Assembly: GCF_035918095.1 (NCBI RefSeq)
Contig: NZ_CP109137.1
Location: 4,714,001-4,778,000 of the forward strand
Direction: 5' to 3'
From: Streptomyces sp. NBC_01750
GTDB lineage: Bacteria > Actinomycetota > Actinomycetes > Streptomycetales > Streptomycetaceae
DNA length: 64,000 bases
Part shown: positions 1-64,000 of the stretch, in pieces
Layout: each line of letters starts with the position of its first letter
Numbering within the stretch: position 1 is the stretch's first letter
Notes under the pieces: generated by a model
What the model saw: only the letters and a program-made list of their open reading frames with translations
What the model was told of the DNA's origin: nothing
The model's database searches: none
Program-made: the position numbers and the translations under genes

Positions 1-438
1 CACTCATGTGGCCCTCAGCGTTCGCGGCCGCGGCCTGATTCTGGTGAGGCACTGTCGCGAAGCGAGAGACCTCGGACGGGCGGCAGAATTACCTGCGCCG
101 CGTCGCACCCGAATCCCTGTCCACGGTTCGCGGGTGCCCGTGACCGGATTCCAGCGGTGGACGGCCACCTCGACGACGCGCTCGGCAGGCTGTCCATCGC
201 CCCGCTGCGGCTGCTGACCACCGCTCAACATGCCCGCACTGCTTTCCTCGTGCGTACGCCGACCCGCGGGCGGTCGTATCGGCCGCCGGAAGCGGCACCC
301 CTCCCGGCCGCCGGAAGCGGCACCTCCCGGTCGCCGGACAGGCAACAGACCGGCGTCATGCGCGAGCCAGGCGCCCGGCTTGTCCGGGACGCCTGGCTCG
401 GGCCACTGCTCCCGCGCGGCTACCGGATGCCGCCGGGA
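1..438. other. No supportable gene
   Basis: Overlapping open frames exist on both strands, as expected at this GC content, but none shows a recognisable motif, a good ribosome binding site or plausible amino-acid composition. The stretch is the downstream flank of the YCII-like gene. A gene cut by the window edge cannot be excluded. Confidence 0.5.
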
Positions 439-795
439 TCAGCCCTCGGCGATCTCGCGGACCTCGGAGGTGACCGTCCAGTGCTCCGGGTGGATCTGCA
501 GGAACCGCTTGGTCCACTCGATGGCCTCGGCCTTGTCCTTGGCCTGCAGGATGGCGTACCCGCCGATGACTTCCTTGCTCTCGGTGAAGGGGCCGTCGGT
601 GTAGCGGAACTTGCCGCCGGACCAGGTGACCCTGGTGCCCTCGGAGGTCGGGGTGAGCCCGGCCGTGTCCAGCATGACCCCAGCCTTGGTGATCTCCTCG
701 AACAGCGCGCCCATGCGCTCCGCGAACTCGGGGCCGGGGTCGCCGGCGGGAGCATTCTCCTCGTCGATACGGATCATCGTCAGGAAACGCGGCAT
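439..795 (-). CDS. YCII-related (DGPF) domain protein
   Basis: The 118-residue product matches the YCII-like (DGPF) family of small dimeric alpha-beta barrel proteins, which are common beside ECF sigma factors. The defining motif DGPFTESKEVIGGY lies at residues 67-80, followed by the usual helix and a HPEHW segment. The start was set at the ATG preceded by GGAGTCACC; the open frame runs far upstream, but that part is low-complexity and antisense to the cupredoxin region. No enzymatic activity is established for most members. The adjacent ECF sigma pair fits the association known for the family, although spacing and strand argue against an operon. Confidence 0.85.
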   Translation of the reverse strand: MPRFLTMIRIDEENAPAGDPGPEFAERMGALFEEITKAGVMLDTAGLTPTSEGTRVTWSGGKFRYTDGPFTESKEVIGGYAILQAKDKAEAIEWTKRFLQIHPEHWTVTSEVREIAEG

Positions 796-951
796 GGTGA
801 CTCCTCGGTCGGGAGGACAGGGGCTTTCCCTGGCTCTCGCCCCTGTGTCGAACGGGAATCGGCGGGATCGACAGCTCTCCAGGAATTCTTCTGAGAACTT
901 TCCGGCACGGCCACCGCAGTGGTCCGGTCCCGGCCGCCGGTGATCGCGGAG

Positions 952-992
952 CAAGGCCGTCCGGCCGCGGAGGAGCGGGGCGGACGGCCTTG
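952..992. terminator. Inverted repeat, probable terminator
   Basis: Two perfect 12-base arms (CAAGGCCGTCCG at 952-963 and its complement at 981-992) enclose a 17-base loop. It lies between two minus-strand genes, downstream of the cupredoxin gene and upstream of the YCII gene, so it probably separates the two transcription units. No T-run follows, which is normal in Streptomyces. Confidence 0.6.
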
Positions 993-1118
993 CCGGTCCG
1001 GTTCGCGGCCCTCGTACCGCCTGAAGCCGCAGTGAAACCGCGGTGAAGCCCACCTCGGGGCCGTCGCCTGTCCCGGGCGTCCCTGCCGCGCTCAGGAGCG
1101 GGTTTCGGGCCCGCACGC

Positions 1119-1583
1119 TCAGTAGCCGTTGCTGTTCTGCGGGGTCCTGTTCACAGGCGCACTGCTTCCACCCACGGTGATCTTCGTCTTCATGCCCAGG
1201 TCCTTGTGCCCGTCCACGGGGCAGTAGATCTCGTAGGTGCCGGACTTCAAGGTCACCTCGAGCGTCCCGGAGGCCCCGGGGGCGAGGGTCTTGGTGCGGT
1301 GCTCCCCGGCGGGGCCTTCGATTTCCAGGGCGTGGTCGTGGTGGCCGCTGTTCCTGGCGACGAAGGTGTAGGAGCCCGGCTTGAACGTTTTCTGCGACAG
1401 TGCGATGTGGAAGTCGGTCAGGTCGGCGTTCACCTGCGTCACTCCCGGTTCGACGCTCTTCTTCGGGGGCGTGGAAGTGGTCGAGCCGCCTCCGTTCCCA
1501 CCTCCGCAGCCCGCGAGCACGCCCGCCAGCGCTCCGGCTGCCAGCCCCAGCACCACGCGGTTTCGGGTGAGTGTCCTTGTCAT
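1119..1583 (-). CDS. Cupredoxin-fold (blue copper) lipoprotein
   Basis: This 154-residue exported protein has an N-terminal signal with lipobox LAGC (Cys26), a Gly/Ser/Thr-rich linker and a cupredoxin domain over residues 50-138. Type 1 copper ligands are visible: His in the HHDH cluster (81-84), then Cys121, His126 and Met131 in the spacing C-x4-H-x4-M typical of plastocyanin-like domains. It is therefore probably a membrane-anchored electron carrier or copper-binding protein on the outer face of the membrane. It is transcribed divergently from the ECF sigma factor gene, which may regulate it through the shared 1584-1754 region; that link is inference. The redox partner is unknown. Confidence 0.85.
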   Translation of the reverse strand: MTRTLTRNRVVLGLAAGALAGVLAGCGGGNGGGSTTSTPPKKSVEPGVTQVNADLTDFHIALSQKTFKPGSYTFVARNSGHHDHALEIEGPAGEHRTKTLAPGASGTLEVTLKSGTYEIYCPVDGHKDLGMKTKITVGGSSAPVNRTPQNSNGY

Positions 1584-1754
1584 GGCTCAGCCCTCGGTAG
1601 AAGCTCCGTTGTGCAGTTCTTACGGATGAACCGCGCCGAGGGATTGGCCGGTTTGGCTGTGGGCGCCTTCGGCGGGCGGCGGGTGGAAAATAGGAGAGTG
1701 ACTTCCCGTGGAGACGGAGCAATCCCTTCGGGGAGGCCGACCGTATTCACTGAT

Positions 1755-2333
1755 ATGCAGAGAATGGGCCTCCCTCTCGGACGCGCATCGGACGAGGCAC
1801 TGCTGTCCGGGCTGGCTACAGGCGATCCGGAGATCGCCGTTGCGTTCGTGCGCCGCTTTCAGCGTGTGGTTTTCGGCGTCGCCATCGCGGTCATCGGCGA
1901 TTCCCAGCTCGCCGAGGACATCGCGCAGCAGACTTTCGAGCGGGCGTGGCGGCACGCCCAGATCTACGATTCCCGCCGCGGGTCCGTGAAGACCTGGCTG
2001 ACGACCATCGCGCACAACCTGGCGATCGACGCGGTGCGGGCGCGCAGAAGCCGTCCTGTCGCGCCGGAGGATCTGGACGCGCTTCTCGACATCGTGACCG
2101 ACACCCCCGAGCAGCGGGCGATCGCCGACGAGACGGCGGTCCGGATACGGACCGCCGTGGCGGATCTGCCACGGGACCAGGCCCGCGCCCTGGTGATGGC
2201 GGGAATCTATGGGATGACCGGCCAGCAGATTGCCGTATTCGAGCGGATTCCGCTGGGCACGGCGAAGAGCCGGATCAGGTCTGCGATGGGCAAACTGCGG
2301 GCGGCCCTGGAGGCCGAGGAGCGTCGGCCATGA
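1755..2333 (+). CDS. ECF-family RNA polymerase sigma factor
   Basis: The 192-residue product has the two-domain layout of ECF sigma factors: region 2 (about residues 15-90, with the AEDIAQQTFERAW segment) and a C-terminal region 4 helix-turn-helix (about 135-185, ending GTAKSRIRSAMGKLR). The ATG at 1755 gives normal family length; longer in-frame starts run antisense through the cupredoxin gene. Its stop overlaps the next start by 4 bp, so it is translationally coupled to the anti-sigma factor. The specific stress signal and target promoters cannot be told from sequence. Confidence 0.92.
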   Translation: MQRMGLPLGRASDEALLSGLATGDPEIAVAFVRRFQRVVFGVAIAVIGDSQLAEDIAQQTFERAWRHAQIYDSRRGSVKTWLTTIAHNLAIDAVRARRSRPVAPEDLDALLDIVTDTPEQRAIADETAVRIRTAVADLPRDQARALVMAGIYGMTGQQIAVFERIPLGTAKSRIRSAMGKLRAALEAEERRP

Positions 2334-3028
2334 GCTACCTGACCTGTGATCGGCTGAAGGAGCTCGCCGCCGAGCTGGCGCTGGGCGTTCTCCCGGCCCA
2401 GGAGCGCGCCCAGGCGGTCGCCCACCTGGACCGCTGTCCCGGCTGCCGGGAACACGTCGAGCAGCTGACCCTGGTGGGAGACGGCCTGCTCGGTCTCCTT
2501 CCGGGCTCCGAGCCGCCGGTCGGCTTCGAGACCCGCGTCGCGAGCCGGCTGAGCCCATCCTGGGCGGCGCCGCGCCGGCGCCGGCGCCTGCGGTTGCGTC
2601 CGCGCATCGCGGCCGCCGCCGGCGCCCTGGCGATCGCCTTCGGCTCCGGCTTCGGCGGCTGGGCCGTCGGCACGGCCGTCGACCAGGCTCCCGCCATCTC
2701 CGCGAAAGCGGCCCAGGAGAACCACGCTCTCCTGCGGGCACCCCTCCTCGCCGGCCACCACGAAGTGGGCCGGATATTCGCCTATCCGGGTTCGCCGGGC
2801 TGGGTGTACATGTCCGTCGACCTCGAGGGGGCCGATGGAACGGTCCACTGCCGGCTCGTACGCTCCGACGGCACCACGGTTCCCATCGGCTCGTTCTCCC
2901 TCAAGGGCGGCTACGGCTACTGGGGCGCCCCGGTCGCCGTGGACCCCGCGACGGCGTCCGGCGCCCGGCTGCTGGCCTCCGACGGTTCCGTCCTCGCCAT
3001 CGCGCACTTCCCGCCGCAGAACCGCTAG
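2330..3028 (+). CDS. Zinc-finger (ZAS) membrane anti-sigma factor
   Basis: This 232-residue protein carries the zinc anti-sigma motif H-x3-C-x2-C (His32, Cys36, Cys39 in HLDRCPGC) in a cytoplasmic N-terminal domain. A basic stretch (81-92), one transmembrane helix (about 93-115) and an extracytoplasmic domain of about 115 residues follow. The layout is that of anti-sigma factors which hold the coupled ECF sigma at the membrane and release it on a signal sensed outside. The ATG overlaps the sigma stop codon. The C-terminal domain resembles the RskA-type sensory part, but its ligand is unknown. Confidence 0.9.
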   Translation: MSYLTCDRLKELAAELALGVLPAQERAQAVAHLDRCPGCREHVEQLTLVGDGLLGLLPGSEPPVGFETRVASRLSPSWAAPRRRRRLRLRPRIAAAAGALAIAFGSGFGGWAVGTAVDQAPAISAKAAQENHALLRAPLLAGHHEVGRIFAYPGSPGWVYMSVDLEGADGTVHCRLVRSDGTTVPIGSFSLKGGYGYWGAPVAVDPATASGARLLASDGSVLAIAHFPPQNR

Positions 3029-3583
3029 GTAACGGGGAACGACGACGGTCGGCCCCCGGGCCCCGGCGTTCCTGTGCCGGAGCCGGAGACGGGCTCAGCC
3101 GTCCCGAAGCGGTTCAGCACCTGATGGGAAAGCTCCACCTCACGCGGGGTGTACGCACCGGCGGCGGCGGCGGAGTGTGTGAGCAACTCGGTCATACCGT
3201 AAGGCGCTTCGACACCAGATCCACGGCTGCCACCCGGAGCCCGGCACCCCACGCGCGGGGCGGCGCAGCGAGGTGAACCGCGTCATCGATTACCCGGAAC
3301 AGCCCACCACGGCCGGAGTTGACGCCACCGTCCGCATTCGCCATGGGCGGGATCTGAAAGGCGCCATCAGGGAGCCCGCCTGACGATCAGTCAGTTTTGT
3401 TCACGGCGCCTTCGGAGGCCGCTTTACCGGCGCGCCCTTCCGGCGTGAACGAGGGTCGAATGTTTGAAGAATCCACTTATGCGTGTCCTTTTTGGGCTAT
3501 GCATGACAGGGACATGACGGCACGCTTGAGCCGCCTCGTGAGAGCCCACGGGGTGCACGGCCCCCCACCCACGGAGGTCACGC
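3029..3583. other. Intergenic region with possible gene remnants
   Basis: No complete gene is supported. A short plus-strand frame near 3270-3382 ends in a coding-like peptide (ATVRIRHGRDLKGAIREPA, then stop) without a start, possibly the tail of a lost gene. The promoter of the phospholipase gene should lie in the AT-richer part around 3385-3560. Confidence 0.4.
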
Positions 3584-4081
3584 ATGCGTCGTCGTTTCGT
3601 CTTACCCGTCGGTGCCGCCGTTCTGACGGTGCCCATCGCCCTGATCCCGGCCGCGTCCGCCTCGGCGGCCCCCGCGGACAAGCCCCAAGTCCTCAGCTCC
3701 TGGACCCAGACGAGCGCCTCGAGCTACAACGCCTGGAACGCCGCCCGCCAGAACCAGGGCGCCTGGGCCGCATACGGCTTCGACTGGTCGACGGACTACT
3801 GCAGCTCCTCGCCCGACAACCCGTTCGGCTTCCCCTTCCAAACGGCCTGCGCCCGCCACGACTTCGGCTACCGCAACTACAAGGCGGCCGGCACCTTCTC
3901 CGCCAACAAGGCCCGTGTCGACTCCGCGTTCTACGAGGACCTCAAGCGCGTCTGCGCCAACTACTCGGGCGCCACCCGCTCGGCGTGCAACGGCACTGCC
4001 TGGACGTACTACCACGCGGTCGACATCTTCGGTTACTCGGCGGCCGAGGCAGGCGCCGACAAGCTGAAGCAGGCCGCCTGA
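3584..4081 (+). CDS. Secreted prokaryotic phospholipase A2
   Basis: This 165-residue preprotein of the prokaryotic phospholipase A2 family hydrolyses the sn-2 ester of phospholipids. A Sec signal covers residues 1-29 (n-region MRRR, cleavage near ASAS-A). The mature part has the catalytic pair His92-Asp93 in CARHDFGYRNYK and cysteines positioned for two disulfides (73/89 and 118/126, approximately), as in the Streptomyces violaceoruber enzyme. The start is fixed by GGAGG nine bases upstream. It is monocistronic. Calcium dependence is expected from the family, not shown here. Confidence 0.92.
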   Translation: MRRRFVLPVGAAVLTVPIALIPAASASAAPADKPQVLSSWTQTSASSYNAWNAARQNQGAWAAYGFDWSTDYCSSSPDNPFGFPFQTACARHDFGYRNYKAAGTFSANKARVDSAFYEDLKRVCANYSGATRSACNGTAWTYYHAVDIFGYSAAEAGADKLKQAA

Positions 4082-4302
4082 TGGGCACCCTCTCCCCAGC
4101 CTGACAACTGATGCCGCGTCACCGAGTCCGGGCGCCGGTGCGCCCGGACTCGGTGTGCCGGTGGCCGGACCCGGCTCGCACCGATCATCCGGCGACCACC
4201 GTTGCCACCCCGACCGTGCTCACCGCACGGACGCCCCATGAGCGGGATCCGTCGACAGGGGCGAGAGTGGCATTGGCGTACTCCCGCGGATCGGAGGCTT
4301 CC

Positions 4303-5832
4303 ATGAGCGGCCGGGACACACAGAGCCCGCAGTGTCTGGTGACAGGCGCCACGGGGTACATCGGAGGCCGGCTGGTGCCCGAATTGCTGGACGCCGGATA
4401 CCGCGTACGGTGCATGGCCCGGTCTCCCGACAAGCTGCGCGACCACCCCTGGGCAGGACGAGCCGAGGTGGTACGCGGGGATGTGAGCGATCCGGATTCG
4501 GTCGGTGACGCTCTGCGCGGTATCGACGTCGCCTACTACCTCGTGCACGCCCTGCGGGCCGGGGACGACTTCGAGGAAGCCGACCGGAAGGCAGCCCGGC
4601 TGTTCGCCGAGCGGGCCCAGGCCGCGGGCGTACGCCGCATCGTCTACCTGGGCGGGCTGACCCCGGCCGGTGTGCCGGAACGCGAACTGTCACCCCATCT
4701 GCGGTCCCGGGCCGAGGTCGGCGAGACCTTCCTCCGCGCGGCTGTGCCGGCGACCGTGCTCCGCGCCGCGGTCATCATCGGATCGGGTTCGGCGTCCTTC
4801 GAGATGCTGCGCTACCTCACCGAACGGCTACCGGCCATGGTCACCCCGAGATGGGTCGGCACCCGCATCCAGCCGATCGCCGTCCGGGACGTGCTGCGGT
4901 ATCTGGTGGGCAGCGCGGGGATGCCCGACGAGGTGAACCGCGCGTTCGACATCGGCGGGCCCGACGTCGTGACATACGAGAAGATGATGCGGCGGTACGC
5001 GGTGGTGGCCCGCCTGCCCCACCGCCTCATCCTGCGCGTACCGATGCTCACACCCCGTCTCTCCGGCCTGTGGATCGGCCTGATCACTCCCGTTCCCGCC
5101 TCCCTCGCCCGGCCGCTGGCCGAGTCGCTGCGTCACGAGGTCGTCTGCCGCGAGCACGACATCGCCGAGTACGTACCGGACCCGCCCGGTGCACCGATCG
5201 GCTTCGACCAGGCCCTGACCCTGGCCCTTCGGCGCGTACGTGACGCTCAGGTCACCACCCGCTGGTCCTCCGCCTCGCTGCCCGGCGCTCCGAGCGATCC
5301 CCTGCCCTCGGACCCGGACTGGGCCGGGGGCAGCCTCTACACCGACCGGCGCGTGCTCGCCGTCGACGCGTCACCGAAGGCACTGTGGCAGGTCATCGAG
5401 GGGATCGGCGGTGACAACGGCTGGTACTCCTTCCCGCTCGCCTGGGCCGTACGGGGCTGGCTCGACCGGCTGGTCGGAGGCACCGGACTCCGCCGCGGCC
5501 GCCGGGACGCCGCGCGGCTGCGGGTGGGCGACTCGCTGGACTTCTGGCGCGTGGAGGAGATCGAACAGGGCCGGCTGCTGCGGTTGCGTGCCGAGATGCG
5601 CCTGCCGGGGCTCGCCTGGCTGGAGATGCGCTCCGACCGGGACGGGCAGGGCCGGACCCGCTATCGGCAGCGGGCGCTGTTCCACCCGCACGGTCTGCTC
5701 GGGCATGTCTACTGGTGGAGCGTGTCGCCGTTCCATGCGGTCGTGTTCGGCGGCATGGCCCGCAACATCGCGAAGGCCGCACTCCAGGCGGACGCCTCCC
5801 ATGACGGCCAGGGAGCGGCGACTCCGGGCTGA
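4303..5832 (+). CDS. NAD(P)-binding SDR protein fused to DUF2867
   Basis: The 509-residue protein has an N-terminal extended/atypical SDR Rossmann domain (nucleotide motif TGATGYIGG at 14-22; YLVHAL and GGLTP segments follow) over about residues 8-290. A C-terminal DUF2867 domain begins near 345 (the part rich in WYSFPLAW, SLDFWRVEE and FHPHGLLGHVYWW). This architecture is common in actinobacteria and usually annotated as an NAD-dependent epimerase-like oxidoreductase of unknown substrate. The start follows GGAGG at 7 bp; upstream in-frame codons lack a binding site. Monocistronic. Confidence 0.88.
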   Translation: MSGRDTQSPQCLVTGATGYIGGRLVPELLDAGYRVRCMARSPDKLRDHPWAGRAEVVRGDVSDPDSVGDALRGIDVAYYLVHALRAGDDFEEADRKAARLFAERAQAAGVRRIVYLGGLTPAGVPERELSPHLRSRAEVGETFLRAAVPATVLRAAVIIGSGSASFEMLRYLTERLPAMVTPRWVGTRIQPIAVRDVLRYLVGSAGMPDEVNRAFDIGGPDVVTYEKMMRRYAVVARLPHRLILRVPMLTPRLSGLWIGLITPVPASLARPLAESLRHEVVCREHDIAEYVPDPPGAPIGFDQALTLALRRVRDAQVTTRWSSASLPGAPSDPLPSDPDWAGGSLYTDRRVLAVDASPKALWQVIEGIGGDNGWYSFPLAWAVRGWLDRLVGGTGLRRGRRDAARLRVGDSLDFWRVEEIEQGRLLRLRAEMRLPGLAWLEMRSDRDGQGRTRYRQRALFHPHGLLGHVYWWSVSPFHAVVFGGMARNIAKAALQADASHDGQGAATPG

Positions 5833-5902
5833 CGCCGTCCGTCATGACCCGGCGGGTTCCGGCAGCTTGGAGGGGACGGGGTGCACGGTGGACGGGGGCA
5901 GG

Positions 5903-6397
5903 TCATCCGGCCGGGGTCTCACCCGGCTCTCCGGCGCCACCTCCCTCCGCACCGGCCTCGTCCACCCGGGCGGCCTGTTCATTGCCCCGGCTGACGACGG
6001 GCAGCGCCCGCACCAGGTCGGGGGGAAGGGCGAGCCCCTCCTCGGTGGACGGGTTGACCGCCAGCCACAGGTCGTCCGCCGGCCAATTCGCGGCCAGCTC
6101 GACGACGGGGATGCGGAGCGCGGTACCGGGGTCCACCCCGGCCGCGAGCAGCGCGTCCTCGGTCGTGAAGACCGGGATGTACCGAGTGCCGTCCTGTTCG
6201 ATCACCGGCAGGGCGATGGAGCCCTCGGGACGCTCGTCCTCGCCCTCGGCCGGCGGTGCCTGTGGCAACAGGGCCACGCTGTTCGCCAGATCGACCAGGG
6301 CGGCCCGGGTGTCCGCGGCCTCCGCTGCGGACTGGGCTCCGCCGGTGGACGGTGCCTCGGTCGGGGGCGCGTGTTCGTCGGGGCTCGAGGTGCCCAT
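5903..6397 (-). CDS. SseB N-terminal domain protein
   Basis: The 164-residue protein resembles the SseB N-terminal domain family, often found in Streptomyces: a core of about 110 residues with IALPVIEQDGTRYIPVFTT, then AALRIPVVELAANWP-type and WLAVNPSTEEGLALPP segments. Both termini are acidic, Pro/Ala-rich and probably disordered. The start chosen (ATG 6397) has GAGGAC upstream; a longer frame exists but begins with arginine-rich shadow sequence. Function in actinobacteria is unknown. It is convergent with the SDR gene. Confidence 0.8.
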   Translation of the reverse strand: MGTSSPDEHAPPTEAPSTGGAQSAAEAADTRAALVDLANSVALLPQAPPAEGEDERPEGSIALPVIEQDGTRYIPVFTTEDALLAAGVDPGTALRIPVVELAANWPADDLWLAVNPSTEEGLALPPDLVRALPVVSRGNEQAARVDEAGAEGGGAGEPGETPAG

Positions 6398-6713
6398 GAC
6401 GTGTCCTCTCGTCGGCGTTGCTACTGGCCACCCGCTCGAACGGGTGGGCACGGGTTGCCGCAGTCGCCGCCGGATGCCGCCCAGCGGCACGGGGCCGGGG
6501 CAAGCGTGGCAATCCCATCAAGGCTATGCCGCCCGGCGTTCTGTGCCACCTTCTCGATCACGGCATGGGTGGTGATCGAGGCCGGTCCTCTCGTACGCCC
6601 CTCGCGGGCGGAGGGACCGGCGAGTCGTGCGGTACGGCGCGTCGGAGCCGGGTTCGGCCCGTCGTAGGGCGACGATCGTCGAGATGTCATCCGTACAGCA
6701 GGAGGGATCTGTC

Positions 6714-7139
6714 GTGGCCACCACGCGCAACGCACACACCGAGTGGGAAGGCGACCTGCTCAAGGGCTTGGGAGAGGTCACGCTCGACTCCTCGGGAGTC
6801 GGCCACTTCCCGGTGACCTGGGCTTCTCGCGCCGAGGAACCTCAAGGGAAGACCAGCCCCGAGGAGCTGATCGCCGCCGCCCACTCCAGCTGCTTCTCCA
6901 TGGCTCTGTCGAACACGCTCACCAAGGCCGGAACACCACCGACGCAGCTCACGACCAAGGTCGCGGTCACCTTCGAGCCGGGCACCGGCATCACCGGAAT
7001 CCACCTCACGGTGCAGGGCCAGGTGCCGGGTGTCGACGAGGCTGCCTTCAAGGCGGCGGCCGAGGACGCGAAGATCAACTGTCCGGTGAGCAAAGCCCTC
7101 ACGGGCACGACGATCGGGCTCACCGCCGCCCTGTCCTGA
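6714..7139 (+). CDS. OsmC-family peroxiredoxin
   Basis: This 141-residue OsmC/Ohr-type protein is a thiol peroxidase thought to reduce organic hydroperoxides. The two redox cysteines are present: Cys60 in AAHSSCFSMALS and Cys123 in INCPVSKAL. Length equals typical OsmC. GTG 6714 is preferred because GGAGGG lies just upstream; an ATG at 6684 is possible but would place that binding site inside the gene. It is monocistronic and cytoplasmic. Confidence 0.92.
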   Translation: MATTRNAHTEWEGDLLKGLGEVTLDSSGVGHFPVTWASRAEEPQGKTSPEELIAAAHSSCFSMALSNTLTKAGTPPTQLTTKVAVTFEPGTGITGIHLTVQGQVPGVDEAAFKAAAEDAKINCPVSKALTGTTIGLTAALS

Positions 7140-7313
7140 CCCACGGGCGCGTGGCGCCGTCAGCCGCCGGTCCGGGCGGCGGCGACATCGCCGAGGGCAT
7201 CGAACGCGCCCGTGTCGGTCAGCCGCGGTCGTCGTGGTTGCGGCACGGTGCGGTACAGGTTGCCCGGGCCGCACGAAACGTCGAAGTGACCGTCCCTGAC
7301 TCCGGCGCAGGGA

Positions 7314-8147
7314 TCAGCCGATGCACACGACGACCAGGCACAGCTGCGTCGGTGAGGCCGGATCTCCCGCCGACGTTGTCGGCAGAACGTTCACAGTCGA
7401 TGTGCCCGCACTGGGGCGTTCGGTGGAAGCAGCGGCGGGCGCGGTGGTCGCGGCGGGTGGGGCCGGGGCGTCGGCGCTGCCGACGTGCGTCCCCTTGGCC
7501 GGCTCCGGTGTGGTGTGCAGCCTTGCGCTCGGGGCGGCGGTGGGCCGGGCCGTGGCGGCGGTCTTCGGCTGTCCGCCCGTCGTCGCGGTGGGAGGCAGGG
7601 CGACGGTGGCGCTCCGCTGCCGGCTGGTTGCCGGTGGGCGGGTGCTGGGATGCCGGGGAGCCACGGTGTCGGGCTGCTCCGATGCCGAGTCGGTTGCCGA
7701 CTCGGTGGTCGCTGTCCGGGGCGTGGCCGCGGTCACCGGCTCCGGCGGTGAGGCTGCCTGGCTGGTGGAAGACTTGGTGGTCGGCAGCGCGGCAACAGTC
7801 AGGCCGCCGCCGACAAGGGCAACGGCCGTCGCGGCCACGGCCCGACGGCGGTTCTTCTTCCAACGTGCCAGCTGCCGGCGCCGAGCGGCCCGGCCCGTGC
7901 CCGCCGCATCCGTCGTCGCGCCCTCGGATGCTCCGCTGCCGACCGGTGCGGCATCGGAGTGATGGGTGCCGGGGTAGGACCCAGGGGCCGGGACATCCTC
8001 GCGCCATGCCTGCCTCGCCGGTGTGGAGGCGACCGTGCCGTGGTGGCGATGGGCCGGCGGCGGGGCGATGTCGGGAGCGTATGCGCCGCACCCCGGACAC
8101 ACGAGCGCCCCATTGAGATTCCGGCGGCACGAGGAGCAGTAGTCCAT
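7314..8147 (-). CDS. SCO2400-like zinc-ribbon membrane protein
   Basis: The 277-residue protein begins with a zinc ribbon (MDYCSSCRRNLNGALVCPGC: two C-x2-C pairs). A basic cytoplasmic stretch (ARRRQLARWKKNRRR), one transmembrane helix at about residues 112-128 and a long Thr/Pro/Ala-rich extracytoplasmic tail of about 140 residues follow, ending LCLVVVCIG. This matches a family found in Streptomyces under the name SCO2400. The role is unknown; the layout suggests a membrane-tethered protein with a disordered external region. The start at the zinc ribbon is chosen because upstream codons do not resemble the family. Confidence 0.7.
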   Translation of the reverse strand: MDYCSSCRRNLNGALVCPGCGAYAPDIAPPPAHRHHGTVASTPARQAWREDVPAPGSYPGTHHSDAAPVGSGASEGATTDAAGTGRAARRRQLARWKKNRRRAVAATAVALVGGGLTVAALPTTKSSTSQAASPPEPVTAATPRTATTESATDSASEQPDTVAPRHPSTRPPATSRQRSATVALPPTATTGGQPKTAATARPTAAPSARLHTTPEPAKGTHVGSADAPAPPAATTAPAAASTERPSAGTSTVNVLPTTSAGDPASPTQLCLVVVCIG

Positions 8148-8488
8148 CTGCGATCTTTCTGTGCTGACTGCGCCGCCAGGGACGCCGGCGACCTGCTTCG
8201 AGTTCGCACGCGGGATCGAGTGGGCTCTAACGCTACTGGCACCCGCCGAAGGTGATGCGCAGCCCTTGTGACGCTGCTGCAAAGATCTGCTGGCGGTGGC
8301 ACCTCGCACTCACGGACATGTCGTCATGAATGCGGGGATGCGAGCCTGGACTTCGCGGCGTGTCTTTCGTGCGGTCCTCCGGCGGGGTCACCACAAGGCT
8401 CGTGCGGTCCGCGTGCCACCGCCCCGCGGCGCGAAGGGCGCAAGGGGCGCAAGGGGTCCGGTGTGCAGCCTGCGCAGTCCATGGGCCT
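8148..8488. other. Intergenic region, no gene seen
   Basis: It holds the promoter side of the zinc-ribbon gene and the 3' flank of ku. Short GC-rich repeats (GCGCAAGGG-type at about 8437-8455) occur. No coding-like peptide is seen. Confidence 0.4.
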
Positions 8489-9421
8489 CTAGGCGCTCTT
8501 CGGTTTCCTGCCGGTGGCCTTCTTGGCGGGCGCCTTCTTGGACGCGGTCTTCTTGGCGGCCGCCGTGCTCTTCTTGGCCGCTGTCTTCTTCGCGGCGCCC
8601 TTCTTGGGCATGTCGTGGACGGTGGCGTGTCCGCCACTCTCGCCGCGGGATTCCTTTGCTGCCGCGACGGAGGCGTTCAGGGCGGACATCAGGTCGACGA
8701 CCTGCCCCGCGGGCTCCTGCCCGCTCTCCGCCTGGGGCGGGGTCCTGCCCGCGGCCTTGGCGACGATGACTTCTTCGAGGGCTTCGCGGTAGTGGTCCGT
8801 GTAGCCGGAGATGTCGTCGGCAGCCATGGTTTCCATGAGCTGGATCGCGGCGTCGATCTCGGAGTCGTCCAGTTCGACCGGCTTGGGTGTGAGCTCGGCC
8901 GGGTCGCGGATCTCGTCGGGCCACCTCATGGAGTGCAGGACGATCGCGTTCTCCTTGATGCGCAGGAGTCCGAGGCGCTCCCGGTTGTGCCATGCGAACT
9001 TGGCGACGGCGACCTTCGCGCTGCGCTCCAGGGCCTTGCGCAGCAGCACGTAGGGCTTGGCGGCGACGGCCCCGTCGGCAGCGAGGTAGTAGGAGTCGCC
9101 GATGCGCACCGGGTCGATGCTGTCGGCGGGCACGAACGCGACGATCTCGATGGCCTTCGCGGTGGGCAGCGGGATGCTGTCGAGGTCTTCGTCGGTGACC
9201 TGGACGATGGTGTCCTTGGAGACCTCGTAGCCCTTGCCGATCTCGTCGCTCCGCAGCTGCTTGCCGTCGATCTCGCACACCTTGCGGGTGCGGATCCGGC
9301 CCTCGTCCTCCAGGTGGTACTGGTGGAAGCTGATCGAGCGGTTCTCGGTGGCCGGCAGCACCTTGACAGGGATCGTGACCAGGCCGAACGAGATCGCACC
9401 ACTCCACACGGGCCTCGGCAT
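8489..9421 (-). CDS. ku: Non-homologous end-joining protein Ku
   Basis: The 310-residue bacterial Ku forms a homodimeric ring that binds DNA ends and recruits LigD. The N-terminus MPRPVWSGAISFGLVTIPVK is diagnostic, and the Ku core continues to about residue 255 (YHLEDEGRI, EVSKDTIVQVTDEDL, LHSMRWPDEIRDP). The last 45 residues are a Lys/Ala-rich tail (KKTAAKKSTAAAKK) like the DNA-binding extensions of other actinobacterial Ku proteins. No ligD is adjacent. The ATG sits at the family start; the frame continues 21 codons upstream without similarity. A broken second copy lies at 24050. Confidence 0.95.
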   Translation of the reverse strand: MPRPVWSGAISFGLVTIPVKVLPATENRSISFHQYHLEDEGRIRTRKVCEIDGKQLRSDEIGKGYEVSKDTIVQVTDEDLDSIPLPTAKAIEIVAFVPADSIDPVRIGDSYYLAADGAVAAKPYVLLRKALERSAKVAVAKFAWHNRERLGLLRIKENAIVLHSMRWPDEIRDPAELTPKPVELDDSEIDAAIQLMETMAADDISGYTDHYREALEEVIVAKAAGRTPPQAESGQEPAGQVVDLMSALNASVAAAKESRGESGGHATVHDMPKKGAAKKTAAKKSTAAAKKTASKKAPAKKATGRKPKSA

Positions 9422-9539
9422 GAGGCACCTCCTCCACCGCCGGAGTGCCAGCCTAGAACGCCCCAAAAGCTTCAGCATGTCCAAGGGGGCCGGTCATCTC
9501 CCCTGCGCACTAAATCGAACACATGATTGAATTGCGGGC

Positions 9540-9854
9540 ATGGCCCACACCTCTTTCCCGTCCGACCTGGTGCAGGCACAGCGCGACTGGTACCGCACCT
9601 ATGCGGAGCTTGCCGAAGGCCAGGGCCCATACACGGAGCTGCGCCGCCGACTGCTGCGGTTGTCCTCCGTGCTCTTCTGGCACCCGTACTGGGACACCGG
9701 GCGGGGCGGATCGCCGGCGGCCCGGGTGGAGCTGCGCCGCCAGGTGCGCTCACGGGAGGAACAGGTGCGCTCACGGGAGGAAGGGGAGATTCATGGTCGA
9801 TCACCTCACCGAGCGGCAGCCGGGCACTCCCGCGGTGCGTCAGCGACCGGATAG
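9540..9854 (+). CDS. Conserved hypothetical protein with duplicated tail
   Basis: The 104-residue ORF has a soluble helical N-terminus (DLVQAQRDWYRTYAELAE, then RRRLLRLSSVLFWHPYW), which looks like a small Streptomyces-type protein of unknown function. From residue 67 the frame crosses two perfect copies of a 21-bp unit, and afterwards its composition becomes shadow-like. A second frame with ATG 9793 and a good GGAAGGGGAG site starts inside it. The true 3' end may therefore have been altered by the duplication. It is divergent from ku with a 118-bp gap. Confidence 0.6.
   Translation: MAHTSFPSDLVQAQRDWYRTYAELAEGQGPYTELRRRLLRLSSVLFWHPYWDTGRGGSPAARVELRRQVRSREEQVRSREEGEIHGRSPHRAAAGHSRGASATG
9741..9782 (+). 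repeat. Two perfect 21-bp tandem units
   Basis: The unit beginning CAGGTGCGCTCACGG occurs at 9741-9761 and again at 9762-9782. In frame it encodes QVRSREE twice, so it preserves the reading frame of the host ORF. Confidence 0.9.
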
Positions 9855-10029
9855 CCGAGTACGGGAGGGGTGCGGGGAGGGGCCCACGATCCGCGGGACC
9901 GGTTGGCGCGCCGGCCTGTCGAGCATCTCGTCGGTGGCGTGCCGGCTCCGCCGAATGGAACAGGCGGGAGTGTCATCACCCGGACCGGCCGAGGCCGGCG
10001 CTCCCGCCACTTCGGCGGCTGGGCGTTGT

Positions 10030-10065
10030 GTGTGCCCCGGGCAGGTCAGGCTGCCCGGGGCACAC
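10030..10065. terminator. Strong hairpin terminator
   Basis: Perfect 15-base arms (GTGTGCCCCGGGCAG and its complement) surround a 6-base loop. It lies about 60 bp downstream of the minus-strand lamin-tail gene and could terminate both it and the convergent upstream ORF. Confidence 0.8.
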
Positions 10066-10123
10066 GGTTCATGAGGGGGTGGGTCGTCCGGTGCCGGCGG
10101 GTGGACGGCCCTGGCCGGCTGGG

Positions 10124-10594
10124 TCAGTGGCGGTGGCCGCGGCCCCAGGACTCGGTGTCGATGACGTGGCCGCGGGCGTCGCGCAGGGTTGCGGTGTCGG
10201 AGCGGTTGCCCCACACGTAGTCGCGGCGGCCCTGGTAGAGGTCGGTGCGGGTGTCGCGGCCGAAGCCGGTGTGGATGCGGACGGTGGCGCGGCCGGCGAG
10301 GCGGACGTCGTCGAAGCGGTAGCGGTTGCCGTCCGAGTCGCGCAGGGTCCAGCCGTCCAGGTCCACGCCGCGGCGGCTGTTGTTGGTGATCTCGACCCAT
10401 TCGGCGTTGAGGGACCGGTTGGTGCCGTTGTCGCGTCCGGGGCTGTCGGCCTGTACGTCGCTGATCTCGACCCGGGACTGCTGCTGGTGGTGGTCGCGGT
10501 CGTGGGCCGAGGCGGGGAGGGCGACGGCGGAGAGGACGGCGCCGGCTGCGAGGGCGGTGGCGGCGATACGGCGGGCGGTGCGGGATGCGGACAT
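10124..10594 (-). CDS. Secreted lamin-tail domain (LTD) protein
   Basis: The 156-residue protein has a Sec signal at 1-30 (AALAAGAVLSAVALPASAH) and one lamin-tail domain: ISDVQADSPG, LNAEWVEITNNSRRGVDLDGWTLRD and the closing DTATLRDARGHVIDTESWGRG. Such small extracellular LTD proteins are abundant in Streptomyces and probably act in binding or cell-surface association; no enzyme activity is implied. The start is the first Met with a typical n-region. Monocistronic, ending ahead of the hairpin at 10030-10065. Confidence 0.88.
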   Translation of the reverse strand: MSASRTARRIAATALAAGAVLSAVALPASAHDRDHHQQQSRVEISDVQADSPGRDNGTNRSLNAEWVEITNNSRRGVDLDGWTLRDSDGNRYRFDDVRLAGRATVRIHTGFGRDTRTDLYQGRRDYVWGNRSDTATLRDARGHVIDTESWGRGHRH

Positions 10595-11240
10595 GGGTGA
10601 CGTCTCCTCAAGAACGGTGCTCCACCGGCCGATAAGAGCTGGTGGTGCGGTGTGGGTTCCCGGTCCGTGCTGGGCCGAGGACCCACACTCTGGGGCGCTG
10701 CCGGGGCCGGCGGCAGCCCAATCGGTGTGCGTTACCGTTTACGGACATTTCCGTAACAGGCGTCTGTATCGGTCACGCATGTGCGGCGAGCGTGGCCCTG
10801 ACATTCACTGACTGCTACACCGATCCGTTCAATGATCAACAGCAAGCCCTTGCGTGCTCCGGCGCACCACCGGTCGCGCCGCCCGGCGCATCATCCGGAC
10901 GGCGGACAGGATTTCGGTAACGGCCGTTCTGCACGTTTCTTCGCACACGCGACGCAGTGCCGTACAGGCGGCCGGGCGGAGAAGGGGCCCCGCCAGGACC
11001 GGGGACGCACGGCGGGACCTGCGCCGGCCCACCGGCCACCGCCGCGGCCGTCAACCTCCGCACGCAGCCGGCGGACACGGCGTTCACCCGTCCAGGTGGT
11101 ACGCCCCCGCTGAACTCCGCGCGATCGATGACGGCACCCCGGGCACGGAACCCGATACCCGGGGTGAGAAGTCGACCGTGCCTTCAGCGGACAGCCGGTA
11201 TGCCCGACCTCTTGCATGTTCTATGTCATGCACCATAAGT
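10595..11240. other. Intergenic region, no gene seen
   Basis: Several arginine-rich frames cross the stretch but none resembles a protein. The 10720-10840 part is less GC-rich and may hold the promoter of the lamin-tail gene. Confidence 0.4.
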
Positions 11241-11252
11241 TACCGACCGGTA
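11241..11252. promoter_or_regulatory. Candidate TetR operator
   Basis: TACCGACCGGTA is a dyad of 5-base arms around AC, sitting 110 bp upstream of the tetR start in an AT-richer segment (CACCATAAGT just before it). Position and symmetry suggest autoregulation of the tetR-hydratase operon. Confidence 0.5.
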
Positions 11253-11362
11253 GCCCAGGTCCGAACTCCGCTCACCGACATGAGGAGGCACACCGGCATG
11301 GTCGACGGCTCAATCGCCGCTGGCGCAGCTATACGCCCGGCAGCCTCCGAGGCGGCGGGCGC

Positions 11363-11974
11363 GTGAGCCCGCGGAAGAGCGACAGTCGTGAGCGGATGGT
11401 TCTCAGTGCCGCCGAGCTGCTGCGCCAGCACGGGGCCGGCGCCACGAGCATCGACCGCGTGCTCGCGCACAGCGGTGCCCCCCGTGGCTCGGTCTACCAC
11501 CACTTTCCTGGCGGGCGGTCGCAGCTGATCGACGAGGCGGTGGCGCACGCCGGTGACTTCATCGCCGGTCTGATCGAGAACGCCGCCCAGGCCGATGACC
11601 CCCTGAAGGCGACCGACGCCTTCTTCGCGCTGTGGCGCGACCGGCTCGTCGACAGCGACTTCCGGGCCGGCTGCCCCATCGTGGCGGTGGCCGTGGAGAC
11701 CAACGACGACGCCCCGCAGCTCGCCCGCTCAGTAGCCGCCGTCTTCGCCCGCTGGAAGGAAGCGCTCGCTGCCCTGTTCATCCGGCACGGCCTGCCTGAG
11801 GAGCGGAGCATGAGGCTGGCCGCCTTCATCATCGCCGCGGTCGAAGGCGCGGTGATCATGTGCCGGGCAGAGCGGAGCGCCGCTCCGCTGGAAGCGGCCG
11901 CCGGCGAAATCCACGACCTGCTGGTCCACGCCCTGCGCGACCGGCCCGATACCGGTCACGAGCCAGGGCCTTGA
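11363..11974 (+). CDS. TetR/AcrR-family transcriptional regulator
   Basis: The 203-residue regulator has an N-terminal helix-turn-helix (residues 6-50: AAELLRQHGAGATSIDRVLAHSGAPRGSVYHHF in family-typical spacing) and a C-terminal ligand domain of the LmrA/YxaF-like kind (FRAGCPIVAVAVE). GTG 11363 begins at the expected position just before the DNA-binding domain. The downstream enoyl-CoA hydratase gene follows after 41 bp and is probably co-transcribed and controlled by this regulator through the dyad at 11241. Confidence 0.9.
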   Translation: MSPRKSDSRERMVLSAAELLRQHGAGATSIDRVLAHSGAPRGSVYHHFPGGRSQLIDEAVAHAGDFIAGLIENAAQADDPLKATDAFFALWRDRLVDSDFRAGCPIVAVAVETNDDAPQLARSVAAVFARWKEALAALFIRHGLPEERSMRLAAFIIAAVEGAVIMCRAERSAAPLEAAAGEIHDLLVHALRDRPDTGHEPGP

Positions 11975-12015
11975 CCTGTCACCACCCCGACCACGCCCAG
12001 CTTGAGGGAGCCACC

Positions 12016-12687
12016 GTGCCGATACTCGACCGCCAGGACAATGTCTTCATCCTCGACCTCGGGGACGACGAGAACCGCTTCCACCCCGACTGGATCGCCT
12101 CCGTCAACGCAGCCCTGGACGAGGTGGAGAAGGCGGAGGGGCCCCGCGCCCTGGTGACCGCCGCGACGGGGAAGTTCTTCTCCAACGGCCTTGACCTCGA
12201 CTGGCTGTTCGCCCACGCCGACCAGCACCAGGACTACGTCATAACCGTCCACGAGCTCCTGGCACGGATGCTGTCCCTGCCGGTGGTCACCGTGGCCGCC
12301 CTGCAGGGCCACACCTTCGCCGCGGGCGCCATGCTCTCCCTGACCCACGACTTCCGGGTGATGCGCGCCGACCGCGGCTACTGGTGCCTGCCCGAAGCCG
12401 ACATCAACATCCCCTTCACCCCGGGCATGTCCGCCCTGATCCAGGGCCGACTGACCCCGCAGACAGCACACGAGGCCATGACCACCGCCCGCCGCTTCGG
12501 CGGCAACGACGCCCTGGCCGCCGCCGTCGTCGACCGTGCGGTGGAGGAGGACGCCGTGCGCCGGACCGCGGTGGAGATCGCCCAGGCCCAGGTGGGCAAG
12601 GCCGGCCCCACCCTCGGCACCATCAAGGCCCGCATGTACGCGCCCGCTCTGGACGCCCTGCGCGACAAGACCAACCCCCTCGGCTGA
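12016..12687 (+). CDS. Enoyl-CoA hydratase/isomerase family protein
   Basis: The 223-residue crotonase-fold protein has an N-terminal VFILDLGDDENRF strand, oxyanion-hole segment FFSNGLDLDWL (residues 55-65) and the second segment LQGHTFAAGAMLSLTHDFRVM. It resembles the delta3,delta2-enoyl-CoA isomerase-like branch more than classical hydratases, and the exact reaction cannot be assigned. GTG 12016 has GAGGGAG 6 bp upstream. It is the second gene of the TetR operon. Confidence 0.85.
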   Translation: MPILDRQDNVFILDLGDDENRFHPDWIASVNAALDEVEKAEGPRALVTAATGKFFSNGLDLDWLFAHADQHQDYVITVHELLARMLSLPVVTVAALQGHTFAAGAMLSLTHDFRVMRADRGYWCLPEADINIPFTPGMSALIQGRLTPQTAHEAMTTARRFGGNDALAAAVVDRAVEEDAVRRTAVEIAQAQVGKAGPTLGTIKARMYAPALDALRDKTNPLG

Positions 12688-13091
12688 CGTCGACGGTGTG
12701 CCCGGCCGCCGGTCCTGCGCAGCGGACCTGCGCCACCGCGGTCGGGCGAGCCCCGCACGCTCCGGTGCTCGGCGGGTGCCGCGCGCCGGAGCGGACCCCA
12801 ACCGGTAGGCGCAGGGCTGCCTTGAGGAGGAAAAGACCGGCGAGGGCTGGGTCGACGCCCATCTGACCGGCGTTCACACCATCGCCGGCTCCGGTGAGTT
12901 CGTCCTGCGCACGCCGATGGACGTGCAATTCGGATTTCCAACGAGCGGGCACCGGCGCCCACTTCTTCCTGAGTTGCGACCTGCCTTGGCCAAGTCGGCT
13001 GCATGCCTGACTCGTCGCGCAATAAGCGGCCAAGAAAACGACACGCGGATCCTTGCCCGCTAAAAGCGAACGATCAGTTAGCGTGTCCTGC
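12688..13091. other. Intergenic region, no gene assigned
   Basis: A plus-strand frame from about 12823 has a coding-like start (EEEKTGEGWVDAHLTG, FVLRTPMDVQFGFP) but no convincing start codon and no family match. It may be a gene remnant. The AT-rich end (13040-13090) is the likely promoter of the methyltransferase. Confidence 0.35.
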
Positions 13092-14078
13092 ATGCACAGG
13101 AGATTGGCTGACGGCCTCGCGGAGAAGAACCGAGACTGTTGCTGGTTCGAGACGCTTCGTTGTCCGAACTGCCGTGCGCGGCTTCACGGAAAGAGCACGC
13201 TGACCTGTGAAAGGTGCAGACGGACCTATCCGGTGCGTGACGGGATCCCGCGGTTCGTTCCCGAGGACAATTACGGGAATTCGTTCGGGTATCAATGGAA
13301 TTTGCATCGGCTTACCCAGCTCGACTCGTACGTGGGGCTCCCCGTGTCCAGGGACCGCCTGCTCCGGGAGAGCGGCTGGACCGCCGACGAACTTCAGGGC
13401 CGCGAGGTTCTTGAGTGCGGAAGCGGCGCCGGACGCTTCACCGAGGTCCTGTGCCAGACCGGCGCTGCCGTAACCTCCTTCGACATCTCCAGCGCGGTGG
13501 ACGCCAACGCCGCATCCAATGGCCGATTCGCCGACCTGAGGCTGCTTCAGGCCAGCATTTACGACCTTCCCCTGGTGGATGAGTCGTTCGACTACCTCGT
13601 CTGCCTCGGGGTCATCCAGCACACGCCTGACGTTGAGCGGACCTTCAAGACGATCTTCCGTTACCTGCGGCCCGGTGGAAAATTCTGCATCGACGTGTAC
13701 GCGGCGATCGTCGCCTATCCGCATCTCCGGCAAGTCCTGCGGCCCGTCACCAAGCGCATTCCTCCCAACAGGCTCTATAGCGTTGTCCAATCCATCACGC
13801 CGCGATTGCTGCCGGTTTCCATGCTCCTCGGCTCAGTGCCGCGGGTGGGCAACTACCTGACCCGGCTGGTCCCGGTCGCCAATCACCGCCACATCGGGCT
13901 GACCGACACCGAAACCTTGCGGACCTGGTCGGTACTGGACACCTTCGACTGGCTCTCGCCTCAATTCGAGCGACCACAGCCGCGGCGCCGGCTCGAGCGC
14001 TGGTGCAGGGACCTCGGCCTGAGCGAATTCACGGTCGAGCGCATTCGCGGGCTCTATGTCGTCCGCGGAACCAAATAG
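13092..14078 (+). CDS. Trm112-like zinc domain and SAM methyltransferase
   Basis: The 328-residue protein starts with a Trm112p-like zinc ribbon (two C-x2-C pairs, CPNC and CERC, within residues 20-45, then YPVRDGIPRFVPED). A class I methyltransferase domain follows with motif I VLECGSGAGRF, acidic loop SFDISSAVDAN, LPLVDESFDYLVCLGVIQH and RPGGKFCIDVY. The family is usual in polysaccharide or glycan gene clusters, modifying small molecules. Codon use is clearly less GC-biased than in neighbours, which suggests later acquisition. No partner gene is adjacent. The start is uncertain because no good binding site is seen. Confidence 0.85.
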   Translation: MHRRLADGLAEKNRDCCWFETLRCPNCRARLHGKSTLTCERCRRTYPVRDGIPRFVPEDNYGNSFGYQWNLHRLTQLDSYVGLPVSRDRLLRESGWTADELQGREVLECGSGAGRFTEVLCQTGAAVTSFDISSAVDANAASNGRFADLRLLQASIYDLPLVDESFDYLVCLGVIQHTPDVERTFKTIFRYLRPGGKFCIDVYAAIVAYPHLRQVLRPVTKRIPPNRLYSVVQSITPRLLPVSMLLGSVPRVGNYLTRLVPVANHRHIGLTDTETLRTWSVLDTFDWLSPQFERPQPRRRLERWCRDLGLSEFTVERIRGLYVVRGTK

Positions 14079-14291
14079 AACGCCGGGCAGGGCATCGGCC
14101 CACCTGGGATTTGCTGGTCTCCGCAATGACCGGCGGCTGCCTGCGGGGCCACCGTCCGACCGGTAGCGGCGGGTCCGATCGGTACCGGACGGTCGCACTC
14201 GGCCAGCGGCTCCTGCCGTGCGGGGGTGTCCGAAGCGACAGAAGATGGTTGCGTCACACGTCTCCATGCCTGTCCGCGAAAGGCGGGTGCC

Positions 14292-14870
14292 ATGACCGAC
14301 CCCTTCGGTGAAGCGTCAGGAGGCGCCCTCGGCGCCCTCGCCAAGGCCGCCTGGCAGGTCCTTCTCACCGCCGGAATTGCCGCGATCGCTCTGGGCGTCT
14401 GCGTACTCGTCTGGCCGGGCGCGACGCTGGCGGTGGTCGGCGTCCTGTTCGGTATCTACCTGCTGGCCAACGGCGTCTTTCAGTTGGCGGGCGCCTTCGG
14501 CTCGCACGTGCCCGGCGGCATGAGAGTGCTGCATTTCGTCACCGGAGCGCTGAGCGTGCTGCTCGGGCTGATCTGCTTCCGCGGAGCGACGCAGTCGTTG
14601 TTTCTGCTGGCCCTGTGGATCGGATTCGGCTGGCTGCTGCGCGGGATCATGCTGGTGGCCGTGGCGGCTTCCACCGAAGGGCTGCCCGCCAGAGGCTGGC
14701 AGCTGTTCTTCGGCGTCATCACCATCTTGGCGGGCATCGTGCTGATCGTCTCCCCGTTCGGCTCGCTCGCCGCCCTCACCCTGGTCGCCGGCCTGTGGCT
14801 GATCATCCTCGGTGTGGTTGAGGTGGTCCACGCCTTCCGCGTGAGATCCCTGGCGGACCAGACCGCCTGA
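14292..14870 (+). CDS. HdeD-family (DUF308) membrane protein
   Basis: This 192-residue integral membrane protein has six predicted helices, made of three DUF308 hairpin repeats (IAAIALGVCVLVWPGATL, FVTGALSVLLGLICF, GVITILAGIVLIVSPFGSL). It belongs to the HdeD acid-resistance family; in Streptomyces such proteins are often found beside stress genes, with no known biochemical role. The ATG at 14292 precedes the MTDPFGE cytoplasmic N-terminus. Monocistronic. Confidence 0.9.
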   Translation: MTDPFGEASGGALGALAKAAWQVLLTAGIAAIALGVCVLVWPGATLAVVGVLFGIYLLANGVFQLAGAFGSHVPGGMRVLHFVTGALSVLLGLICFRGATQSLFLLALWIGFGWLLRGIMLVAVAASTEGLPARGWQLFFGVITILAGIVLIVSPFGSLAALTLVAGLWLIILGVVEVVHAFRVRSLADQTA

Positions 14871-15096
14871 CGTGGACGCGGCGTCGGCAGAGCCGGTACC
14901 GATCGGGTGTATGACCTTGCACCCGCCGCGTATCAGCTGCCCGAATCGGCTCGAGCCCGTCGCTGGTGCCTGAGGTCGGCGAGCCGCGGCACGCCGTGCA
15001 GCTCCTGGAAGGCGGGGCACCTACGTCCACGCGCAACGCCACCTGCCGCCGGCTGAGTTCGTCCGAGCGGTCCTCGATCCGGTTCGGTGACAGAGG

Positions 15097-15492
15097 TCAG
15101 CGGGGGCGGGCCGCGGCACAGCGCACGCAGGTGCTCGCCGCCGGGCGCACCTCCAGGCGTTCCGCCGGGATCCACTCGCCGCACCCCTCGCACCGTCCGT
15201 ATGCGCCTCGCTCCAGCCGTTCCAGCGCTCGATCCAGATCGGCCAGGTGGCCGCGTGCCTGTGCCAGCAATGAGGCGACATGGGCCCGCTCGAAGGCGGT
15301 GCTCGACCCCTCCGGGTCGTGCTCGTCGTCGACCGCCACCAGGGCATTCGCCTCGACGATCCCGTCGAAGTCACGGCTCAACGCCGCGATCTGCGCGTTC
15401 GTGCCGGCACGTTCGGCCGCCAGCCGCTCGCGGACGGACTCCCGATCGAGCGGGTGGAAAACGGCATCAGAGGACGAATCGCTCACCAACAC
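15097..15492 (-). CDS. TraR/DksA-type zinc-finger protein
   Basis: This 131-residue protein has a helical region (about residues 15-95, AERAGTNAQIAALSRDFDGI) and a C4 zinc finger (CEGC and CVRC) near the C-terminus. This is the layout of DksA/TraR proteins that enter the RNA polymerase secondary channel. The acidic DxxDA tip motif of DksA is not evident, so transcriptional activity is uncertain. GTG 15492 with an upstream GAGG was chosen; TTG and GTG codons follow at once, so the start may shift by 1-2 codons. Confidence 0.85.
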   Translation of the reverse strand: MLVSDSSSDAVFHPLDRESVRERLAAERAGTNAQIAALSRDFDGIVEANALVAVDDEHDPEGSSTAFERAHVASLLAQARGHLADLDRALERLERGAYGRCEGCGEWIPAERLEVRPAASTCVRCAAARPR

Positions 15493-15809
15493 GACAACCT
15501 CAGCACTCGGGTTCGCATTCCGCGCGACCCGCGCCTTGGGTACAGAACCCCTGTCCCACGGGCCTCGGCATCATCCGCACCGATGAGCGGGGCCGCCCCC
15601 GGGCCGGGCCCTGGCCTGGCTGCTGATGCCACTGGCGATCACCATGGCGTGGACCTGGTTCCGCCGACTGTGCTGGTACGGCATCGTCACCTGCGTCAAG
15701 ACCGGCTGGGGCACTCGCCGCAACGTCGCCGAGGTCTCCCCGGACGGAGGTGCGCCGGCCGTACAGCCCACCGCGGCGGCACCGCCTGCCGACGCATCCT
15801 GGACGCTTT
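15493..15809. other. Gap with a possible membrane-protein remnant
   Basis: A plus-strand frame at about 15605-15790 encodes a hydrophobic stretch (ALAWLLMPLAITMAWTWF) followed by a soluble tail, without a proper start, and it runs on antisense into the next gene. It may be the last helix of a lost membrane protein. Nothing else is seen. Confidence 0.3.
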
Positions 15810-16577
15810 CTAGGTCTGCCGGGCGGTCTCGGACCGGGTGCGTTCGTATTCGGCCTGGTCCAGGATCTGCCAGGCTGCCTGGCCGATGGCGAGGACGCCG
15901 CGGGCCGGCAAGGGCACCTCACCGATCCGCGGATTGTCCTGCAGCTGGACGGGGAGTCCGAGATCGACGCCGTCGAGCGTGGCTCGTGAGTCGTCGACGA
16001 AGTACATCTGCTGTGGCATGAGCGTTCCGGTGTGGCCGCTCGGCATCACGCCGTACAGCTGCAGATGCCCCATCCCCAGCGCGCGGGCCAATCGCTCCCG
16101 AGTCCGAACCAGAGATCGAGGGCGCCAGGTGGCGAGCGGTAGTGCCGCGCTGATGCTGTTGAGGATGGTGAGGAGCCGGGTCGAGGAGGCGGTGAGGGTC
16201 CAGTCCAGAGGCGGAGAATCCATCGTGACTCGCAGGGAGGCCGGGCCCGTCCAGGTGAGCCCGATGTGGGCGTATCCCGTGCGGTCGCAGGCCGCGCCGT
16301 AGTACCTGGGGCACGCTGTGTCGAGCCGCGCACCGTCGACGTGGATCGACCAGCTGCCGCTCGGGTCGCGATGCCACAGAGTGCGGTAAGGGCCGAAGGA
16401 GTTCTCCGGGAAGACGCGCAGCGCGAGTACGTGTCCGGAGTCGAAGGGAAGCCCGAACACACCCCAACCCTTGACGTATTCATGATGGGGCCAAGGTGGC
16501 CGACCCGGTATCGCCGGGACGTCCGACAACTTGGAAGACAGGTCGAACATCTCCATCACTCCCGCGGTGTTGGCCAC
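15810..16577 (-). CDS. Hypothetical protein
   Basis: The 255-residue protein is not recognised. It is mostly beta-rich and soluble, with no signal peptide or transmembrane segment. Features include PPWPHHEYVKGWGVFGLPFDSGHVL near the N-terminus, a WSIHVDGARLDTACPRYYG segment and HLQLYGVMPSGHTGTLMPQQMYFVDD in the middle, which look like those of a lipid- or small-ligand-binding fold or a carotenoid-hydratase-like beta-barrel. That comparison is weak. The ORF has natural codon bias and no obvious operon partner. Met1 or Met8 could be the start. Confidence 0.65.
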   Translation of the reverse strand: MANTAGVMEMFDLSSKLSDVPAIPGRPPWPHHEYVKGWGVFGLPFDSGHVLALRVFPENSFGPYRTLWHRDPSGSWSIHVDGARLDTACPRYYGAACDRTGYAHIGLTWTGPASLRVTMDSPPLDWTLTASSTRLLTILNSISAALPLATWRPRSLVRTRERLARALGMGHLQLYGVMPSGHTGTLMPQQMYFVDDSRATLDGVDLGLPVQLQDNPRIGEVPLPARGVLAIGQAAWQILDQAEYERTRSETARQT

Positions 16578-17009
16578 CCCTTCACACCCATGGTTGAAGC
16601 CTAGATCGGATAGGAACAGAACGTCATGTGGTCATGATCAGAGCACCCCGAGGCGGACGGCGACCTTGTGGTCCTGCACTCCGACGCAGGCGCAGCGGCC
16701 GGGACGCGCCCTTAGCGCACAGCTGACCCACAGGTCCGGGGATCGCACAATTTCGGTCCTCTCATGGGTCGTTCGCCGGTCGGCAGGAGTCTTTGCTGTG
16801 CCTTGAGGGAATCTTGTGGCGATTGAGGTAAGGGGTTTCCCGAGTGCAGTGCCGGCGTCGGTTACGGTGCGATCCGCTCCCGGCGCCGGGGGCCGAGCAC
16901 GCGTTCGTCGCTGTGCCGGACGTGCGCCGAATCAAGGGCTACTACGGGGTCCGATTCATCTTTGGTCAGCACGTCCCGAGGCGTGCTTGTGTGTCATGAA
17001 TGGGGTGGG
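16578..17009. other. Intergenic region, no gene seen
   Basis: No coding-like frame is evident. It is AT-richer at 16745-16840 (CACAATTTCGG, TTGAGGGAATCTTG), probably promoter sequence for the truncated DUF1906 gene on the plus strand. Confidence 0.4.
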
Positions 17010-17330
17010 ATGTCCAGACATCGGATGTCTAAGAGGCGCCGTTACATCGCCTGGGCCGTAGCAGGCGCCGCCGTGGTCGCCGGAGGCGGGATCGCGGCGC
17101 AGACCTCCATGGCGGCCACGACGTGGCCCGCCCAGAAGACGTTCACCGGCAACGCCTTCGACACCTGCACCGCGCCTTCGCTGTCCGCGATGAAGGCATG
17201 GAACACCGGTTCCTACGGCGCGGCCGCCGTCTACGTCGGCGGCAAGAACCGCGGCTGCAGCCAGCCCAACCTCACGGCCTCCTGGGTGAAGTCGGTCAGC
17301 AGCATGGGCTGGAGGCTCATCCCGCTGTAG
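17010..17330 (+). pseudogene. Truncated DUF1906 (Rv2525c-like hydrolase) gene
   Basis: The 106-residue product has a twin-arginine-like N-terminus (MSKRRRYIAWAVAGAAVVAGG) with cleavage near SMA-A and the first 60 residues of a DUF1906 glycoside-hydrolase-like domain: GNAFDTCTAPSLSAMKAW, GAAAVYVGG, WVKSVSSMGWRLIPL. Full members continue directly with YVGxQ and more than 150 residues forming the barrel. Here a stop codon and unrelated sequence follow at once, so catalytic residues are missing. It is a truncation, not a short natural form. Confidence 0.75.
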
Positions 17331-17662
17331 ACACCCGAATGGCGAGCCCCCTTCTCGTTGTGGTCCAGGTACTCCTGGACCGCGGCACGGCCCAGGGTGT
17401 GCTCGTCCGCCAAGCAGGACTGAGCGGAAGCAAGGTGAGTTCGCGTCCGGTGCCGGCTCGCCCGGAGTTCTTGGCGGTGATCGGTCATCCGGGAACTGGC
17501 GCCGATTGCCGGCGGCCGGTCGCACGGCTTTGAGCGGGTGTCCGCCGCAGTGGATGCCCACTGGCTCCGGATGCGGGCACGTTCTCGGTGTTGGGCGGCC
17601 AGGTCGGGGTGGCGGGCCTTGGTGTTGCGCCACCGTTGAGCCTCTGTCCGATGATCAACTCG
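17331..17662. other. Gap after truncation
   Basis: The stretch replaces the missing part of the DUF1906 gene. A minus-strand frame shows LGRAAVQEYLDHNEKGARHSG, vaguely like the tail of an IS3/IS481 integrase-type transposase, but it is too short to support. No complete gene. Confidence 0.3.
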
Positions 17663-17908
17663 TCACGGACTCTCGGTGAAGCGGACGGACCAGGCGTAGC
17701 CGCTCAAGCTGTCGTGCGGGACCCGCAGGACCTCTGTGACCTGGCAACCGTCGTGGGCGTACTTGCGGGCGAACCGGTCAAGGCGCTGTGCGTCGGTGAG
17801 ATCTTCCATGGACAGAGGTGCTCCGACGACGAGGTCTTGATGAAGGACTGTGTCCCGCGCGGTGCCGTCAGAGCACGCCGAGCAAAGATGCGATTTGGGT
17901 AGGGCCAT
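17663..17908 (-). CDS. Small hypothetical protein
   Basis: The 81-residue ORF is not recognised. The middle (SMEDLTDAQRLDRFARKYAHDGCQVTEVLRVP) has coding-like composition and predicted helix-strand alternation. The N-terminus contains a CSAC pair. It sits among gene fragments, so it may itself be the tail of a larger gene. Confidence 0.4.
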   Translation of the reverse strand: MALPKSHLCSACSDGTARDTVLHQDLVVGAPLSMEDLTDAQRLDRFARKYAHDGCQVTEVLRVPHDSLSGYAWSVRFTESP

Positions 17909-17944
17909 ACGCCCAGTGTCCTCCTAACCTGGATGCCCCGACGT

Positions 17945-18094
17945 TCACAGAGCAAATGGCCGCGCCACGGAGTCCCTGTCGTCGGCCGGATCGCGCGCCG
18001 GGCCCCGGTCGGCCGGCGCGCGAACCTTGGTGCCGACGGCGTCCTCGAGTGAGAGCACCCGGCCGTACTCCGACTGCACCGGCGCGTCTCGTGG
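17945..18094 (-). pseudogene. C-terminal remnant of AbiEii-like nucleotidyltransferase
   Basis: The frame ending at 17945 reads QSEYGRVLSLEDAVGTKVRA followed by ADRGPARD. This matches the conserved LSLEDAVGxKVRALxDRGxxRDxIDV segment of actinobacterial AbiEii/AbiGii-type nucleotidyltransferase toxins. Only about 45 residues are left and the following IDVHAA part is garbled, so the gene is dead. No antitoxin partner is seen. Confidence 0.5.
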
Positions 18095-18151
18095 CCTAAC
18101 AAACCACCGCTGGCAGGCGCTATGCCGTTCCCGGGGCCGACAGCGCGCCGT

Positions 18152-18178
18152 GGGTCCCGGCCGATGCGGCCGGGACCC
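18152..18178. terminator. Hairpin terminator
   Basis: Perfect 11-base arms GGGTCCCGGCC/GGCCGGGACCC enclose GATGC, 9 bp past the stop codon of the MmpL remnant on the minus strand. It is probably the original terminator of the transporter gene. Confidence 0.8.
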
Positions 18179-18186
18179 CGGTGCGG

Positions 18187-19095
18187 TCAGTTGCGGACGA
18201 GTTCGGCCGGTGGAGCGTCGGTGGCCGGTGCATGAGTGACGAGCCGTGCACCCTCGATGTCCACATCGGGCAGCACCCGGTCGATCCACCGGGGCAGCCG
18301 CCAGGCGCTGCGGCCGAGCAGGGCGAGCAGAGCGGGTATGACGGCCATCCGGACGACGAACGCGTCCAGGGCCACTCCGACCGCCAGGGCGAAGCCCATC
18401 ATCTTGATCATGGGGTCGGTCGACGGGACGAACCCCGCGAACACGCTGATCATGATGATCGCGGCGGCGGTCACGACCCGGGCGCCATGGCCGACGCCGG
18501 CGACGACGGCCTGAGTGGGCGGGGCCCCGTGGACGAACTCCTCGCGGACCCGGGTCGCGAGGAAGACCTGGTAGTCCATGGCGAGACCGAAGAGGACCCC
18601 GACCAGGAAGACCGGCATCACGCTGACGATGGGTCCAGTCGTCTGAACCCCGAGCGCAGCGCTCAGCCAGCCCCACTGGAAGACCGCGACGACGGATCCG
18701 AAGGTGGCCCCGCGGGTGAGCAGAAAGCCCAGGGCCGCTTTGAGGGGGACCAGGATCGAGCGGAAAGCGAGAACGAGCAGGAGAAACGCGAGGCCGACGA
18801 TCAGCGCGAGATAGGGGACGAGCGCCTTGCCGAGCTTGGTCGACATGTCGAGGTTGATGGCCGTACGGCCGGTGACGGAGACCGTGGCCCCCGCAGGGGG
18901 CGACAGGTCGCGGATGGCGGAGACGAGCCTGCCGGTGGCCGTGCTGTCCGGGGCGCTGCTGGGGATCACGGTCAGCAGGACGGTGAGCGGTCGACGGGTG
19001 ACCAGACGGGCCCAGCGATGGCCGCGAGCGCCCGCTGTGGCAGTTCCACCGATACGTTGCGGACCGGCTCGGACTGCTCGAATCGCTTTGAACTC
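18187..19095 (-). pseudogene. MMPL-family transporter, C-terminal fragment
   Basis: About 300 residues remain of a protein normally near 700. They cover the end of a porter loop (LTVIPSSAPDSTATGRLVSAI, GRTAINLDMSTKLGKALP-like) and the last block of transmembrane helices, with the diagnostic GLAMDYQVFLATRVREEF and VFAGFVPSTDPMIKMMGFALA. The N-terminal helices and first porter domain are gone. The open frame continues upstream into tRNA-scar sequence that is unrelated. The missing half and no valid start mark it as non-functional. The break is 100-200 bp from the first tRNA-Gly scar. Confidence 0.85.
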
Positions 19096-19202
19096 CGTAC
19101 TCAGGCAGGGCGGCGAGGTTGTGCCCTGCCAGTGCTCCGTCACAGGGCCGGGAGGGTGCGAACGGCCATTCGCTGGGCGGTGAGTCGGCCTGTACGACAA
19201 AG

Positions 19203-19279
19203 AAGCCCCGGGCCGCCGGCCCGGGGCTTTTGCGCGGAGCGGGTGACGGGAATCGAACCCGCGCTCCGAGCTTGGGAAT
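19203..19279 (-). repeat. tRNA-Gly 3' fragment + terminator, scar A
   Basis: On the minus strand it reads as the 3' part of a tRNA-Gly(UCC-type) gene: anticodon-stem remnant TTCCCAAGCTC, T-arm GCGGGTTCGATTCCCGT and acceptor CACCCGCTC. A 12-bp-arm hairpin (19203-19229) follows, like a tRNA terminator. The D-arm, 5' acceptor strand and encoded CCA (CCG here) are missing. This is the first of five copies in the window and lies next to the broken MmpL gene. Confidence 0.8.
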
Positions 19280-19778
19280 CACCGGCGTTTTGGCGTCACT
19301 TGAGGTCTGAGGTGCGTGAATGGTTGGTCTGGCCCTCATGGGTGCGCTTGCCAGGTGGCCCGTGCCAGAGGTGTCGTGCAGGACGCATCCAGGCGGCGGC
19401 CCGGGTGTGAACGGAACGGTTGTGTGATCAAGCTGCCGCTGTCTGGACCGACGCAGGCCGGCCTCTTCGTACCCAAGTAATTGGAATGAGGTTCGGAGAC
19501 CGGTCGGCGCCCTCTGAGCTGCGGCGATGGCCCCTGAAAGTCCGTAGTGTTCGGACCGGCTCTCCCGAGGCCGCCGAATGCTTCGCCTTCGCTCGCAAGC
19601 CCGGTGAGCGCTTGCACTCATTGCGAGACAAGGATCGCAGATCCATTCCCTGCATGTTCTCGAGGGATGGCGCGCGCACGTTTACTCTGACCGATGGGCG
19701 GACACGCTCACGAGCAGCCGCTACGCTCAGCCTGGCCAGCTGTCCCGGACAGGGGTGGATCGCTGCCAAGGGGGGCAA
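19280..19778. other. Gap between scar A and sulfatase operon
   Basis: No coding-like frame is convincing. It probably contains the promoter of the three-gene operon that starts at 19779, and the edge of the first integrated segment. Confidence 0.4.
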
Positions 19779-20645
19779 ATGTCGGAGTACGACGGGGCCC
19801 ATTCGCTTCTGATTGTCACGCTGGACAGTTGCAGGTACGACAGTGCATTGCATGCCGATACTCCATTTCTTGATGCCCTGGCCGTCCTCGAACCGGCACT
19901 TGCGCATGCAACCTTCACCCTGCCCGCGCATACGGCTATGTTCTCGGGTTACTTTCCGCTGGCGGACCGTGTGCGCGGTCTTGAGTCACCCATCGCGCTA
20001 CGGAAATTACCAACGGCTCGGAGACCTGGTCTGTTGAAGAGCCGCGGACGTGGCTTCTCGGCGGGCGTGAACATGATCGACGGCCTCCGCCGGCGTGGCT
20101 ATCGTACGGTTGGCGCGGGCGGCGTGCGCTGGTTCACAGGCCCTCAGTTACGTGAGGGATTTGATGAGTTCCTCTACTGGGGGCCCACCTATTGTCCGGA
20201 TGATGTCGACCTGCCGGCCTGGGAAGCGCCGCATTTTGCTCTCTCTCATCCGCAGGAAATCGCGGCGGTCCTGCCCGGACAGCCGGAGCCATGGCTTCTC
20301 TTTGTCAATGCGGCGGAGACGCACGCCCCATACTCGGCTCCTGATTCGATTCTGCGGCAGCAGCGCCTCTATGCGCATGCCAGAAACGCCAAGGAACCGA
20401 TTCGGCAGGACACTCGGTTCGAGCGGCTCATGGCCCAACTGTCGGAGTGTCAGGTGGACGCTGTAGCCCTCGTGGATGCCAAGCTGCGCGTTCTGTTCGG
20501 GCTGCTTCCGGGTCCGTTCGACTTCATAGTCACCGCCGACCACGGAGAGTCCTTCGGGGAGCAGGGGCTCTGGGGACACGTGCACTCTGCTCCCGAAGTA
20601 TTCAGTGTTCCTTTGTGGCAGGGCCGATACAGTGGGACGAAATGA
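19779..20645 (+). CDS. Sulfatase-like (alkaline phosphatase fold) hydrolase
   Basis: The 288-residue protein has the metal-binding start LLIVTLDSCRYD, a nucleophile region ATFTLPAHTAMFSGYFP in the place of the sulfatase C/S-x-P-x-R signature, and the late metal motif TADHGESFGEQGLWGHVH. It therefore belongs to the alkaline-phosphatase superfamily but carries no Cys or Ser for formylglycine; Thr may be the nucleophile, as in phosphonoacetate hydrolase or phosphopentomutase-like enzymes. No signal peptide is seen, so it is probably cytoplasmic. The stop overlaps the next ATG by 4 bp. Lower GC bias than flanks. Confidence 0.82.
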   Translation: MSEYDGAHSLLIVTLDSCRYDSALHADTPFLDALAVLEPALAHATFTLPAHTAMFSGYFPLADRVRGLESPIALRKLPTARRPGLLKSRGRGFSAGVNMIDGLRRRGYRTVGAGGVRWFTGPQLREGFDEFLYWGPTYCPDDVDLPAWEAPHFALSHPQEIAAVLPGQPEPWLLFVNAAETHAPYSAPDSILRQQRLYAHARNAKEPIRQDTRFERLMAQLSECQVDAVALVDAKLRVLFGLLPGPFDFIVTADHGESFGEQGLWGHVHSAPEVFSVPLWQGRYSGTK

Positions 20646-21229
20646 GCGAAATTGCCATCTCCTCGCTCCTTGCTGTCGTCACCGGCATTGCATCGTCGTA
20701 CCTGTTCTGGATCTGGCTCACCAAGGGCCTGGCGCCGAAGGTTGTCTGGTCCTCGGCCATAAGTAAAGCGCGGCTCCCTGGAGGGCCGGTTAAATACCGG
20801 GTGAAGATCATGAATACGGGCCGTCGCGCTGCCGTGGATTTCAGTGCGGTATGCATGTTGAAATTGCCCGATGCGGGTTCCAACGGGAATACCAAACTGG
20901 CCACCCTCAGAACGCTGGATGTTCCACTGCCGAGACTGGCTCCCGGAAGATCTCGCGTGATCACCATCAAAACCGATGGTATCGATCCGCTCCAGGTGCG
21001 CGGCCTGCCCGACGCTGTCCGCGAGTGTCTGAACCAGGATCCGCCGATCCCTCTCGAGCAACTGCTGGCCCGATTTCCAGGTGCCCATCTCGTGCTGCAT
21101 CTTTCGGCGTACGACGAGAAATCCGGTACCCGGTGTCACTTCACCTCACAGGACTACACGACGCGATCCATCACGGACCGGCCGTTTTCGAGTGACAGTG
21201 TCGACATACAAAGCCGGGGGCTGACCTAG
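20642..21229 (+). CDS. Single-pass membrane protein, unknown family
   Basis: This 195-residue protein has one N-terminal transmembrane helix (residues 3-27, ISSLLAVVTGIASSYLFWIWL). A soluble beta-rich domain follows (VKYRVKIMNTGRRAAVDFSAVCMLKL, LAPGRSRVITIKTDGI), suggestive of an immunoglobulin-like sandwich. No family is recognised. The start overlaps the sulfatase stop (ATGA) and its stop TAG overlaps the GTG of the third gene, so the three proteins are probably made together. It may hold the sulfatase-like protein at the membrane; that is inference. Confidence 0.75.
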   Translation: MSEIAISSLLAVVTGIASSYLFWIWLTKGLAPKVVWSSAISKARLPGGPVKYRVKIMNTGRRAAVDFSAVCMLKLPDAGSNGNTKLATLRTLDVPLPRLAPGRSRVITIKTDGIDPLQVRGLPDAVRECLNQDPPIPLEQLLARFPGAHLVLHLSAYDEKSGTRCHFTSQDYTTRSITDRPFSSDSVDIQSRGLT

Positions 21230-21960
21230 TGGAGCGTAGCGATCTCGAGATGATCGGGCAGTGCCTGAAAGGCCTGGCCGCGGCTTTGGGGTCAGGCAGC
21301 GGCGTCACTCACGTCATGGTGCCGGTCGAATCTCCGCCCATCCGTTCCGGGGACGACATCCTCGCGCCGGACGTCGTAGCCGAGGTGGCGGCCGGCGAGG
21401 ATGGTGACATCGTCGTGGTGGCGTCAAAGGTCGTCTCCCTGGAGCAGCGGCGGGTTGTGCGGTTGGCTGCGGCGCCCGATATCGGGACCGCAGCACGGCG
21501 CGAAGAACTCCGTGCGACCTTGTGCGCGGAGTTTCCTGACGCCGGTGTGCGGGACGTCGTCATGCTGGATCGCGGAGCGGCGGATTCTGAGTACATCCTC
21601 GGGCCGACCGATCCCAACCGTGCCGCAAGCGAGCTCGCCGCGAGGCTGTCCGAGAGGGTCGGCATCCGTGTCGATGTGGTGATCAGTGACAGCGCGGCAG
21701 GTGTCTCCAAGGGGGAGGCACTCATAGGCTGCCCGACATTCCTTGCCACACCCATCGGAGCCACAGCCGGTCTTTCCTTGTTGCATGCCCAACGCTGTGC
21801 GTCCGGGGCGGAGATCGTTCGCAACGCTCGCCCCCGACACCCTTTCACGATCGTCCGACCGGAGTCGCTGAGAAGCCGTCGCAGGGCGCGCATCGGTGAA
21901 TTCCGGTACGGGGGATTCCTCGATGCCGCGCGGGAGAGCCGGTTTCTTCTCGACGGATGA
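21229..21960 (+). CDS. F420-0:gamma-glutamyl ligase (CofE)-like protein
   Basis: The 243-residue protein resembles the CofE/FbiB-N ligase family: HVMVPVESPPIRSGDDIL, DGDIVVVASKVVSLEQRR (the conserved VVxxKxVS segment), VVMLDRGAADSEYILGP and VDVVISDSAAGVSKGEALIGC. The usual GxxGxxPL-type and full metal-ligand pattern is only partly kept, so it may be an amide ligase for another substrate rather than for F420. It overlaps the upstream membrane-protein gene by one base. F420 synthesis genes are otherwise absent here. Confidence 0.75.
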   Translation: MERSDLEMIGQCLKGLAAALGSGSGVTHVMVPVESPPIRSGDDILAPDVVAEVAAGEDGDIVVVASKVVSLEQRRVVRLAAAPDIGTAARREELRATLCAEFPDAGVRDVVMLDRGAADSEYILGPTDPNRAASELAARLSERVGIRVDVVISDSAAGVSKGEALIGCPTFLATPIGATAGLSLLHAQRCASGAEIVRNARPRHPFTIVRPESLRSRRRARIGEFRYGGFLDAARESRFLLDG

Positions 21961-22163
21961 TGAACGGGGCAGGCCGGACTGAAAGGGCTTCTGCAGGTCA
22001 GAAGTTGCTGCGCCTGCTCAGACTGCGTGTGGGTCGCGGCGAGAAGAGCTCGCTGCTCGAGCAGGATCTCCTGGTGGGAGGCGTGGACCAGTGGGCCGAT
22101 GGCACCGACCTCCTCAACCACCACCCCAGCGCCATTCGCGCGGCAACGCACGCGCTCGGATGA
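21957..22163 (+). CDS. Possible small coupled ORF
   Basis: The 68-residue frame begins with an ATG overlapping the stop of the CofE-like gene and reads QKLLRLLRLRVGRGEKSSLL followed by LEQDLLVGGVDQWADG, which has plausible helix content. It is not recognised. Coupling favours a gene, but length and position against a convergent gene leave it doubtful. Confidence 0.3.
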   Translation: MMNGAGRTERASAGQKLLRLLRLRVGRGEKSSLLEQDLLVGGVDQWADGTDLLNHHPSAIRAATHALG

Positions 22164-22168
22164 CCGGC

Positions 22169-23284
22169 TCAGGTCCCGACCCGAGTCGGCGGTCCCTGAG
22201 ATGAGATGCGCCAGAGCGGGGATGCGTACTGCTCTGGACGGCTGTTGATCAGGAGAGCTCTCAGGTCCTGGCGCTGTTTGCCGTTGAGGCCGAGGGCCTC
22301 GGTGATGCGGCGGAATGTGGTGTGGGTGATGCCGCGGGTGCGTGCTTCGGCCTCAAACCGGTCGAGTTGGCTGAGCGCGGCGTCAGGGTCGAGCTTCTGT
22401 TCTTGCTGGGTTCCGAGCCAAGTGGCTTTGTTGCGCTCGTAGTCGATCTCCGAGTAGCCGCAGATTTCGCGGCTGTGCTGCTCGGCTTCGTCGAGGGTTT
22501 CGGTCTCGCGGATGGCTCGGGCGAGCTGGTTGCGGTTGAGGGCGTCGTCCAGGTCGGCTTCGTGAACGGTGGGGCCCTCGTCGGTGAGCGGGACCGGCAG
22601 GCCGGCGTCCCTGACTTCGCACAGGCCGCGGACTCCTCGGGCGGTGGCCGCGAGCATGGCCGTGGCTTCGGACGGGTGCCATTCCAGAACAGAACTGACC
22701 GGCTCGACGTGCTCGGCCGTGAGTGTCTGGACGGATGGTCCCATGCGGTCGCGCAGGTCGTCGGCCGATAGCTCTCCGTCCAGGCCGGGACCGGCGACCA
22801 GGAGCCTTACGGGGGCGTTGACTTGGCAGCATGCTGCGAGCGTGAGGGCGTCGGCGAGCGGGCTGAGAAGGGTTGGTTCGTCCCCCTTGGCGAGGATGTC
22901 GCCTCCGACGTCCAGGAGATCGATGGACTCGGGGGCCAGGTGCTCGGTGAGTTCTTCGAGCTGGCGGATGATGCCCTCGGCACCGTGGTGCGGGTCGATC
23001 AGCGCGAAGGTGTGCGGGAGCTCGGCAGCGAGCCGGGGGAGTGTGGACCCTGCGGGGGCTACCGGCTTCGCGTCGGCGGGGACAGCCTGAACGCTTCTGG
23101 TGAGTGGGCGGAGACCGGTGAAGTTGGCCGGCCCCCGTGGGCCCGGTACAGGATCGATCAAGAGGCGGTCCCACGCGTACGTGAGGATCACCGCCGGACT
23201 CCGGCCGCCGTAGAGGACGGCATCGAGCATTGCGGCGGCGACTGCGTCGCCTCCTCCTCCTGCTGCCACGATCAGGCGCGTCAC
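22169..23284 (-). CDS. DUF1152 domain-containing protein
   Basis: This protein of about 371 residues matches DUF1152: the glycine-rich N-terminal VAAGGGGDAVAAAMLDAVLY, LIDPHHGAEGIIRQLEEL, LLDVGGDILAKGDEPTLLSPLADALTLA and a late region with SEIDYERNKATWL. The Gly-rich loop and DVGGD motif suggest nucleotide or phosphate binding, but no member has an established function. GTG 23284 is preferred on family grounds although the Shine-Dalgarno is poorly spaced; ATG 23317 or 23326 is possible. Its 5' end overlaps the end of the small membrane protein gene. Confidence 0.8.
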   Translation of the reverse strand: MTRLIVAAGGGGDAVAAAMLDAVLYGGRSPAVILTYAWDRLLIDPVPGPRGPANFTGLRPLTRSVQAVPADAKPVAPAGSTLPRLAAELPHTFALIDPHHGAEGIIRQLEELTEHLAPESIDLLDVGGDILAKGDEPTLLSPLADALTLAACCQVNAPVRLLVAGPGLDGELSADDLRDRMGPSVQTLTAEHVEPVSSVLEWHPSEATAMLAATARGVRGLCEVRDAGLPVPLTDEGPTVHEADLDDALNRNQLARAIRETETLDEAEQHSREICGYSEIDYERNKATWLGTQQEQKLDPDAALSQLDRFEAEARTRGITHTTFRRITEALGLNGKQRQDLRALLINSRPEQYASPLWRISSQGPPTRVGT

Positions 23285-23580
23285 CTTCCCACCGTACGGG
23301 CTGCAGGGCCGACCCATCTCGCCCACAATGTCCGCACCGCAGGCGGTAACCCAGTTTGTGCCCGTAGTGCGCAGAAATATGCCTCACGGCGTTCTCGCCG
23401 ACAAGCCTCCTGATTTTCGGCCGCATGGGCTCGGGCGACCATGTGCTCAGCGTGCTTCCGGCCCTGGGCTCCGGCTGGCCACGTGAAGATCACGCCTACG
23501 ATGCCGATGATGCCTGTGACCGCGGAACCCACCCGTTCCCAATCCGTCGCATTGTTGTCAGGCGTTTCGGAGCCGTCCAT
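23281..23580 (-). CDS. Short membrane protein, probably truncated
   Basis: The 99-residue protein has one transmembrane helix (about 20-36, VTGIIGIVGVIFTWPAG) followed by a charged helix (GRKHAEHMVARAHAAENQEACRRERREAYFCALRAQ). Similar Streptomyces proteins on mobile islands continue beyond the RREAYFAALR segment with a longer cytoplasmic domain. Here the frame ends in proline/arginine-rich sequence and runs into the DUF1152 start, so the C-terminus is probably lost. Function unknown. Confidence 0.55.
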   Translation of the reverse strand: MDGSETPDNNATDWERVGSAVTGIIGIVGVIFTWPAGAQGRKHAEHMVARAHAAENQEACRRERREAYFCALRAQTGLPPAVRTLWARWVGPAARTVGR

Positions 23581-23695
23581 CAATCTGAGGGTCGGGATGC
23601 GCTGTCAAGCCTGCGAATGCGCTCGTCCGCCCTTGGCGATGAGGCATCTGGCACAGATCTGGTGCGCGACGCCTGAACCGGTCTGGACAGCAAAG

Positions 23696-23771
23696 AAGCC
23701 CCCGGCCGCCGGCCTGGGGCTTTCCTGTGGAGCGGGTGACGGGATCGAACCCGTTTTCTCTGAGCTTGGGA
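23696..23771 (-). repeat. tRNA-Gly 3' fragment + terminator, scar B
   Basis: Same arrangement as scar A, with encoded CCA (CGCTCCA) kept and the hairpin at 23696-23722. The T-arm has decayed: one base is lost in the loop and the stem reads AAAACGGG instead of GCGCGGG. GTCTGGACAGCAAAG precedes the hairpin, a flank shared with scar E (GTCTGGACAATAGG). Confidence 0.8.
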
Positions 23772-24049
23772 GTTACCGTGCTTCTGTGACCGGGTATGGC
23801 TCCTGGCCAGGCTCAATGGGCACTGGATCCAACCTGGCTGCGTGGCCCAGCACCAGCCATTGGCCGTGGTTCTCCGCCTCGGCGGGCACGCATCGAGCAC
23901 GGCCGGTGGCCACTGCTTGAGGAGTTCGATCAGTCTGCCCTGACGTCCGTTCGGGCCCGTGTTCGATTCCAGGTGGGTCGGAACCACACAGGGGACCCCT
24001 TGGCCAGGGACGGCATAACATGGCAAACCTGCATGAAAGGGTCACTGTC

Positions 24050-24187
24050 ATGCCCCGAGCGATCTGGCGCGACGCCATCAGCTCCGGCCTGGTCACCATC
24101 CCCGTGCCAGGTCGTCGCAGCCGCCGAATCCCACGACATCACCCTGCACCGCGTCCACGCCAAGTACGGGGCTGTGCGACGAAAGGA
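24050..24187 (+). pseudogene. Remnant of a second ku gene
   Basis: The ATG at 24050 begins MPRAIWRDAISSGLVTIPV, matching the intact Ku of this window at most positions. After a one-base frame change the adjacent frame continues VAAAESHDITLHRVHAKYG, the next conserved Ku segment (TENRSISFHQYHLEDEG in the intact copy). Everything beyond residue 45 is missing and the enoyl-CoA hydratase gene follows at once. It is therefore a frameshifted, truncated paralogue. Confidence 0.85.
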
Positions 24188-24195
24188 AGACCGGG

Positions 24196-25035
24196 ATGAC
24201 CGCCTCGTACGAAACCATCAAGACCAGGCTGGACGGCAACGTCCTGTCCGCCACGTTCAACGCGCCGCCGATGAATCTCATCGGTCCCGAGGTCGTGCGG
24301 GACCTGGTCGCATTGCTCGAGGAACTGTCACAACGGACCGCCCCACGCGTGGTGATCTTCGACAGCGCGGACGCCGACTTCTTCTTCCCGCACGTCGACA
24401 TGACGAAAGTCCCCGAGTACACCGCTGAGGCCGCGAAGGCCGGAGGCCCCGGCGATGCCTCCCTGGGAATGCTGTTTCGCAAGCTGAGCCGGCTCCCTGC
24501 CGTCACCATCGCCAAGCTGCGCGGCCGCGCCCGGGGAGCGGGCAGTGAGTTTCTCCTTGCCTGCGACATGCGCTTCGCCTCCCGGCAGAACGCCATCCTG
24601 GGCCAGCCCGAAGTGGGAATCGGAGCTCCCCCCGGCGCGGGCGCGATTCAGCATCTCACCCGTCTGCTGGGCCGGGGCCGAGCACTCGAAGCCGTACTGA
24701 CGTCGTCGGACTTCGACGCAGACCTCGCCGAACGCTACGGATGGGTCAACCGTGCGGTCCCTGACGCCGAACTGGACGAGTTCGTAGCAGGCATCGCCGC
24801 GCGCATGAGCGGCTTCCCCCGCGATGCGCTGATCGCAGCCAAGTCGGCCGTCAACGCCATCAGCCTGCCGACTCCTGCCGAAGTACGCGCGGACGCCGCG
24901 CTGTTCCAGCAACTCGTCCGAGGCGAGGGAGTACAGCAGCGCACGGCTGAGCTGTTCAAGCAGGGCTTCCAGACCCGTGGTGCCACCGAACTGGGCCTCG
25001 GAGCCGTCTTGGGCGACTTGAAGGCCGTCGACTGA
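24196..25035 (+). CDS. Enoyl-CoA hydratase/isomerase family protein
   Basis: The 279-residue crotonase-fold enzyme has the first oxyanion segment FNAPPMNLIGPEVVRDL, second strand VVIFDSADADFFFPHVDM and the core LRGRARGAGSEFLLACDMRFAS (G-A-G-S-E), where the Glu is in a position used for catalysis by many hydratases. PEVGIGAPPGAGAIQHLTRLLGRGRALE and a C-terminal helical part complete a full-length protein. The specific substrate is unknown. GGAAGACCGGG lies just upstream. It is unrelated to the shorter hydratase at 12016. Confidence 0.9.
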   Translation: MTASYETIKTRLDGNVLSATFNAPPMNLIGPEVVRDLVALLEELSQRTAPRVVIFDSADADFFFPHVDMTKVPEYTAEAAKAGGPGDASLGMLFRKLSRLPAVTIAKLRGRARGAGSEFLLACDMRFASRQNAILGQPEVGIGAPPGAGAIQHLTRLLGRGRALEAVLTSSDFDADLAERYGWVNRAVPDAELDEFVAGIAARMSGFPRDALIAAKSAVNAISLPTPAEVRADAALFQQLVRGEGVQQRTAELFKQGFQTRGATELGLGAVLGDLKAVD

Positions 25036-25311
25036 TGAAGAAGAACGCTGCGTCCATCGACGCCGGGCGGCAGCGCGCCATGCCGCCACATTGTCCCGAA
25101 GCGACTTGGCTGGGCGTTCGACCTGGGCTGCTATGCGTCTCACCTGCTGCGATGGCCCGCATGTGAGCGGTTGTCCGCCGCTGTACGGCGGCGTTGTCAC
25201 GCAGCTGGACACCCAACTGCCGCTCTTGGGAACGGCACGGCTCGACAGTCCCGCCAGGCAGGGTCCGGGACCCGAGTAGTCCAGAGAAGCAGCCAGTGAG
25301 TCGATGCTCCG

Positions 25312-25360
25312 GCTCGGAGCTCGGAGCTCGGAGCTCGGAGTTCGGAGCTCGGAGCTCGGA
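25312..25360 (+). repeat. Seven 7-bp tandem repeats (GCTCGGA)
   Basis: GCTCGGA is repeated seven times without gaps; the fifth copy is GTTCGGA. It lies in the 430-bp gap between the hydratase and DJ-1 genes, about 100 bp upstream of the latter. The rest of the gap shows no gene. Confidence 0.95.
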
Positions 25361-25464
25361 ATGCAAGGCGCTGGTAGGCATGCCACCGGCCGCTGATTGG
25401 CCCTCGCCCCGGAACGGCGCGCCAGGGAGACTGCAGAGCTGGCGCCGTACTTGAAGGAGTTGTG

Positions 25465-26073
25465 ATGCAGGTAGCAGTGGTCACCTTCGACGGGTTCAAC
25501 GAGCTCGACAGCTTCATCGCTTCCGCGCTGATCAACCGATGCCGTAAGGACGGCTTGGAAGCCTTCATTACGACGCCGACGCCGGTGGTCACGTCGATGA
25601 ACGGCGTCGAGGTGACAGGGCAGCGCCCGATGGAGTTCGTTGCCGAAGCCGAGGTCGTGCTGATCGGTAGTGGCGTGAAGGCGCGAGAAGTGGTCGCCGA
25701 CGACCGGCTGATTTCCAGGCTGCGGCTCGACCCTTCGCGACAGCTGATCGGTGCCCAGTGCTCCGGCGCGCTGGTGCTCGCCCGGCTGGGGTTGCTGGAC
25801 GGCATGCCGGCTTGCACGGACATGAAGACCCGGCCCTTTGCAGAAGCCTGCGGCGTCACCGTGCTGGACGCGCCGTTCCACGCCGAGGGGAACATCGCTA
25901 CGGCGGGCGGTTGCCTGGCGTCCCAGTACCTTGCCACGTGGGTGATCACCCGGATGCTCGGGGAGGATCCCGCGCGCGACGTCATCGGCTACGTGGCTCC
26001 GGTCGGCGAAAACCAGGAGACTGTCGAGCGCGCCATGCGTGCCGTCCACGCGGGTGAGGTTGCACTGCACTGA
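25465..26073 (+). CDS. DJ-1/PfpI family protein
   Basis: The 202-residue class I glutamine-amidotransferase-like protein contains VAVVTFDGFNELDSFIA (the N-terminal strand with acidic residue) and the nucleophile elbow LIGAQCSGALVLARLG with Cys99. PFHAEGNIATAGGCLASQYLATWV follows. Members include chaperones, proteases and isonitrile hydratase-like enzymes; here the activity is not determined. ATG 25465 fits AAGGAG at 5-bp spacing better than GTG 25462. Confidence 0.88.
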   Translation: MQVAVVTFDGFNELDSFIASALINRCRKDGLEAFITTPTPVVTSMNGVEVTGQRPMEFVAEAEVVLIGSGVKAREVVADDRLISRLRLDPSRQLIGAQCSGALVLARLGLLDGMPACTDMKTRPFAEACGVTVLDAPFHAEGNIATAGGCLASQYLATWVITRMLGEDPARDVIGYVAPVGENQETVERAMRAVHAGEVALH

Positions 26074-26202
26074 CCCCCCGCGATCAGCCTTTTTTCGACT
26101 ACGGTCACCGTGGTTGCTGTACTCCGCTGCTGTACCGCCATCGCGAGACCTGCACGGGAAACCGCTGGCGCGCGCCATGGCCGGAAGCGATCATGGCCAA
26201 TC

Positions 26203-26715
26203 GTGACTGTCGAGAACACCTTGGCCAAGGTGGACACCGACCTCGCGGCGGGTCGCCTTCCTCTGGCGCGGCAGCGTTTGCGTGGGCTGGTGTCCTCTTT
26301 CCCCGCAGACCTCTCCCTTCGCGTCAGGCTCGCGGACGTCTATGGCCTGTTCGGGGAGTCGGTGCAAGCCGGCCGCTGGAGCTACCTCGACGCCGGGCGC
26401 TCTCCCGAGGAGGTGGCGGCCTTCGAAGCCCGTTACCGACACCCGGTCGACCGTATGCGGGCACTGGCTTGGCGTGGCTCGGATGCGGCAGCGGAGACTC
26501 CCTTCGCTCGTGCGCAACTGGCTGCGATGCGCCTCGCCGCATCGCAGTCAGCGGGGAAATCGATGGACTGGGACCAGGTGGGCTCCGGGGCTGACGAACC
26601 CACCGAGCCGGGATCCGTCCATGACGTGCTCTTCGGACTGGGATGCATGGTGGGCTTGATCGTCTGCCTCGCGCTCATGGGCATCGGCATCAGCACCGTG
26701 ATCAGCTGGTTGTGA
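26203..26715 (+). CDS. DUF6584-like protein with C-terminal TM helix
   Basis: This 170-residue protein has a helical N-terminal part resembling TPR-like DUF6584 proteins of Streptomyces (LAKVDTDLAAGRLPLARQRL, RVRLADVYGLFGESVQAGRWSYLDAG, SPEEVAAFEARY). A linker and one C-terminal transmembrane helix (about 148-168) follow. GTG 26203 matches the family start (VTVENTLAKVD). Function is unknown. A hairpin 88 bp downstream should end the transcript. Confidence 0.8.
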   Translation: MTVENTLAKVDTDLAAGRLPLARQRLRGLVSSFPADLSLRVRLADVYGLFGESVQAGRWSYLDAGRSPEEVAAFEARYRHPVDRMRALAWRGSDAAAETPFARAQLAAMRLAASQSAGKSMDWDQVGSGADEPTEPGSVHDVLFGLGCMVGLIVCLALMGIGISTVISWL

Positions 26716-26802
26716 ACACCGCCGGGTGACTGGCTGCTCAAGAGGCGACCCGGCCGTGAGTGACCGCCATCGACATCCTCACGGTCAGATCCGGATGTCA
26801 AT

Positions 26803-26835
26803 GACCCCCAGCCTTGATCGACTGGGGTCTTTTCG
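26803..26835 (+). terminator. Rho-independent terminator
   Basis: GACCCCCAG pairs with CTGGGGTC across a 9-base loop, followed by TTTTCG. It lies downstream of the DUF6584-like gene and is of the classical type with a T-run. Confidence 0.8.
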
Positions 26836-26932
26836 CTGGTGCCCCGGCAGCGGCCGTCGTCGTGCCCACGCTTGATGCCTCCTGATGTTCGGAGTCAAGC
26901 CGACGTGCCGTCGAGGTCACTGCATCGCCCCG

Positions 26933-27496
26933 CTACGACGGACGCCGGCTGAGTAGTTGTTCGATGGCAGCCAGGCGTTCCCCGATCTGATCCAGTTCGC
27001 CTTTGGTGGCGCCGCGGGCTGCGGGTTTGAGCACGATGAGGAGCTGTCCGCTCGGTTCCAGCCGGGCCGTCTGCACCTCGTCGATGCTGTCGCCGTCGTG
27101 CAGGCGGACCGCGTTCGCCATCTCCTCGCGCCGGATCGACAGACGTCGCAAGGTTCCTGGGATGAGGCGGCCGTCTTCGACGATCGGACTACTGGTGCCT
27201 TCCAGCAGGCGGGCGGCGCGGTCGTCGGTGGCGAGCCAGCGCGTGAGGGCGGCGTTCATCGCGATGAGCGTGATGGCCCCGATTGCGCCGCCCGTGACGC
27301 TGTCGTCGGGGCCGATGACGGCGTTCTGCACGACGTTCGACAGTAGGAAAAGCACCACGAAGTCGAAGGTGTTCATGGCTGCCATGCCGCGTTTGCCGGT
27401 GAATCGGAAGATCAGGATCACCAGGGCATAGACGAACGCAGTCCGTAGGACCTTCTCCAGGATCGGCACCGGAAGCGCCAGCATGTCGTGCCACAT
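26933..27496 (-). CDS. DUF421 (YetF-like) membrane protein
   Basis: The 187-residue protein has three N-terminal transmembrane helices (FVYALVILIFRFTGKRGMAAM, FVVLFLLSNVVQNAVIG, GAIGAITLIAMNAAL) and a cytoplasmic DUF421 domain (PIVEDGRLIPGTLRRLSIRREEM). It is widespread, and its function is unknown. The family signature F-x-G-K-R-x-M is present. The start at ATG 27496 has GGAG at 8 bp; a longer frame is Pro/Arg-rich shadow. Confidence 0.9.
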   Translation of the reverse strand: MWHDMLALPVPILEKVLRTAFVYALVILIFRFTGKRGMAAMNTFDFVVLFLLSNVVQNAVIGPDDSVTGGAIGAITLIAMNAALTRWLATDDRAARLLEGTSSPIVEDGRLIPGTLRRLSIRREEMANAVRLHDGDSIDEVQTARLEPSGQLLIVLKPAARGATKGELDQIGERLAAIEQLLSRRPS

Positions 27497-27816
27497 GGAG
27501 GCTCCAGGTGGTTCGGTCGGTCGGCTGGGGTGGCCGGCGGGCAGGGTTTCGTGCCCTCGCGGCGCGCACGGGCGGCCCACGGGTCGGTCCGGGAGTCGGT
27601 CGTGGAGCCGGAACCGCCGCCGCGGTGGCGGACCGGCAGGCTGCGCCGGAGCCTGTATCAGCATCAGGGTGCCGCCCCGTATGGCATCGCTTCGCCACGC
27701 CTTCAGCGTCGCTTGAGTAATTGTCAAGACCTGTGGATCGACGGCTGCCCCGGAGGACTCCAGCCCGCGACCGAAAACGAGGTGCGGGCGGCCTCTGGCG
27801 CTGACAAGCTGCGCCG

Positions 27817-28554
27817 GTGAACCGTGAACAGATCTCCGGGATCGCCCATGCTGATCACCCGATAAAGTCTCCGCTCGACGACGACTCGGTGCGCCGGCTT
27901 CTGGAACGCGGCGTCCCGCGTGGCGACGAGCGTGTGCTCGACCTTGGTTGCGGCGGTGGGGAATGGCTACTGCGCGCCCTGGCCACGCGCCCGCAACTGC
28001 ACGCCGAGGGCGTCGACATCTCCGAGGACGCCTTGGCGCAGGCCAGCCAGGCAGCGAGCCACCTCGGGGTCCGGGAGCGCCTTGTCCTCCACCATCATGA
28101 GGCCGCGGATTTCGTCTCCTCGCAGTCGTTCGACCTGGTGCTCAGTGTCGGGGCCACGCATGCCTTCGGCGGTCTGCTCCCCACCCTCGCAGCGGCACGC
28201 AAGCACCTGGCTCCCGGCGGCCGCGTCCTGATCGGTGAGGGGTTCTGGGACCGCGACCCTTCCCAGGAGGCCGTCGAGATGCTCGGAGACTTCACCGACC
28301 TGGCGACCACCGTGGACCGTGTCGTCGCTGACGGTTGGACTCCTGTCGACGGGCACGTCAGCACGCGCCGCGAACTGGACGACTATGAATGGGCCTGCTG
28401 GGGGTCACTGGCCTCATGGGCCCTGGACCACCCTGCCGATCCGGACAGCTCGCAAGTGCTCTCGACAGCCAACACCCGGCGCTCCGAATGGCTGCGCGTC
28501 TACCGGGACACTTGGGGGTTCGTCTCCCTGGTCCTGCGTCAGACGTCCGGCTGA
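27817..28554 (+). CDS. Class I SAM-dependent methyltransferase
   Basis: The 245-residue protein has motif I RVLDLGCGGGEWL, motif II acidic residue in EGVDISEDAL, FDLVLSVGATHAFGG (motif IV) and APGGRVLIGEGFW (post-IV). It is a complete small-molecule type methyltransferase; the substrate cannot be inferred. The GTGAACC-type sequence starts at 27817 directly after a stop-rich region. No operon partner: the next gene starts 224 bp later. Confidence 0.9.
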   Translation: MNREQISGIAHADHPIKSPLDDDSVRRLLERGVPRGDERVLDLGCGGGEWLLRALATRPQLHAEGVDISEDALAQASQAASHLGVRERLVLHHHEAADFVSSQSFDLVLSVGATHAFGGLLPTLAAARKHLAPGGRVLIGEGFWDRDPSQEAVEMLGDFTDLATTVDRVVADGWTPVDGHVSTRRELDDYEWACWGSLASWALDHPADPDSSQVLSTANTRRSEWLRVYRDTWGFVSLVLRQTSG

Positions 28555-28690
28555 CGGACCCGGGGCAGCCCAAGCCCTGCCCAGGCAGATCGCAGCACTC
28601 CTCGGCCGGTGTCTCGTGGGTTCGGCCCCTCAGGCAGCGAGGGACTCGGGGCGTTCGACGAGGTGGCCGCGTTCGAAGCGGGCACTGCTG

Positions 28691-28760
28691 GACGGGCCGG
28701 CGGTGCAGGACGAGCTGCGCTACGGGACGGGCCGGCGGTGCAGGACGAGCTGCGCTACGG
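28691..28760 (+). repeat. Perfect 35-bp tandem duplication
   Basis: The unit starting GACGGGCCGGCGGTGCAGG occupies 28691-28725 and is repeated without change at 28726-28760. Because 35 is not a multiple of three, it shifts any frame crossing it. It ends 18 bp before the ankyrin/HEAT gene start and may duplicate part of its leader. Confidence 0.95.
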
Positions 28761-28778
28761 GACGGGGGTGGGGGAGTC

Positions 28779-30149
28779 ATGGGCTGCGAAGAACCCGAAG
28801 GACTCGGCGGACGGCTGATGGCGGCGGTCCGGTCGGGCGACGCCGAGGTTGTGCGGGCGCTGCTCGCGGAGGGGGCCGATCCGGACACGCGCGGCAAGGA
28901 CGGCCTCCCGGTGCTCTGCGCGGCCGTGGCGGCGTTCGACGTGCCGGTCGCCGAGGCTCTGGAAGACGGCGGCGCCGACCCGGATCTGCGGCTCCCCGAC
29001 GAGACCACACCGCTGCTGCGTGCCGTCGATCTCGGCTCCCCGGCGGTCTTCATGGCCGTGCTGGGCAGGGAACCGCGGCTGCGGCTCCCGGAGCCCGACC
29101 GGGAGCGGCTTCTCGGCCTGGCCCGTGGCTGGTACGAGAGGGGCGCGGCCGAAGAGCTGCGGCGCCGGACGGGAGCGCGGGGCCCGGCCGAGACGGTCCG
29201 AGTGCCTGACGGTGAGTACCACCACGTCGAGCAGATCACGCTCGGCGGACTCACCGTCCGGGCCGGGCACGGCTCCATCCTCACCGATCTGGAGTGGGCC
29301 TTCCGCGTCCTGACGCCCGTCGACGAGCTGGTGGCGCGTGGCGTCCGACATCGCGACGAGGACCATGCGGACTGGTGGTCGGCCTGTCACGTCCTCAGTC
29401 AGCGGCCCAGCAGGGAGACCTGGCAGGCGGTGACGGCGTACCGCCACCACCCCGACCCCCTCCACCGCCGGTTCGCCCTCGGGTTCCTCTGGAGCCGTGG
29501 GATCCTCCCGCACGAAAGCAGCGACGCGAACGATCAGGACACGTGCCGGCTGCTCGCCACATGGGCGCCCGAAGAGACCGACACCGACGTCCTCGTGAAG
29601 ATCCTCGAACTCTTCGCCGGATACACCCACCCCGGCCAGGAGGCCGTCGGGCATCGGTACACCTGCCATCCGGAGCCGCGCGTACGCCAGGAAGTGCCCT
29701 ACCTGCTCTGCGCCTACGACGTCCCGCTCACACCGACGGCCAGGGTCGCGCTGCTCACCCTCGCGCGGGACCCCCACCCCGGGGTGCGCGCCGCGGCGTG
29801 CGCCGTGCTCGGCCAGTGGCACGACCTCGGCCCCGGGGTCACCGGGACGCTGCTCGCCCTGCTTCAGGACCCGGAAGTACGGGGCAGTGCCGCGACCGCA
29901 CTTGCCGCATGCCCGGACCGGTCCCCCGCCGTGACGGAGGCCTTGGCCGGACTCCTCGACGACGAGGATCTGCTGATCCGCCTGGAGGCCGTGTACGGGC
30001 TTGCCCAACGGGACGACCCCCGCTGTGTGGAGGGGCTGGCGCGGATCGGCCCGCTCGATCCGGCGTTCGACATCGACCACCGGCCCTTGTCCGTCTGGCA
30101 CTACGAACAGCGCCGGCGGGCACACTCTTCGGCCCCTGCCGAACCATAA
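28779..30149 (+). CDS. Ankyrin repeat and HEAT-like repeat protein
   Basis: The 456-residue protein has two to three ankyrin repeats at residues 12-100 (AAVRSGDAEVVRALLAEGADPDTRGKDG-type phase, then GADPDLRLPDETTPLLRAV). HEAT/armadillo-like helices follow from about 250 to 430 (VALLTLARDPHPGVRAAACAVLG, LLALLQDPEVRGSAATALAACP, ALAGLLDDEDLLIRLEAVYGLA). It is probably a cytoplasmic scaffold or binding protein. The ATG follows GGGGGAG. Combining both solenoid types in one short bacterial protein is uncommon but known in Streptomyces. Partners are unknown. Confidence 0.85.
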   Translation: MGCEEPEGLGGRLMAAVRSGDAEVVRALLAEGADPDTRGKDGLPVLCAAVAAFDVPVAEALEDGGADPDLRLPDETTPLLRAVDLGSPAVFMAVLGREPRLRLPEPDRERLLGLARGWYERGAAEELRRRTGARGPAETVRVPDGEYHHVEQITLGGLTVRAGHGSILTDLEWAFRVLTPVDELVARGVRHRDEDHADWWSACHVLSQRPSRETWQAVTAYRHHPDPLHRRFALGFLWSRGILPHESSDANDQDTCRLLATWAPEETDTDVLVKILELFAGYTHPGQEAVGHRYTCHPEPRVRQEVPYLLCAYDVPLTPTARVALLTLARDPHPGVRAAACAVLGQWHDLGPGVTGTLLALLQDPEVRGSAATALAACPDRSPAVTEALAGLLDDEDLLIRLEAVYGLAQRDDPRCVEGLARIGPLDPAFDIDHRPLSVWHYEQRRRAHSSAPAEP

Positions 30150-30608
30150 CCGCGCCGCCCTGGTCATGGACTCTGACGACTTCGCCGCGCTTCTCGCGCC
30201 GCGCGCGTCCGGCGGCCGGGCGGAGCGGGGCGGAGACAGGAGCGTCGCCCGGCGCCAAGCCGGGTGTGCAGCGAGCACTTGAGAGAAAGTTCTACCGCGC
30301 TGCTCGGCGACGCTCAGCTCGGTACTGGTCGAGCAGGCCAAAGAACAGTTCGATCGCAGGCGTTTCGGAGGCCTCTGCCTTGCGCTCGATCTCGCTCGGC
30401 CCGCGCCCAAGCCCTTCCACCGCCTCGCCGCACTGGCCCCGACCCGCCAGCTGACCGGCAGCCCCCTGTCCGCCCACGACCCGAAGGCCCCCGGAGAACC
30501 CGACTACCGCGCCGGGACTCCGACCTGCCCAAGCGCGAGAATGGGCATCCACGCCAGCTGGTCGAGTGCGGGCTGGACGATCTCCGGCCAGACCCAGGAA
30601 GGAACCCG
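30150..30608. other. Intergenic region with no supported gene
   Basis: A minus-strand frame at 30292-30400 reads like a protein tail (IERKAEASETPAIELFFGLLDQYRAERRRAAR), and the plus strand has a long frame joined to NIPSNAP without a proper start. Neither can be supported. Confidence 0.35.
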
Positions 30609-30935
30609 ATGATCACCTGCGTCATCGACTACACCATCGACCCCTCGAAGATCAGCGCGTTCGAAGAGTTCGCGCACCGCTGGATCAATCTGGTGAACCG
30701 GCACGGCGGAACACACCACGGTTACTATCTGCCTGCCGAAGGCGCCAGCGACAAGGCACTCGCCCTGTTCAGCTTCCCTGACCTCGCATCCTACGAGCGA
30801 TACAGGATGCTATTTGGCCAGGACCCGGAATTCATCGCCGCCGATACCGTGCGCGACGACAGTTCGTGCGTCCTGCGTTACGAACGCACCTTCATGCGGC
30901 CGCTCCTCCCCTCGGATCCGCAGGCCTCGCGGTAG
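30609..30935 (+). CDS. NIPSNAP-family protein
   Basis: This 108-residue ferredoxin-like (dimeric alpha-beta barrel) protein of the NIPSNAP family contains ITCVIDYTIDPSKISAFEEFAHRW, a central HGYYLPAEGASDKALALFSF and YRMLFGQDPEF. The family has no general enzymatic role. The ATG at 30609 is preceded by AGGAAGGAACCC and matches the family start; upstream in-frame sequence is arginine-rich and not coding-like. Confidence 0.88.
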   Translation: MITCVIDYTIDPSKISAFEEFAHRWINLVNRHGGTHHGYYLPAEGASDKALALFSFPDLASYERYRMLFGQDPEFIAADTVRDDSSCVLRYERTFMRPLLPSDPQASR

Positions 30936-31221
30936 ATGCTTCGTTGCCTGCAGGGCCCCAGTTGCTGCACCGGGCCGCACACCTAAGTAGACGGCCGCGT
31001 TCCTGCCCATAAGCGGTGGCCCATCGCTCTCGGTGCGTACATCGCTCGTGACCAGGCCTTGTCGTGTTCAACGTCGTGGTGCAGGTGCGCCCTAGCTGTG
31101 TTGATCGCGATCGTTCGCGGACAGTCTCCAACAGCCCGTTTGTCGAGGTTCTGCAACTCTGCCTGCCTTGCCCCACATCCGGCGCTATGGTCACTCCCTC
31201 TTCGCACACCTTGGGGGCACC

Positions 31222-31614
31222 ATGAACACTCGCTGCTTCGCTCCGCTCCTCTTGGCAGCCGCCTGCCTGACGCTCACTGCATGCCAGGACACCGCCACGT
31301 CCACCCCGGCCGCCACGAAGACGGTTACGCAGGCCCCGGCGGCCGACGGCGCCGACGACAAGGCCGATGCGCCGGCCGAGGAAACCGTTGCTGTTCCGGA
31401 CTTCGTCGGCATGGGGCTGCAAGAGGCTCAAGACGCGGCGCAGGTAGAGGGCTTCTTCCTGCTCACGTCCCACGACAACACTGGGGCCGGGCGCATGCAG
31501 GTCTTCGACCGTAACTGGAAGGTCTGCGACCAGAATTACGCGGCAGGCAAGACCATCCCGGCCAGCACCGAACTCGACTTCGGCACGGTGAAGCTGAGCG
31601 AGACCTGCCCGTAG
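31222..31614 (+). CDS. PASTA-domain lipoprotein
   Basis: The 130-residue protein has a lipoprotein signal with lipobox LTAC (Cys21), an Ala/Thr-rich linker to about residue 58 and one PASTA domain (VAVPDFVGMGLQEAQDAAQVEGF ... AAGKTIPASTELDFGTVK). PASTA domains bind peptidoglycan fragments or beta-lactams in kinases and PBPs; isolated PASTA lipoproteins are frequent in Streptomyces and may act in wall sensing. The start has TTGGGGGC upstream. A perfect hairpin follows 16 bp after the stop. Confidence 0.88.
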   Translation: MNTRCFAPLLLAAACLTLTACQDTATSTPAATKTVTQAPAADGADDKADAPAEETVAVPDFVGMGLQEAQDAAQVEGFFLLTSHDNTGAGRMQVFDRNWKVCDQNYAAGKTIPASTELDFGTVKLSETCP

Positions 31615-31630
31615 CGCCTGGGTGCAGGAC

Positions 31631-31651
31631 GCCCCGCCTCGGAGGCGGGGC
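31631..31651 (+). terminator. Hairpin terminator
   Basis: GCCCCGCCTC pairs with GAGGCGGGGC around a single G, directly after the PASTA lipoprotein gene. The 250 bp that follow to 31903 hold no gene. Confidence 0.8.
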
Positions 31652-31903
31652 ATCTGCCGGCAGCCGCGGTTCCCCGTGGCTCCCCGCTCGATCCGGCGCG
31701 GTTGTGGAACGGGGAACTCCTGATCCAAGAGATCGGTCGTCTACGGCTATTACGGCCGCGTTAGGGCCTCTGGCGGCCGAGAGCGGTCGCGATCCGTGGC
31801 TGAGGTTGTTCTGGATCAGGACCGTTGGCGCGCCGCGGGACGGCGACCCTCGTGATGGCGAACTGCACCAGTCGACTCGCGAAGGTGCCACGTTCGCGGC
31901 CAC

Positions 31904-32338
31904 TCAGTCGAGACAGAACTCGTTGCCCTCGATGTCCTGCATCACGAGGCACGACTCGTTGACTCCATCAGCAAGCAGTAGTCGCACGCGTACGGCGCCG
32001 AGCGCGACCAGTCGTGTGCACTCGGCCTCAAGTGCGGCCAGGCGCTCTTCACCCACGAGCCCTGTGCCGACCCGCACGTCAAGATGCAGCCGATTCTTGA
32101 CGACCTTGCCTTCGGGAACGCGCTGGAAGAACAGTCGCGGGCCCACACCTGAGGGATCAATGCATGCGAACGCCGAACCCTGACGCTCAGGCGGCAGTGC
32201 GCGATCGAAATCGTCCCAAGTAGCAAACCCCTCCGGTGGCGGCGGTACGACGTACCCCAACACCTCGCACCAGAAACGAGCGACGCGCTCAGGTTCTGCG
32301 CAGTCGAAGGTGACTTGGAACTTCTTGATCGACGCCAT
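31904..32338 (-). CDS. VOC-superfamily (glyoxalase-like) protein
   Basis: The 144-residue protein matches the actinobacterial VOC/glyoxalase-like family: FQVTFDCAEPERVARFWCEVLGY at the N-terminus, RLFFQRVPEGKVVKNRLHLDVRVG (metal-side His and Glu) and the closing VMQDIEGNEFCLD. One complete VOC module suggests a dimeric metalloprotein. The substrate is unknown; some relatives confer antibiotic resistance but nothing here points to that. ATG 32338 chosen because upstream frame lacks similarity. Confidence 0.88.
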   Translation of the reverse strand: MASIKKFQVTFDCAEPERVARFWCEVLGYVVPPPPEGFATWDDFDRALPPERQGSAFACIDPSGVGPRLFFQRVPEGKVVKNRLHLDVRVGTGLVGEERLAALEAECTRLVALGAVRVRLLLADGVNESCLVMQDIEGNEFCLD

Positions 32339-32538
32339 CGGTCCACCATAGAGGCGGGGTCTTTCGTCGTCTCCACGGGCCCGCCCCTGGCTAGGTTGTG
32401 GCGCATGCGGCCGACTCTTGGCGGGCAGGCGAGGAGCCAGCCCGATTCGCGGACCGGCGTAAGGGGCCATCCTCTGTGACTGCACCGCGCCATGCATGGA
32501 CGACGAGCAACTCTCCAGCGGACGCGAGGGCGGTCCTC

Positions 32539-32781
32539 ATGAGCTGGGACAATGCGACGCTGATCATCCTGGCAAGTTTCGGCTGCGCAACGTTGCTGCT
32601 CACGCAGATCGCCGAGGTGCTGTCCAAGCTTCCGGCGATTATCCGTGCTTGGCACGAAGTACGGCGCGCGCTTCAAGCGGGGCTTGACCACCCCCCGGGA
32701 GAAGAGACCCCGCAAGAAATCGACGAAATGAGTCCCATGACGGGTGGGGGAAATTCACCAGAGGAACGCCACTCTGCGTGA
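32539..32781 (+). CDS. Small membrane protein beside scar C
   Basis: The 80-residue protein has one transmembrane helix (residues 5-25, ATLIILASFGCATLLLTQIAEVL) followed by a basic helix (KLPAIIRAWHEVRRAL) and an acidic tail. The ATG at 32539 begins the hydrophobic part; upstream frame is shadow. Similar short proteins occur on Streptomyces integrative elements, but no function is known. It ends 7 bp before scar C. Confidence 0.55.
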   Translation: MSWDNATLIILASFGCATLLLTQIAEVLSKLPAIIRAWHEVRRALQAGLDHPPGEETPQEIDEMSPMTGGGNSPEERHSA

Positions 32782-32787
32782 CAGGAG

Positions 32788-32864
32788 AAAGCCCCGGGCT
32801 GCTGGCCTGGGGCTTTTCCATGGAGCGGGTGACGGGAATCGAACCCGCGCTCTGAGCTTGGGAA
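32788..32864 (-). repeat. tRNA-Gly 3' fragment + terminator, scar C
   Basis: Best preserved copy together with E: CTTCCCAAGCTC (anticodon arm), CAGAGCGCGGGTTCGATTCC (variable/T-arm), CACCCGCTCCA (acceptor with CCA) on the minus strand, followed by the hairpin at 32788-32817. Confidence 0.85.
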
Positions 32865-32935
32865 GTAACGAGGCTTGTGCGGTGACGCGGCTTCTGACCT
32901 GCGTAGATACCCTCTCCCCGGGGGCCTTGCGGGTC

Positions 32936-32990
32936 GGATCGCACCGCTGTTGACCGTGGTTGTCCGCTCTGAAGGGCACGCTGTGGGCAC
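32936..32990. repeat. Scar-linked repeat, copy 1
   Basis: It contains a 27-base block (32936-32962, starting GGATCGCACCGC) identical to 41702-41728, then a paired element GGGCACGCTGTGGGCAC (32974-32990) with one mismatch to 41740-41756. Both lie at the same distance (about 70 bp) from their tRNA scars. Probably integrase arm-type binding sequence of the element's attachment site. Confidence 0.8.
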
Positions 32991-33323
32991 GGAGGGATGG
33001 GACCCCGGAGCGCGTGTGGGTGCGTGCGACGGTCGCTCTGCGCGGTCTCGGCTGCGCGCACGCCGTGAACTCGCGAAGAAGCGGGAGCGATCGCTGAACG
33101 ATGGCGATCACTCGGCCCGCACGCGATCACCCTGGGCCCCACCGCTCGTGTCCACCTCTACGAAGCCCGTGAACTCACACGCGGCCTCCAGGAACTCACT
33201 CCCGTCGAAGTGGACTACAAGCTCAGTTAGTGGTCCATGACCGATGCGCTCGACGCCGTCATCGGGGGGCGGTTCCACGGGGAAGTCCTGGTCCACGCGG
33301 CGCTCCCGTCGGTCCACCAGCCG
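32991..33323. other. Gap with a short gene tail
   Basis: On the plus strand a frame ending at 33236 reads AITLGPTARVHLYEARELTR followed by GLQELTPVEVDYKLS and a stop, with convincing codon use but no start; it looks like the C-terminus of a lost gene of unknown family. The remainder is unassigned. Confidence 0.4.
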
Positions 33324-33836
33324 TCAGGTGATCTGGCTGGCTGCCCACTCGGCCCACTCGCGGCGCATGGTGTTGAACCGCAGGCCGTACTCCAGGGCGA
33401 TCCGGCCGTAGACCGAAAGATTGTCGTCATCCCAGTCGACGGACTTCTCCAGTCGGCGCAGACTCTGGTACCCCTGATCGGACAGCTCGATGAGCTCGGT
33501 GAGGTAGCCGCGCGCCTGCTCGGGCGTCAGCACCCCGAGAAAGAACACCCGTAGGAGAATGTCGCTGCGGGTGTTCCGCTGCGGTTTGGTCTCGGTCAGC
33601 CAGTGCCGCAGCTCGGCCAGTCCCTCGTCGGTGAGGGCGTACTCCTTGCGGCCTCGCGGCCCCTCGGCCGCCACCATGATCAGCCCTGTGTCCGCCAGCT
33701 TGGTCAGCTCGGTGTAGATCTGGCTCTGAGTTGCCGGCCAGGCGGTGGCCAGCGACGTCTCGAACAGTTTCAGCAGGTCATAGCCGCTGGCGGGGCGCTC
33801 GGAGAGGAGCCCGAGCAGTGCGTGTCGAAGGCTCAT
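33324..33836 (-). CDS. PadR-family transcriptional regulator
   Basis: The 170-residue protein has a PadR winged helix (SLRHALLGLLSERPASGYDLLKLFETSLA, TQSQIYTELTKLADTGLIMVAAEGPRGRKEYALTDEG) and a C-terminal Vir-type helical dimerisation domain (RGYLTELIELSDQGYQSLRRLE). It is divergent from a membrane-protein/carotenoid-oxygenase pair, and two dyads fill the intergenic gap, so it probably represses that operon and itself. The ATG at 33836 is the family start; the preceding 12 codons lie within the operator. Confidence 0.92.
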   Translation of the reverse strand: MSLRHALLGLLSERPASGYDLLKLFETSLATAWPATQSQIYTELTKLADTGLIMVAAEGPRGRKEYALTDEGLAELRHWLTETKPQRNTRSDILLRVFFLGVLTPEQARGYLTELIELSDQGYQSLRRLEKSVDWDDDNLSVYGRIALEYGLRFNTMRREWAEWAASQIT

Positions 33837-33859
33837 GTTCCGCAGTCTACATTCCACTA

Positions 33860-33899
33860 TTGACATGTCCATATTAGACCTTCTAGTTTTGACATGTCA
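33860..33899. promoter_or_regulatory. Paired PadR operator candidates
   Basis: TTGACATGTC occurs twice (33860-33869 and 33889-33898). The core GACATGTC is a perfect palindrome; the right copy extends to TGACATGTCA. The AT-rich segment between them (CATATTAGACC, TCTAGTTT) should carry the divergent promoters, so a bound PadR would block both. Confidence 0.7.
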
Positions 33900-33927
33900 G
33901 AAACGGAAACACTGAAGCGGAGACCTC

Positions 33928-34482
33928 ATGTCCTACCTGCGCACCTTCCTCCCGTGGATCGTCTTCGCCGTGCTGCCCTCGGGGAACTGGCAGTGGGCGT
34001 CGCTGGCAGCCCTGGTGGTCGCGGTGGCGGTGATCGTCCAGCAGGTACGGGCGGGTGCCGGATTCGACGCGCTGATCATCGAGCTCGGCTCCGCGGTCTT
34101 CTTCGCCGTGCTGGCCGTCATCGCTTTCGCCAACCCGGACTCGGGCGTGCACGACTACTCGGCGGCGCTGTCGTCGGGCACACTGGCGGTCATCGCCGGG
34201 GTCTCGCTGGCCATCGGCAAGCCCTTCACGTCGGGCATCGCCAAGCGCACCACCCCGCGCGAGGTCTGGGGGCTCAAGCCGTTCATCCAGACCAACGTCA
34301 TCATCACCGCCGTCTGGACCGCGGCCTTTGCCCTGACTGCTGTCGTGCTCGCCTTCGTGGCGCACGAAGGGAACGCCCACTCGACCCTCGCCACGCTCAT
34401 CCAGGTCGCCGGTTTCGTGATCCCGATGATGTTCACCGTCCGCTACATCGCTCACGTCCAGGCCAAGGCCGGTGTCCGATGA
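33928..34482 (+). CDS. Integral membrane protein, unknown function
   Basis: The 184-residue protein has about six transmembrane helices (FLPWIVFAVLP, ASLAALVVAVAVIVQQV, LIIELGSAVFFAVLAVIAF, GTLAVIAGVSLAIG, VIITAVWTAAFALTAVVLAFV, LIQVAGFVIPMMFTV). A conserved-looking GKPFTSGIAKRTTPREVW loop separates helices 4 and 5. The family is not recognised with certainty; it resembles intracellular-septation-protein-like membrane proteins. The stop overlaps the carotenoid oxygenase start by 4 bp, and the pair is divergent from padR, so both are probably induced together. Confidence 0.8.
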   Translation: MSYLRTFLPWIVFAVLPSGNWQWASLAALVVAVAVIVQQVRAGAGFDALIIELGSAVFFAVLAVIAFANPDSGVHDYSAALSSGTLAVIAGVSLAIGKPFTSGIAKRTTPREVWGLKPFIQTNVIITAVWTAAFALTAVVLAFVAHEGNAHSTLATLIQVAGFVIPMMFTVRYIAHVQAKAGVR

Positions 34483-35789
34483 TCTCCGCGCACCGGGCCC
34501 GGCCCCACCTGGCGGGCAACTACGCCCCGGTCGGCGAAGAACTCACCGCGTACGACCTGCCGGTGACCGGGCGGATCCCGGCCGAACTGGCCGGCTGGTA
34601 CCTCCACAACGGGCCGAACCCGGCCGACGCCGCCTCCGGACACCGGTTCTTCGGCGACGGCATGATCCACGGCGTCCGGCTGGAGGGCGGCCGGGCCACC
34701 TCGTACCGCAACCGCTGGGTGCGTACCCGCAGCTTCACCGACGGGGCCCGGACCTACGACGACCAAGGCCACCGCGACCTCACCGCGGGCCAGGCCAACA
34801 CTCACGTCATCCGGCACGCGGGCCGGACCCTCGCCCTGGTCGAGACGGCCCTGCCGTACGAGCTCACCTGCGGCCTGGACACGGTCGGCGCGTACGACTT
34901 CGGCGGGAAGCTGGGCACCGCGGTGACCGCGCACACGAAGGCGTGCCCGGTCACCGGGGAGCTGCACTTCTTCGGCTACGGGATGCTGGAGGCCCCCTAC
35001 CTCACCTACCACCGGGCGGATGCCTCGGGCGAGCTGGTGATCAGCAGGTCTGTCGAGGTGCCCGGGCCGACGATGATGCACGACTTCAACCTCACCGCGG
35101 AGCACGTCGTCTTCATGGACCTGCCCGTCGTCTTCGACCGGGACTTGGCCATGGCCGGGACCATGCCCTACCGCTGGGACGACGGCTACGGCGCCCGGCT
35201 GGGGGTGCTGCGCCGCAACGACCCGTATGGCGAGGTGCGCTGGTTCGGCATCGACCCGTGCTACGTGTTCCACTCGCTCAACGCTTACGACGCGCCGGAC
35301 GGCACCATCGTGCTGCACGTCATGCGCTACCCGGAGTTGTGGCGGCGGACCGGCGACGTCATCGACCGCAGGCAGGAGGCCGTGCTCTGGAAGTGGACGA
35401 TCGACCCCGCCACCGGGACGGTCCGCGAGGAGCAGTGCGACGACCGTCCCGGCGAGTTCCCTCGGGTCGATGACCGGCTGACCGGGCTCGACGCCACCTA
35501 CGGGCACGTGACCTGTGGCAATGCATTGGTGCGGTACGAGCTGGGCAGCGGCGCGGCGACGGAGCACGACTTCGGGCCCCGCCGCACGCCCGGCGAGGCT
35601 GCCTTCGCCCCGGCCGGTGACGCGGCGGGCGGCCCCGGCTGGCTCATGACGTATGTCTACGACGCCGGCACCGACCGCAGCGACCTGGTCATCCTGGACG
35701 CGGGCGACCTCGCCGCCGACCCGGTCGCAATCATTCACCTGCCGACCCGCGTGCCGTACGGCTTCCACGGCAACTGGCTTGCGGATTGA
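34479..35789 (+). CDS. Carotenoid cleavage oxygenase family enzyme
   Basis: This 436-residue non-heme iron dioxygenase has the four-histidine site visible in order: NTHVIRH, AHTKACP (HTK), MMHDFNLT (HDF) and the terminal YGFHGNW. GWYLHNGPNP near the N-terminus and FFGDGMIHG are also typical, and length is normal. Members split carotenoids, stilbenes or apocarotenoids; the substrate is unknown and no carotenoid genes are nearby. It is coupled to the upstream membrane protein and likely controlled by PadR, suggesting response to a phenolic or lipophilic compound; that last step is inference. Confidence 0.92.
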   Translation: MISAHRARPHLAGNYAPVGEELTAYDLPVTGRIPAELAGWYLHNGPNPADAASGHRFFGDGMIHGVRLEGGRATSYRNRWVRTRSFTDGARTYDDQGHRDLTAGQANTHVIRHAGRTLALVETALPYELTCGLDTVGAYDFGGKLGTAVTAHTKACPVTGELHFFGYGMLEAPYLTYHRADASGELVISRSVEVPGPTMMHDFNLTAEHVVFMDLPVVFDRDLAMAGTMPYRWDDGYGARLGVLRRNDPYGEVRWFGIDPCYVFHSLNAYDAPDGTIVLHVMRYPELWRRTGDVIDRRQEAVLWKWTIDPATGTVREEQCDDRPGEFPRVDDRLTGLDATYGHVTCGNALVRYELGSGAATEHDFGPRRTPGEAAFAPAGDAAGGPGWLMTYVYDAGTDRSDLVILDAGDLAADPVAIIHLPTRVPYGFHGNWLAD

Positions 35790-36184
35790 GCAACCAAGCC
35801 CGGACGGGCCAGGCTGCTCAGCTGGGCCCGGATATCCGACAGGCAAGGACAAGCACCGGGCTGGACGTGGTCTTGAGCCGCAGGAAGACCTCATGAGCCA
35901 CCGTCAGGATCCGCTCGACCGCCGCAAGTTCAGCCGCAATGCCGGGGAGCGGTTCGATCCCCGGCCGGGCGCGCGGACCGCCGCTGCAGGAGGAATCGGA
36001 GACGTCCTGACCTCTACTTTCGGGGCCTCTTGAGTCAACCAGCCGCACTGCACCGCTTCCCGGAGCGCAGCCGGCACGCCCAGCTCGTATGGGGCGCGCT
36101 CCGCGCATCCCTTGTCGTCCATCACTGGTGGCGCCGACCGCTGGTGGAGGTCTGGAGGGTCAGAAATTGGTCCAGACAACAAAC
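35790..36184. other. Gap before scar D, no gene seen
   Basis: A short ATG frame at 35893-36033 (SHRQDPLDRRKFSRNAGERF) has no family and ends early. ATTGGTCCAGACAAC just before the scar is the flank shared, with changes, by scars B and E. Confidence 0.35.
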
Positions 36185-36260
36185 AGGACCCGGGTCTGCG
36201 ACCTGGGCCTTCGTTGTGGAGCGGGTGACGAGAATCGAACCCGCGCTCTGAGCTTGGGAA
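36185..36260 (-). repeat. tRNA-Gly 3' fragment + terminator, scar D
   Basis: The tRNA part is like scar C but with one change in the T-loop region (GATTCTCGT), and encoded CCA is kept. The hairpin (36185-36211) has a different loop and arms (AGGACCCGGGTCT), so it is the most diverged terminator of the five. A GGCACG pair at 36375/36385 resembles the arm-type repeat near scars C and E. Confidence 0.8.
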
Positions 36261-36532
36261 TCAACCAGCACTTGATCGCCAGACATGTTCCTGACCAGCG
36301 GAAACGCTGCACAGGTGTACGGCTGGGTAGCGGCCGGACGGTGCCCGTAGTGACCCCTGTTTACCGCTACGAATGGCACGTAGTGGCACGTGGGGTGCGT
36401 CGGGTTCGGCTGCAGGGCCGGCCGCGAGCGGCTGCGATGAGGCCGCACCGACCGAACTCGGGTTTCTATGGGCCGAGGCTTCATCTGCCAGCTTCCTCCG
36501 TACCGGAGGTTTCCACGACTAGCCTCCGCAGC

Positions 36533-37339
36533 ATGCTGCGTATCGCCGACGCCCGCACCGGCCACCTCGTGGAGATTCCCTCCGCGCACCGCCACCTCCT
36601 GCGCATCTGCGTCCATCTACCGGTCATCGACAACGGGATCGGCGCGGTGCACCTGCGCGTGCTGCTGCTCGGCGACGTACTCGCGCGCACCGCTGAGCTG
36701 CACGGCCTGCAGACCCTGACGGTGCTCACCGCACCGGACCTGCCGCAGGAGCAAGTTCAGGCGCTCGACCGGGTCATGGCCGTACTCGGCATCCACCCGC
36801 CCGCCACCGTCCGTGCTCACGATCCGAGTCAGACACCGAGCGCTCTTGCCGACGTGCACGTGCTCGCGCGCGGCACCGACCAGCAAGACAGCGTCGACGG
36901 GGTACGGATCGACGTGGGCCAGGTCGGCACTGCACCCCCGGGCGAGGGTGGCCCAGGCTCCCCGGTCGCAGCCGCCGCAGAAGGAACCGATCCGCTGGCT
37001 GTCAGGATGCTGATGCTCGGCCATGCCTACCGCACGCCCGTCATGGTCACCGGTGCCGCGCTCGTCGAGGCCCGGCGGACACTGCGGCACTGGCGGCAAC
37101 TGGTGGCCGACTGGGCGCAGGAGCCATCCAGGCCGATCCCTGCCGACCTGCTGCGACAGGCTCATGCCGCGCTCGCCGATAATCTCGGCGTCCCCGCCGT
37201 CCTGGACATGCTGCGCAGCGTGGAGAGGGACGCGGCAGTGCCGGCCGGTGCCAAGTTCGAGACGTTCGCCCATCTCGACCGCGTCCTCGGGCTGGACCTC
37301 GCGCGCGAGGTCGGCCACCAGCACCAGGAGACGCCGTGA
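36533..37339 (+). CDS. Cysteinyl-tRNA synthetase-like protein without HIGH/KMSKS
   Basis: This 268-residue protein looks like a shortened CysRS/MshC relative. The N-terminus keeps the order ICVHLPVIDNGIGAVHLRVLLLGDVL, corresponding to CGPTVYD..HIGHAR..VxFDVL of CysRS, with HIGH degenerated. The C-terminus AHAALADNLGVPAVLDMLRSVERDA, then FAHLDRVLGLDL, matches the CysRS helical region (D-LGTPAAL...). No KMSKS is visible and the catalytic middle is shortened, so aminoacylation is unlikely. Its stop overlaps the sixA start (GTGA), implying a functional link. Similar proteins are found in Streptomyces; the role is unknown. Confidence 0.7.
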   Translation: MLRIADARTGHLVEIPSAHRHLLRICVHLPVIDNGIGAVHLRVLLLGDVLARTAELHGLQTLTVLTAPDLPQEQVQALDRVMAVLGIHPPATVRAHDPSQTPSALADVHVLARGTDQQDSVDGVRIDVGQVGTAPPGEGGPGSPVAAAAEGTDPLAVRMLMLGHAYRTPVMVTGAALVEARRTLRHWRQLVADWAQEPSRPIPADLLRQAHAALADNLGVPAVLDMLRSVERDAAVPAGAKFETFAHLDRVLGLDLAREVGHQHQETP

Positions 37340-37863
37340 CCGCAGGCGACTCCCGGCGCCTGGTCGTGCTGCGGCACGCCAAGTCCGCCTGGCCCGACGA
37401 CGTGGCCGACCACGAGCGGCCTCTCGCCCCGCGCGGCCGCCGCGGGGCCCCGGCCGCCGGCCGCTGGCTGCGCGAGGCCGACTGCGTTCCCGACCTCGTC
37501 GTGTGCTCCACCGCCCGGCGCACCCGCCAGACATGGGACCTCGTCTCGGACGAGCTCGACGCCACCACGCCGGTGACCCACGACGCACGCCTCTACCAGG
37601 CGAGCGCCGGGGAGTTGCTCGGCGTGGTACGGGACATCCCGGCGCACGTACGGACGCTGATACTGGTCGGGCACAACCCCGGCGTGCAGGACCTGGTCCT
37701 GATGCTCACCGGTGACGCGGACGGCTACGCCCTGGAGCAGACGCGTACGAAGTTCCCGACGTCCGCGATCGCCGTGCTGTGCCTGTCAGGGCTCTGGTCG
37801 GGCCTGGAACCGGGTGCTGCCCGGCTGACCGAGATGGTCGTGCCCCGCGGCGCGAAGCCATGA
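37336..37863 (+). CDS. SixA-type phosphohistidine phosphatase
   Basis: The 175-residue histidine-phosphatase-superfamily protein has the RHG-like signature VLRHAKSAWPD (Arg13, His14), VVCSTARRTRQTWDLV and the second catalytic His in LILVGHNPGVQDL. The RHAKS form and length point to SixA, which dephosphorylates phosphohistidine proteins. GTG 37336 overlaps the stop of the CysRS-like gene. The native substrate is unknown; a phosphotransfer protein is expected from the family. Confidence 0.9.
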   Translation: MTAGDSRRLVVLRHAKSAWPDDVADHERPLAPRGRRGAPAAGRWLREADCVPDLVVCSTARRTRQTWDLVSDELDATTPVTHDARLYQASAGELLGVVRDIPAHVRTLILVGHNPGVQDLVLMLTGDADGYALEQTRTKFPTSAIAVLCLSGLWSGLEPGAARLTEMVVPRGAKP

Positions 37864-38014
37864 CGGGACGGTGCGGACGCCCAGAGGTGCGCCCACGGCG
37901 GCTGATCCTGAATTGGGGTTGCGGCAGCTCATTGCACCAGTGGTGCGGGTTCGTCGGACCTGGAGGGGAGCACGCTGTTCACCTGATCCCGCCCATAGTC
38001 GCGGAGCAGGGAGC

Positions 38015-38302
38015 TCACACCATGGGCCTCTCCGGCATGGGCTGCTCTACGCCGTCCAGCTCCAGCGTGCATCTGAGCCTGGACGGGACGAGGTGCGGCT
38101 GGCGTACCCGGACCCGGAACGGGCGGGTGGGATCGTCGGGCAGTTCGCCGGTCAGCAGGCTCGTCCCACGGCCGTGCTCCTTCAGGCACGCGATCACTTT
38201 GCCGTTCACCAGGAGCTCGATCTCTCCGTCTTTTCCGGGCCCGACGTTCACGGTGATCGAATGGTCACCCTGATCGAGGTGGAAGTGGTGGCTGTGCCCC
38301 AT
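38015..38302 (-). CDS. Small hypothetical protein
   Basis: The 95-residue soluble protein begins MGHSHHFHLDQGD (His-rich) and contains ITVNVGPGKDGEIELLVNGK and LRCTLELDGVEQPMPERP, i.e. beta-strand-rich and possibly metal-binding. It is not assigned to a family. It sits divergently beside the M50 protease gene. Codon bias is normal and GGAGGTGCGTC lies before the ATG, which supports a real gene. Confidence 0.7.
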   Translation of the reverse strand: MGHSHHFHLDQGDHSITVNVGPGKDGEIELLVNGKVIACLKEHGRGTSLLTGELPDDPTRPFRVRVRQPHLVPSRLRCTLELDGVEQPMPERPMV

Positions 38303-38549
38303 GACGCACCTCCACAGTGCTGTCGGTACGTCCACCCTAGATCCGGCGCCCTCCCCGACCGTACCTGCGCGGCGACGGGACGAACGGAGTTCACGGACCT
38401 GAGAAGCGAGCGCCCCCTGTGGCCTCTGGCCGACCGCGGGAGATTCCGAGAGCGACACTTGTAGGTGGGTGCCGTGCTGGTCGGTTTACGGAGTGCAGGT
38501 CGCGAGGTCCTGCCCGGTGGACCGGATGCCGAGCCGGCAGGAGACGACG

Positions 38550-39680
38550 ATGAACGGCTCGGTCCGTATCGGACAGGTTGTCGGTGTACCGCTGCGGATG
38601 CACTGGAGCGTGCCGCTGCTGGTGGTCCTGTTCGCGTACGGTCTCGGCCGCCAGACCCTCCCCGCATGGACTCCGGGACGCTCGGACGCGGTGTACACCT
38701 TCGCCAGTGCCGTAGGCGCGGTGCTGCTCATGGGCAGCCTCCTGCTCCACGAGACGGCACACGCCGCGACTGCCCGCAGGAAGAAGATCGCGGTACAGGA
38801 TGTGACGCTGTGGGCGCTGGGCGGAATGACCCGGATGGGGCGACCGCAGACCGCAGCGGTGGCTTTCGCGGTGGCGGTCAGCGGGCCGCTCACCAGCCTG
38901 GCTGTCGGAGGCGCCGCGCTCGGAGCGGGAATCGGGCTGCACGCGCTGTCCGGCTGGGCGGTGCCCGCCGCCGTTCTGGTGTGGCTCGGCTGGGCGAACC
39001 TGTTCCTGGGCGCATTCAACCTCCTGCCCGCTGCGCCGCTCGACGGCGGAAGGGTGGTGCAGGCGCTGTTGTGGTGGCGCACCGGAGACCGGGAACGTGC
39101 GGATCGGGCGGCCTCCCGAAGCGGTCAGGTCGTGGGCGTGCTGCTGATGGCCTTCGGCTGGATCTCCTTCCTGCGCGGGGCGCCGGGCGGGCTGTGGCTC
39201 GTCTTCGTCGGTCTCTTCATCACGGTCGTCGCCGGCGCGGAGCGGCAACGCGCCGTGATGCGCACGGCATTGCGGGGCGTGCGGGTGGCCGATGCCATGT
39301 CCAGCCCGGTGACCACCGGTGCCGACTGGCTGACCGTCCAGCGTTTCATCGATGAGGTGGCAGTGAACTCCCGCCATTCCGCTGTGCCGCTGCTCGATTT
39401 CGAAGGCCGTCCCAGCGGGATCGTTCAGGTACGCAGGCTTGCCGGGATACCGGGAGCGCGCCGGGAGGCGCTGCGCGTGCGCGAGGTGGCGATCCCGCTG
39501 TCGCAGTGCGCGGTTGCCGCTCCGAGTGATCTTCTGAGTGAGGCTCTCGACAGGCTCCGCCCGGGTACCGGCATGCGCATTCTCGTCGTGGACGGGGGGC
39601 ATCTGGTGGGGATCGTCACCGCGAAGGACATTTCACGGCTGATGCAGCGGCACACGCTGGGGGGCCAAGGGTCCAACTGA
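38550..39680 (+). CDS. M50 site-2-protease-like protein with CBS domains
   Basis: The 376-residue intramembrane metalloprotease has a zinc motif HETAH (67-71, HExxH) and the third ligand motif NLLPAAPLDGGR (about 158-169) between membrane helices. A C-terminal pair of CBS domains (about 250-370, VADAMSSPVTTGADWLTV and VVDGGHLVGIVTAKDISRL) follows. This is the layout of mycobacterial Rv2625c/Rip3, a DosR-regulon member. It may cleave membrane proteins under hypoxic or energy stress with CBS sensing adenylate ligands. ATG 38550 has CAGGAG upstream. Confidence 0.9.
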   Translation: MNGSVRIGQVVGVPLRMHWSVPLLVVLFAYGLGRQTLPAWTPGRSDAVYTFASAVGAVLLMGSLLLHETAHAATARRKKIAVQDVTLWALGGMTRMGRPQTAAVAFAVAVSGPLTSLAVGGAALGAGIGLHALSGWAVPAAVLVWLGWANLFLGAFNLLPAAPLDGGRVVQALLWWRTGDRERADRAASRSGQVVGVLLMAFGWISFLRGAPGGLWLVFVGLFITVVAGAERQRAVMRTALRGVRVADAMSSPVTTGADWLTVQRFIDEVAVNSRHSAVPLLDFEGRPSGIVQVRRLAGIPGARREALRVREVAIPLSQCAVAAPSDLLSEALDRLRPGTGMRILVVDGGHLVGIVTAKDISRLMQRHTLGGQGSN

Positions 39681-39699
39681 CCGGGTCCCGCAGAGTCGT

Positions 39700-39995
39700 C
39701 GGTGATGTGCGCCCTTCGGCCAGGCTCGTCGACGTCACGGAGGCGGGCACCGCGGGCGCGGGCGGCGTCCAGGCCATCGTTGGTGCCCTCCACGACGAGT
39801 TCGCGGATGCGCGAGGGCGGCGAAGACGTGGAAGACCAGGCGCCGCCCGGTGTGGTGGTGTTGAGCGACTAGTGGAGCGAGGTGAAGCCGATGCCGCGAT
39901 TGTGCAGGCAGGACACGATCGCGATCAGGTCCTGGATGGAGTGGCCGAGCCGGTCCATCGACGGGACGACGAGGGTGTCACCGGCCGCAGGTAGT
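39700..39995 (-). pseudogene. Serine resolvase remnant
   Basis: Three minus-strand frames together give a Tn3-type resolvase stretch: GDTLVVPSMDRLGHSIQDLI followed by AIVSCLHNRGIGFTSLH* (stop where active genes read HE), TTTPGGRLVFHVFAALA, and IRELVVEGTNDGLDAARARG. The N-terminal catalytic Ser region and the C-terminal helix-turn-helix are absent, and at least two frameshifts plus a nonsense codon occur. It is a relic of a transposon or integrative element. Confidence 0.85.
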
Positions 39996-40049
39996 CCGCG
40001 CTTTCACGAGGCTGTCATGGGGCCGATGCCTGCGTAGCCGCCCCGACCG

Positions 40050-40775
40050 TTAGCGAGCCGGCGCCCAAGGCTGGAGTGCGGCCTGGGCCGCGCTCCGGAT
40101 CCGGGCGCGCAGGGGCTGCGGGTGTACGGGCCAATGCCTCGGCTGTTTCGGGGTCTTCCAGGGGGCGTACAGCGCCCCGCTGACCGCTCCGGTCATCGCG
40201 CCGACGAGGGCTCCCGCGCCGACCTCGTCGAGTTCGTCGGGGAACGCGGCCCGCAGGTGCCGGGCGATATCGCGCTGCGCGCCCTGCTGGATCAGCAGGG
40301 CGCGCGCCCCTGGATCGCGGGAACGGTCCGCGTCAGCCGCGTCCGGACGGCTGTCACCCACCGAGACACCGTCCTCAACGGTCTCGACCACGGCGAGAAC
40401 ATGCTCCCGGCGCCGCTCTCTGGCCGAGGGCCGAATGTCGAACTCGCCTTCGAAATCGTCCACTGGCTCGGCCTGAAGGCGTGATGCCCAGATGACCTCG
40501 GGGTTGCCGAAGGCGGTGACAATCGGCCTCTCGCGCATGGCACCGCGATGCGCGCCCAGCAGCTGCGCGGGCACACACCGCTGTCCCCGGCGAGCCCCGC
40601 CACCGCCTTCCGCCACACTGGGCCGCCGATCGTGAGCCCGTGCGGCAAAGACCAGGACGCGGCCGTCGCCACCGGTGTTGTCGTACGCGATGGTGCCAGC
40701 GGACAGCTCAATCTCGGGCAGCGCCCCCGGGTACAGATTCGACAGATCGCACCAGTGACAACGTGGCGCAGGCAC
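40050..40775 (-). CDS. Doubtful ORF with TetR-like C-terminal segment
   Basis: The 241-residue frame is heterogeneous. Residues 150-215 (ARALLIQQGAQRDIARHLRAAF, then VGAGALVGAMTGAVSGALYA) look like the last helices of a TetR-type regulator. The N-terminal part looks unrelated (IELSAGTIAYDNTGGDGRVLVF). No helix-turn-helix and no clear start are present. It is probably a fusion of remnants and is listed with low confidence. Confidence 0.25.
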   Translation of the reverse strand: MPAPRCHWCDLSNLYPGALPEIELSAGTIAYDNTGGDGRVLVFAARAHDRRPSVAEGGGGARRGQRCVPAQLLGAHRGAMRERPIVTAFGNPEVIWASRLQAEPVDDFEGEFDIRPSARERRREHVLAVVETVEDGVSVGDSRPDAADADRSRDPGARALLIQQGAQRDIARHLRAAFPDELDEVGAGALVGAMTGAVSGALYAPWKTPKQPRHWPVHPQPLRARIRSAAQAALQPWAPAR

Positions 40776-40805
40776 ACAAGCCCCCGGTGGGAACCGTCGC
40801 GCGGC

Positions 40806-41237
40806 TCACCGTTCCCGTTCCGCCAACTCCTTGAAGTGCTCGAGGTCATTCCGTACGAGCCGTTCGATCGCGGTTGCCTGGGCGAACCCCTTCGGCCCGC
40901 CGAACGCTTGCCTGACGGTGCCCGGGTCGTACTCGATCCGGGCCTGGACTCGGGTGTGCTCCCGGTCGATGGGCAGCAGTGCGAACGTTCCCGCCAGGTC
41001 GGGACCGCGCGTGGTCTGCCACTCCATCATGTTTTCCTTGCCGTGGTCGGTGATCTCGGCTTCGAACTCCTGAGCCCGGCCGCCCGCGTCGACGTCCAGG
41101 TGCGCCCGGTGCCCGCCCCCCGAACGAGCCTCGCGTACTCCTTCCAGGAATTGCGAATAGGTCTCCACGCGGTGGAGGCAGTCCCAGGCCACTTCCATCG
41201 GAACACCGATGTCGATCTGTTCTTCGAGAGTGCTCAT
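40806..41237 (-). CDS. SRPBCC (polyketide cyclase/dehydrase-like) protein
   Basis: The 143-residue START/Bet v1-fold protein begins with STLEEQIDIGVPMEVAWDCLHRVETYSQFLEGV, the usual entry of the Coq10/cyclase-like group. EFEAEITDHGKENMMEWQTTRGPDLAGTFAL and a terminal amphipathic helix follow. It probably binds a hydrophobic ligand; the family is common near stress or envelope genes. ATG 41237 with GTGAGGTGGCC upstream. Monocistronic. Confidence 0.88.
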   Translation of the reverse strand: MSTLEEQIDIGVPMEVAWDCLHRVETYSQFLEGVREARSGGGHRAHLDVDAGGRAQEFEAEITDHGKENMMEWQTTRGPDLAGTFALLPIDREHTRVQARIEYDPGTVRQAFGGPKGFAQATAIERLVRNDLEHFKELAERER

Positions 41238-41553
41238 CGGCCACCTCACACCTTGGTTCACGGCTTATGGGCCCTGTCTCCAGTGTGCCCCCGGAGGACC
41301 GATGGCGGCCGGCGTCAGTGCCGGCGGGCCGGCGGGCCGGTGCCGTCCGGCGTCGGGGCGGCACGGGAGCAGGAGGGCCGGGCGGAGGGCGGTGGCGGTG
41401 AGGGCGAGGCTTGATGCGGCGCGTTGTCACCCAGATGAATTGCTCCTCCACCGTGGTCTCATCCGTAGGCTGATCCCGAAGAGGCCGCACACCCGCAGTG
41501 GTACGAGCGCGCGGAGGGCACGGAGCCCTCCCGAACTGGTCTGGACAATAGGC

Positions 41554-41632
41554 AAGCCCCGGGCCGCTGGCCTGGGGCTTTCATATGGAGCGGGTGACGG
41601 GAATCGAACCCGCGCCCTGAGCTTGGGAAGCT
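41554..41632 (-). repeat. tRNA-Gly 3' fragment + terminator, scar E
   Basis: The longest tRNA remnant of the five. On the minus strand AGCTTCCCAAGCTC contains the complete anticodon stem-loop core (UCC anticodon), followed by an intact T-arm, acceptor strand and CCA, then the hairpin at 41554-41580. The D-arm and 5' acceptor strand are still missing. It ends the series of scars at the left edge of the nitrate island. Confidence 0.85.
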
Positions 41633-41701
41633 ACGGCGCTTGGGCGGCCGAATAGCTTCTGACCTGGGCATATATAGCCGGGCGTGGCGCCCGGAGGTGC
41701 A

Positions 41702-41756
41702 GGATCGCACCGCTGTTGACCGTGGTTGACCGGTCTTACGGGCACGCTATGGGCAC
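41702..41756. repeat. Scar-linked repeat, copy 2
   Basis: Partner of 32936-32990: a 27-base block is identical, and GGGCACGCTATGGGCAC at 41740-41756 differs at one base. It is placed 70 bp from scar E, as copy 1 is from scar C. The 280 bp to the cupin gene hold no gene. Confidence 0.8.
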
Positions 41757-42037
41757 GCCGTCGGATCGGAGTCGTCGGGAGCCCGCTCAGTGGCCGACGA
41801 GCTGCCAAGCCCTGGAAGCGAGCGCGGGCCGGAAGGGCGCCATCGCAGAAGCACACGGAGGGGGGTTCAGGGGCGGTCGAATGAGACGCCTGTTCTGCTG
41901 GCACTTGAGTCGCCCGCGGTTCCGGTTGATCGTGTTGTACGGCGGCGCGGTACCAGCGCACGTGGCGTGCAGTTGGCCCGAGGTCCTGGAATCGAATCGC
42001 TCCGCGGCTGTGGTGGATGCGCCGTGGCCGCCGGTGT

Positions 42038-42424
42038 TCATGCCAGCCGGACGGTGAGGAGTACCGTCGCGTCCGTCTCGGCGGTCAGGCTGTGCCGTTG
42101 GTCGGGAATGGCGACGATGTCGCCCTGGCCGAGGCGCCATGTGCGGTCGGTGGCGCGGAGTGTCACCCGGCCGGTGAGGCAGGTGAGGGTGGCGGCGTCC
42201 GGGGCCTCGTGTTCGGCGAGTTCGGAACCCGCCGCGAGCGCGATCAGGGTGACGCGGAGTCCTGGAAGTGCGACGACGGTTCGTGCCGTTCGCCCGGAGC
42301 TTCCGGAGTTCGCGGACCTGGCGTCGGCGAGCAACTCCTCTCCCATGGCCGGCAGGTTGGTGATCTCACCGGCGGACAGGTGTGTCTCGTGAGGCCGGGC
42401 AGGACCGTTGTGGTGGGTGTTCAT
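42038..42424 (-). CDS. Cupin-domain protein, end of nar operon
   Basis: The 128-residue single-cupin protein has a core of LPGLRVTLIALAAGSELAEHEA, LTCLTGRVTLRATDRTWRLGQGD and IVAIPDQRHSLTAETDATVLLTVRL. The histidine/glutamate ligands (HEA, H in QRHS) suggest a metal site. Similar cupins accompany respiratory or stress genes in actinobacteria with unproven function. Its ATG overlaps the narI stop by one base, so it is the last gene of the nitrate reductase operon. Confidence 0.85.
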   Translation of the reverse strand: MNTHHNGPARPHETHLSAGEITNLPAMGEELLADARSANSGSSGRTARTVVALPGLRVTLIALAAGSELAEHEAPDAATLTCLTGRVTLRATDRTWRLGQGDIVAIPDQRHSLTAETDATVLLTVRLA

Positions 42425-43161
42425 CAGGTGCGTTCCCATCCGCGCCGGGGCGTGCGGGAGCCCAGCCGCGCGTCCCGGCTGCGATAGACGATGTAGGGGC
42501 GGGTGAGGTAGCCGAGCGGTGCGGTGAGCATGTGCACCAGCCGGGTGAACGGCCAGATGCCGAACAGCAGCAGGGCGCTGAGTGCGTGCAGGCGGAACAG
42601 CAGTGGCGCACCGGCCATCAGCGCGGGGTCGGGGTACAGGTAGAAGACCGACCGGAACCACGGGGAGATGGTCGTGCGGTAGTCGTACCCTCCGCCGATG
42701 ATGTTGCTGACCACGGTGGCGGACAGCCCCAGCGCCAGGGTCAGGGTGAGCATGACGTACATGAGCTTGTCGTTGCGGGTGGTGGCGCTGAACACCGACC
42801 CGACCGTACGTCGGCGGTAGACGAGGATCGCGAGCCCGGCCAGGGTGCTGACCCCGGCGATGGTCCCCAGCGTGGTGGCCATGAGGTGGTAGGCGTGTTC
42901 GCTGACGCCGATGGCTCCGGTCCAGTCCTTCGGGATCACCAGGCCGCCCACGTGGCCGAGTACGACCGCCAGGACCCCGAAGTGGAACAGCGGGCTGCCG
43001 ATGCGCAGCAGCTTGCTCTCGTACAGCTGACTGGACCGGGTGGTCCAGCCGAACTTGTCGTAGCGGTAGCGCCAGACATGGCCGACGACGAACAGGGCCA
43101 GCGCGATGTACGGCAGGACGACCCACAGCACGACGTCGAGCGCGTTCGCGTCCGGGGTCAT
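42424..43161 (-). CDS. narI: Respiratory nitrate reductase gamma subunit
   Basis: The 245-residue di-heme cytochrome b subunit has five membrane helices (LWVVLPYIALALFVVGHVWRYR, PLFHFGVLAVVLGHVGGLVIP, TLGTIAGVSTLAGLAILVYRR, MLTLTLALGLSATVV, LHALSALLLFGIWPFTRLVHM). Heme-ligating histidines are in HVWRY, FHFG/LGH, FRLHAL and RLVH. It takes electrons from menaquinol and passes them to NarH, anchoring NarGH at the membrane. The start overlaps the narJ stop by 4 bp. Confidence 0.97.
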   Translation of the reverse strand: MTPDANALDVVLWVVLPYIALALFVVGHVWRYRYDKFGWTTRSSQLYESKLLRIGSPLFHFGVLAVVLGHVGGLVIPKDWTGAIGVSEHAYHLMATTLGTIAGVSTLAGLAILVYRRRTVGSVFSATTRNDKLMYVMLTLTLALGLSATVVSNIIGGGYDYRTTISPWFRSVFYLYPDPALMAGAPLLFRLHALSALLLFGIWPFTRLVHMLTAPLGYLTRPYIVYRSRDARLGSRTPRRGWERT

Positions 43162-43814
43162 GACCGGCCTCCCGTCGGGGCGGGCACGAACTCCGGGGGT
43201 GCGAACGGCGCGAGGCCGACCTGTTCCTCGGGTGGTCCCTGGGCGGCGAGCTTGGCGACGGCTTCGCGCTCGTCGCCGGCCAGCGGGGGCAGGGTCGCCG
43301 ATACGGAGTCCAGGACGTCGGCCCAGGCGGAGCGCGCGTCGCGCAGTGCCAGGCGCAGCAGTTCCAGGCCGGCCCGGTGCTCGGTCAGCAGGCGCTGCCC
43401 GGTTTCCGGATCACCGGTGGCGGCGAATTCGAGGACGACGCAGAGGTGGTCGGGCAGTTCGTCGTCGGTCAGGCGCAGTCCGGCCGCGGCGTAGGTCTGC
43501 TTGAGGCGCAGCAGCGCGGCGCCGCGATTGCGGGTGTCGCCGTGGGCGTAGTACGTCAGGAAGAGGCAGTTGCGTTTGCGGTGGTCGAAGGTGGTGACGT
43601 AGTCCGCCGCCAGGTCGGTGGCGGGCGTCCGGTCGAGGTGCCCGAGGAATCGGCGCAGCGGCGCGGCGACACGGTCGGGCAGCGTGTCGGCTACCGCCCG
43701 TACGAGCCGCGCCTGTTCGAGCAGCCGCTCGTCGGGATAGCCGAGGAGGAGGGACTGGACCTGCCAGGCGGCGGGGATTCGGGCAGCGGGGCTGCGTTTG
43801 CCGGCGGGGGTCAT
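43158..43814 (-). CDS. narJ: Nitrate reductase molybdenum-cofactor chaperone
   Basis: The 218-residue NarJ is a cytoplasmic chaperone needed for cofactor insertion into NarG but not part of the enzyme. Family features: AWQVQSLLLGYPDERLL at the start, YVTTFDHRKRNCLFLTYYAHGDTRNRG (the most conserved stretch) and DDELPDHLCVVLEFAA. The C-terminal tail is Pro/Ala-rich. Overlaps of 4 bp on both sides (narH and narI) show tight translational coupling. Confidence 0.97.
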   Translation of the reverse strand: MTPAGKRSPAARIPAAWQVQSLLLGYPDERLLEQARLVRAVADTLPDRVAAPLRRFLGHLDRTPATDLAADYVTTFDHRKRNCLFLTYYAHGDTRNRGAALLRLKQTYAAAGLRLTDDELPDHLCVVLEFAATGDPETGQRLLTEHRAGLELLRLALRDARSAWADVLDSVSATLPPLAGDEREAVAKLAAQGPPEEQVGLAPFAPPEFVPAPTGGRS

Positions 43815-45541
43815 GGGCGCGGCTCGCTCTCGTCGGCTCCGGAGGAACTGGGGAACAGGCCCTGGGGGCGGCCGTTGCCGTCCCAGTTGAGGAGGTTGAG
43901 CCGGGTGGACTTGTCGCCGGGGGCGGCTGGGGTGTCGACGGCGTCGGCTCTCTGGCGGTCGCGCTGCAGGTGGAAGTTCTCCACGGCGATCGGGGTCGGA
44001 GCGTCGCCGGACGCCTCGCCGAAAGGACCGGAGCCTCCCATGCCCGGGCCGTCCTCGAAGTCGAGGCTGCACTCGGTGGCCAACTCCTCCAGGCTGTGCG
44101 CCTGTTCGGCGTGCGCGGGCGGGATGACGTACCTGTCCTCGTACTTGGCCAGCGCCAGGAGCCGGAACATGTCGTACATCTGCTCCTCGGTCATCCCCAC
44201 CGCGGCGGGGATGGTCGCGTCGGGTTCGCGGCCGAGGTTGATGTCGCGCATGTAGCTGCGCATGGCGGCCAGCCGTCGCAGCACGGCGTCGACGGGGGCC
44301 GGGTCGCCGGCGGTGAACAGCTGGGCGAGGTAGTCCACGGGGATGCGCAGGGCGTCGATCGCGGCGAACAGGTTGCCGCGGTCCTCGGCGTCGTAGCCGG
44401 TGTCGCGGACCACGTCCACGACCGGGGACAGCGGGGGGATGTACCAGACCATGGGCAGGGTGCGGTACTCCGGGTGCAGCGGCAGGGCGACCTTGTACGT
44501 GTTGATCAGGGCGTGGACGGGGGAGCGCCGGGCGGCTTCGATCCAGTCCCGGGGGATGCCCGACCGCTCCGCGTCGGCGGCCACCTGCGGGTCGTCGGGG
44601 TCGAGGAAGACCTTCCGCTGCGCCTCGTAGAGGTCGGTGTCGTCGGGGGTGGAGGCGGCTTCGAGGACCTGGTCGGGGTCGTAGAGGACCAGGCCGATGT
44701 AGCGGAGCCGGCCGACGCAGGTCTCGGCGCAGACGGTGGGCTGGCCGACCTCGATGCGCGGGAAGCAGAAGGTGCACTTCTCGGCCTTGCCGGTGCGGTG
44801 GTTGAAGTAGATCTTCTTGTACGGGCAGCCGGACACGCACATCCGCCAGCCCCGGCAGCGGTCCTGGTCGACCAGCACGATGCCGTCCTCGGAGCGCTTG
44901 TAGATCGCGCCGGAGGGGCAGGAGGCGACGCAGGACGGGTTGAGGCAGTGCTCGCAGATCCGCGGCAGGTAGAACATGAAGGTCTGCTCGAACTCGAACT
45001 TGACCTTCTCGGCGATGCCCGCGAGCAGTACGTCCTTGTCGCCGTGGTCGGTGGAGCCGCCGAGGTTGTCGTCCCAGTTGGCCGACCAGGTGATCTTCAT
45101 GTCCTTGCCGGTGATCAGGGACTTGGGGCGGGCGACCGGGGTGTGTTCCTGGAGCGGCGCGTTGGTCAGCGTCTCGTAGTCGTACGTCCAGGGCTGGTAG
45201 TAGTCGTCGAGCGAGGGCAGCGTGGGGTTGGAGAAGATGTTGATGAGCTTCTTGAACCGGCCGCCGCCCTTCAGTTTCAGGTTGCCGCGTCTGTTGAGGT
45301 CCCAGCCGCCGCGCCACTTCTCCTGGTCCTCGTAGCGGCGCGGGTAGCCCTGGCCGGGGCGGGTCTCGACGTTGTTGAACCACACGTACTCGACTCCGGG
45401 GCGGTTGGTCCATGCCTGTTTGCAGGTGACCGAGCAGGTGTGGCAGCCGATGCACTTGTCGAGGTTCATCACCATCGCCATCTGGGCCATGACCCGGCGG
45501 CCGGGCGCTGCGGTCGGGGGCGTCGCGGCTGTCGGGGCCAT
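43811..45541 (-). CDS. narH: Respiratory nitrate reductase beta subunit
   Basis: The 576-residue iron-sulfur subunit has all cysteine groups present: CIGCHTCSVTC, CEHCLNPSCVASCP, CRGWRMCVSGCP (with the Trp that replaces a Cys to give a 3Fe-4S cluster) and CTFCFPRIEVGQPTVCAETC. It conducts electrons from NarI hemes to NarG. Length is somewhat above the E. coli protein because of a C-terminal acidic extension (about residues 480-576). A start at MAQMAMVMNLDKC, 17 codons downstream, is also possible; ATG 45541 overlaps the narG stop. Confidence 0.97.
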   Translation of the reverse strand: MAPTAATPPTAAPGRRVMAQMAMVMNLDKCIGCHTCSVTCKQAWTNRPGVEYVWFNNVETRPGQGYPRRYEDQEKWRGGWDLNRRGNLKLKGGGRFKKLINIFSNPTLPSLDDYYQPWTYDYETLTNAPLQEHTPVARPKSLITGKDMKITWSANWDDNLGGSTDHGDKDVLLAGIAEKVKFEFEQTFMFYLPRICEHCLNPSCVASCPSGAIYKRSEDGIVLVDQDRCRGWRMCVSGCPYKKIYFNHRTGKAEKCTFCFPRIEVGQPTVCAETCVGRLRYIGLVLYDPDQVLEAASTPDDTDLYEAQRKVFLDPDDPQVAADAERSGIPRDWIEAARRSPVHALINTYKVALPLHPEYRTLPMVWYIPPLSPVVDVVRDTGYDAEDRGNLFAAIDALRIPVDYLAQLFTAGDPAPVDAVLRRLAAMRSYMRDINLGREPDATIPAAVGMTEEQMYDMFRLLALAKYEDRYVIPPAHAEQAHSLEELATECSLDFEDGPGMGGSGPFGEASGDAPTPIAVENFHLQRDRQRADAVDTPAAPGDKSTRLNLLNWDGNGRPQGLFPSSSGADESEPRP

Positions 45542-48500
45542 CAGTACGTCACCTCCTGGTCGGTGCGGCGGCGGATGACGGTGACCTCGTCGCGCTGGTT
45601 GCCGGTCGGGCCGAGGTAGTTGAAGGCGTACGTCAACTGGGCGTAGCCGCCGATGAGATGGCTTGGCTTGACCAGCAGCCGGGTCAGCGAGTTGTGGACG
45701 CCGCCGCGCCGCCCGTTGGTCTCGGTGCGGGGGACGTCGATGAGCCGGTCCTGGGCGTGGTGCATGTAGACGGTGCCTTCCGGCATACGGTGGGAGACGA
45801 CCGAGCGGGCGGCGACGACGCCGTTGCGGTTGACCGCCTCGATCCAGTCGTTGTCGTGCACGCCGATCTTCGCGGCGTCCTCCTTGCTCATCCAGACGGT
45901 CGGGCCGCCCCGGGAGAGCGAGAGCATGAACAGGTTGTCCTGGTACTCGGAGTGGATGGACCACTTGTTGTGCGGGGTCAAGTACCGCACGGTGATGCCG
46001 AGTTCGCCCTGATCACCCACTTCGGGCTCGTCGAAGAGGGCGTGCATGTTGAGCGGCGGCCGGTAGACGGGCATCCACTCGCCGAGTTCGGCGATCCAGT
46101 CGTGGTCGAGGAAGAAGTGCTGACGTCCTGTCAGGGTGTGCCAGGGCTTGAGGCGTTCGACGTTGATGGTGAACGGTGAGTAGCGGCGCCCTCCGGACTC
46201 CGTCCCCGACCACTCGGGCGAGGTGATGACCGGGACGGGGCCCGCCTGGGTGTCGGCGAAGGTGACCCGCTTGCCCTCGGCCTCGGCGGCCAGGTCGGCC
46301 AACTTGACGCCGGTCCGGGCCTCCAGGGTGCGGAAGCCCTGGGTGGCCAGGTGTCCGTTGGTGGTGCCGGACAGGGCCAGGATCGCCTCGCAGACCTGCA
46401 CGTCCCGGGCGATCGAAGGGCGGCCGTCGGCGGGACCGCCGCGTACGGCGCCGTTCTTGTGCCGCAGGTACTCCAGCTCCTGGCGTACGTCGAAGGTGAC
46501 GCCCTTGGTGGTGGCGCCCAGGGTGTCGAGGAGCGGGCCGAGGGCGGTCATCCGGTCGGCGACGGCCGGATAGTCGCGCTCGATCACCACCAGCCTGGGC
46601 ATGGTCCGGCCCGGGACCGGCTCGCACTCGCCGGCCTTCCAGTCCCGGACACGGCCGTGCGGGGTGGCCATCGCGTCGGGGGTGTCGTGCAGCAGCGGCG
46701 CCGCCACCACGTCCTTCACGGTGCCCAGCCGCCCCTCGGCGAGACGGCTGAACGCCGCCGCGATCGTGTTGAAGGCGTCCCAGTCGGTGCGGGTCTGCCA
46801 CGGCGGCGGGATGGCCGGGTTGAAGGAGTTCACGAACGGATGCATGTCCGTGGTGTTCAGGTCGTGCTTCTCGTACCAGGTCGCCGCTGGCAGCACGATG
46901 TCGGAGTAGACGGTGGTGCTGGTCATCCGGAAGTCCAGGGTGAGCAGCAGGTCGAGCTTGCCCACCGGTGCCTCCTCCCGCCACACCACGTCGCGTGGGC
47001 GGGCGCCGGGCGGCGCCTCGGTGGCGCGGACGGCGGAGTCGGTGCCGAGCAGGTGCTTGAGGAAGTACTCGTTGCCCTTGGCGGAGGAGCCGAGCAGGTT
47101 CGCCCGCCAGATGGTCAGCACCCGGGGGAAGTTCTCCGGTGCGTCCGGGTCCTCGCCCGCGAACTTCAGCCGCCCGGACTTGAGTTGGTCCACGACGTAC
47201 TCCGGCACCTCCTGCCCGGCGGCTTCCGCGTCCGTCGCGAGGGTGAGCGGGTTGCGGTCGAACGTCGGGTAGGACGGCATCCAGCCCATCCGGGCCGAGG
47301 CGGCGATGACATCGGCGGTGCTCTTCCCGGCGAACGTGCCGCCCGCGCCCGCGGCGGCGAGGGTGTCGGCGCTGAAGGGGTCGTAGCGGAACTGGTCGGT
47401 GTGCAGGTACCAGTACGCGGTCTGGATCATCTGCCGGGCGGGCCGGTGCCAGTCGGCGGCCGTCGCGATGGCCGAGTAGCCGGTGATCGGGCGGACCTTC
47501 TCCTGCCCCACGTAGTGGGCCCAGCCGCCGCCGTTGACGCCCTGGCAGCCGGTCAGCGTGGTCAGGGTGAGGAAGGAGCGGTAGATGGTGTCGGAGTGGA
47601 ACCAGTGGTTGGTCCCCGCCCCCATGATGATCATGGAGCGGCCCCTGGACTCCTCGGCGTTGGTGGCGAACTCGCGCGCGATGCGGGCCGCCGTCTCACC
47701 GGCCACTCCGGTGATGGCCGCCTGCCAGGCCGGGGTGTAGGGCTGGTCGGGGTCGTCGTAGCCGGTCGGCCAGACCCCCGGCAGCCCGTCGCGGGCCACG
47801 CCGTACTGGGCGAGGAGCAGGTCGAACACCGTGGTCACCAGTTGCCCGGCGACCCGGCGTACGGGGACGCCGCGCCGTAGCTGTCCGGCGGTCCCGTCCG
47901 GGGTGTCGAACCGGGTCAGCTCCACCGGCACGGGGTCCTCACCGCCGTCGCCTCCGGCCGCCGTCAGCAGCGGGTCGGTGTCGCCGAGGTCGAGGTTCCA
48001 CTTCCCGGCGCCGGACTCGCCGTAGCGGTGGCCGAGCGAACCGTTCGGGACGACAGGGTCGCCGGTGGCGGCGTCGAGGAGGACGGTCCTGAACTCCGCG
48101 TTCTCCGCCTCGGCCGCCATGCCGCCCAGGTCGGCGGCGGTCAGGAACTTCCCCGGGGCGTACGTCAAGTCCGCCCCGGTGCCGCGCTGTTCGAGGGTGA
48201 CGAGGAAGGGCAGGTCGGTGTACCGCTTGACGTAGTCGGTGAAGTGACCGACCTGGCGGTCGACGAAGAACTCCTTGAGGATCACGTGTCCCATCGACAT
48301 CGCCAGCGCCCCGTCGGTGCCCGGCGCTGCGGGCAGCCACTCGTCGGCGAACTTCACGTTGTCGGCGTAGTCCGGGGCGACCGCGATCACTTTCTGCCCC
48401 CGATAGCGGGCCTCCGCCATCCAGTGCGCGTCCGGGGTACGGGTCACCGGCAGGTTCGAGCCCCACATGATCAGATAGCCGGCGTCCCACCAGTCGCCGG

Positions 48501-49284
48501 ACTCCGGTACGTCCGTCTGGTCCCCGAAGACCTGCGGGGACGCGACCGGCAGGTCGGCGTACCAGTCGTAGAACGACAGCATCACCCCGCCGAGCAGCGA
48601 GTAGAAGCGGGCCCCTGCGGCATGGGAGACCATCGACATCGCCGGTATCGGCGAGAACCCGGCCAGCCGGTCGGGACCGTACTCCTTGATCGTGTGCACA
48701 TGGGCGGCGGCGATCATCTCGCTCGCCTCGTCCCAACTCGCCCGCACCAGGCCGCCCTTGCCGCGCGCCGACTTGTAGCGCCGGGACCGCTTCGGGTCGG
48801 AGACGACGTCCGCCCACGCCAGCACCGGGTCACCGAGCCGGGCCCTGGCCTCCCGGTACATCTCCAGGAGCACTCCGCGCACATAGGGGTAGCGGACGCG
48901 GGTGGGCGAGTAGGTGTACCAGGAGAACGCGGCGCCGCGCGGGCAGCCGCGCGGCTCGTACTCCGGGCTGTCCGGGCCGACCGTGGGGTAGTCGGTCTGC
49001 TGGGACTCCCAGGTGATGATCCCGTCCTTGACGTACACCTTCCACGAACACGAGCCGGTGCAGTTCACCCCGTGCGTGGAGCGGACCACCTTGTCGTGGC
49101 TCCAACGGTCCCGATAGAAGTCGTCGGCCTTCCGGCCACCGATCTTGTACAGGGTGCGGTGGTCGGCGGAGACCTCGGCTCGGGTGAAGAACCGGCGGGT
49201 GCTCACCAGTGCGTCCGACAACTCCCCGTCCAGACCGGCTGGTCGGCGTGCCTGCGGGTCGGTTCCTGAGGTTTCTGGGCTCAC
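45541..49284 (-). CDS. narG: Respiratory nitrate reductase alpha subunit
   Basis: The 1247-residue catalytic subunit has bis-MGD cofactor and FS0 cluster. The N-terminal HGVNCTGSCSWKVYVKDGI gives the His/Cys ligands of FS0, YPTVGPDSPEYEPRGCPRGAAFSWY follows, and a complete molybdopterin oxidoreductase body runs to the C-terminal dinucleotide-binding domain. It reduces nitrate to nitrite on the cytoplasmic side; no twin-arginine leader, as expected for NarG. GTG 49284 lies inside the hemerythrin stop (GTGA), coupling the two genes. No frameshift was found. Confidence 0.97.
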   Translation of the reverse strand: MSPETSGTDPQARRPAGLDGELSDALVSTRRFFTRAEVSADHRTLYKIGGRKADDFYRDRWSHDKVVRSTHGVNCTGSCSWKVYVKDGIITWESQQTDYPTVGPDSPEYEPRGCPRGAAFSWYTYSPTRVRYPYVRGVLLEMYREARARLGDPVLAWADVVSDPKRSRRYKSARGKGGLVRASWDEASEMIAAAHVHTIKEYGPDRLAGFSPIPAMSMVSHAAGARFYSLLGGVMLSFYDWYADLPVASPQVFGDQTDVPESGDWWDAGYLIMWGSNLPVTRTPDAHWMAEARYRGQKVIAVAPDYADNVKFADEWLPAAPGTDGALAMSMGHVILKEFFVDRQVGHFTDYVKRYTDLPFLVTLEQRGTGADLTYAPGKFLTAADLGGMAAEAENAEFRTVLLDAATGDPVVPNGSLGHRYGESGAGKWNLDLGDTDPLLTAAGGDGGEDPVPVELTRFDTPDGTAGQLRRGVPVRRVAGQLVTTVFDLLLAQYGVARDGLPGVWPTGYDDPDQPYTPAWQAAITGVAGETAARIAREFATNAEESRGRSMIIMGAGTNHWFHSDTIYRSFLTLTTLTGCQGVNGGGWAHYVGQEKVRPITGYSAIATAADWHRPARQMIQTAYWYLHTDQFRYDPFSADTLAAAGAGGTFAGKSTADVIAASARMGWMPSYPTFDRNPLTLATDAEAAGQEVPEYVVDQLKSGRLKFAGEDPDAPENFPRVLTIWRANLLGSSAKGNEYFLKHLLGTDSAVRATEAPPGARPRDVVWREEAPVGKLDLLLTLDFRMTSTTVYSDIVLPAATWYEKHDLNTTDMHPFVNSFNPAIPPPWQTRTDWDAFNTIAAAFSRLAEGRLGTVKDVVAAPLLHDTPDAMATPHGRVRDWKAGECEPVPGRTMPRLVVIERDYPAVADRMTALGPLLDTLGATTKGVTFDVRQELEYLRHKNGAVRGGPADGRPSIARDVQVCEAILALSGTTNGHLATQGFRTLEARTGVKLADLAAEAEGKRVTFADTQAGPVPVITSPEWSGTESGGRRYSPFTINVERLKPWHTLTGRQHFFLDHDWIAELGEWMPVYRPPLNMHALFDEPEVGDQGELGITVRYLTPHNKWSIHSEYQDNLFMLSLSRGGPTVWMSKEDAAKIGVHDNDWIEAVNRNGVVAARSVVSHRMPEGTVYMHHAQDRLIDVPRTETNGRRGGVHNSLTRLLVKPSHLIGGYAQLTYAFNYLGPTGNQRDEVTVIRRRTDQEVTY

Positions 49285-49856
49285 GATGCCGCCTTCCCGG
49301 GCGTCAGCGGCCCGTCCTGCTGTGATCCGGCGTGCTGCTGATCGACACCGGCTTCCGGGGCGAACTCCGTCGTGGCGAATCCCGTTGTGGCGAAATCCGC
49401 GCTCAGCGTGCCGACGCGGGAGCGGACCGCGTCCATGGCCTCCCAGTCCTCGGTGCTCAGCCCGGCCAGGGCGGCGGGAAACACACCGTCCTGCTCCTTG
49501 AGGATGTGGTCGCGCAGCAGATCCAGGGCGTCCAGGAGCCGCCGGGGCCAGACGGGGTCGGCCGGGACGCCCGCGGCAGCTTCGCCGAGGACGGCCTCGA
49601 TGTGCCGGTGTTCGGCCCGAAGCGCCGCCATGCCGTCGGGAAACTGCTCCGCCAGCGGCGGGAAGAGACCCTGCTCCTCCACCGCCGTGTGCGGCACGAG
49701 AACGGCGGAGACGCGGCGCGCGATCCACGCCATCCGGGGTACGTCTGCGTCGCCGTGCGCTTTGCGGACGTCCCCGATGAGATTGACGACCAGGTCGTGT
49801 TCGCGGGTCAGTTCGGCGATCTGGGGTAATGCCTGGCAGCCGCAGTACTCACACAT
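49281..49856 (-). CDS. Hemerythrin-like protein in nar operon
   Basis: This 191-residue four-helix hemerythrin/HHE protein begins MCEYCGCQAL (three Cys). The iron ligands have normal spacing: His in TREHDLVV, His and Glu in VPHTAVEEQGLFP, His in RAEHRHIEAVL and His/Glu in LRDHILKEQDGVFP. The tail (155-191) is disordered. Such proteins bind O2 or NO; a place between narK and narG suggests protection against NO made during nitrate respiration or oxygen sensing. Its stop overlaps the narG start; narK ends 12 bp upstream. Confidence 0.9.
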   Translation of the reverse strand: MCEYCGCQALPQIAELTREHDLVVNLIGDVRKAHGDADVPRMAWIARRVSAVLVPHTAVEEQGLFPPLAEQFPDGMAALRAEHRHIEAVLGEAAAGVPADPVWPRRLLDALDLLRDHILKEQDGVFPAALAGLSTEDWEAMDAVRSRVGTLSADFATTGFATTEFAPEAGVDQQHAGSQQDGPLTPGKAAS

Positions 49857-49867
49857 GGTGACTCGTC

Positions 49868-51250
49868 TCAGGCCGGGTTGGGTGCCGTCGGGGTGCGGTG
49901 GGCGCCACGGGTGACGGCCTTGCGGACGGTGGTCGCGGTGAATGCCAGGGCGGTGGCGGCGATCAGGGCGAGCAGGGCCAGCCCGACCGCGTAGTCGCCG
50001 TAGGCACCGTAGAGGGAACCCATCAGCAGAGGTGGGACGAAGCCGCCCAGCCCACCGGCCGCGCCGACGACGCCGGTGACGGCGCCGACCTTGCCGGCCG
50101 GGGCGAGCAGGGCGACGAGGGCGAAGGTGGCACCGCTGCCCGCGCCGAGCGCGGCGGCGATCGCCAGGAACGCGATGGTGCCCAGCGGGGCCAGCGCCGG
50201 GGCGAAGGACTGAACGGCCGCGCTCACCGTGACCACGGCGAGCGCCACGGTCAGTACGCGGGTGGGACCCAGCCGGTCGGACAGCCAGCCGCCTACCGGC
50301 CGCATCACCACCGCCAGCAGCACGAACCCGGCCATCCGGTTGGCCGCGTCGGCCTGCGCCAGGCCGTACCCGGACTTGAGGTAGGTGGGCAGATAGACGG
50401 AGAAGGCGACATAGCCGCCGAACGCGACCGCGTACAGCGCCGACGCCTGCCGGGTCACGCCGAGCCTGACGGTGGCGGCGAGCCGGTCCGTCATGGTCCC
50501 GGCCGGCACAGCCCGGCCCGGAGCGTCGCGCAGCAGGAACGCGGCCAGCGTCGCATAGACGGCCAGCACGATCGCGGTCACCACGAACGGCGTGGCCAGA
50601 CTGTGCGTCTTGACCAGGTTCACCGTGGTCAGGGCGCTGATGGCGGTGCCTCCCATCCCGGCACCGAAGACACCGATCGCGAGCCCCCGGCGCTCGGGCG
50701 GGAACCAGGCGCTCACGAACGGCACCCCCACCGCGAACGCGGTGCCGCCGATACCGAGAAAGAACCCGCCCACCAGCAGCTGGTTCAGGGAGGAGTGTCC
50801 GGCCAGCCCCAGGTACAGGACGGGGACGATGGTGGCCGCGGAGACCAGCGGAAACATCACCCGGCCCCCGAACCTGTCCGTCAGCGCACCCACCGGTATA
50901 CGGCCCAACGAGCCCACCACCACCGGCACGGCGACCAGCAACGCCTGCTGGAACGCGCTCAGTTGCAGGCTGTCCTTGAACCGCGGGCCGAGCGGGCTCA
51001 GCAACGCCCAGGCCCAGAAGTTCACCGCGAACCCGACCGTGGCAAGCGCCAGCATCAGCCACCGTCGGCCGGCCGACGGCGGCGCCTGGGCCTGCGCGTT
51101 CGTGGCGGGACCGGGGGACCGGGGCGAGCCGATGGCTTCCTGCGGGTTCTCCGCCCGGTCGCCCGTCGGCGACCTGCCTGTTGAGGACCTGCCTGTTGAG
51201 GACTTGCCTGTCGGGGTCTCCGGCTTCGCAGGGCGGGGCATCGTAGGCAT
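49868..51250 (-). CDS. narK: Nitrate/nitrite transporter, MFS
   Basis: The 460-residue major facilitator has twelve helices after a 60-residue Pro/Thr/Ser-rich cytoplasmic N-terminus with the short repeat GKSSTGRSSTGRSPTG. Nitrate-porter features include NFWAWALLSPLGPRFKD with the Arg after helix 1, FLGIGGTAFAVGVPFVSAWFPPERRGLAIGVFGAG and a GAGSGATFALVALL nitrate-signature-like segment. It should import nitrate and export nitrite. First gene of the narK-hemerythrin-narGHJI-cupin operon, transcribed from the 51251-52027 gap. Confidence 0.95.
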   Translation of the reverse strand: MPTMPRPAKPETPTGKSSTGRSSTGRSPTGDRAENPQEAIGSPRSPGPATNAQAQAPPSAGRRWLMLALATVGFAVNFWAWALLSPLGPRFKDSLQLSAFQQALLVAVPVVVGSLGRIPVGALTDRFGGRVMFPLVSAATIVPVLYLGLAGHSSLNQLLVGGFFLGIGGTAFAVGVPFVSAWFPPERRGLAIGVFGAGMGGTAISALTTVNLVKTHSLATPFVVTAIVLAVYATLAAFLLRDAPGRAVPAGTMTDRLAATVRLGVTRQASALYAVAFGGYVAFSVYLPTYLKSGYGLAQADAANRMAGFVLLAVVMRPVGGWLSDRLGPTRVLTVALAVVTVSAAVQSFAPALAPLGTIAFLAIAAALGAGSGATFALVALLAPAGKVGAVTGVVGAAGGLGGFVPPLLMGSLYGAYGDYAVGLALLALIAATALAFTATTVRKAVTRGAHRTPTAPNPA

Positions 51251-51803
51251 GCTTTCCTCGGCTCCTCAAAAGTGCCGTCGGACGGTCGCGTCCCGTGTCT
51301 CGTGGCCGTGGTGGCCCGACCACGCCGTCCCCGCAAGAATCGCCAGGGGCTGGCTCCCACGGCAGGGGCCGTTGGTCCTCATCTCCCGAGCCGACCGAGG
51401 TACATGTGCCGGGCGGTGTTCGGGTCCGCCGGAGCGCGTCGGCGCGGACAAGGAGTCATCGTGAGACCTCTCATCGCGCGGTACAGGGGTGCGGAGGCAG
51501 CCGCTGCCGGCGATGGTCGCGGTGACGTTCCGCCCAGCCGGGGGAGAACGGGGCGCTGCGCAGCGAGCATGGCTGTATGAGGGGAGGAGGGGAGACAGAA
51601 CGGAACCGGTGGCCGCGGGGGAGGCACCAGGCGGCCGAAGAGGGCGCCACCGATGCATCCGTGTCAACTGGCAGTATGCCGCCGGGGTCCAGGGCGTCCG
51701 GCCTCAGCCTAGCCCCATCCCGTGGGCAGGGACTGCGGTGCGCTCCAGGGAATCAAGACCTGCGGTGCGTCGGCCACGTCGGCCCCGATCCCGCACTGTG
51801 CTT

Positions 51804-51815
51804 GGGGACGTCCCC
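51804..51815. promoter_or_regulatory. Palindrome GGGGACGTCCCC
   Basis: A perfect 12-base palindrome with TT in front (TTGGGGACGTCCCC). It shares the GGGAC/GTCCC half-sites of the mycobacterial DosR box but lacks its 4-6 base central spacing. It may be a binding site for the NarL-type regulator at 58836. Confidence 0.4.
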
Positions 51816-51918
51816 TGGATTTCCCCACCAATTGGCGGACTGCCGAACTGGGCCCCGCAGTGAGGACGTTCGTCGGCCTGAGCGGTACCCGGTCAGCCTC
51901 CGACGACAGTCAAACGGG

Positions 51919-51949
51919 GCCCATCGGCCCCTTGTACGGGCCGATGGGC
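51919..51949. promoter_or_regulatory. 12-bp inverted repeat upstream of Rv1733c-like gene
   Basis: GCCCATCGGCCC and GGGCCGATGGGC are exact complements separated by CTTGTAC. Lying 79 bp before the plus-strand gene and 670 bp from narK, it is a strong operator candidate; partial matches (CGATGGGCCC, GGGGCCCATGGG) occur near 56246 and 58675. Confidence 0.6.
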
Positions 51950-52027
51950 TCTGCTCCGGTGTGCGGTGTGTGTGCGACCGTCGCTGCGGGTTACTCGTAC
52001 CGCCGTGATCGGAAAGCGGGGTCGGCC

Positions 52028-52636
52028 ATGGGCATGAAGGTGAGGTGGTGGCGGTGGCGGCGCAATCCGCTCAGGCGCCGCTCGGATGTCGTCGAGGCAT
52101 GGGTCGTCCTGGTGACGTCAGTGGTGATGGCGGCGGGAATGCCCCTGGCCGGCGCCCTGAGCTCGGTGCGTGTCGGAAGCGTGCTGCTCCAGCAGCGCCA
52201 GGAGCGGCACCGTACCTCCGCCGTGCTGACCGAGGACGCTGGCGATCCGGGGCCCGGCACGTATGCCCGCACCTGGGCGGTTGTGCGGTGGACGGCGTCC
52301 GGCGACACGGTCCGTACGGCGGGGGTGCGGGTCGCGGCGGGCAGCAGGGCGGGCGCCAGGACCGTGATCTGGACGGACGGGCAGGGCCGGCTCGTCAGCG
52401 CGCCGCTCACCCCGGGACAGACCGTCGCACTGTCCGCCTTCGCCGGGATGCTGGCCGCGAGCGGTGTCGCCCTGTCGCTGCTGGCCGGCCGCCGGGCCGT
52501 ACGGATGGGGCTGGACCGCCACCGTGCGGGGCAGTGGGAGCGGACGTGGGCCCTCACCGGTCCCCGGTGGAGCGGAAGCACTCCTGACAACGCCCCGGGC
52601 CCCGGGCAGGAAGGCCCAACGGTTCCACCGCCGTGA
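52028..52636 (+). CDS. Rv1733c-like two-helix membrane protein
   Basis: The 202-residue protein has two transmembrane helices (about residues 27-48, EAWVVLVTSVVMAAGMPLAGA, and 137-160, LSAFAGMLAASGVALSLLAG) flanking an extracytoplasmic domain with TYARTWAVVRWTASGDTVRTAGVRVAAG. The MKVRWWRWRRNPLRRRSD-type N-terminus is diagnostic for the Rv1733c family, first known as a DosR-regulon protein in mycobacteria. Function unknown. It faces the nar operon across a shared regulatory region. Confidence 0.85.
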   Translation: MGMKVRWWRWRRNPLRRRSDVVEAWVVLVTSVVMAAGMPLAGALSSVRVGSVLLQQRQERHRTSAVLTEDAGDPGPGTYARTWAVVRWTASGDTVRTAGVRVAAGSRAGARTVIWTDGQGRLVSAPLTPGQTVALSAFAGMLAASGVALSLLAGRRAVRMGLDRHRAGQWERTWALTGPRWSGSTPDNAPGPGQEGPTVPPP

Positions 52637-52783
52637 CGGCGGCGGACAGCAGTGGTGATCGCGTGCCAGGACCGGCACGCACCCCCCGAATGCCGGGTGC
52701 ACGCCTCGAGACCGCGCACCACCGGCGGCCACCGCATCGAACCCGGAGAGAACCATGACAGCTCAGGTCTGACGGGCGTAGCC

Positions 52784-53269
52784 ATGGGCGCCGAGCCGGT
52801 CTCCCGGCACGCCATGCGCCGCCCGCCGCGCCCGCCCGGGCAGCATGTGCTCGGCGGCGGGCTGTGGCAGCGGGTACTGCGCCTCGGCACGGTGGTCACC
52901 GGCACGAGCCTCGCCGCGGGGCTGTGGGTCCGGCACACCGGTCAGCCATGGCAGACCACACTGTTCCTCGCGTTGCTGGCCGCCCAGCTCGGCGTTGTAC
53001 TGGGGCTGCGGGAGCGGCTGTTCACCCGCGAGAACCCCTTCCTGCCCTGGGCGGTGCTGGCCGCGGTGGGGCTGGCAGCCGCCGCGCTGTACGTGCCGTT
53101 CCTGCGGGCCGTCCTGGAGACCTCGCCGCCGTCCTGGCCCGGTCTTGTGGCCGCCCTCGCCGTGGGGCTGACCGGATTCGGCACGGCCCGCGCGGAGAGC
53201 AGGTCCACCCGGGCCGTCGGGCGCCCGGACGGTGCCCGGACCGTGACCGGGTCCCCACCCCATGACTGA
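52784..53269 (+). pseudogene. Cation P-type ATPase, C-terminal domain only
   Basis: This 161-residue ORF contains only the last helices of a PacL/CtpF-like P-type ATPase: LWQRVLRLGTVVTGTSLAAGLWV, QTTLFLALLAAQLGVVLGLRERL, ENPFLPWAVLAAVGLAAAALYVPFLRAVLE, then a final helix. The DKTGT phosphorylation site, nucleotide domain and first eight helices are missing. A short MTAQV frame with a good ribosome site stands just upstream. It may be translated but cannot pump ions; a relic is most likely. Confidence 0.75.
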
Positions 53270-53300
53270 TGAGTGACAAGGCGAAAGGAAGTGATCGGCC

Positions 53301-53957
53301 ATGCCGGAACCGACGAGGAACGCCGGAGACATCGGACGGCGGGTGGCAGCGCGGCGCGAGGAGTTGGGGCTCACCAGGGAGCAGGTGGCCGAACGGGCGG
53401 GCACGGCTTCGGATTACCTGCGGTACGTGGAGGAGCAGCCGACCGCGTCTCCGGGCACGGGCTTCCTGATTCGGCTGGCCGACGCGCTGGAGACCACTGT
53501 GGCCCAACTGCGCGGCAGCGATGCGGACTTGCCGCCCGGCATCGGGCGGGCGGCCTACCATCCCGAGCTGACGGAGCTGGACCCCGGGGAGTGTTGGGCC
53601 CGGCTGTCCACCCACGGCGTCTTACGCGTCTCGGTGTCCACGCCCGACGGCCCGGCCATCGTCCCGGTCAACCACACGGTCGTGGACGGCGCGGTCGCCT
53701 TCAGCACCGCGCGCGGCGCCACGCCCGCTCTGGCCGCCGGAGCCGAGGCCGCCTTCGAGGTGGACCACATCGACGAGGCGCTGAGCGAGGGCTGGAGCGT
53801 CCTCGTCGTCGGCCGTGCCGAATGGGTCACCGACCCCGCCGCCGCCCGGCACCTCGTCGGCGCGGCCCACTCAGCACCGTGGGCGGGCGGCGACCGCGAA
53901 CTGTGGGTGCGCATCACCCCGGAGCGGGTCACCGGACGCCGGATCACCGTTCGCTGA
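53301..53957 (+). CDS. XRE-HTH and PPOX (FDOR-like) fusion protein
   Basis: The 218-residue protein has an N-terminal Cro/C1 helix-turn-helix (residues 8-65, IGRRVAARREELGLTREQVAERAG, YLRYVEEQP) joined to a pyridoxamine-phosphate-oxidase-like split barrel of the nitroimidazole-reductase kind (residues 85-215: CWARLSTHGVLRVSVSTPDGPAIVPVNHTVVDGAVAF). The barrel probably binds flavin or F420, so the fusion may be a redox-responsive regulator. Related PPOX proteins (Rv3129) belong to the mycobacterial DosR regulon. GAAAGGAAGTG precedes the start. It ends at the break of the GH65 gene. Confidence 0.88.
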   Translation: MPEPTRNAGDIGRRVAARREELGLTREQVAERAGTASDYLRYVEEQPTASPGTGFLIRLADALETTVAQLRGSDADLPPGIGRAAYHPELTELDPGECWARLSTHGVLRVSVSTPDGPAIVPVNHTVVDGAVAFSTARGATPALAAGAEAAFEVDHIDEALSEGWSVLVVGRAEWVTDPAAARHLVGAAHSAPWAGGDRELWVRITPERVTGRRITVR

Positions 53958-53959
53958 CC

Positions 53960-54580
53960 CAGCCATACGGTGTCGGGCTCGGCCGACCCGGTGTGCCACT
54001 CGGTGAGGTGACGGCCGTTCAGGTCGCGGTAGCGGTCCACGCCCGCGTTGGTGATGTCGCCGTCGAGCGCGGACTCCACCTCCAGCTCACCCGTCCAGCC
54101 CTCGGCCGTGAACTCCGTGCGCAGCGCCGCCAGATGGGGGTCGCCCATGTGCACCAGGCGGACCTGGTCGACCGTCAGCAGGCGGTCCTGGGTGTCCCGC
54201 AGCCGCATCCGCCGGGTGAGGGTGCCGCGGCGCAGGTCCAGGGTCTGCCGGTACGCAAGCAGTGTGCCGTCGTCCGGAGATAACCAGGTGCCTGGCCGGT
54301 CGCCGCCGGTGCCCCGGGTGCGGAAGCGCAGCGGCAGCCAGTTCGGGAGGTTGACGATGTCCTCGTTCTCGACCTGCCGTCCGGCGACGGTCGAGGTCAG
54401 CCGGTTGTAGCAGCCCGCGACGTAGGTGCCGGGGTAGTGGGACGGGCCTGCTGCCGTCTCCGGGGCGGCGCCCCGGGTGGCGAAGTAGCCGTTGCCCAGC
54501 GTGCACAGCGCCTCGCGCTGCCGCTCGTCCGCCGGGTCGTAGCCCTCGTAGCTCAAGGTCCAGTCGTCCGGCATCGTCAC
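53960..54580 (-). pseudogene. GH65 phosphorylase, N-terminal fragment
   Basis: About 205 residues match the N-terminal sandwich domain of family 65 disaccharide phosphorylases (trehalose, kojibiose or maltose type): WTLSYEGYDPADERQREALCTLGNGYFATRGA, SHYPGTYVAGCYNR, DIVNLPNWLPLRFR, TRRMRLRD. The catalytic (alpha/alpha)6 barrel is wholly absent; the frame then runs antisense through the HTH-PPOX gene to 53555. The GTG start overlaps the stop of the phosphoglucomutase gene by 4 bp, as in functional phosphorylase-mutase operons. Confidence 0.85.
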
Positions 54581-55347
54581 GCCTCCGTGGCGGTCAGCAA
54601 CTCGGCGAGGTCCGCGACCACCAGGTCGGCCTCCCGTGCTCGCTCAGGTCGTCGGCACTGGTCGGCCCGGCGGTCCGGTCCACCCCGACCACCAGGCCGA
54701 AGCCGCCGCGCCGGCCGGCCTCGACACCGGCCAGCGCGTCCTCGACGACGGCAGCCTCCCCGGCCGGTACGCCCAGCCGCCGGGCCGCCTCCAGGAAGAT
54801 CGCCGGGTCGGGCTTGCCCGGCAGCCCGAGGCGGGCCGCCTCGTTGCCGTCCACCACGGCCTCGAACAGGTCCTGTACTCCCGCGCCCGCCAGCAGTTCC
54901 GGCGCGTGCCGGGAAGCCGAGATCGCGGCGCACGGCACGCCCTCGGCGCGCAGCGCGTGCAGCAGCCGTACGGTGCCGGGCCAGGCGGGGATCGAACCCG
55001 CGGCCAGCCGTCGTGCGAACAGTTGCTCCTTGCGGGCGGCGACGGCCCGTACGGTGCCGGTGCCGGGCGGGTCGTCGGGGGTGCCGGTCGGCAGCCGCAG
55101 CCCGCGCGCGGTGAGGAAGGCGGCGGCGCCGTCCAGCCGGGCCCTGCCGTCGACGTAGCGGCGGTAGTCCTCCACCGGGTCGAACGGGCGGTGCTGACCC
55201 GCCGTCTCCAGGCAGGCGTCGAAGGCCGACTGCCAGGCGGCGGCGTGCAGCCCGGGCCGAGTCGGTGATCACCCCGTCGGTGTCGAACACCACGGCCCGA
55301 ACCGTCTGCAGGCGCGGTACCAGCGTCTGTCCGGCGGTGGCGGTCAC
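54577..55347 (-). pseudogene. Beta-phosphoglucomutase (HAD), two frameshifts
   Basis: In one frame the gene begins VRAVVFDTDGVITDSAR (HAD motif I with DxD), then a one-base change near 55255 moves the family sequence to the next frame (RPFDPVEDYRRYVDGRARLDG, AAISASRHAPELLAGAGVQDLFEAVVDG, LPGKPDPAIFLEAARRLGVP, VVEDALAGVEAGR). Near 54640 it returns to the first frame (READLVVADLAELLTATEA). All motifs are present over about 250 residues. The indels compensate, so sequencing error is possible. Partner of the GH65 phosphorylase in disaccharide breakdown. Confidence 0.8.
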
Positions 55348-55454
55348 CGGCGGGTGGCGACGTGTTCGGTGATGCCGAGGAGGTTGGTGAGGTTGAGGAG
55401 GCGGTTGTCGCGGCCCGTGGAGCCGAAGTCGTTGATGCCTGCACGTACGGTCAT
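55344..55454 (-). pseudogene. Mini-ORF resembling GAPDH N-terminus
   Basis: The 36-residue ORF begins MTVRAGINDFGSTGRDNRL, close to MTVRVGINGFGRIGRN of type I glyceraldehyde-3-phosphate dehydrogenase, and has GAGGCACC upstream. After 18 residues the resemblance ends (NLTNLLGITEHVATRR). The NAD-binding GxGxxG is degraded (GINDFGSTG). It overlaps the phosphoglucomutase start. Either a relic of gap or a small peptide gene derived from it. Confidence 0.4.
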
Positions 55455-55507
55455 GGCGGTGCCTCTGCTTGCGGTCGGGGGCGGGGTCCTGGGTGTGCGG
55501 GCGGTGT

Positions 55508-56143
55508 TCAGCGGAGCCAGGTGTGGTCGCGGACGACGGGAAGTCGGGCCCAGGCCCTGCCGAGGCCCCAGGTGGTGCCGGCCGAGGCGACCGCGAGGGC
55601 GATCAAAACGGCCGCGTACAGGACGTGGTAGTCGACGACCGGGTTGGAGGACATGCTCGGGGTGCCGTCGGACAGCGCCTTGGCGGGCGGCCACTCGGCG
55701 ATCCACATGAACGCCATCAGGGCGGTCCCGGCGACCGCGGCGAGCCGCAGTGCGATGCCGCTGACCAGGGCGAGGCCGACGCCGAGCAGGCCGAGCATGA
55801 ACAGCCAGTTCGCCCAGCCCGCTCCGGCCCAGGAATGGAAGGTGGATTCCATGGGCCCGGCGGCGACGCCGCTGAGGAAGCCCTTGGTGGGCGAGCCGCC
55901 GTCGGCCCAGCCCTTGCCGACGGCGGTGGCGTAGCCCCAGCCGAAGGTCTTGTCGAGGAAGGCCCAGAGGAAGACGAATCCGGTGACGATCCGCAGCCCC
56001 GCGAAGACCCGGGCGCGGGTCGCCGTGGCCGTCGTGTCGGCCGTGTCGGTCGTGGTCTCGCCGGCCCTCCGGGTCGTCCCGGCCCGGTGTCGCGACGGGA
56101 GGTGGAAACCCGTGTGCCGGCCGGGGGATTCGTGAACCGCCAT
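55508..56143 (-). CDS. DoxX-family membrane protein
   Basis: The 211-residue protein has an N-terminal disordered Thr/Arg-rich part (1-45) and four transmembrane helices: VFAGLRIVTGFVFLWAFLDKTFGWGY, WLFMLGLLGVGLALVSGIALRLAA, GTALMAFMWIAEWP and VDYHVLYAAVLIALAVASAG. It has a DoxX/DoxD layout including the GWGYAT and LDKTFG segments, and is probably linked to the quinone pool or oxidative stress by family analogy. ATG 56143 is chosen since AGGGATGAGC precedes it. Confidence 0.82.
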   Translation of the reverse strand: MAVHESPGRHTGFHLPSRHRAGTTRRAGETTTDTADTTATATRARVFAGLRIVTGFVFLWAFLDKTFGWGYATAVGKGWADGGSPTKGFLSGVAAGPMESTFHSWAGAGWANWLFMLGLLGVGLALVSGIALRLAAVAGTALMAFMWIAEWPPAKALSDGTPSMSSNPVVDYHVLYAAVLIALAVASAGTTWGLGRAWARLPVVRDHTWLR

Positions 56144-56589
56144 GATGCTCATCCCTGTCTGGGGGTCTGGTAGGCGTAGCGCGATATCTGTCCGCGTGCC
56201 GTCGTCGTCCTGCGTTCAATGTCCCGCCCGGACCGGTCGGACCATCAGGGGCCCATGGGTACCGTCACAGGGGCCGAACGTCCCTCTTCCGAAGCGGACC
56301 GGACGGGGCCCTCGGTCTCTTCCACCGCCGGCTGCCCGTTCCGGACTGACTCGCCGCCCCGGGCAGGAGGCCCCTCCCATAGGCGTGGACACCGAGCGAT
56401 GCTGGATACACGGCAGATCGGCTCGTCGGCCCGTATGTGTACGCCAGGGACGCCTTCGGGGACTTCGGCGGCTTCATCAACGCCTGGTCGTACACCCAGG
56501 CGGCGATGCTCCTTGCCGGACGGGCCCGTTCGGGCCGACCGTGCCATGAAAGTGGCGTCGAGGGCGGATCGGTTCGAACGAGGGCGTGT
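56144..56589. other. Gap with operator-like dyads and a permease scrap
   Basis: Apart from the APC-permease fragment noted separately, no gene is seen. GGACCATCAGGGGCCCATGGGTACC near 56237 is a dyad-rich stretch similar to those in other gaps of the island. Confidence 0.4.
56420..56515 (+). pseudogene. Amino-acid permease (APC) fragment
   Basis: The plus-strand frame reads LVGPYVYARDAFGDFGGFIN then AWSYTQAAM, matching the conserved GGPYxYARxAFGDxxGFxxAWSYW segment of APC permeases such as the arginine/ornithine antiporter. Only about 30 residues survive, and no start or further helices are present. Confidence 0.65.
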
Positions 56590-57474
56590 TCAATCGTGCG
56601 GGATCACTGCGACCGGGGCGGCGGCGTGGTGCAGGACCGCGTGCGTCACCGGTCCGATGTGATTCCCGGCCCGCGTACGACGGTTCCGCCGGCCGACGAC
56701 GACAAGTGCGGCGTTCCGGGATGCGTTCACCAAGTGGGAGCCCGCCGTACCGATCAGGGCCTGCTCGGTCACCTCGACGCCGGGGAACTTCGACCGCCAC
56801 GGCCGGAGTACGTCGGCCAGCTTGCGCCGCACCCGCGCGCCCAGTTCCGCGTTGGGCTCGATGTCGAAGGCGTCGCCGTAGCCGGAGGAGGGCGGTGGCT
56901 TCCAGCCGTGGACGACGCGCAGGTTCGCCGCATGGCGGGAAGCCGCCTGGAACGCGAACCGGATCACGGGGCCGTCGGAGTTCTCCAGGTCGAGCCCGAG
57001 CACGACATCGCCCGTCAGGTGATCGGTCTCGGCGTCTTCACCGGCTCGGACAAGGACGACCGGCCGCTCGGTCCGCGCCACGACGGAGAGCGCGACGGAG
57101 CCGGCCAGAAACCCGGTCACCCCGCTCAGGCCCCGGGATCCGAGCACCAGGAGATCGGCGTCCCGGGAGGCAGCCAGCAGGGCCGTGACGGGCCGCTCCG
57201 TGCTCTGTTCGGCGCTGACGCGCAGACCGGGATGGCGTTCGGCAAGCCGGGCCGAGGTCTCGCGCGGCAGGCGTTCGGCCCAGTCGCGGTGCGGTCCTTT
57301 CGTGGGCGACGGTCTGAGGGTGCCCGCCAGTGACGCGTACGTGTGGGGCTGCCAGTGCCAGGCGTGCACGAGGCGCAGGGGCGTGTCGCGGAGCTGCGCC
57401 TCGCGGGCGGCCCAGTCGGCGGCGGCGAGGCTCTCCGGTGAGCCGTCCAGGCCGACGGTGACGCTGCGGAGCAT
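56590..57474 (-). CDS. Tandem universal stress protein
   Basis: The 294-residue protein has two UspA domains (1-140 and 150-290). Domain 1: VTVGLDGSPESLAAADWAAREA, HAWHW, ADLLVLGSRGLSGVTGFLAGSVALSVV (the ATP-binding G-x2-G-x9-G-S/T pattern) and RPVVLVRAG. Domain 2: VVLGLDLENSDGPVIRFAF, VVVGRRNRRTRAGNHIGPVTHAVLHHAAAPVAVIPHD. Probably binds ATP and acts in dormancy or hypoxic survival, like the mycobacterial DosR-controlled two-domain Usps. AAGGAGGGCTCCAT precedes the ATG. Confidence 0.93.
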   Translation of the reverse strand: MLRSVTVGLDGSPESLAAADWAAREAQLRDTPLRLVHAWHWQPHTYASLAGTLRPSPTKGPHRDWAERLPRETSARLAERHPGLRVSAEQSTERPVTALLAASRDADLLVLGSRGLSGVTGFLAGSVALSVVARTERPVVLVRAGEDAETDHLTGDVVLGLDLENSDGPVIRFAFQAASRHAANLRVVHGWKPPPSSGYGDAFDIEPNAELGARVRRKLADVLRPWRSKFPGVEVTEQALIGTAGSHLVNASRNAALVVVGRRNRRTRAGNHIGPVTHAVLHHAAAPVAVIPHD

Positions 57475-57532
57475 ATGGAGCCCTCCTTGAGGGGACGCGA
57501 TTCGGTGTCCGGGCAGGGGACATGCGTCAGGA

Positions 57533-57548
57533 GGGGCCGCTGGGCCCC
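57533..57548. promoter_or_regulatory. Inverted repeat upstream of usp gene
   Basis: GGGGCC and GGCCCC flank GCTG, 59 bp before the start of the Usp gene at 57474 and inside the gap to the next Usp. Candidate regulator site of the island's GGGCC-type dyads. Confidence 0.4.
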
Positions 57549-57668
57549 GGCAGCTCCTCGGGTTCCGCGGCCGGTGGCAAGCACTCCCGGCCGGCGCGGG
57601 TGGTGACGGCGAAGCAGGGGGTACGGGCGGTCCGAGCCGGGTCAACTCTCCTGTTCCTCCGGGCGTGT

Positions 57669-58577
57669 TCAGGCGTGCGGGACGACGGCGACGGGGCAGG
57701 GCGCGTGATGCAGCGCCGCGTGTGCGACGGGGCCGAGGTGAGTACCGAGACGGGATTCGCGGATCCGGCGTCCCACCACGACGAGGGCCGCGCCGGCCGA
57801 GGCGCCGATCAGCTCGTCGGCCGCACGGCCTTCGGTGACGCTCTCGGTGACGGCGACCTCGGGAAACTTCTCGCACCAGGGGCGCAGCGCGGCGGCCACG
57901 GCGAGCTCCTGCTCCGCCCGTAGCTCCGGGCCGCTCACCGGGACGATCCTGTGCGCCGCCGCGAAGTCCGGCGGACGGCTGAAGGCGTTGATCACGCGCA
58001 GCGAGGAGCCCCGGCGCCTGGCGGCGTCGAAGGCGAACTCGATCAGCTCGTCACAGGGCCGCCCGGTGTCGAGACCGAGAAGGACATCGCGGTACGGGAT
58101 CCCGGGTATCTCGTCCGGGGAGATGCCGTCCGGTGCCGAGAAGTGCTCGTCGGCGGTGCTCCCGCCCACCCTCACCAACACCACGGGAGGGGTTGCCCTG
58201 GCGGCGACCCGCTGCGACACCGACCCCATCAGGAACCCCGCGAGGCCGCCGAGTCCACGGGAGCCGAGGACCAGCAGCTCGGCCTGCTCGGCCGCCTTGA
58301 GAAGGGCCGAGACCGGCGAGTCCGCCAGTGCCTGGCCGATGACCTGCAGACCTGGGTGCGCGGCGCGCATGCTGTCCGCCGCCCGTTCCGGCAGGTCCTC
58401 GGCCAGGGCCCGTTCGGACATGTCCGCCGGCACGGACGGAGCCGGACGCGGATGCCACTCCCAGGCATGCACCAGGCACAGCGCGGCGCCCCGGCGCGTG
58501 GCTTCCCGGGCCGCCCAGTGCGCGGCTGCCAGGCTTTCGGGAGAACCGTCGATCCCCGCGGTGACATGTCGAAGCAT
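57669..58577 (-). CDS. Tandem universal stress protein
   Basis: The 302-residue double UspA protein is a close relative of the gene downstream: VTAGIDGSPESLAAAHWAAREATRRG, HAWEWHPRP, AELLVLGSRGLGGLAGFLMGSVSQRVA in domain 1, VLLGLDTGRPCDELIEFAFDAARRR and VVVGRRIRESRLGTHLGPVAHAALHHAPCPVAVVPHA in domain 2. The two genes probably arose by duplication. GGAGGTACGGATC is before the ATG. It is divergent from the response-regulator gene across 258 bp rich in GGGCC dyads. Confidence 0.93.
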   Translation of the reverse strand: MLRHVTAGIDGSPESLAAAHWAAREATRRGAALCLVHAWEWHPRPAPSVPADMSERALAEDLPERAADSMRAAHPGLQVIGQALADSPVSALLKAAEQAELLVLGSRGLGGLAGFLMGSVSQRVAARATPPVVLVRVGGSTADEHFSAPDGISPDEIPGIPYRDVLLGLDTGRPCDELIEFAFDAARRRGSSLRVINAFSRPPDFAAAHRIVPVSGPELRAEQELAVAAALRPWCEKFPEVAVTESVTEGRAADELIGASAGAALVVVGRRIRESRLGTHLGPVAHAALHHAPCPVAVVPHA

Positions 58578-58835
58578 GATCCGTACCTCCAGCGTCGCTG
58601 CCCATGGGCCCCTCTTCTTCTACCGAGCCTGGTACCGGGGCGAGCACCGGGACAGAGGCCGGGCAGGCTCTTCCGATGGGCCCTTCGGCCCTGATGCTTC
58701 CGCGCCCGTGCACGGCACGGCGGGCTCGGGTTGGCCCGGTCGGCCCTGGTGCGAGCGGTTCGGACGGGTGACGATCGTCATCACAGTCGGCATGTGGTCC
58801 GTGGTCCGAGGTCCACCAGCGAACGAGGGATCGTC
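58578..58835. promoter_or_regulatory. Divergent promoter region with GGGCC dyads
   Basis: It lies between a Usp gene and the response regulator. It contains GCCCATGGGC (about 58601-58610), GGGCCCTTCGGCCC at about 58678-58691 preceded by CCGAT, and GGCCCGGTCGGCCC near 58733. The repetition suggests autoregulated control of both genes by the island's response regulator. Confidence 0.5.
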
Positions 58836-59540
58836 ATGGCCGAGGCACGTACCTTCACGGAACAGAACCCGATCCGGGTCTTCCTGCTGGACGACCACGA
58901 GGTCGTACGACGCGGTCTCACCGACCTGCTGGACTCCGAGCCGGACATCTCGGTGGTCGGCGACGCGGACAGCGTCGAGCACGCGCTGGTGCGCGGGCCG
59001 GCACTGCGCCCGGACGTGGCCGTGCTCGACGTACGCCTGCCGGACGGTGACGGGATCAGTGTCTGCCGCGAGCTGCGCAGCCGGATGCCGGAGCTGGCCT
59101 GTCTGATGCTGACCTCCTTCGACGAGGAGGAAGCCCTGCTCGACGCGATCATGGCCGGGGCGGCGGGCTATGTGCTCAAACAGATCAGGGGGTCCGACTT
59201 GGTCGCGGCGGTCCGCACCGTCGCTTCCGGCCAGTCGATGCTGGATCCGACCACGACCGCCCGCCTGATGCGCTCCCTGCGGGCGGACCCCACCGAGGGA
59301 CCGGCACCCCCCGCACCCGAGCTCGCCGGCCTGTCACCGCGCGAGCGGGACATCCTCGCGTTGATCGGGGACGGGCTCACCAACCGTGAGATCGGCAAGA
59401 AGCTCTACCTGTCCGAGAAGACGGTGAAGAACCACATCTCCCGGCTGCTGGCCAAGCTCGGCGTCCAACGCCGTGTCCAGGCGGCGGTCCTGGCCAGCCA
59501 TCTCGAACAGCCCGCCTCCACGGACCGCTCGACGCGATGA
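58836..59540 (+). CDS. NarL/DevR-type response regulator
   Basis: The 234-residue regulator has a receiver domain with acidic pair Asp19-Asp20, phospho-acceptor Asp65 (VAVLDVRLPDGDG), Thr in LMLTSFDEEE and Lys in YVLKQIRG, joined to a LuxR-type helix-turn-helix (GLSPRERDILALIGDGLTNREIGKKLYLSEKTVKNHISRLLAKLG in family phase, residues about 155-215). It resembles DevR/DosR, including GYVLKQIRG. Its cognate kinase is probably the truncated gene next to it. It likely controls the usp and nar genes; that is inference. Confidence 0.92.
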   Translation: MAEARTFTEQNPIRVFLLDDHEVVRRGLTDLLDSEPDISVVGDADSVEHALVRGPALRPDVAVLDVRLPDGDGISVCRELRSRMPELACLMLTSFDEEEALLDAIMAGAAGYVLKQIRGSDLVAAVRTVASGQSMLDPTTTARLMRSLRADPTEGPAPPAPELAGLSPRERDILALIGDGLTNREIGKKLYLSEKTVKNHISRLLAKLGVQRRVQAAVLASHLEQPASTDRSTR

Positions 59541-59603
59541 GTCCGCGCTGCCCTGCCTCGCCCCGCCTCGTCGTCCGGGCCGGCGGGGCCGGGCCTTCCG
59601 CGG

Positions 59604-60200
59604 TCAGCCTCCGTCCGTGACACCGTCCGCGCTCACGGGAACCCGCCACACCAGCCGGGTGCCGCCGCCCTCCGGCCGTTCGCCGAGTGTCAGAGTTCCG
59701 CCGAAGGTGACGGCCCGCTCCTTGATGTTCTTCAGCCCGCTGCGTCCGACGTCACCCGGCACCCCGCAGCCGTCGTCCGTCACCGTGAGCGTCAACTCGC
59801 CCCTGGCGCACTGGAGCCGGACGTCCACAGCCTGTGCTCCGGAGTGCCGGGCCGCGTTGCTGAGAGCCTCGCCGAGCACCGCGACCGCATGGTCGGCGAT
59901 GTCGCCGGGGACATCGGTCTCGACGAGTCCCTCGATGCGCAGCGCGGGCGGGAATCCGAGTGACGTGGCGGAGGCACTCACCGCCTCGGCCACCCGGCCG
60001 CGCAAGCCGTCGCTCTCCCGCCCGACCCCGCTGTGGGTGCGCAGTCCGAAGATCGTGGACCGAATGATCTTGATGGTGTCGTCGAGGTCGTCGACGGTCC
60101 GTGTCAGCCGCTCCATGCCCTCGGGGTGCTCCATGAAGCGCTGGGTGCTCTGCAGGGTCATGCCGGCTGCGAAGAGCCGCTGGATGGCGATCGTCCTCAC
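59604..60200 (-). pseudogene. DevS/DosS-like histidine kinase, C-terminal fragment
   Basis: 198 residues remain: the second dimerisation helix (IQRLFAAGMTLQSTQRFM, IIRSTIFGLR) and the HATPase domain with N-box EALSNAARHS, G1 DDGCGVPG and G2 GLKNIKERAVTFGG. The GAF sensor domains and the phospho-accepting His (normally in RDLHDxVIQRLF, immediately before the break) are lost. Upstream sequence is relaxase. It is convergent with the response-regulator gene. Without its His it cannot autophosphorylate. Confidence 0.88.
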
Positions 60201-60205
60201 CGTGA

Positions 60206-61152
60206 TCGATGATCAGCAGTGTTTGCCACGCTGCGGTGGCCGTACTGCGCCGCGCGGCGGCCGGACCGGGGGATCGGGAGGAGGGCGCGCTGTCGCTTCG
60301 GCTGGATGCGTCGCTGTCGCCGGAGAAGCGTTTGCGGATGCGGGGCAGGGACAGGTCGGGGGAGAGGGTGTAGCCCGCGTAGAACACGGGCTCCCTCTCG
60401 CCGTTGCGGTTGTCCGGCAGTGCGACCTTGTAGCCGAGCAGGTCGCCGGAGGGCGCGACGCGCTTGCGGATCAGTAGGCCGGCGGCGGCCAGCCGGTCGA
60501 AGAACTCCTCCTCGCTCGTCGCTCCCGCCACTGCCCGACGTGCGGTCTCCCGCAGCTCCTCTCGGGCGGCCCGCTCCCTGCCCTCGCGTTCCGCCTTGTG
60601 GAGTTCGGCGCTGGTGGGGCGCTTGGCGGCGGTGCCGTCCCGGGGCGGGACGCGGCGCAGCCCGTAGTCGACTTCGATGCGGCGGCATTCGGCCTGGGCG
60701 CGGCGGGCCTCGTTGTGGCGGCGGGGGCGGCGGCCGTCGTCGCGGACCAGGGTGGCGATGATGTGGATGTGGTCGTCGGCGTGGCGGACGGCTGCCCACC
60801 GGCAGGCTTGCTCGTCTCCGTCGGGGGCGATGCCGGTGGCGGCGACCATACGGCGGGCGATGGCCGCCCAGTCCTCGTCGGACAGGATCGGGTCCTCGGG
60901 GGCGGCCCGCACCGACAGGTGCCATACGTGCTTCTCGGGGCGCTTGCTGGCGGGCAGGGCGTTGACGGGCTGGTCGAGCAGGTGCTCAAGCTGTTCGTAG
61001 GTGGCTTTCGGGTCGCGGCCGGGGTCGGGGGTGAGCGGGTCGAAGGCAGCCACCAGGTGCGGGTCGATGTGCACCTCGTCGGTGCCGGGGCCGTAGAGGT
61101 ATTTGATGAGGCCGATGGTTTCGCTGCCGCGTTTGTGGATGCTGGGGATCAC
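60206..61152 (-). CDS. MobA/VirD2-type relaxase, C-terminus replaced
   Basis: About 315 residues of a mobilisation relaxase are present: GSETIGLIKYLYGPGTDEVHIDPHLVAAFD, HVWHLSVRAAPEDPILSDEDW and the three-His metal motif in VRHADDHIHIIATLVRDDG, followed by a helical region to ADPDLSLPRIRKRF-like sequence. The open frame continues to 59752, but from about 60205 it crosses kinase sequence in another frame, so the natural C-terminus is lost. GTG 61152 overlaps the mobC stop. It nicks DNA at an oriT in the family; activity here is uncertain. Confidence 0.85.
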
Positions 61153-61766
61153 GCAGGGGCACCGCCGTCGCGGTGGGCGAGCAGGGCATCGGCTGCGTCC
61201 TCCATACGGCGAGCGGCGCTCCGGACGGCCTTGGCCGAGGCATCAAGGTGGGGAGCGTCGGCGCCGGAGTTGAGGGCCTTGGCGACCTGGTTGAACAGGC
61301 CGTGCATGCGGCCCAGGTGGCGACGGGCCGCGAACAGCTCGTGGATGACCTCGCGTTCGGTGGCGATCTCGGCGGCGGTGCGGGTCAGGTCGCGGGCGGC
61401 CTTGTCGACGGCGTAGGCGAGAAAGGCGGCGTTGGACATCTCGCAGTGGGCGGCGGCATCGGTGAAACGCTTGAACTCGGCGTCGTTCATACGGCAGCTG
61501 GGCTGGTGCAGACGCTTGCGCGACTTTGGCTGACGCGGGCGCTGACGTCTCTTCGAGAAGGACTCGGCCTGCCGGTTCCCTCCAGGCTGCGGTCCGCCCT
61601 CGGTCCCAGCCTGACGGTCCGGGGCCCCCTGGCGCCGGGCTGCACCCGCCACCCCTGGGGCGGGAACTCCGGGAGCATTGCTCCCGGTACAACTTGCTGC
61701 ACGGTTGTCTGGGGTAGTGGTCGCCTCCTGCTGTGCGGTGGGGCGTTCGTGGTGCTGGTTGTGCAC
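61149..61766 (-). CDS. mobC: MobC-like relaxosome protein
   Basis: The 205-residue protein has a disordered Gln/Pro-rich N-terminus and a C-terminal MobC domain (SCRMNDAEFKRFTDAAAHCEM, SNAAFLAYAVDKAARDL, LFNQVAKALNSGADAP), the NxxxxALN segment being typical. MobC proteins bind oriT and help the relaxase melt DNA. GTG 61766 is chosen because CGGAGAACC precedes it; the frame stays open to 61991 with low-complexity sequence. Its stop overlaps the relaxase start (GTGA). Confidence 0.82.
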   Translation of the reverse strand: MHNQHHERPTAQQEATTTPDNRAASCTGSNAPGVPAPGVAGAARRQGAPDRQAGTEGGPQPGGNRQAESFSKRRQRPRQPKSRKRLHQPSCRMNDAEFKRFTDAAAHCEMSNAAFLAYAVDKAARDLTRTAAEIATEREVIHELFAARRHLGRMHGLFNQVAKALNSGADAPHLDASAKAVRSAARRMEDAADALLAHRDGGAPA

Positions 61767-61889
61767 GCTCGGTTCTCCGTGGGGTCTGCGTGATGACGGG
61801 TGGTCGTGCTGTCTTGCCAGGGCGGGCCATCGTCCCGGGCGGGTGAGGAGCGTGGACCGTGCCGGGGCTGCTCTCGGCCGGCCGTCGGA

Positions 61890-62495
61890 GATGGTCCGGG
61901 ACCGTGGGTCGGCGGGGACCAGCGGACGGGGCTCCTGGGGACCGGTCCCCGAAGCGACGTGATCCACGGTCCCCGGATCGTTCGGGACCACGCTGCGACG
62001 CTCGTTGGGGACGGTCCCCCTGACGTCGAGTCAGGGGGACCGTCCCCGTCCCCAATCCCCGTCCCCGTCCCCGTGTTGCCGCACGAGACGGTCCCCAAGA
62101 TGCCAGGGCGGGTTGCGGGACCGGTCCTCGCAGTCGGGGACCGCTGCGGGGACCGGCCTCATAGCGCCCTGAGCAGGGGTTTCCCAGAGTGAACCGGTCC
62201 CGTCCCGCCACTGTCCATGCCGGTCCCCGACGGCACTGTTGTAGCGGTCCCCGGCCTCGTCCTTCTCGGTCCCGGTGGACGCTCTTGCGGTGCTCCGCGC
62301 GGGACGGTCCCCGTCTCGATCCTGGTCTCGGGGAACGTCCGGGACCGAGGCCCGGTCCCCGATCTCGTTGGGCTCGGTCCCCGGTCCGGCGTGGTGCTCG
62401 TCGGCACGGTCCCCGTTCGCCGCGTACGACCGGCCGGGGACCGACGGATGGCTGACCGGGGCGGTGCCACGTCGCTGCACGACGCCCCGAGTCCC
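61890..62495. repeat. Array of GGGGACC/GGTCCCC palindromes, candidate oriT
   Basis: At least twenty copies of GGGGACC or GGTCCCC occur within 600 bp upstream of mobC, singly or as palindromes such as GGGGACCGGTCCCC (61937-61950) and GGGACGGTCCC (about 62302). A run of GTCCCC units lies at 62041-62073. The spacing is irregular. It fits a protein-binding iteron region, perhaps oriT or a replication/partition site, because mobC and the relaxase follow. Frames crossing it code for monotonous GDR-rich peptides and are not genes. Confidence 0.7.
62007..62047. repeat. Perfect 18-bp inverted repeat
   Basis: Left arm GGGGACGGTCCCCCTGAC (62007-62024), loop GTCGA, right arm its exact complement (62030-62047). 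It is the longest dyad in the array and could form a hairpin typical of a relaxase recognition site. Each arm itself contains the array's palindrome, so a cruciform with nested dyads is possible. Confidence 0.9.
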
Positions 62496-62589
62496 CGATG
62501 AGGCTCGCGCGGTTCAGATCAGGCGGGAGCGCGGGCCGACAATGCGAGGTGGAGGTGGTGGAGGAGGAGGTGGGAGGACGCGCGGGCCG

Positions 62590-62739
62590 GTCAGGCGGCG
62601 GGCGCGGGAGCGGGCCCAGCTGATCTACCAGCACTCGACAGCGAAGCATCAGCGCAGGCTCGCCCAGGGCATCGACGCCGAGGTGCGTCAGCAGCTGCGG
62701 GAGCCAGGCGCCGGGCATCGGCGAGCCGAAGAAGCGTGA
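62590..62739 (+). pseudogene. Tyrosine integrase C-terminal remnant
   Basis: The plus-strand frame ending at 62739 reads RERAQLIYQHSTAKHQRRLA, then QGIDAEVRQQLREPG. This matches the last helix region of actinobacterial site-specific integrases (AALIYQHATxxxDRxIAxxLDxxV), with the catalytic Tyr in IYQHST. Upstream of about residue 62590 the sequence is Gly/Arg-rich and belongs to the repeat array, so the rest is lost. Confidence 0.75.
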
Positions 62740-62811
62740 CAACGCATTGGCCGTACGGCTCCCGGTCGGAAACGTCGTCGGTCGGCGGCCGTACGGCCGC
62801 CGCTGCGTTGT
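62737..62811. terminator. Nested hairpin after integrase remnant
   Basis: An outer pair TGACAACGCA/TGCGTTGT encloses a perfect 20-base palindrome at 62783-62802 (CGGCGGCCGT half). The outer left arm includes the integrase stop codon. Probably the integrase terminator, possibly also an end of the element. The remainder to 62973 has no gene. Confidence 0.6.
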
Positions 62812-62973
62812 GACAGCCTCTGCAGCACCGTGCGCCCCTCGTGCCCCCTTGAGGGTTGGCCTCGGATCATGCCGGTGGACCTTCTCGAATGTGACGCGCA
62901 GCGGCTTGAAGCGAGGCGCGCTCTCGTCGGCTTGAATGCTTGTATCAAGCTGTCCAGGTCAACGGGGGGTACT

Positions 62974-63738
62974 TCACCCGGTGGGGACGACGACCACGGG
63001 ACAGTGCGAGTGGTGCAGGAGGGCGTGTGCGACCGGCCCCAGGTGTCCGCCGTGCCGGCTGCCCGGCCGGTGCGATCCGATGACCACGACGGCGGCATCC
63101 CGGGTGGCCTCCACCAGGGCTTGCGCCGGGGTGGTGCGGACCGTCCGGCTCTCGAACTCCGTCCTGGGGTGGCGCTCGTGTCCCGGGCTCGTCGCCGGTA
63201 CCAACGAGGGCAGTTCGGGACTCGTGTGCCGGTGCGTCCAGGAATCCAGGACACGCAGGCGCGCGCCGCGCCGCTCCGCCTCCTTGATGGCGTAGAGGGC
63301 CGCGTCTGCGCTGATGTCGCTCTCCAGGCCGAGCAGCACCTCGCGGGGGTCGTCGTGCGGACGTTCCCCGCGTACGACCAGCAGCGGACCGTGCGCCTGC
63401 GCGGCGAGCCGTGAACTCACCGCTCCGCACGCCCAACCGGCCAGTCCACCGAGTCCCCGCGTGCCCACGACCGTGAGAACCGCGTCCGTGCTCTCGCGGA
63501 CCAGCGCCCGCACGACGCCGCCCTCCTCGGCCCTGGTCTCCACGGGCACGGCGGGGTGCCGTTCACGCACGCGCGAGGCGGCGGACGCGAGAACCGGGCC
63601 GGCCTCATCGCGGTCGGGCACGGCGTACACCACGCGCAGCGCGATGCCGCGCCGTGCCGCTTCCTCCGCGGCCTGGTCCAACGCCCGTACAGAGACCAGT
63701 GAGCCGTCCACTCCGACGACCACGTGTTGGAGAGTCAT
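62974..63738 (-). CDS. Tandem universal stress protein
   Basis: The 254-residue protein has two UspA domains but is shorter than the other two. Domain 1 VVVGVDGSLVSVRALDQAAEEAARRGIALRVVYAVPD, then VVGTRGLGGLAGWACGAVSSRLA; domain 2 VLLGLESDISADAALYAIKEAERRGARLRVLDSW and VVVIGSHRPGSRHGGHLGPVAHALLHHSHCPVVVVPTG. ATP-binding G-x2-G-x9-S patterns exist in both. It diverges from the 56.6-58.6 kb pair enough to be an older paralogue. ATG 63738 follows GGGAAGCAGG. Confidence 0.92.
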   Translation of the reverse strand: MTLQHVVVGVDGSLVSVRALDQAAEEAARRGIALRVVYAVPDRDEAGPVLASAASRVRERHPAVPVETRAEEGGVVRALVRESTDAVLTVVGTRGLGGLAGWACGAVSSRLAAQAHGPLLVVRGERPHDDPREVLLGLESDISADAALYAIKEAERRGARLRVLDSWTHRHTSPELPSLVPATSPGHERHPRTEFESRTVRTTPAQALVEATRDAAVVVIGSHRPGSRHGGHLGPVAHALLHHSHCPVVVVPTG

Positions 63739-64000
63739 GGGCCTGCTTCCCTTCTGCACGCTCAGGGGTGTGCCCAGGGCGTGTGCCTGAGGCAGGAGGC
63801 GCCGAAAACAGGTCCGTGACGGACCAGGGGCGCCGCCCGACGATCCGGGCCGGAGTGCCTCCACCGACGATGCTCGTCGTCCGCCGGCCCGAGGGACAGG
63901 AGTCATGAGGACCCGTCAGAACGCCGAACGGCCCCTTGGGACAAGGCCGTTCGGCTTGCGACGTGGGGAAAGGGCGGGATCTCAGCTGCCAATACGAGTC
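63739..64000. other. Upstream region of last usp gene; right edge
   Basis: It contains a dyad GGTCCGTGACGGACC (63811-63825) and a terminator-like inverted repeat with 11-base arms GCCGAACGGCC/GGCCGTTCGGC (63923-63955) that may end a gene lying to the right. No coding region is seen before the window edge. Confidence 0.5.

Follow-up and report, generated by a model that had tools for sequence, protein, structure and literature searches.

How did five copies of the 3' part of a tRNA-Gly gene come to lie in one array, with cargo between them, in a 64-kb stretch of Streptomyces DNA (positions 4,714,001 to 4,778,000 of contig NZ_CP109137.1; hereafter the window)? The original prediction was that integrative elements had inserted serially into a single tRNA gene (accretion) and had then lost their recombination genes, and that the intact gene, a tRNA-Gly(UCC), would lie to the right of the window.

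Scars of a tRNA-Gly(CCC) gene and the modules between them

A repeat search of the window recovered a five-copy family of 109 nt, all copies co-oriented (19187, 23680, 32773, 36169 and 41538), and bore out the predicted array of tRNA-Gly 3' parts with terminators on the minus strand at 19.2, 23.7, 32.8, 36.2 and 41.6 kb. Matched to the 74-nt intact tRNA, the five copies run from the anticodon loop to the 3' end. Their cores, each on the minus strand, lie at 19236..19278 (scar 1, tRNA-Gly(CCC) positions 31-73, matching at 98%), 23728..23771 (scar 2, positions 32-74, 89% with small indels, the most decayed), 32821..32865 (scar 3, positions 30-74, 100%), 36217..36260 (scar 4, positions 31-74, 98%) and 41586..41632 (scar 5, positions 28-74, 98%). 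The copies had been described as mostly ending in CCA, which holds for four of the five, the 19.2 kb copy being the exception. A G+C-rich hairpin follows every scar (at scar 1, a terminator-like hairpin and L-arm block occupy 19187..19235 on the minus strand), and the homology reaches further than had been noticed, from ~130 nt 5' of the core to ~15 nt past the hairpin. At the scar score threshold of 46 bits, a reversed-sequence control of 2.2 Mb gave no matches, its best reaching 31 bits; the scar matches are therefore not due to chance.

The window holds no complete tRNA, as had been noted: ARAGORN found no tRNA genes in the 64 kb, and an Rfam scan of the window at E<=1 returned no tRNA and one below-threshold match, taken as chance. 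The intact gene was found on the expected side, 58 kb past the window's right end (122240-122313 in window coordinates), but it is a tRNA-Gly(CCC), its anticodon placed at position 33 by ARAGORN, and not a tRNA-Gly(UCC). Likewise, the five scars account for the window but not for the whole array, which has a sixth at 87481-87524 (~87.5 kb). A model derived from 106 scars in genomes other than this one recovered all six co-oriented scars and the tRNA in 244 kb of sequence here, in keeping with serial insertion into one tRNA gene. No further scars were found left of 19.2 kb in a search to about -120 kb, scar 1 being the outermost detectable.

Genes between the scars were called with a home-made codon-usage caller. 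Module M1 (4.4 kb, 19279..23727) holds a sulfatase-like ORF (19755-20645, plus strand), a DUF1152 ORF (22169-23284, minus strand) and, at its right end, the end of an integrase gene. M2 (9.0 kb, 23772..32820) encodes enoyl-CoA hydratase, DJ-1/PfpI, YetF-like, methyltransferase, HEAT/ankyrin, NIPSNAP and PASTA proteins; M3 (3.4 kb, 32866..36216) a PadR regulator, an unknown protein and an RPE65-type carotenoid oxygenase; and M4 (5.3 kb, 36261..41585) an unknown protein, a histidine phosphatase, an M50/CBS protease and an SRPBCC protein. M5 fills the rest of the window (41633..64000) and runs on to the sixth scar, with nitrate reductase genes, an MFS transporter, universal stress proteins, a relaxase relic (60325-61128) and an integrase relic. 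Respiratory nitrate reductase genes and genes for potassium uptake are among the cargo of the array. The modules of this genome retain both attachment sites, with L-arms in 6/6 and R-arms in 4/6 at >=20 bits; the R-arms of M3 (32866..32991, 91% over 56 nt to the arm at scar 5) and M5 (41633..41771) are both on the minus strand. None of the six modules falls, as a whole unit, in a cluster shared with other arrays. When window positions 22.0-41.8 kb were used as the query, matches were found in 362 of 392 genomes, scoring being confined to the top one or two candidates in each genome, and those listed were mostly single genes or armless M3 cargo. The exception was G024, where 32847-35807 of M3 recurs at 93%, away from any detected tRNA; that copy starts at the anticodon-loop edge of the core, with no tRNA-Gly repeat there.

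The claim that no integrase is left stands insofar as PF00589 has no match within the array, but two small relics were found. One, at 23642..23727 (plus strand), is a gene end of ~10 codons and a stop, followed by L-arm and terminator (82 nt at 85% to L148; 78 nt at 82% to L018). The other, at 62602-62700 (plus strand), is a 33-codon C-terminus of the same family, beside which the scar model found no scar. At M2-M4 no integrase codons were found, against about ten at the end of M1, and the matches listed by tblastn at low word size were noise apart from the 62.6 kb relic. Among the part of the M1-M4 ORFs scanned, there was no integrase by HMM or PF00589, no PF03432, no PF01580 and no relaxase by tblastn. 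The sole PF03432 relaxase of this genome sits in the array, without an accompanying integrase, and the PF01580 (FtsK/SpoIIIE) match nearest to the array, which itself has none, lies ~118 kb right of the tRNA.

An integrase family at a shared tRNA slot

We surveyed the tRNA flanks of 94 Streptomyces genomes, with a median flank of 19 kb and, right of the tRNA, 0.5-1.4 kb except in the window genome. Fourteen are relatives picked after earlier results, some for scars, integrases, or lack of both; another 79 come from 147 genomes with an intact tRNA, of which 80 were taken, long contigs being preferred, and one (G139, 1 kb only) was dropped. Scars occur in 49 of these 79 genomes, sampled regardless of scars, and 36 of the 94 have none in the surveyed flank. 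All 116 scars lie downstream of the tRNA and are co-oriented, with none opposite, and the 5' edge falls at tRNA position 31 in 66 and at positions 28-29 in 37. Judged from sequence, related species use the same tRNA-Gly(CCC) slot. Module content varies among related genomes at this conserved location; the right flank (the dcd side) is kept in 14 of 14 relatives, and the interior is not.

The gap between the conserved flanks is ~166-185 kb in the window genome; it is ~17 kb in G018 and ~22 kb in G109, against ~185 and ~169 kb here. Neither G018 nor G109 has a scar in the ~98 kb downstream of the tRNA, and scars are absent from G015 as well, whose gap is also shorter. Scars in strains without the cargo were sought and not found. 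The comparison with island-poor strains turned out as expected in this respect, but it yielded no common empty site, the 18 scar-free, integrase-free genomes sharing almost nothing just left of the tRNA. In G005 there is no synteny left of the gap within ~79 kb. Counting against accretion, ~63 kb left of scar 1 likewise lie outside synteny, and copies occur away from the tRNA: one at 2.82 Mb in the window genome, one in G007 146 kb on the other side of its tRNA, and others on separate contigs in G002, G020 and G024.

A tyrosine integrase family is evidently aimed at the tRNA-Gly(CCC) gene. Downstream of the best 80 integrase loci, a tRNA or a scar is present in 72: an intact tRNA-Gly(CCC) on the opposite strand in 65 (within 150 nt in 53 of these) and a scar 57-119 nt away in 7, and the integrase genes commonly end ~58 nt from the core. 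The flanks of the other 8 loci, one of them with a flank of 109 nt, contain neither, which counts against accretion. Of the 13 cases that combine scars with a full-length integrase (one matching at least 340 of 390 profile positions), 12 place the integrase to the right of every scar; the one full-length integrase beyond a scar, in G147, was again counted against this reading. A related relaxase is present in the surveyed flank of 11 of the 25 genomes with a full-length integrase. The family was absent at E<=1e-20 from 3 of 10 genomes searched (G131, G082 and G069). Against phages, all 251 records fell below 60% (best among those listed, 39%), and the best of 5 plasmid records reached 62% over part of the protein. 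The 11.2-kb integrative plasmid of Micromonospora rosaria (NC_006910, which we take to be pMR2) is small and has a related integrase, at 41% identity a distant one.

Because co-oriented scars lie downstream of the tRNA and this integrase family is aimed at the same gene, the scars are very probably attachment sites from serial site-specific integration at tRNA-Gly(CCC), a reading that includes movement of M1-M4 by a helper integrase. An incoming element would carry the tRNA 3' part and terminator as a crossover core between two arms, and the tyrosine integrase would recombine this core with the tRNA gene at the anticodon loop. The tRNA would then be restored, its 5' half being the original and its 3' half that of the element, with the displaced 3' part remaining as a scar. 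Since each insertion would leave such a part behind, modules should be ordered by age, the newest next to the tRNA and the oldest farthest to the left. Modules without an integrase, such as M1-M4, would move, or have moved, with an integrase from another element at the same gene.

Modules without an integrase

Among closed (core-to-core) modules, to which all module statistics refer, an integrase was undetected in 82 of 116 and fragments were present in 22. At >=20 bits, 65 of the 82 integrase-less modules have an R-arm and 70 an L-arm, against 0 of 80 mid-module controls. Full-length integrases occur in 12 of 58 modules nearest the tRNA and in 0 of 58 older ones, a comparison that is biased because the surveyed flank has a median of only 19 kb and integrase-bearing modules are long. 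Module K1 (1.3 kb) recurs in 6 genomes; its older neighbour is closed in 5 of these and is of 4 kinds. K2 and K3 are present in 3 genomes each. In G082, K2 abuts the tRNA; in G131, whose right flank is 95.7% identical, three extra modules lie exactly between K2 and the tRNA. Because the arms are kept and modules recur beside different older neighbours, integrase-less modules seem to travel as cassettes. For the proposed loss of recombination genes, the two small relics are the sole support here, whereas the recurrent modules of relatives hint that other modules may have come in with no integrase. Insertion with subsequent loss may thus explain just part of what is seen. K1 itself is not taken as proof of horizontal transfer: identity exceeds that of the flanking gene of the same genomes in just 5 of 15 K1 pairs (flank identities come from single HSPs of 175-762 nt), by about 10 points or more in three, and is lower in the other 10.

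Could each module instead have come in as an intact integrative mobilizable element encoding an integrase that was subsequently deleted? We regard this as a serious possibility, if somewhat short of an even chance. It would account for the relics at the 23.7 kb scar (~10 codons) and at 62.6 kb (33 codons), the fragments in 22 closed modules and the relaxase found alongside full-length integrases, and AICE decay, as described in PMC9513070, leaves cargo and truncated integrases between direct repeats. It is harder to reconcile with the many closed modules in which no integrase is detectable and with the recurrence of the same integrase-less modules, independent decay to one 1.3-kb unit being unlikely, although a single decay followed by vertical descent with both sides changing is compatible with the 5 of 15 K1 pairs. 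Alternatively, and more tentatively, the tRNA-Gly(CCC) of Streptomyces might anchor an integron-like cassette array, in which the integrases of visiting mobilizable elements insert and excise small integrase-less units with intact arms, such as a 1.3-kb AbiEii module, and exchange them between species, many hosts being integrase-free.

Modules are unlikely to have spread by homologous recombination between conserved cores, arms and terminators with no integrase involved. Arms, core and terminator do form repeats of ~200-250 nt with roughly 70-90% identity between modules, and K1 is a mosaic, its R-arm (the first ~200 nt) being far more divergent than its cargo between G005 and G019. However, K1 homology stops at the anticodon-loop edge of the core, the start of the M3 copy in G024 is an edge of this kind, at a place with no tRNA-Gly repeat, and all surveyed scars have one orientation. 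The notion that the five scars arose independently as degenerate tRNA pseudogenes, or as selfish repeats that have nothing to do with the cargo, is scarcely credible: a few genomes do hold copies away from the tRNA, but the scars have a common 5' edge, arms, terminators and orientation, and integrase genes commonly end ~58 nt from this same core. Independent pseudogenes were rejected on the empty reversed control and the scar-free short-gap genomes.

Relation to known arrays

Accretion, cis-mobilizable elements and additive genomic islands are of a known kind, of which the array at tRNA-Gly(CCC) is a new, well resolved member. It links one particular integrase family to one hot spot, and each genome's array is a readable, ordered record of gene acquisition. 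The recurrent integrase-less modules make interspecies cassette movement and the source of the integrase directly testable, and core and arms could mark element boundaries overlooked by integrase-based island finders.

In the same genus, AICEs at tRNA-Arg also form tandem elements and remnants between tRNA direct repeats and decay to cargo and truncated integrase (PMC9513070); here the tRNA is another, there are up to six scars per genome and a relaxase, and small integrase-less modules recur across species. With no FtsK/SpoIIIE match in the array, an AICE reading was rejected. CIMEs (PMC5704250) resemble the modules of this genome in keeping attachment sites on both sides with the integrase undetected, but the recurrent 1.3-kb units here are small and common to several species. 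The Dehalococcoides ssrA islands likewise have many 3'-end direct repeats downstream of one RNA gene and vary among strains, and some of their modules were proposed to be cis-mobilizable (PMC3146451); there the target is a tmRNA gene with a 20-bp repeat, whereas here it is a ~45-nt half tRNA and terminator with a tyrosine integrase. Additive flexible genomic islands of Alteromonas (PMC4119200), Actinomarinales (PMC7771536) and Methylopumilus (PMC10872708) also have a tRNA as target for cassettes, 3' repeats, strain-specific content and cassettes common to several taxa. The present locus has the same layout, with cargo between co-oriented copies of a single tRNA 3' end, all downstream of the intact gene; what differs is that the integrase family, the crossover edge and both arms were resolved here and counted over 94 genomes.

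Integrons have a fixed integrase gene beside the array, and attC sites. With no integrase detected in 82 of 116 modules and none of the family at E<=1e-20 in G131, G082 and G069, the present array does not belong to that class. The two are alike in having ordered gene units, the newest beside a fixed site, and a recombinase acting on repeated sites (integrons are also described in PMC4119200); in the array described here, however, the sites are tRNA 3' parts, and the phage-type tyrosine recombinase would be carried on incoming elements rather than fixed at the array.

A scar array leading to tRNA-Gly(CCC)

A repeat search of the window returned one family of five co-oriented copies, at 19187, 23680, 32773, 36169 and 41538, each holding a tRNA-Gly 3' portion that starts at the anticodon loop (the core), with a G+C-rich hairpin after it. 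These scars bear out the original observation of five minus-strand tRNA-Gly 3' copies. In coordinates extended past the window's ends (window-frame), the same chromosome carries a sixth scar (87481-87524, minus strand) and an intact tRNA-Gly gene (122240-122313, minus strand); the intact gene had been predicted correctly to lie to the right, but with anticodon UCC, and its anticodon is CCC. A nucleotide profile derived from 106 scars that other genomes carry picks out all six scars and the tRNA in 244 kb, and its next-best matches are palindromic terminators on the opposite strand. The array had also been thought to retain no complete tRNA or integrase. Indeed, ARAGORN found no tRNA in the window and PF00589 had no match in the array, its closest one lying some 125 kb to the right of the tRNA, but two integrase relics were found: one of about ten codons with a stop, beside the 23.7 kb scar in module M1, and one of 33 codons at 62.6 kb.

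The cargo modules between successive scars (M1 to M5, left to right) differ in content. M1-M4 hold small, mutually unrelated gene sets. Genes in M5 (42424-51055 and 56590-59540) encode gamma, delta, beta and alpha-type subunits of nitrate reductase together with an MFS transporter, a pair of universal stress proteins and a response regulator of the LuxR type, a block that we infer to be anaerobiosis or dormancy-like cargo. The element adjoining the tRNA, in which no integrase was found, carries kdpA and kdpC (window-frame 100212-104727) and a 569-aa relaxase (window-frame 115719-117428), the sole match to PF03432 anywhere in the genome. M5 contains the remnant of a second relaxase (60325-61128), and FtsK/SpoIIIE had no match in the array. 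Between 60325 and 62700, this remnant and the integrase C-terminal relic that follows it, which has no adjoining scar, perhaps represent an additional, decayed element within M5. Elsewhere, two 35-nt tandem copies (28682-28751) stand just before the called start of a HEAT/ankyrin protein gene, or within the gene when a longer ORF is taken, and an SRPBCC gene region (40779-41398) has a 93% copy near the chromosome's far end (C1:8848147-8848767).

Right of the tRNA, the side of dcd (the dCTP deaminase gene, by Pfam) is conserved in all 14 relatives compared. On the left, synteny returns at about -63, -47 and -44 kb (window-frame) in three relatives (G018, G109 and G015), leaving gaps of about 185 vs 17 kb, 169 vs 22 kb and 166 vs 80 kb, respectively; in a fourth, G005, there is no left synteny within about 79 kb. 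About 63 kb left of scar 1 also falls outside synteny. If the segments were independent degenerate tRNA pseudogenes, they should occur in strains without the cargo as well. Because G018, G109 and G015 have no scar within about 98 kb, this alternative is answered. Just left of the tRNA, comparison of 18 scar-free genomes gave only 4 matches reaching 300 nt; with almost no common sequence there, no pristine empty site was identified among them.

Junctions and an associated integrase family

Alignment of all copies revealed three common blocks. Read in tRNA sense, they are an upstream stretch of about 130 nt (the R-arm), the 3' part of the tRNA, and the hairpin together with a GTTGTCTAGACC-like block (the L-arm). 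At the intact gene the tRNA 5' half stands in place of the R-arm, which suggests that each junction is an older element's end followed by a newer element's start; the older element would end with L-arm, terminator and core, and the newer would begin with the R-arm. Two arm types alternate, scar 3 resembling scar 5 and scar 4 resembling scar 6. Among 116 scars from the genomes surveyed below, the 5' edge falls at tRNA position 31 in 66 and at positions 28-29 in 37, which places the probable crossover at the anticodon loop of tRNA-Gly(CCC). The intact tRNA's L-arm matches (71 nt at 85%, 43 nt at 77%) the L-arm of G006, which lies in a 236-nt spacer separating an intact integrase gene from the tRNA.

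Some 1.9 Mb from the array, a lone seventh copy (C1:2823991-2824037) stands beside the C-terminal portion of a tyrosine integrase whose relatives adjoin tRNA-Gly(CCC) in other genomes. The locus (L018:8271-9037, C1:2823271-2824037) keeps both arms beside this truncated same-family integrase, no tRNA-Gly gene was found at it, and it looks like an attP-type joint. Searching with a six-sequence alignment (A3), we kept the best 80 of 350 integrase relatives in named genomes, nearly all Streptomyces; Pfam assigns Phage_integrase and a SAM-like N-terminal domain. An intact tRNA-Gly(CCC) lies downstream on the opposite strand at 65 of these 80 loci (less than 150 nt away in 53); 7 others have a scar downstream and 8 have neither. 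Single contigs of Streptomyces sp. HPF1205 (L151/L153) and S. diastatochromogenes (L179/L196) each hold two integrase loci, one next to a scar and one next to an intact tRNA, as expected for tandem elements. Sister integrases adjoin a different tRNA-Gly-like gene in G019:C1:2820866-2826767 (55% identity over 369 aa), G009:C1:3326776-3336458 and G020:C22:36623-46466 (43-44% over the C-terminal part); all three have a partial tRNA-Gly 3' end copy 6-10 kb further on, perhaps marking a second, parallel hot spot.

Integrase-less modules as recurrent units

Flanks of tRNA-Gly(CCC) were scanned in 94 genomes over a median of 19 kb downstream (8.8 to 162 kb) and, our source genome excepted, 0.5-1.4 kb on the other side. 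All 116 scars in these flanks are downstream and co-oriented, none opposite, and 58 genomes have at least one; among genomes chosen regardless of scars, 49 of 79 do (85 scars). Outside the examined flanks, a search covering 41 genomes also lists copies 146 kb on the tRNA's far side (G007), on other contigs (G002, G020, G024) and as the lone one of our genome. Twenty-five of 26 full-length integrases (25 genomes, 11 with a related relaxase in the examined flank) lie right of all scars, as do 12 of the 13 in scar-bearing genomes, G147 being the single exception.

The 116 closed (core-to-core) modules include 12 with a full-length integrase, all nearest the tRNA, a figure biased by examined flank length, 22 with fragments and 82 with none. 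Median length is 14.7 kb with an integrase vs 3.3 kb without, and 38 integrase-less modules span at most 3 kb. Arm models trained on the 12 integrase-bearing modules detect, at 20 bits or more, an R-arm in 65 and an L-arm in 70 of the 82, and nothing in 80 mid-module controls. Seven shared clusters (70% mutual coverage) take in 20 modules; our genome's modules all fall outside the clusters that the 94 arrays share.

One recurrent module, K1 (1.2-1.3 kb; AbiEii nucleotidyltransferase and a small ORF), occurs in 6 genomes, with 4 kinds of older neighbour among the 5 where that neighbour is closed. Ten whole genomes contain six copies of at least 1155 nt, one per K1 genome and each within the array, plus two partial, weaker matches, in G073 (elsewhere) and G069. 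Between G005 and G019 homology stops at the core, with the module at 94.6% vs 81.2% for the flanking gene, an excess over flank identity seen in only 5 of 15 pairs. A second module, K2, stands directly against the tRNA in G082, precedes three more modules and then the tRNA in G131 (95.7% identical to G082 in the right flank), and is followed by K1 and the tRNA in G005. The contrast fits either a gain of modules by insertion in G131 or their precise loss from G082, and both need edges at the core. No family integrase was found at E<=1e-20 in G131, G082 or G069. Judged from such comparisons of sequence, integrase-less modules appear to move as units. K2 of G005 (L047:3622-8388 region), a 6.9-kb integrase-less module common to three genomes, codes for an RHS-repeat protein of 1588 aa that has a putative T7SS signal domain and resembles bacterial polymorphic toxins.

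M3 of our genome (R-arm plus genes for a PadR regulator, an unknown protein and a carotenoid oxygenase; window 32847-35807) has a 93% copy in G024 (L139:8846-11802, G024:C1:324846-327802), on a stretch where no tRNA was detected. One edge is sharp, homology starting in the core's anticodon-loop part, with G024 resembling only about 19 nt of the core; at the other end homology is lost before scar 4. This looks like a secondary attachment site used by the same module.

Comparison with known systems

A bolder reading, which we regard as possible but somewhat doubtful, is that integrase-less modules are cassettes anchored at tRNA-Gly(CCC) and moved by the integrases of visiting elements. Published work describes tRNA-anchored cassettes (PMC10872708, PMC4119200, PMC7771536), CIMEs (PMC5704250), ssrA arrays (PMC3146451) and, in Frankia and S. 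avermitilis, AICEs arranged in tandem within tRNA genes (PMC3218068). For Streptomyces, accretion at a tRNA with decay between repeats is likewise described (PMC9513070). Since these are in print, and no paper among the matches listed from open-licence literature concerns a tRNA-Gly(CCC) array in Streptomyces, the phenomenon is a known one and this array is newly described.
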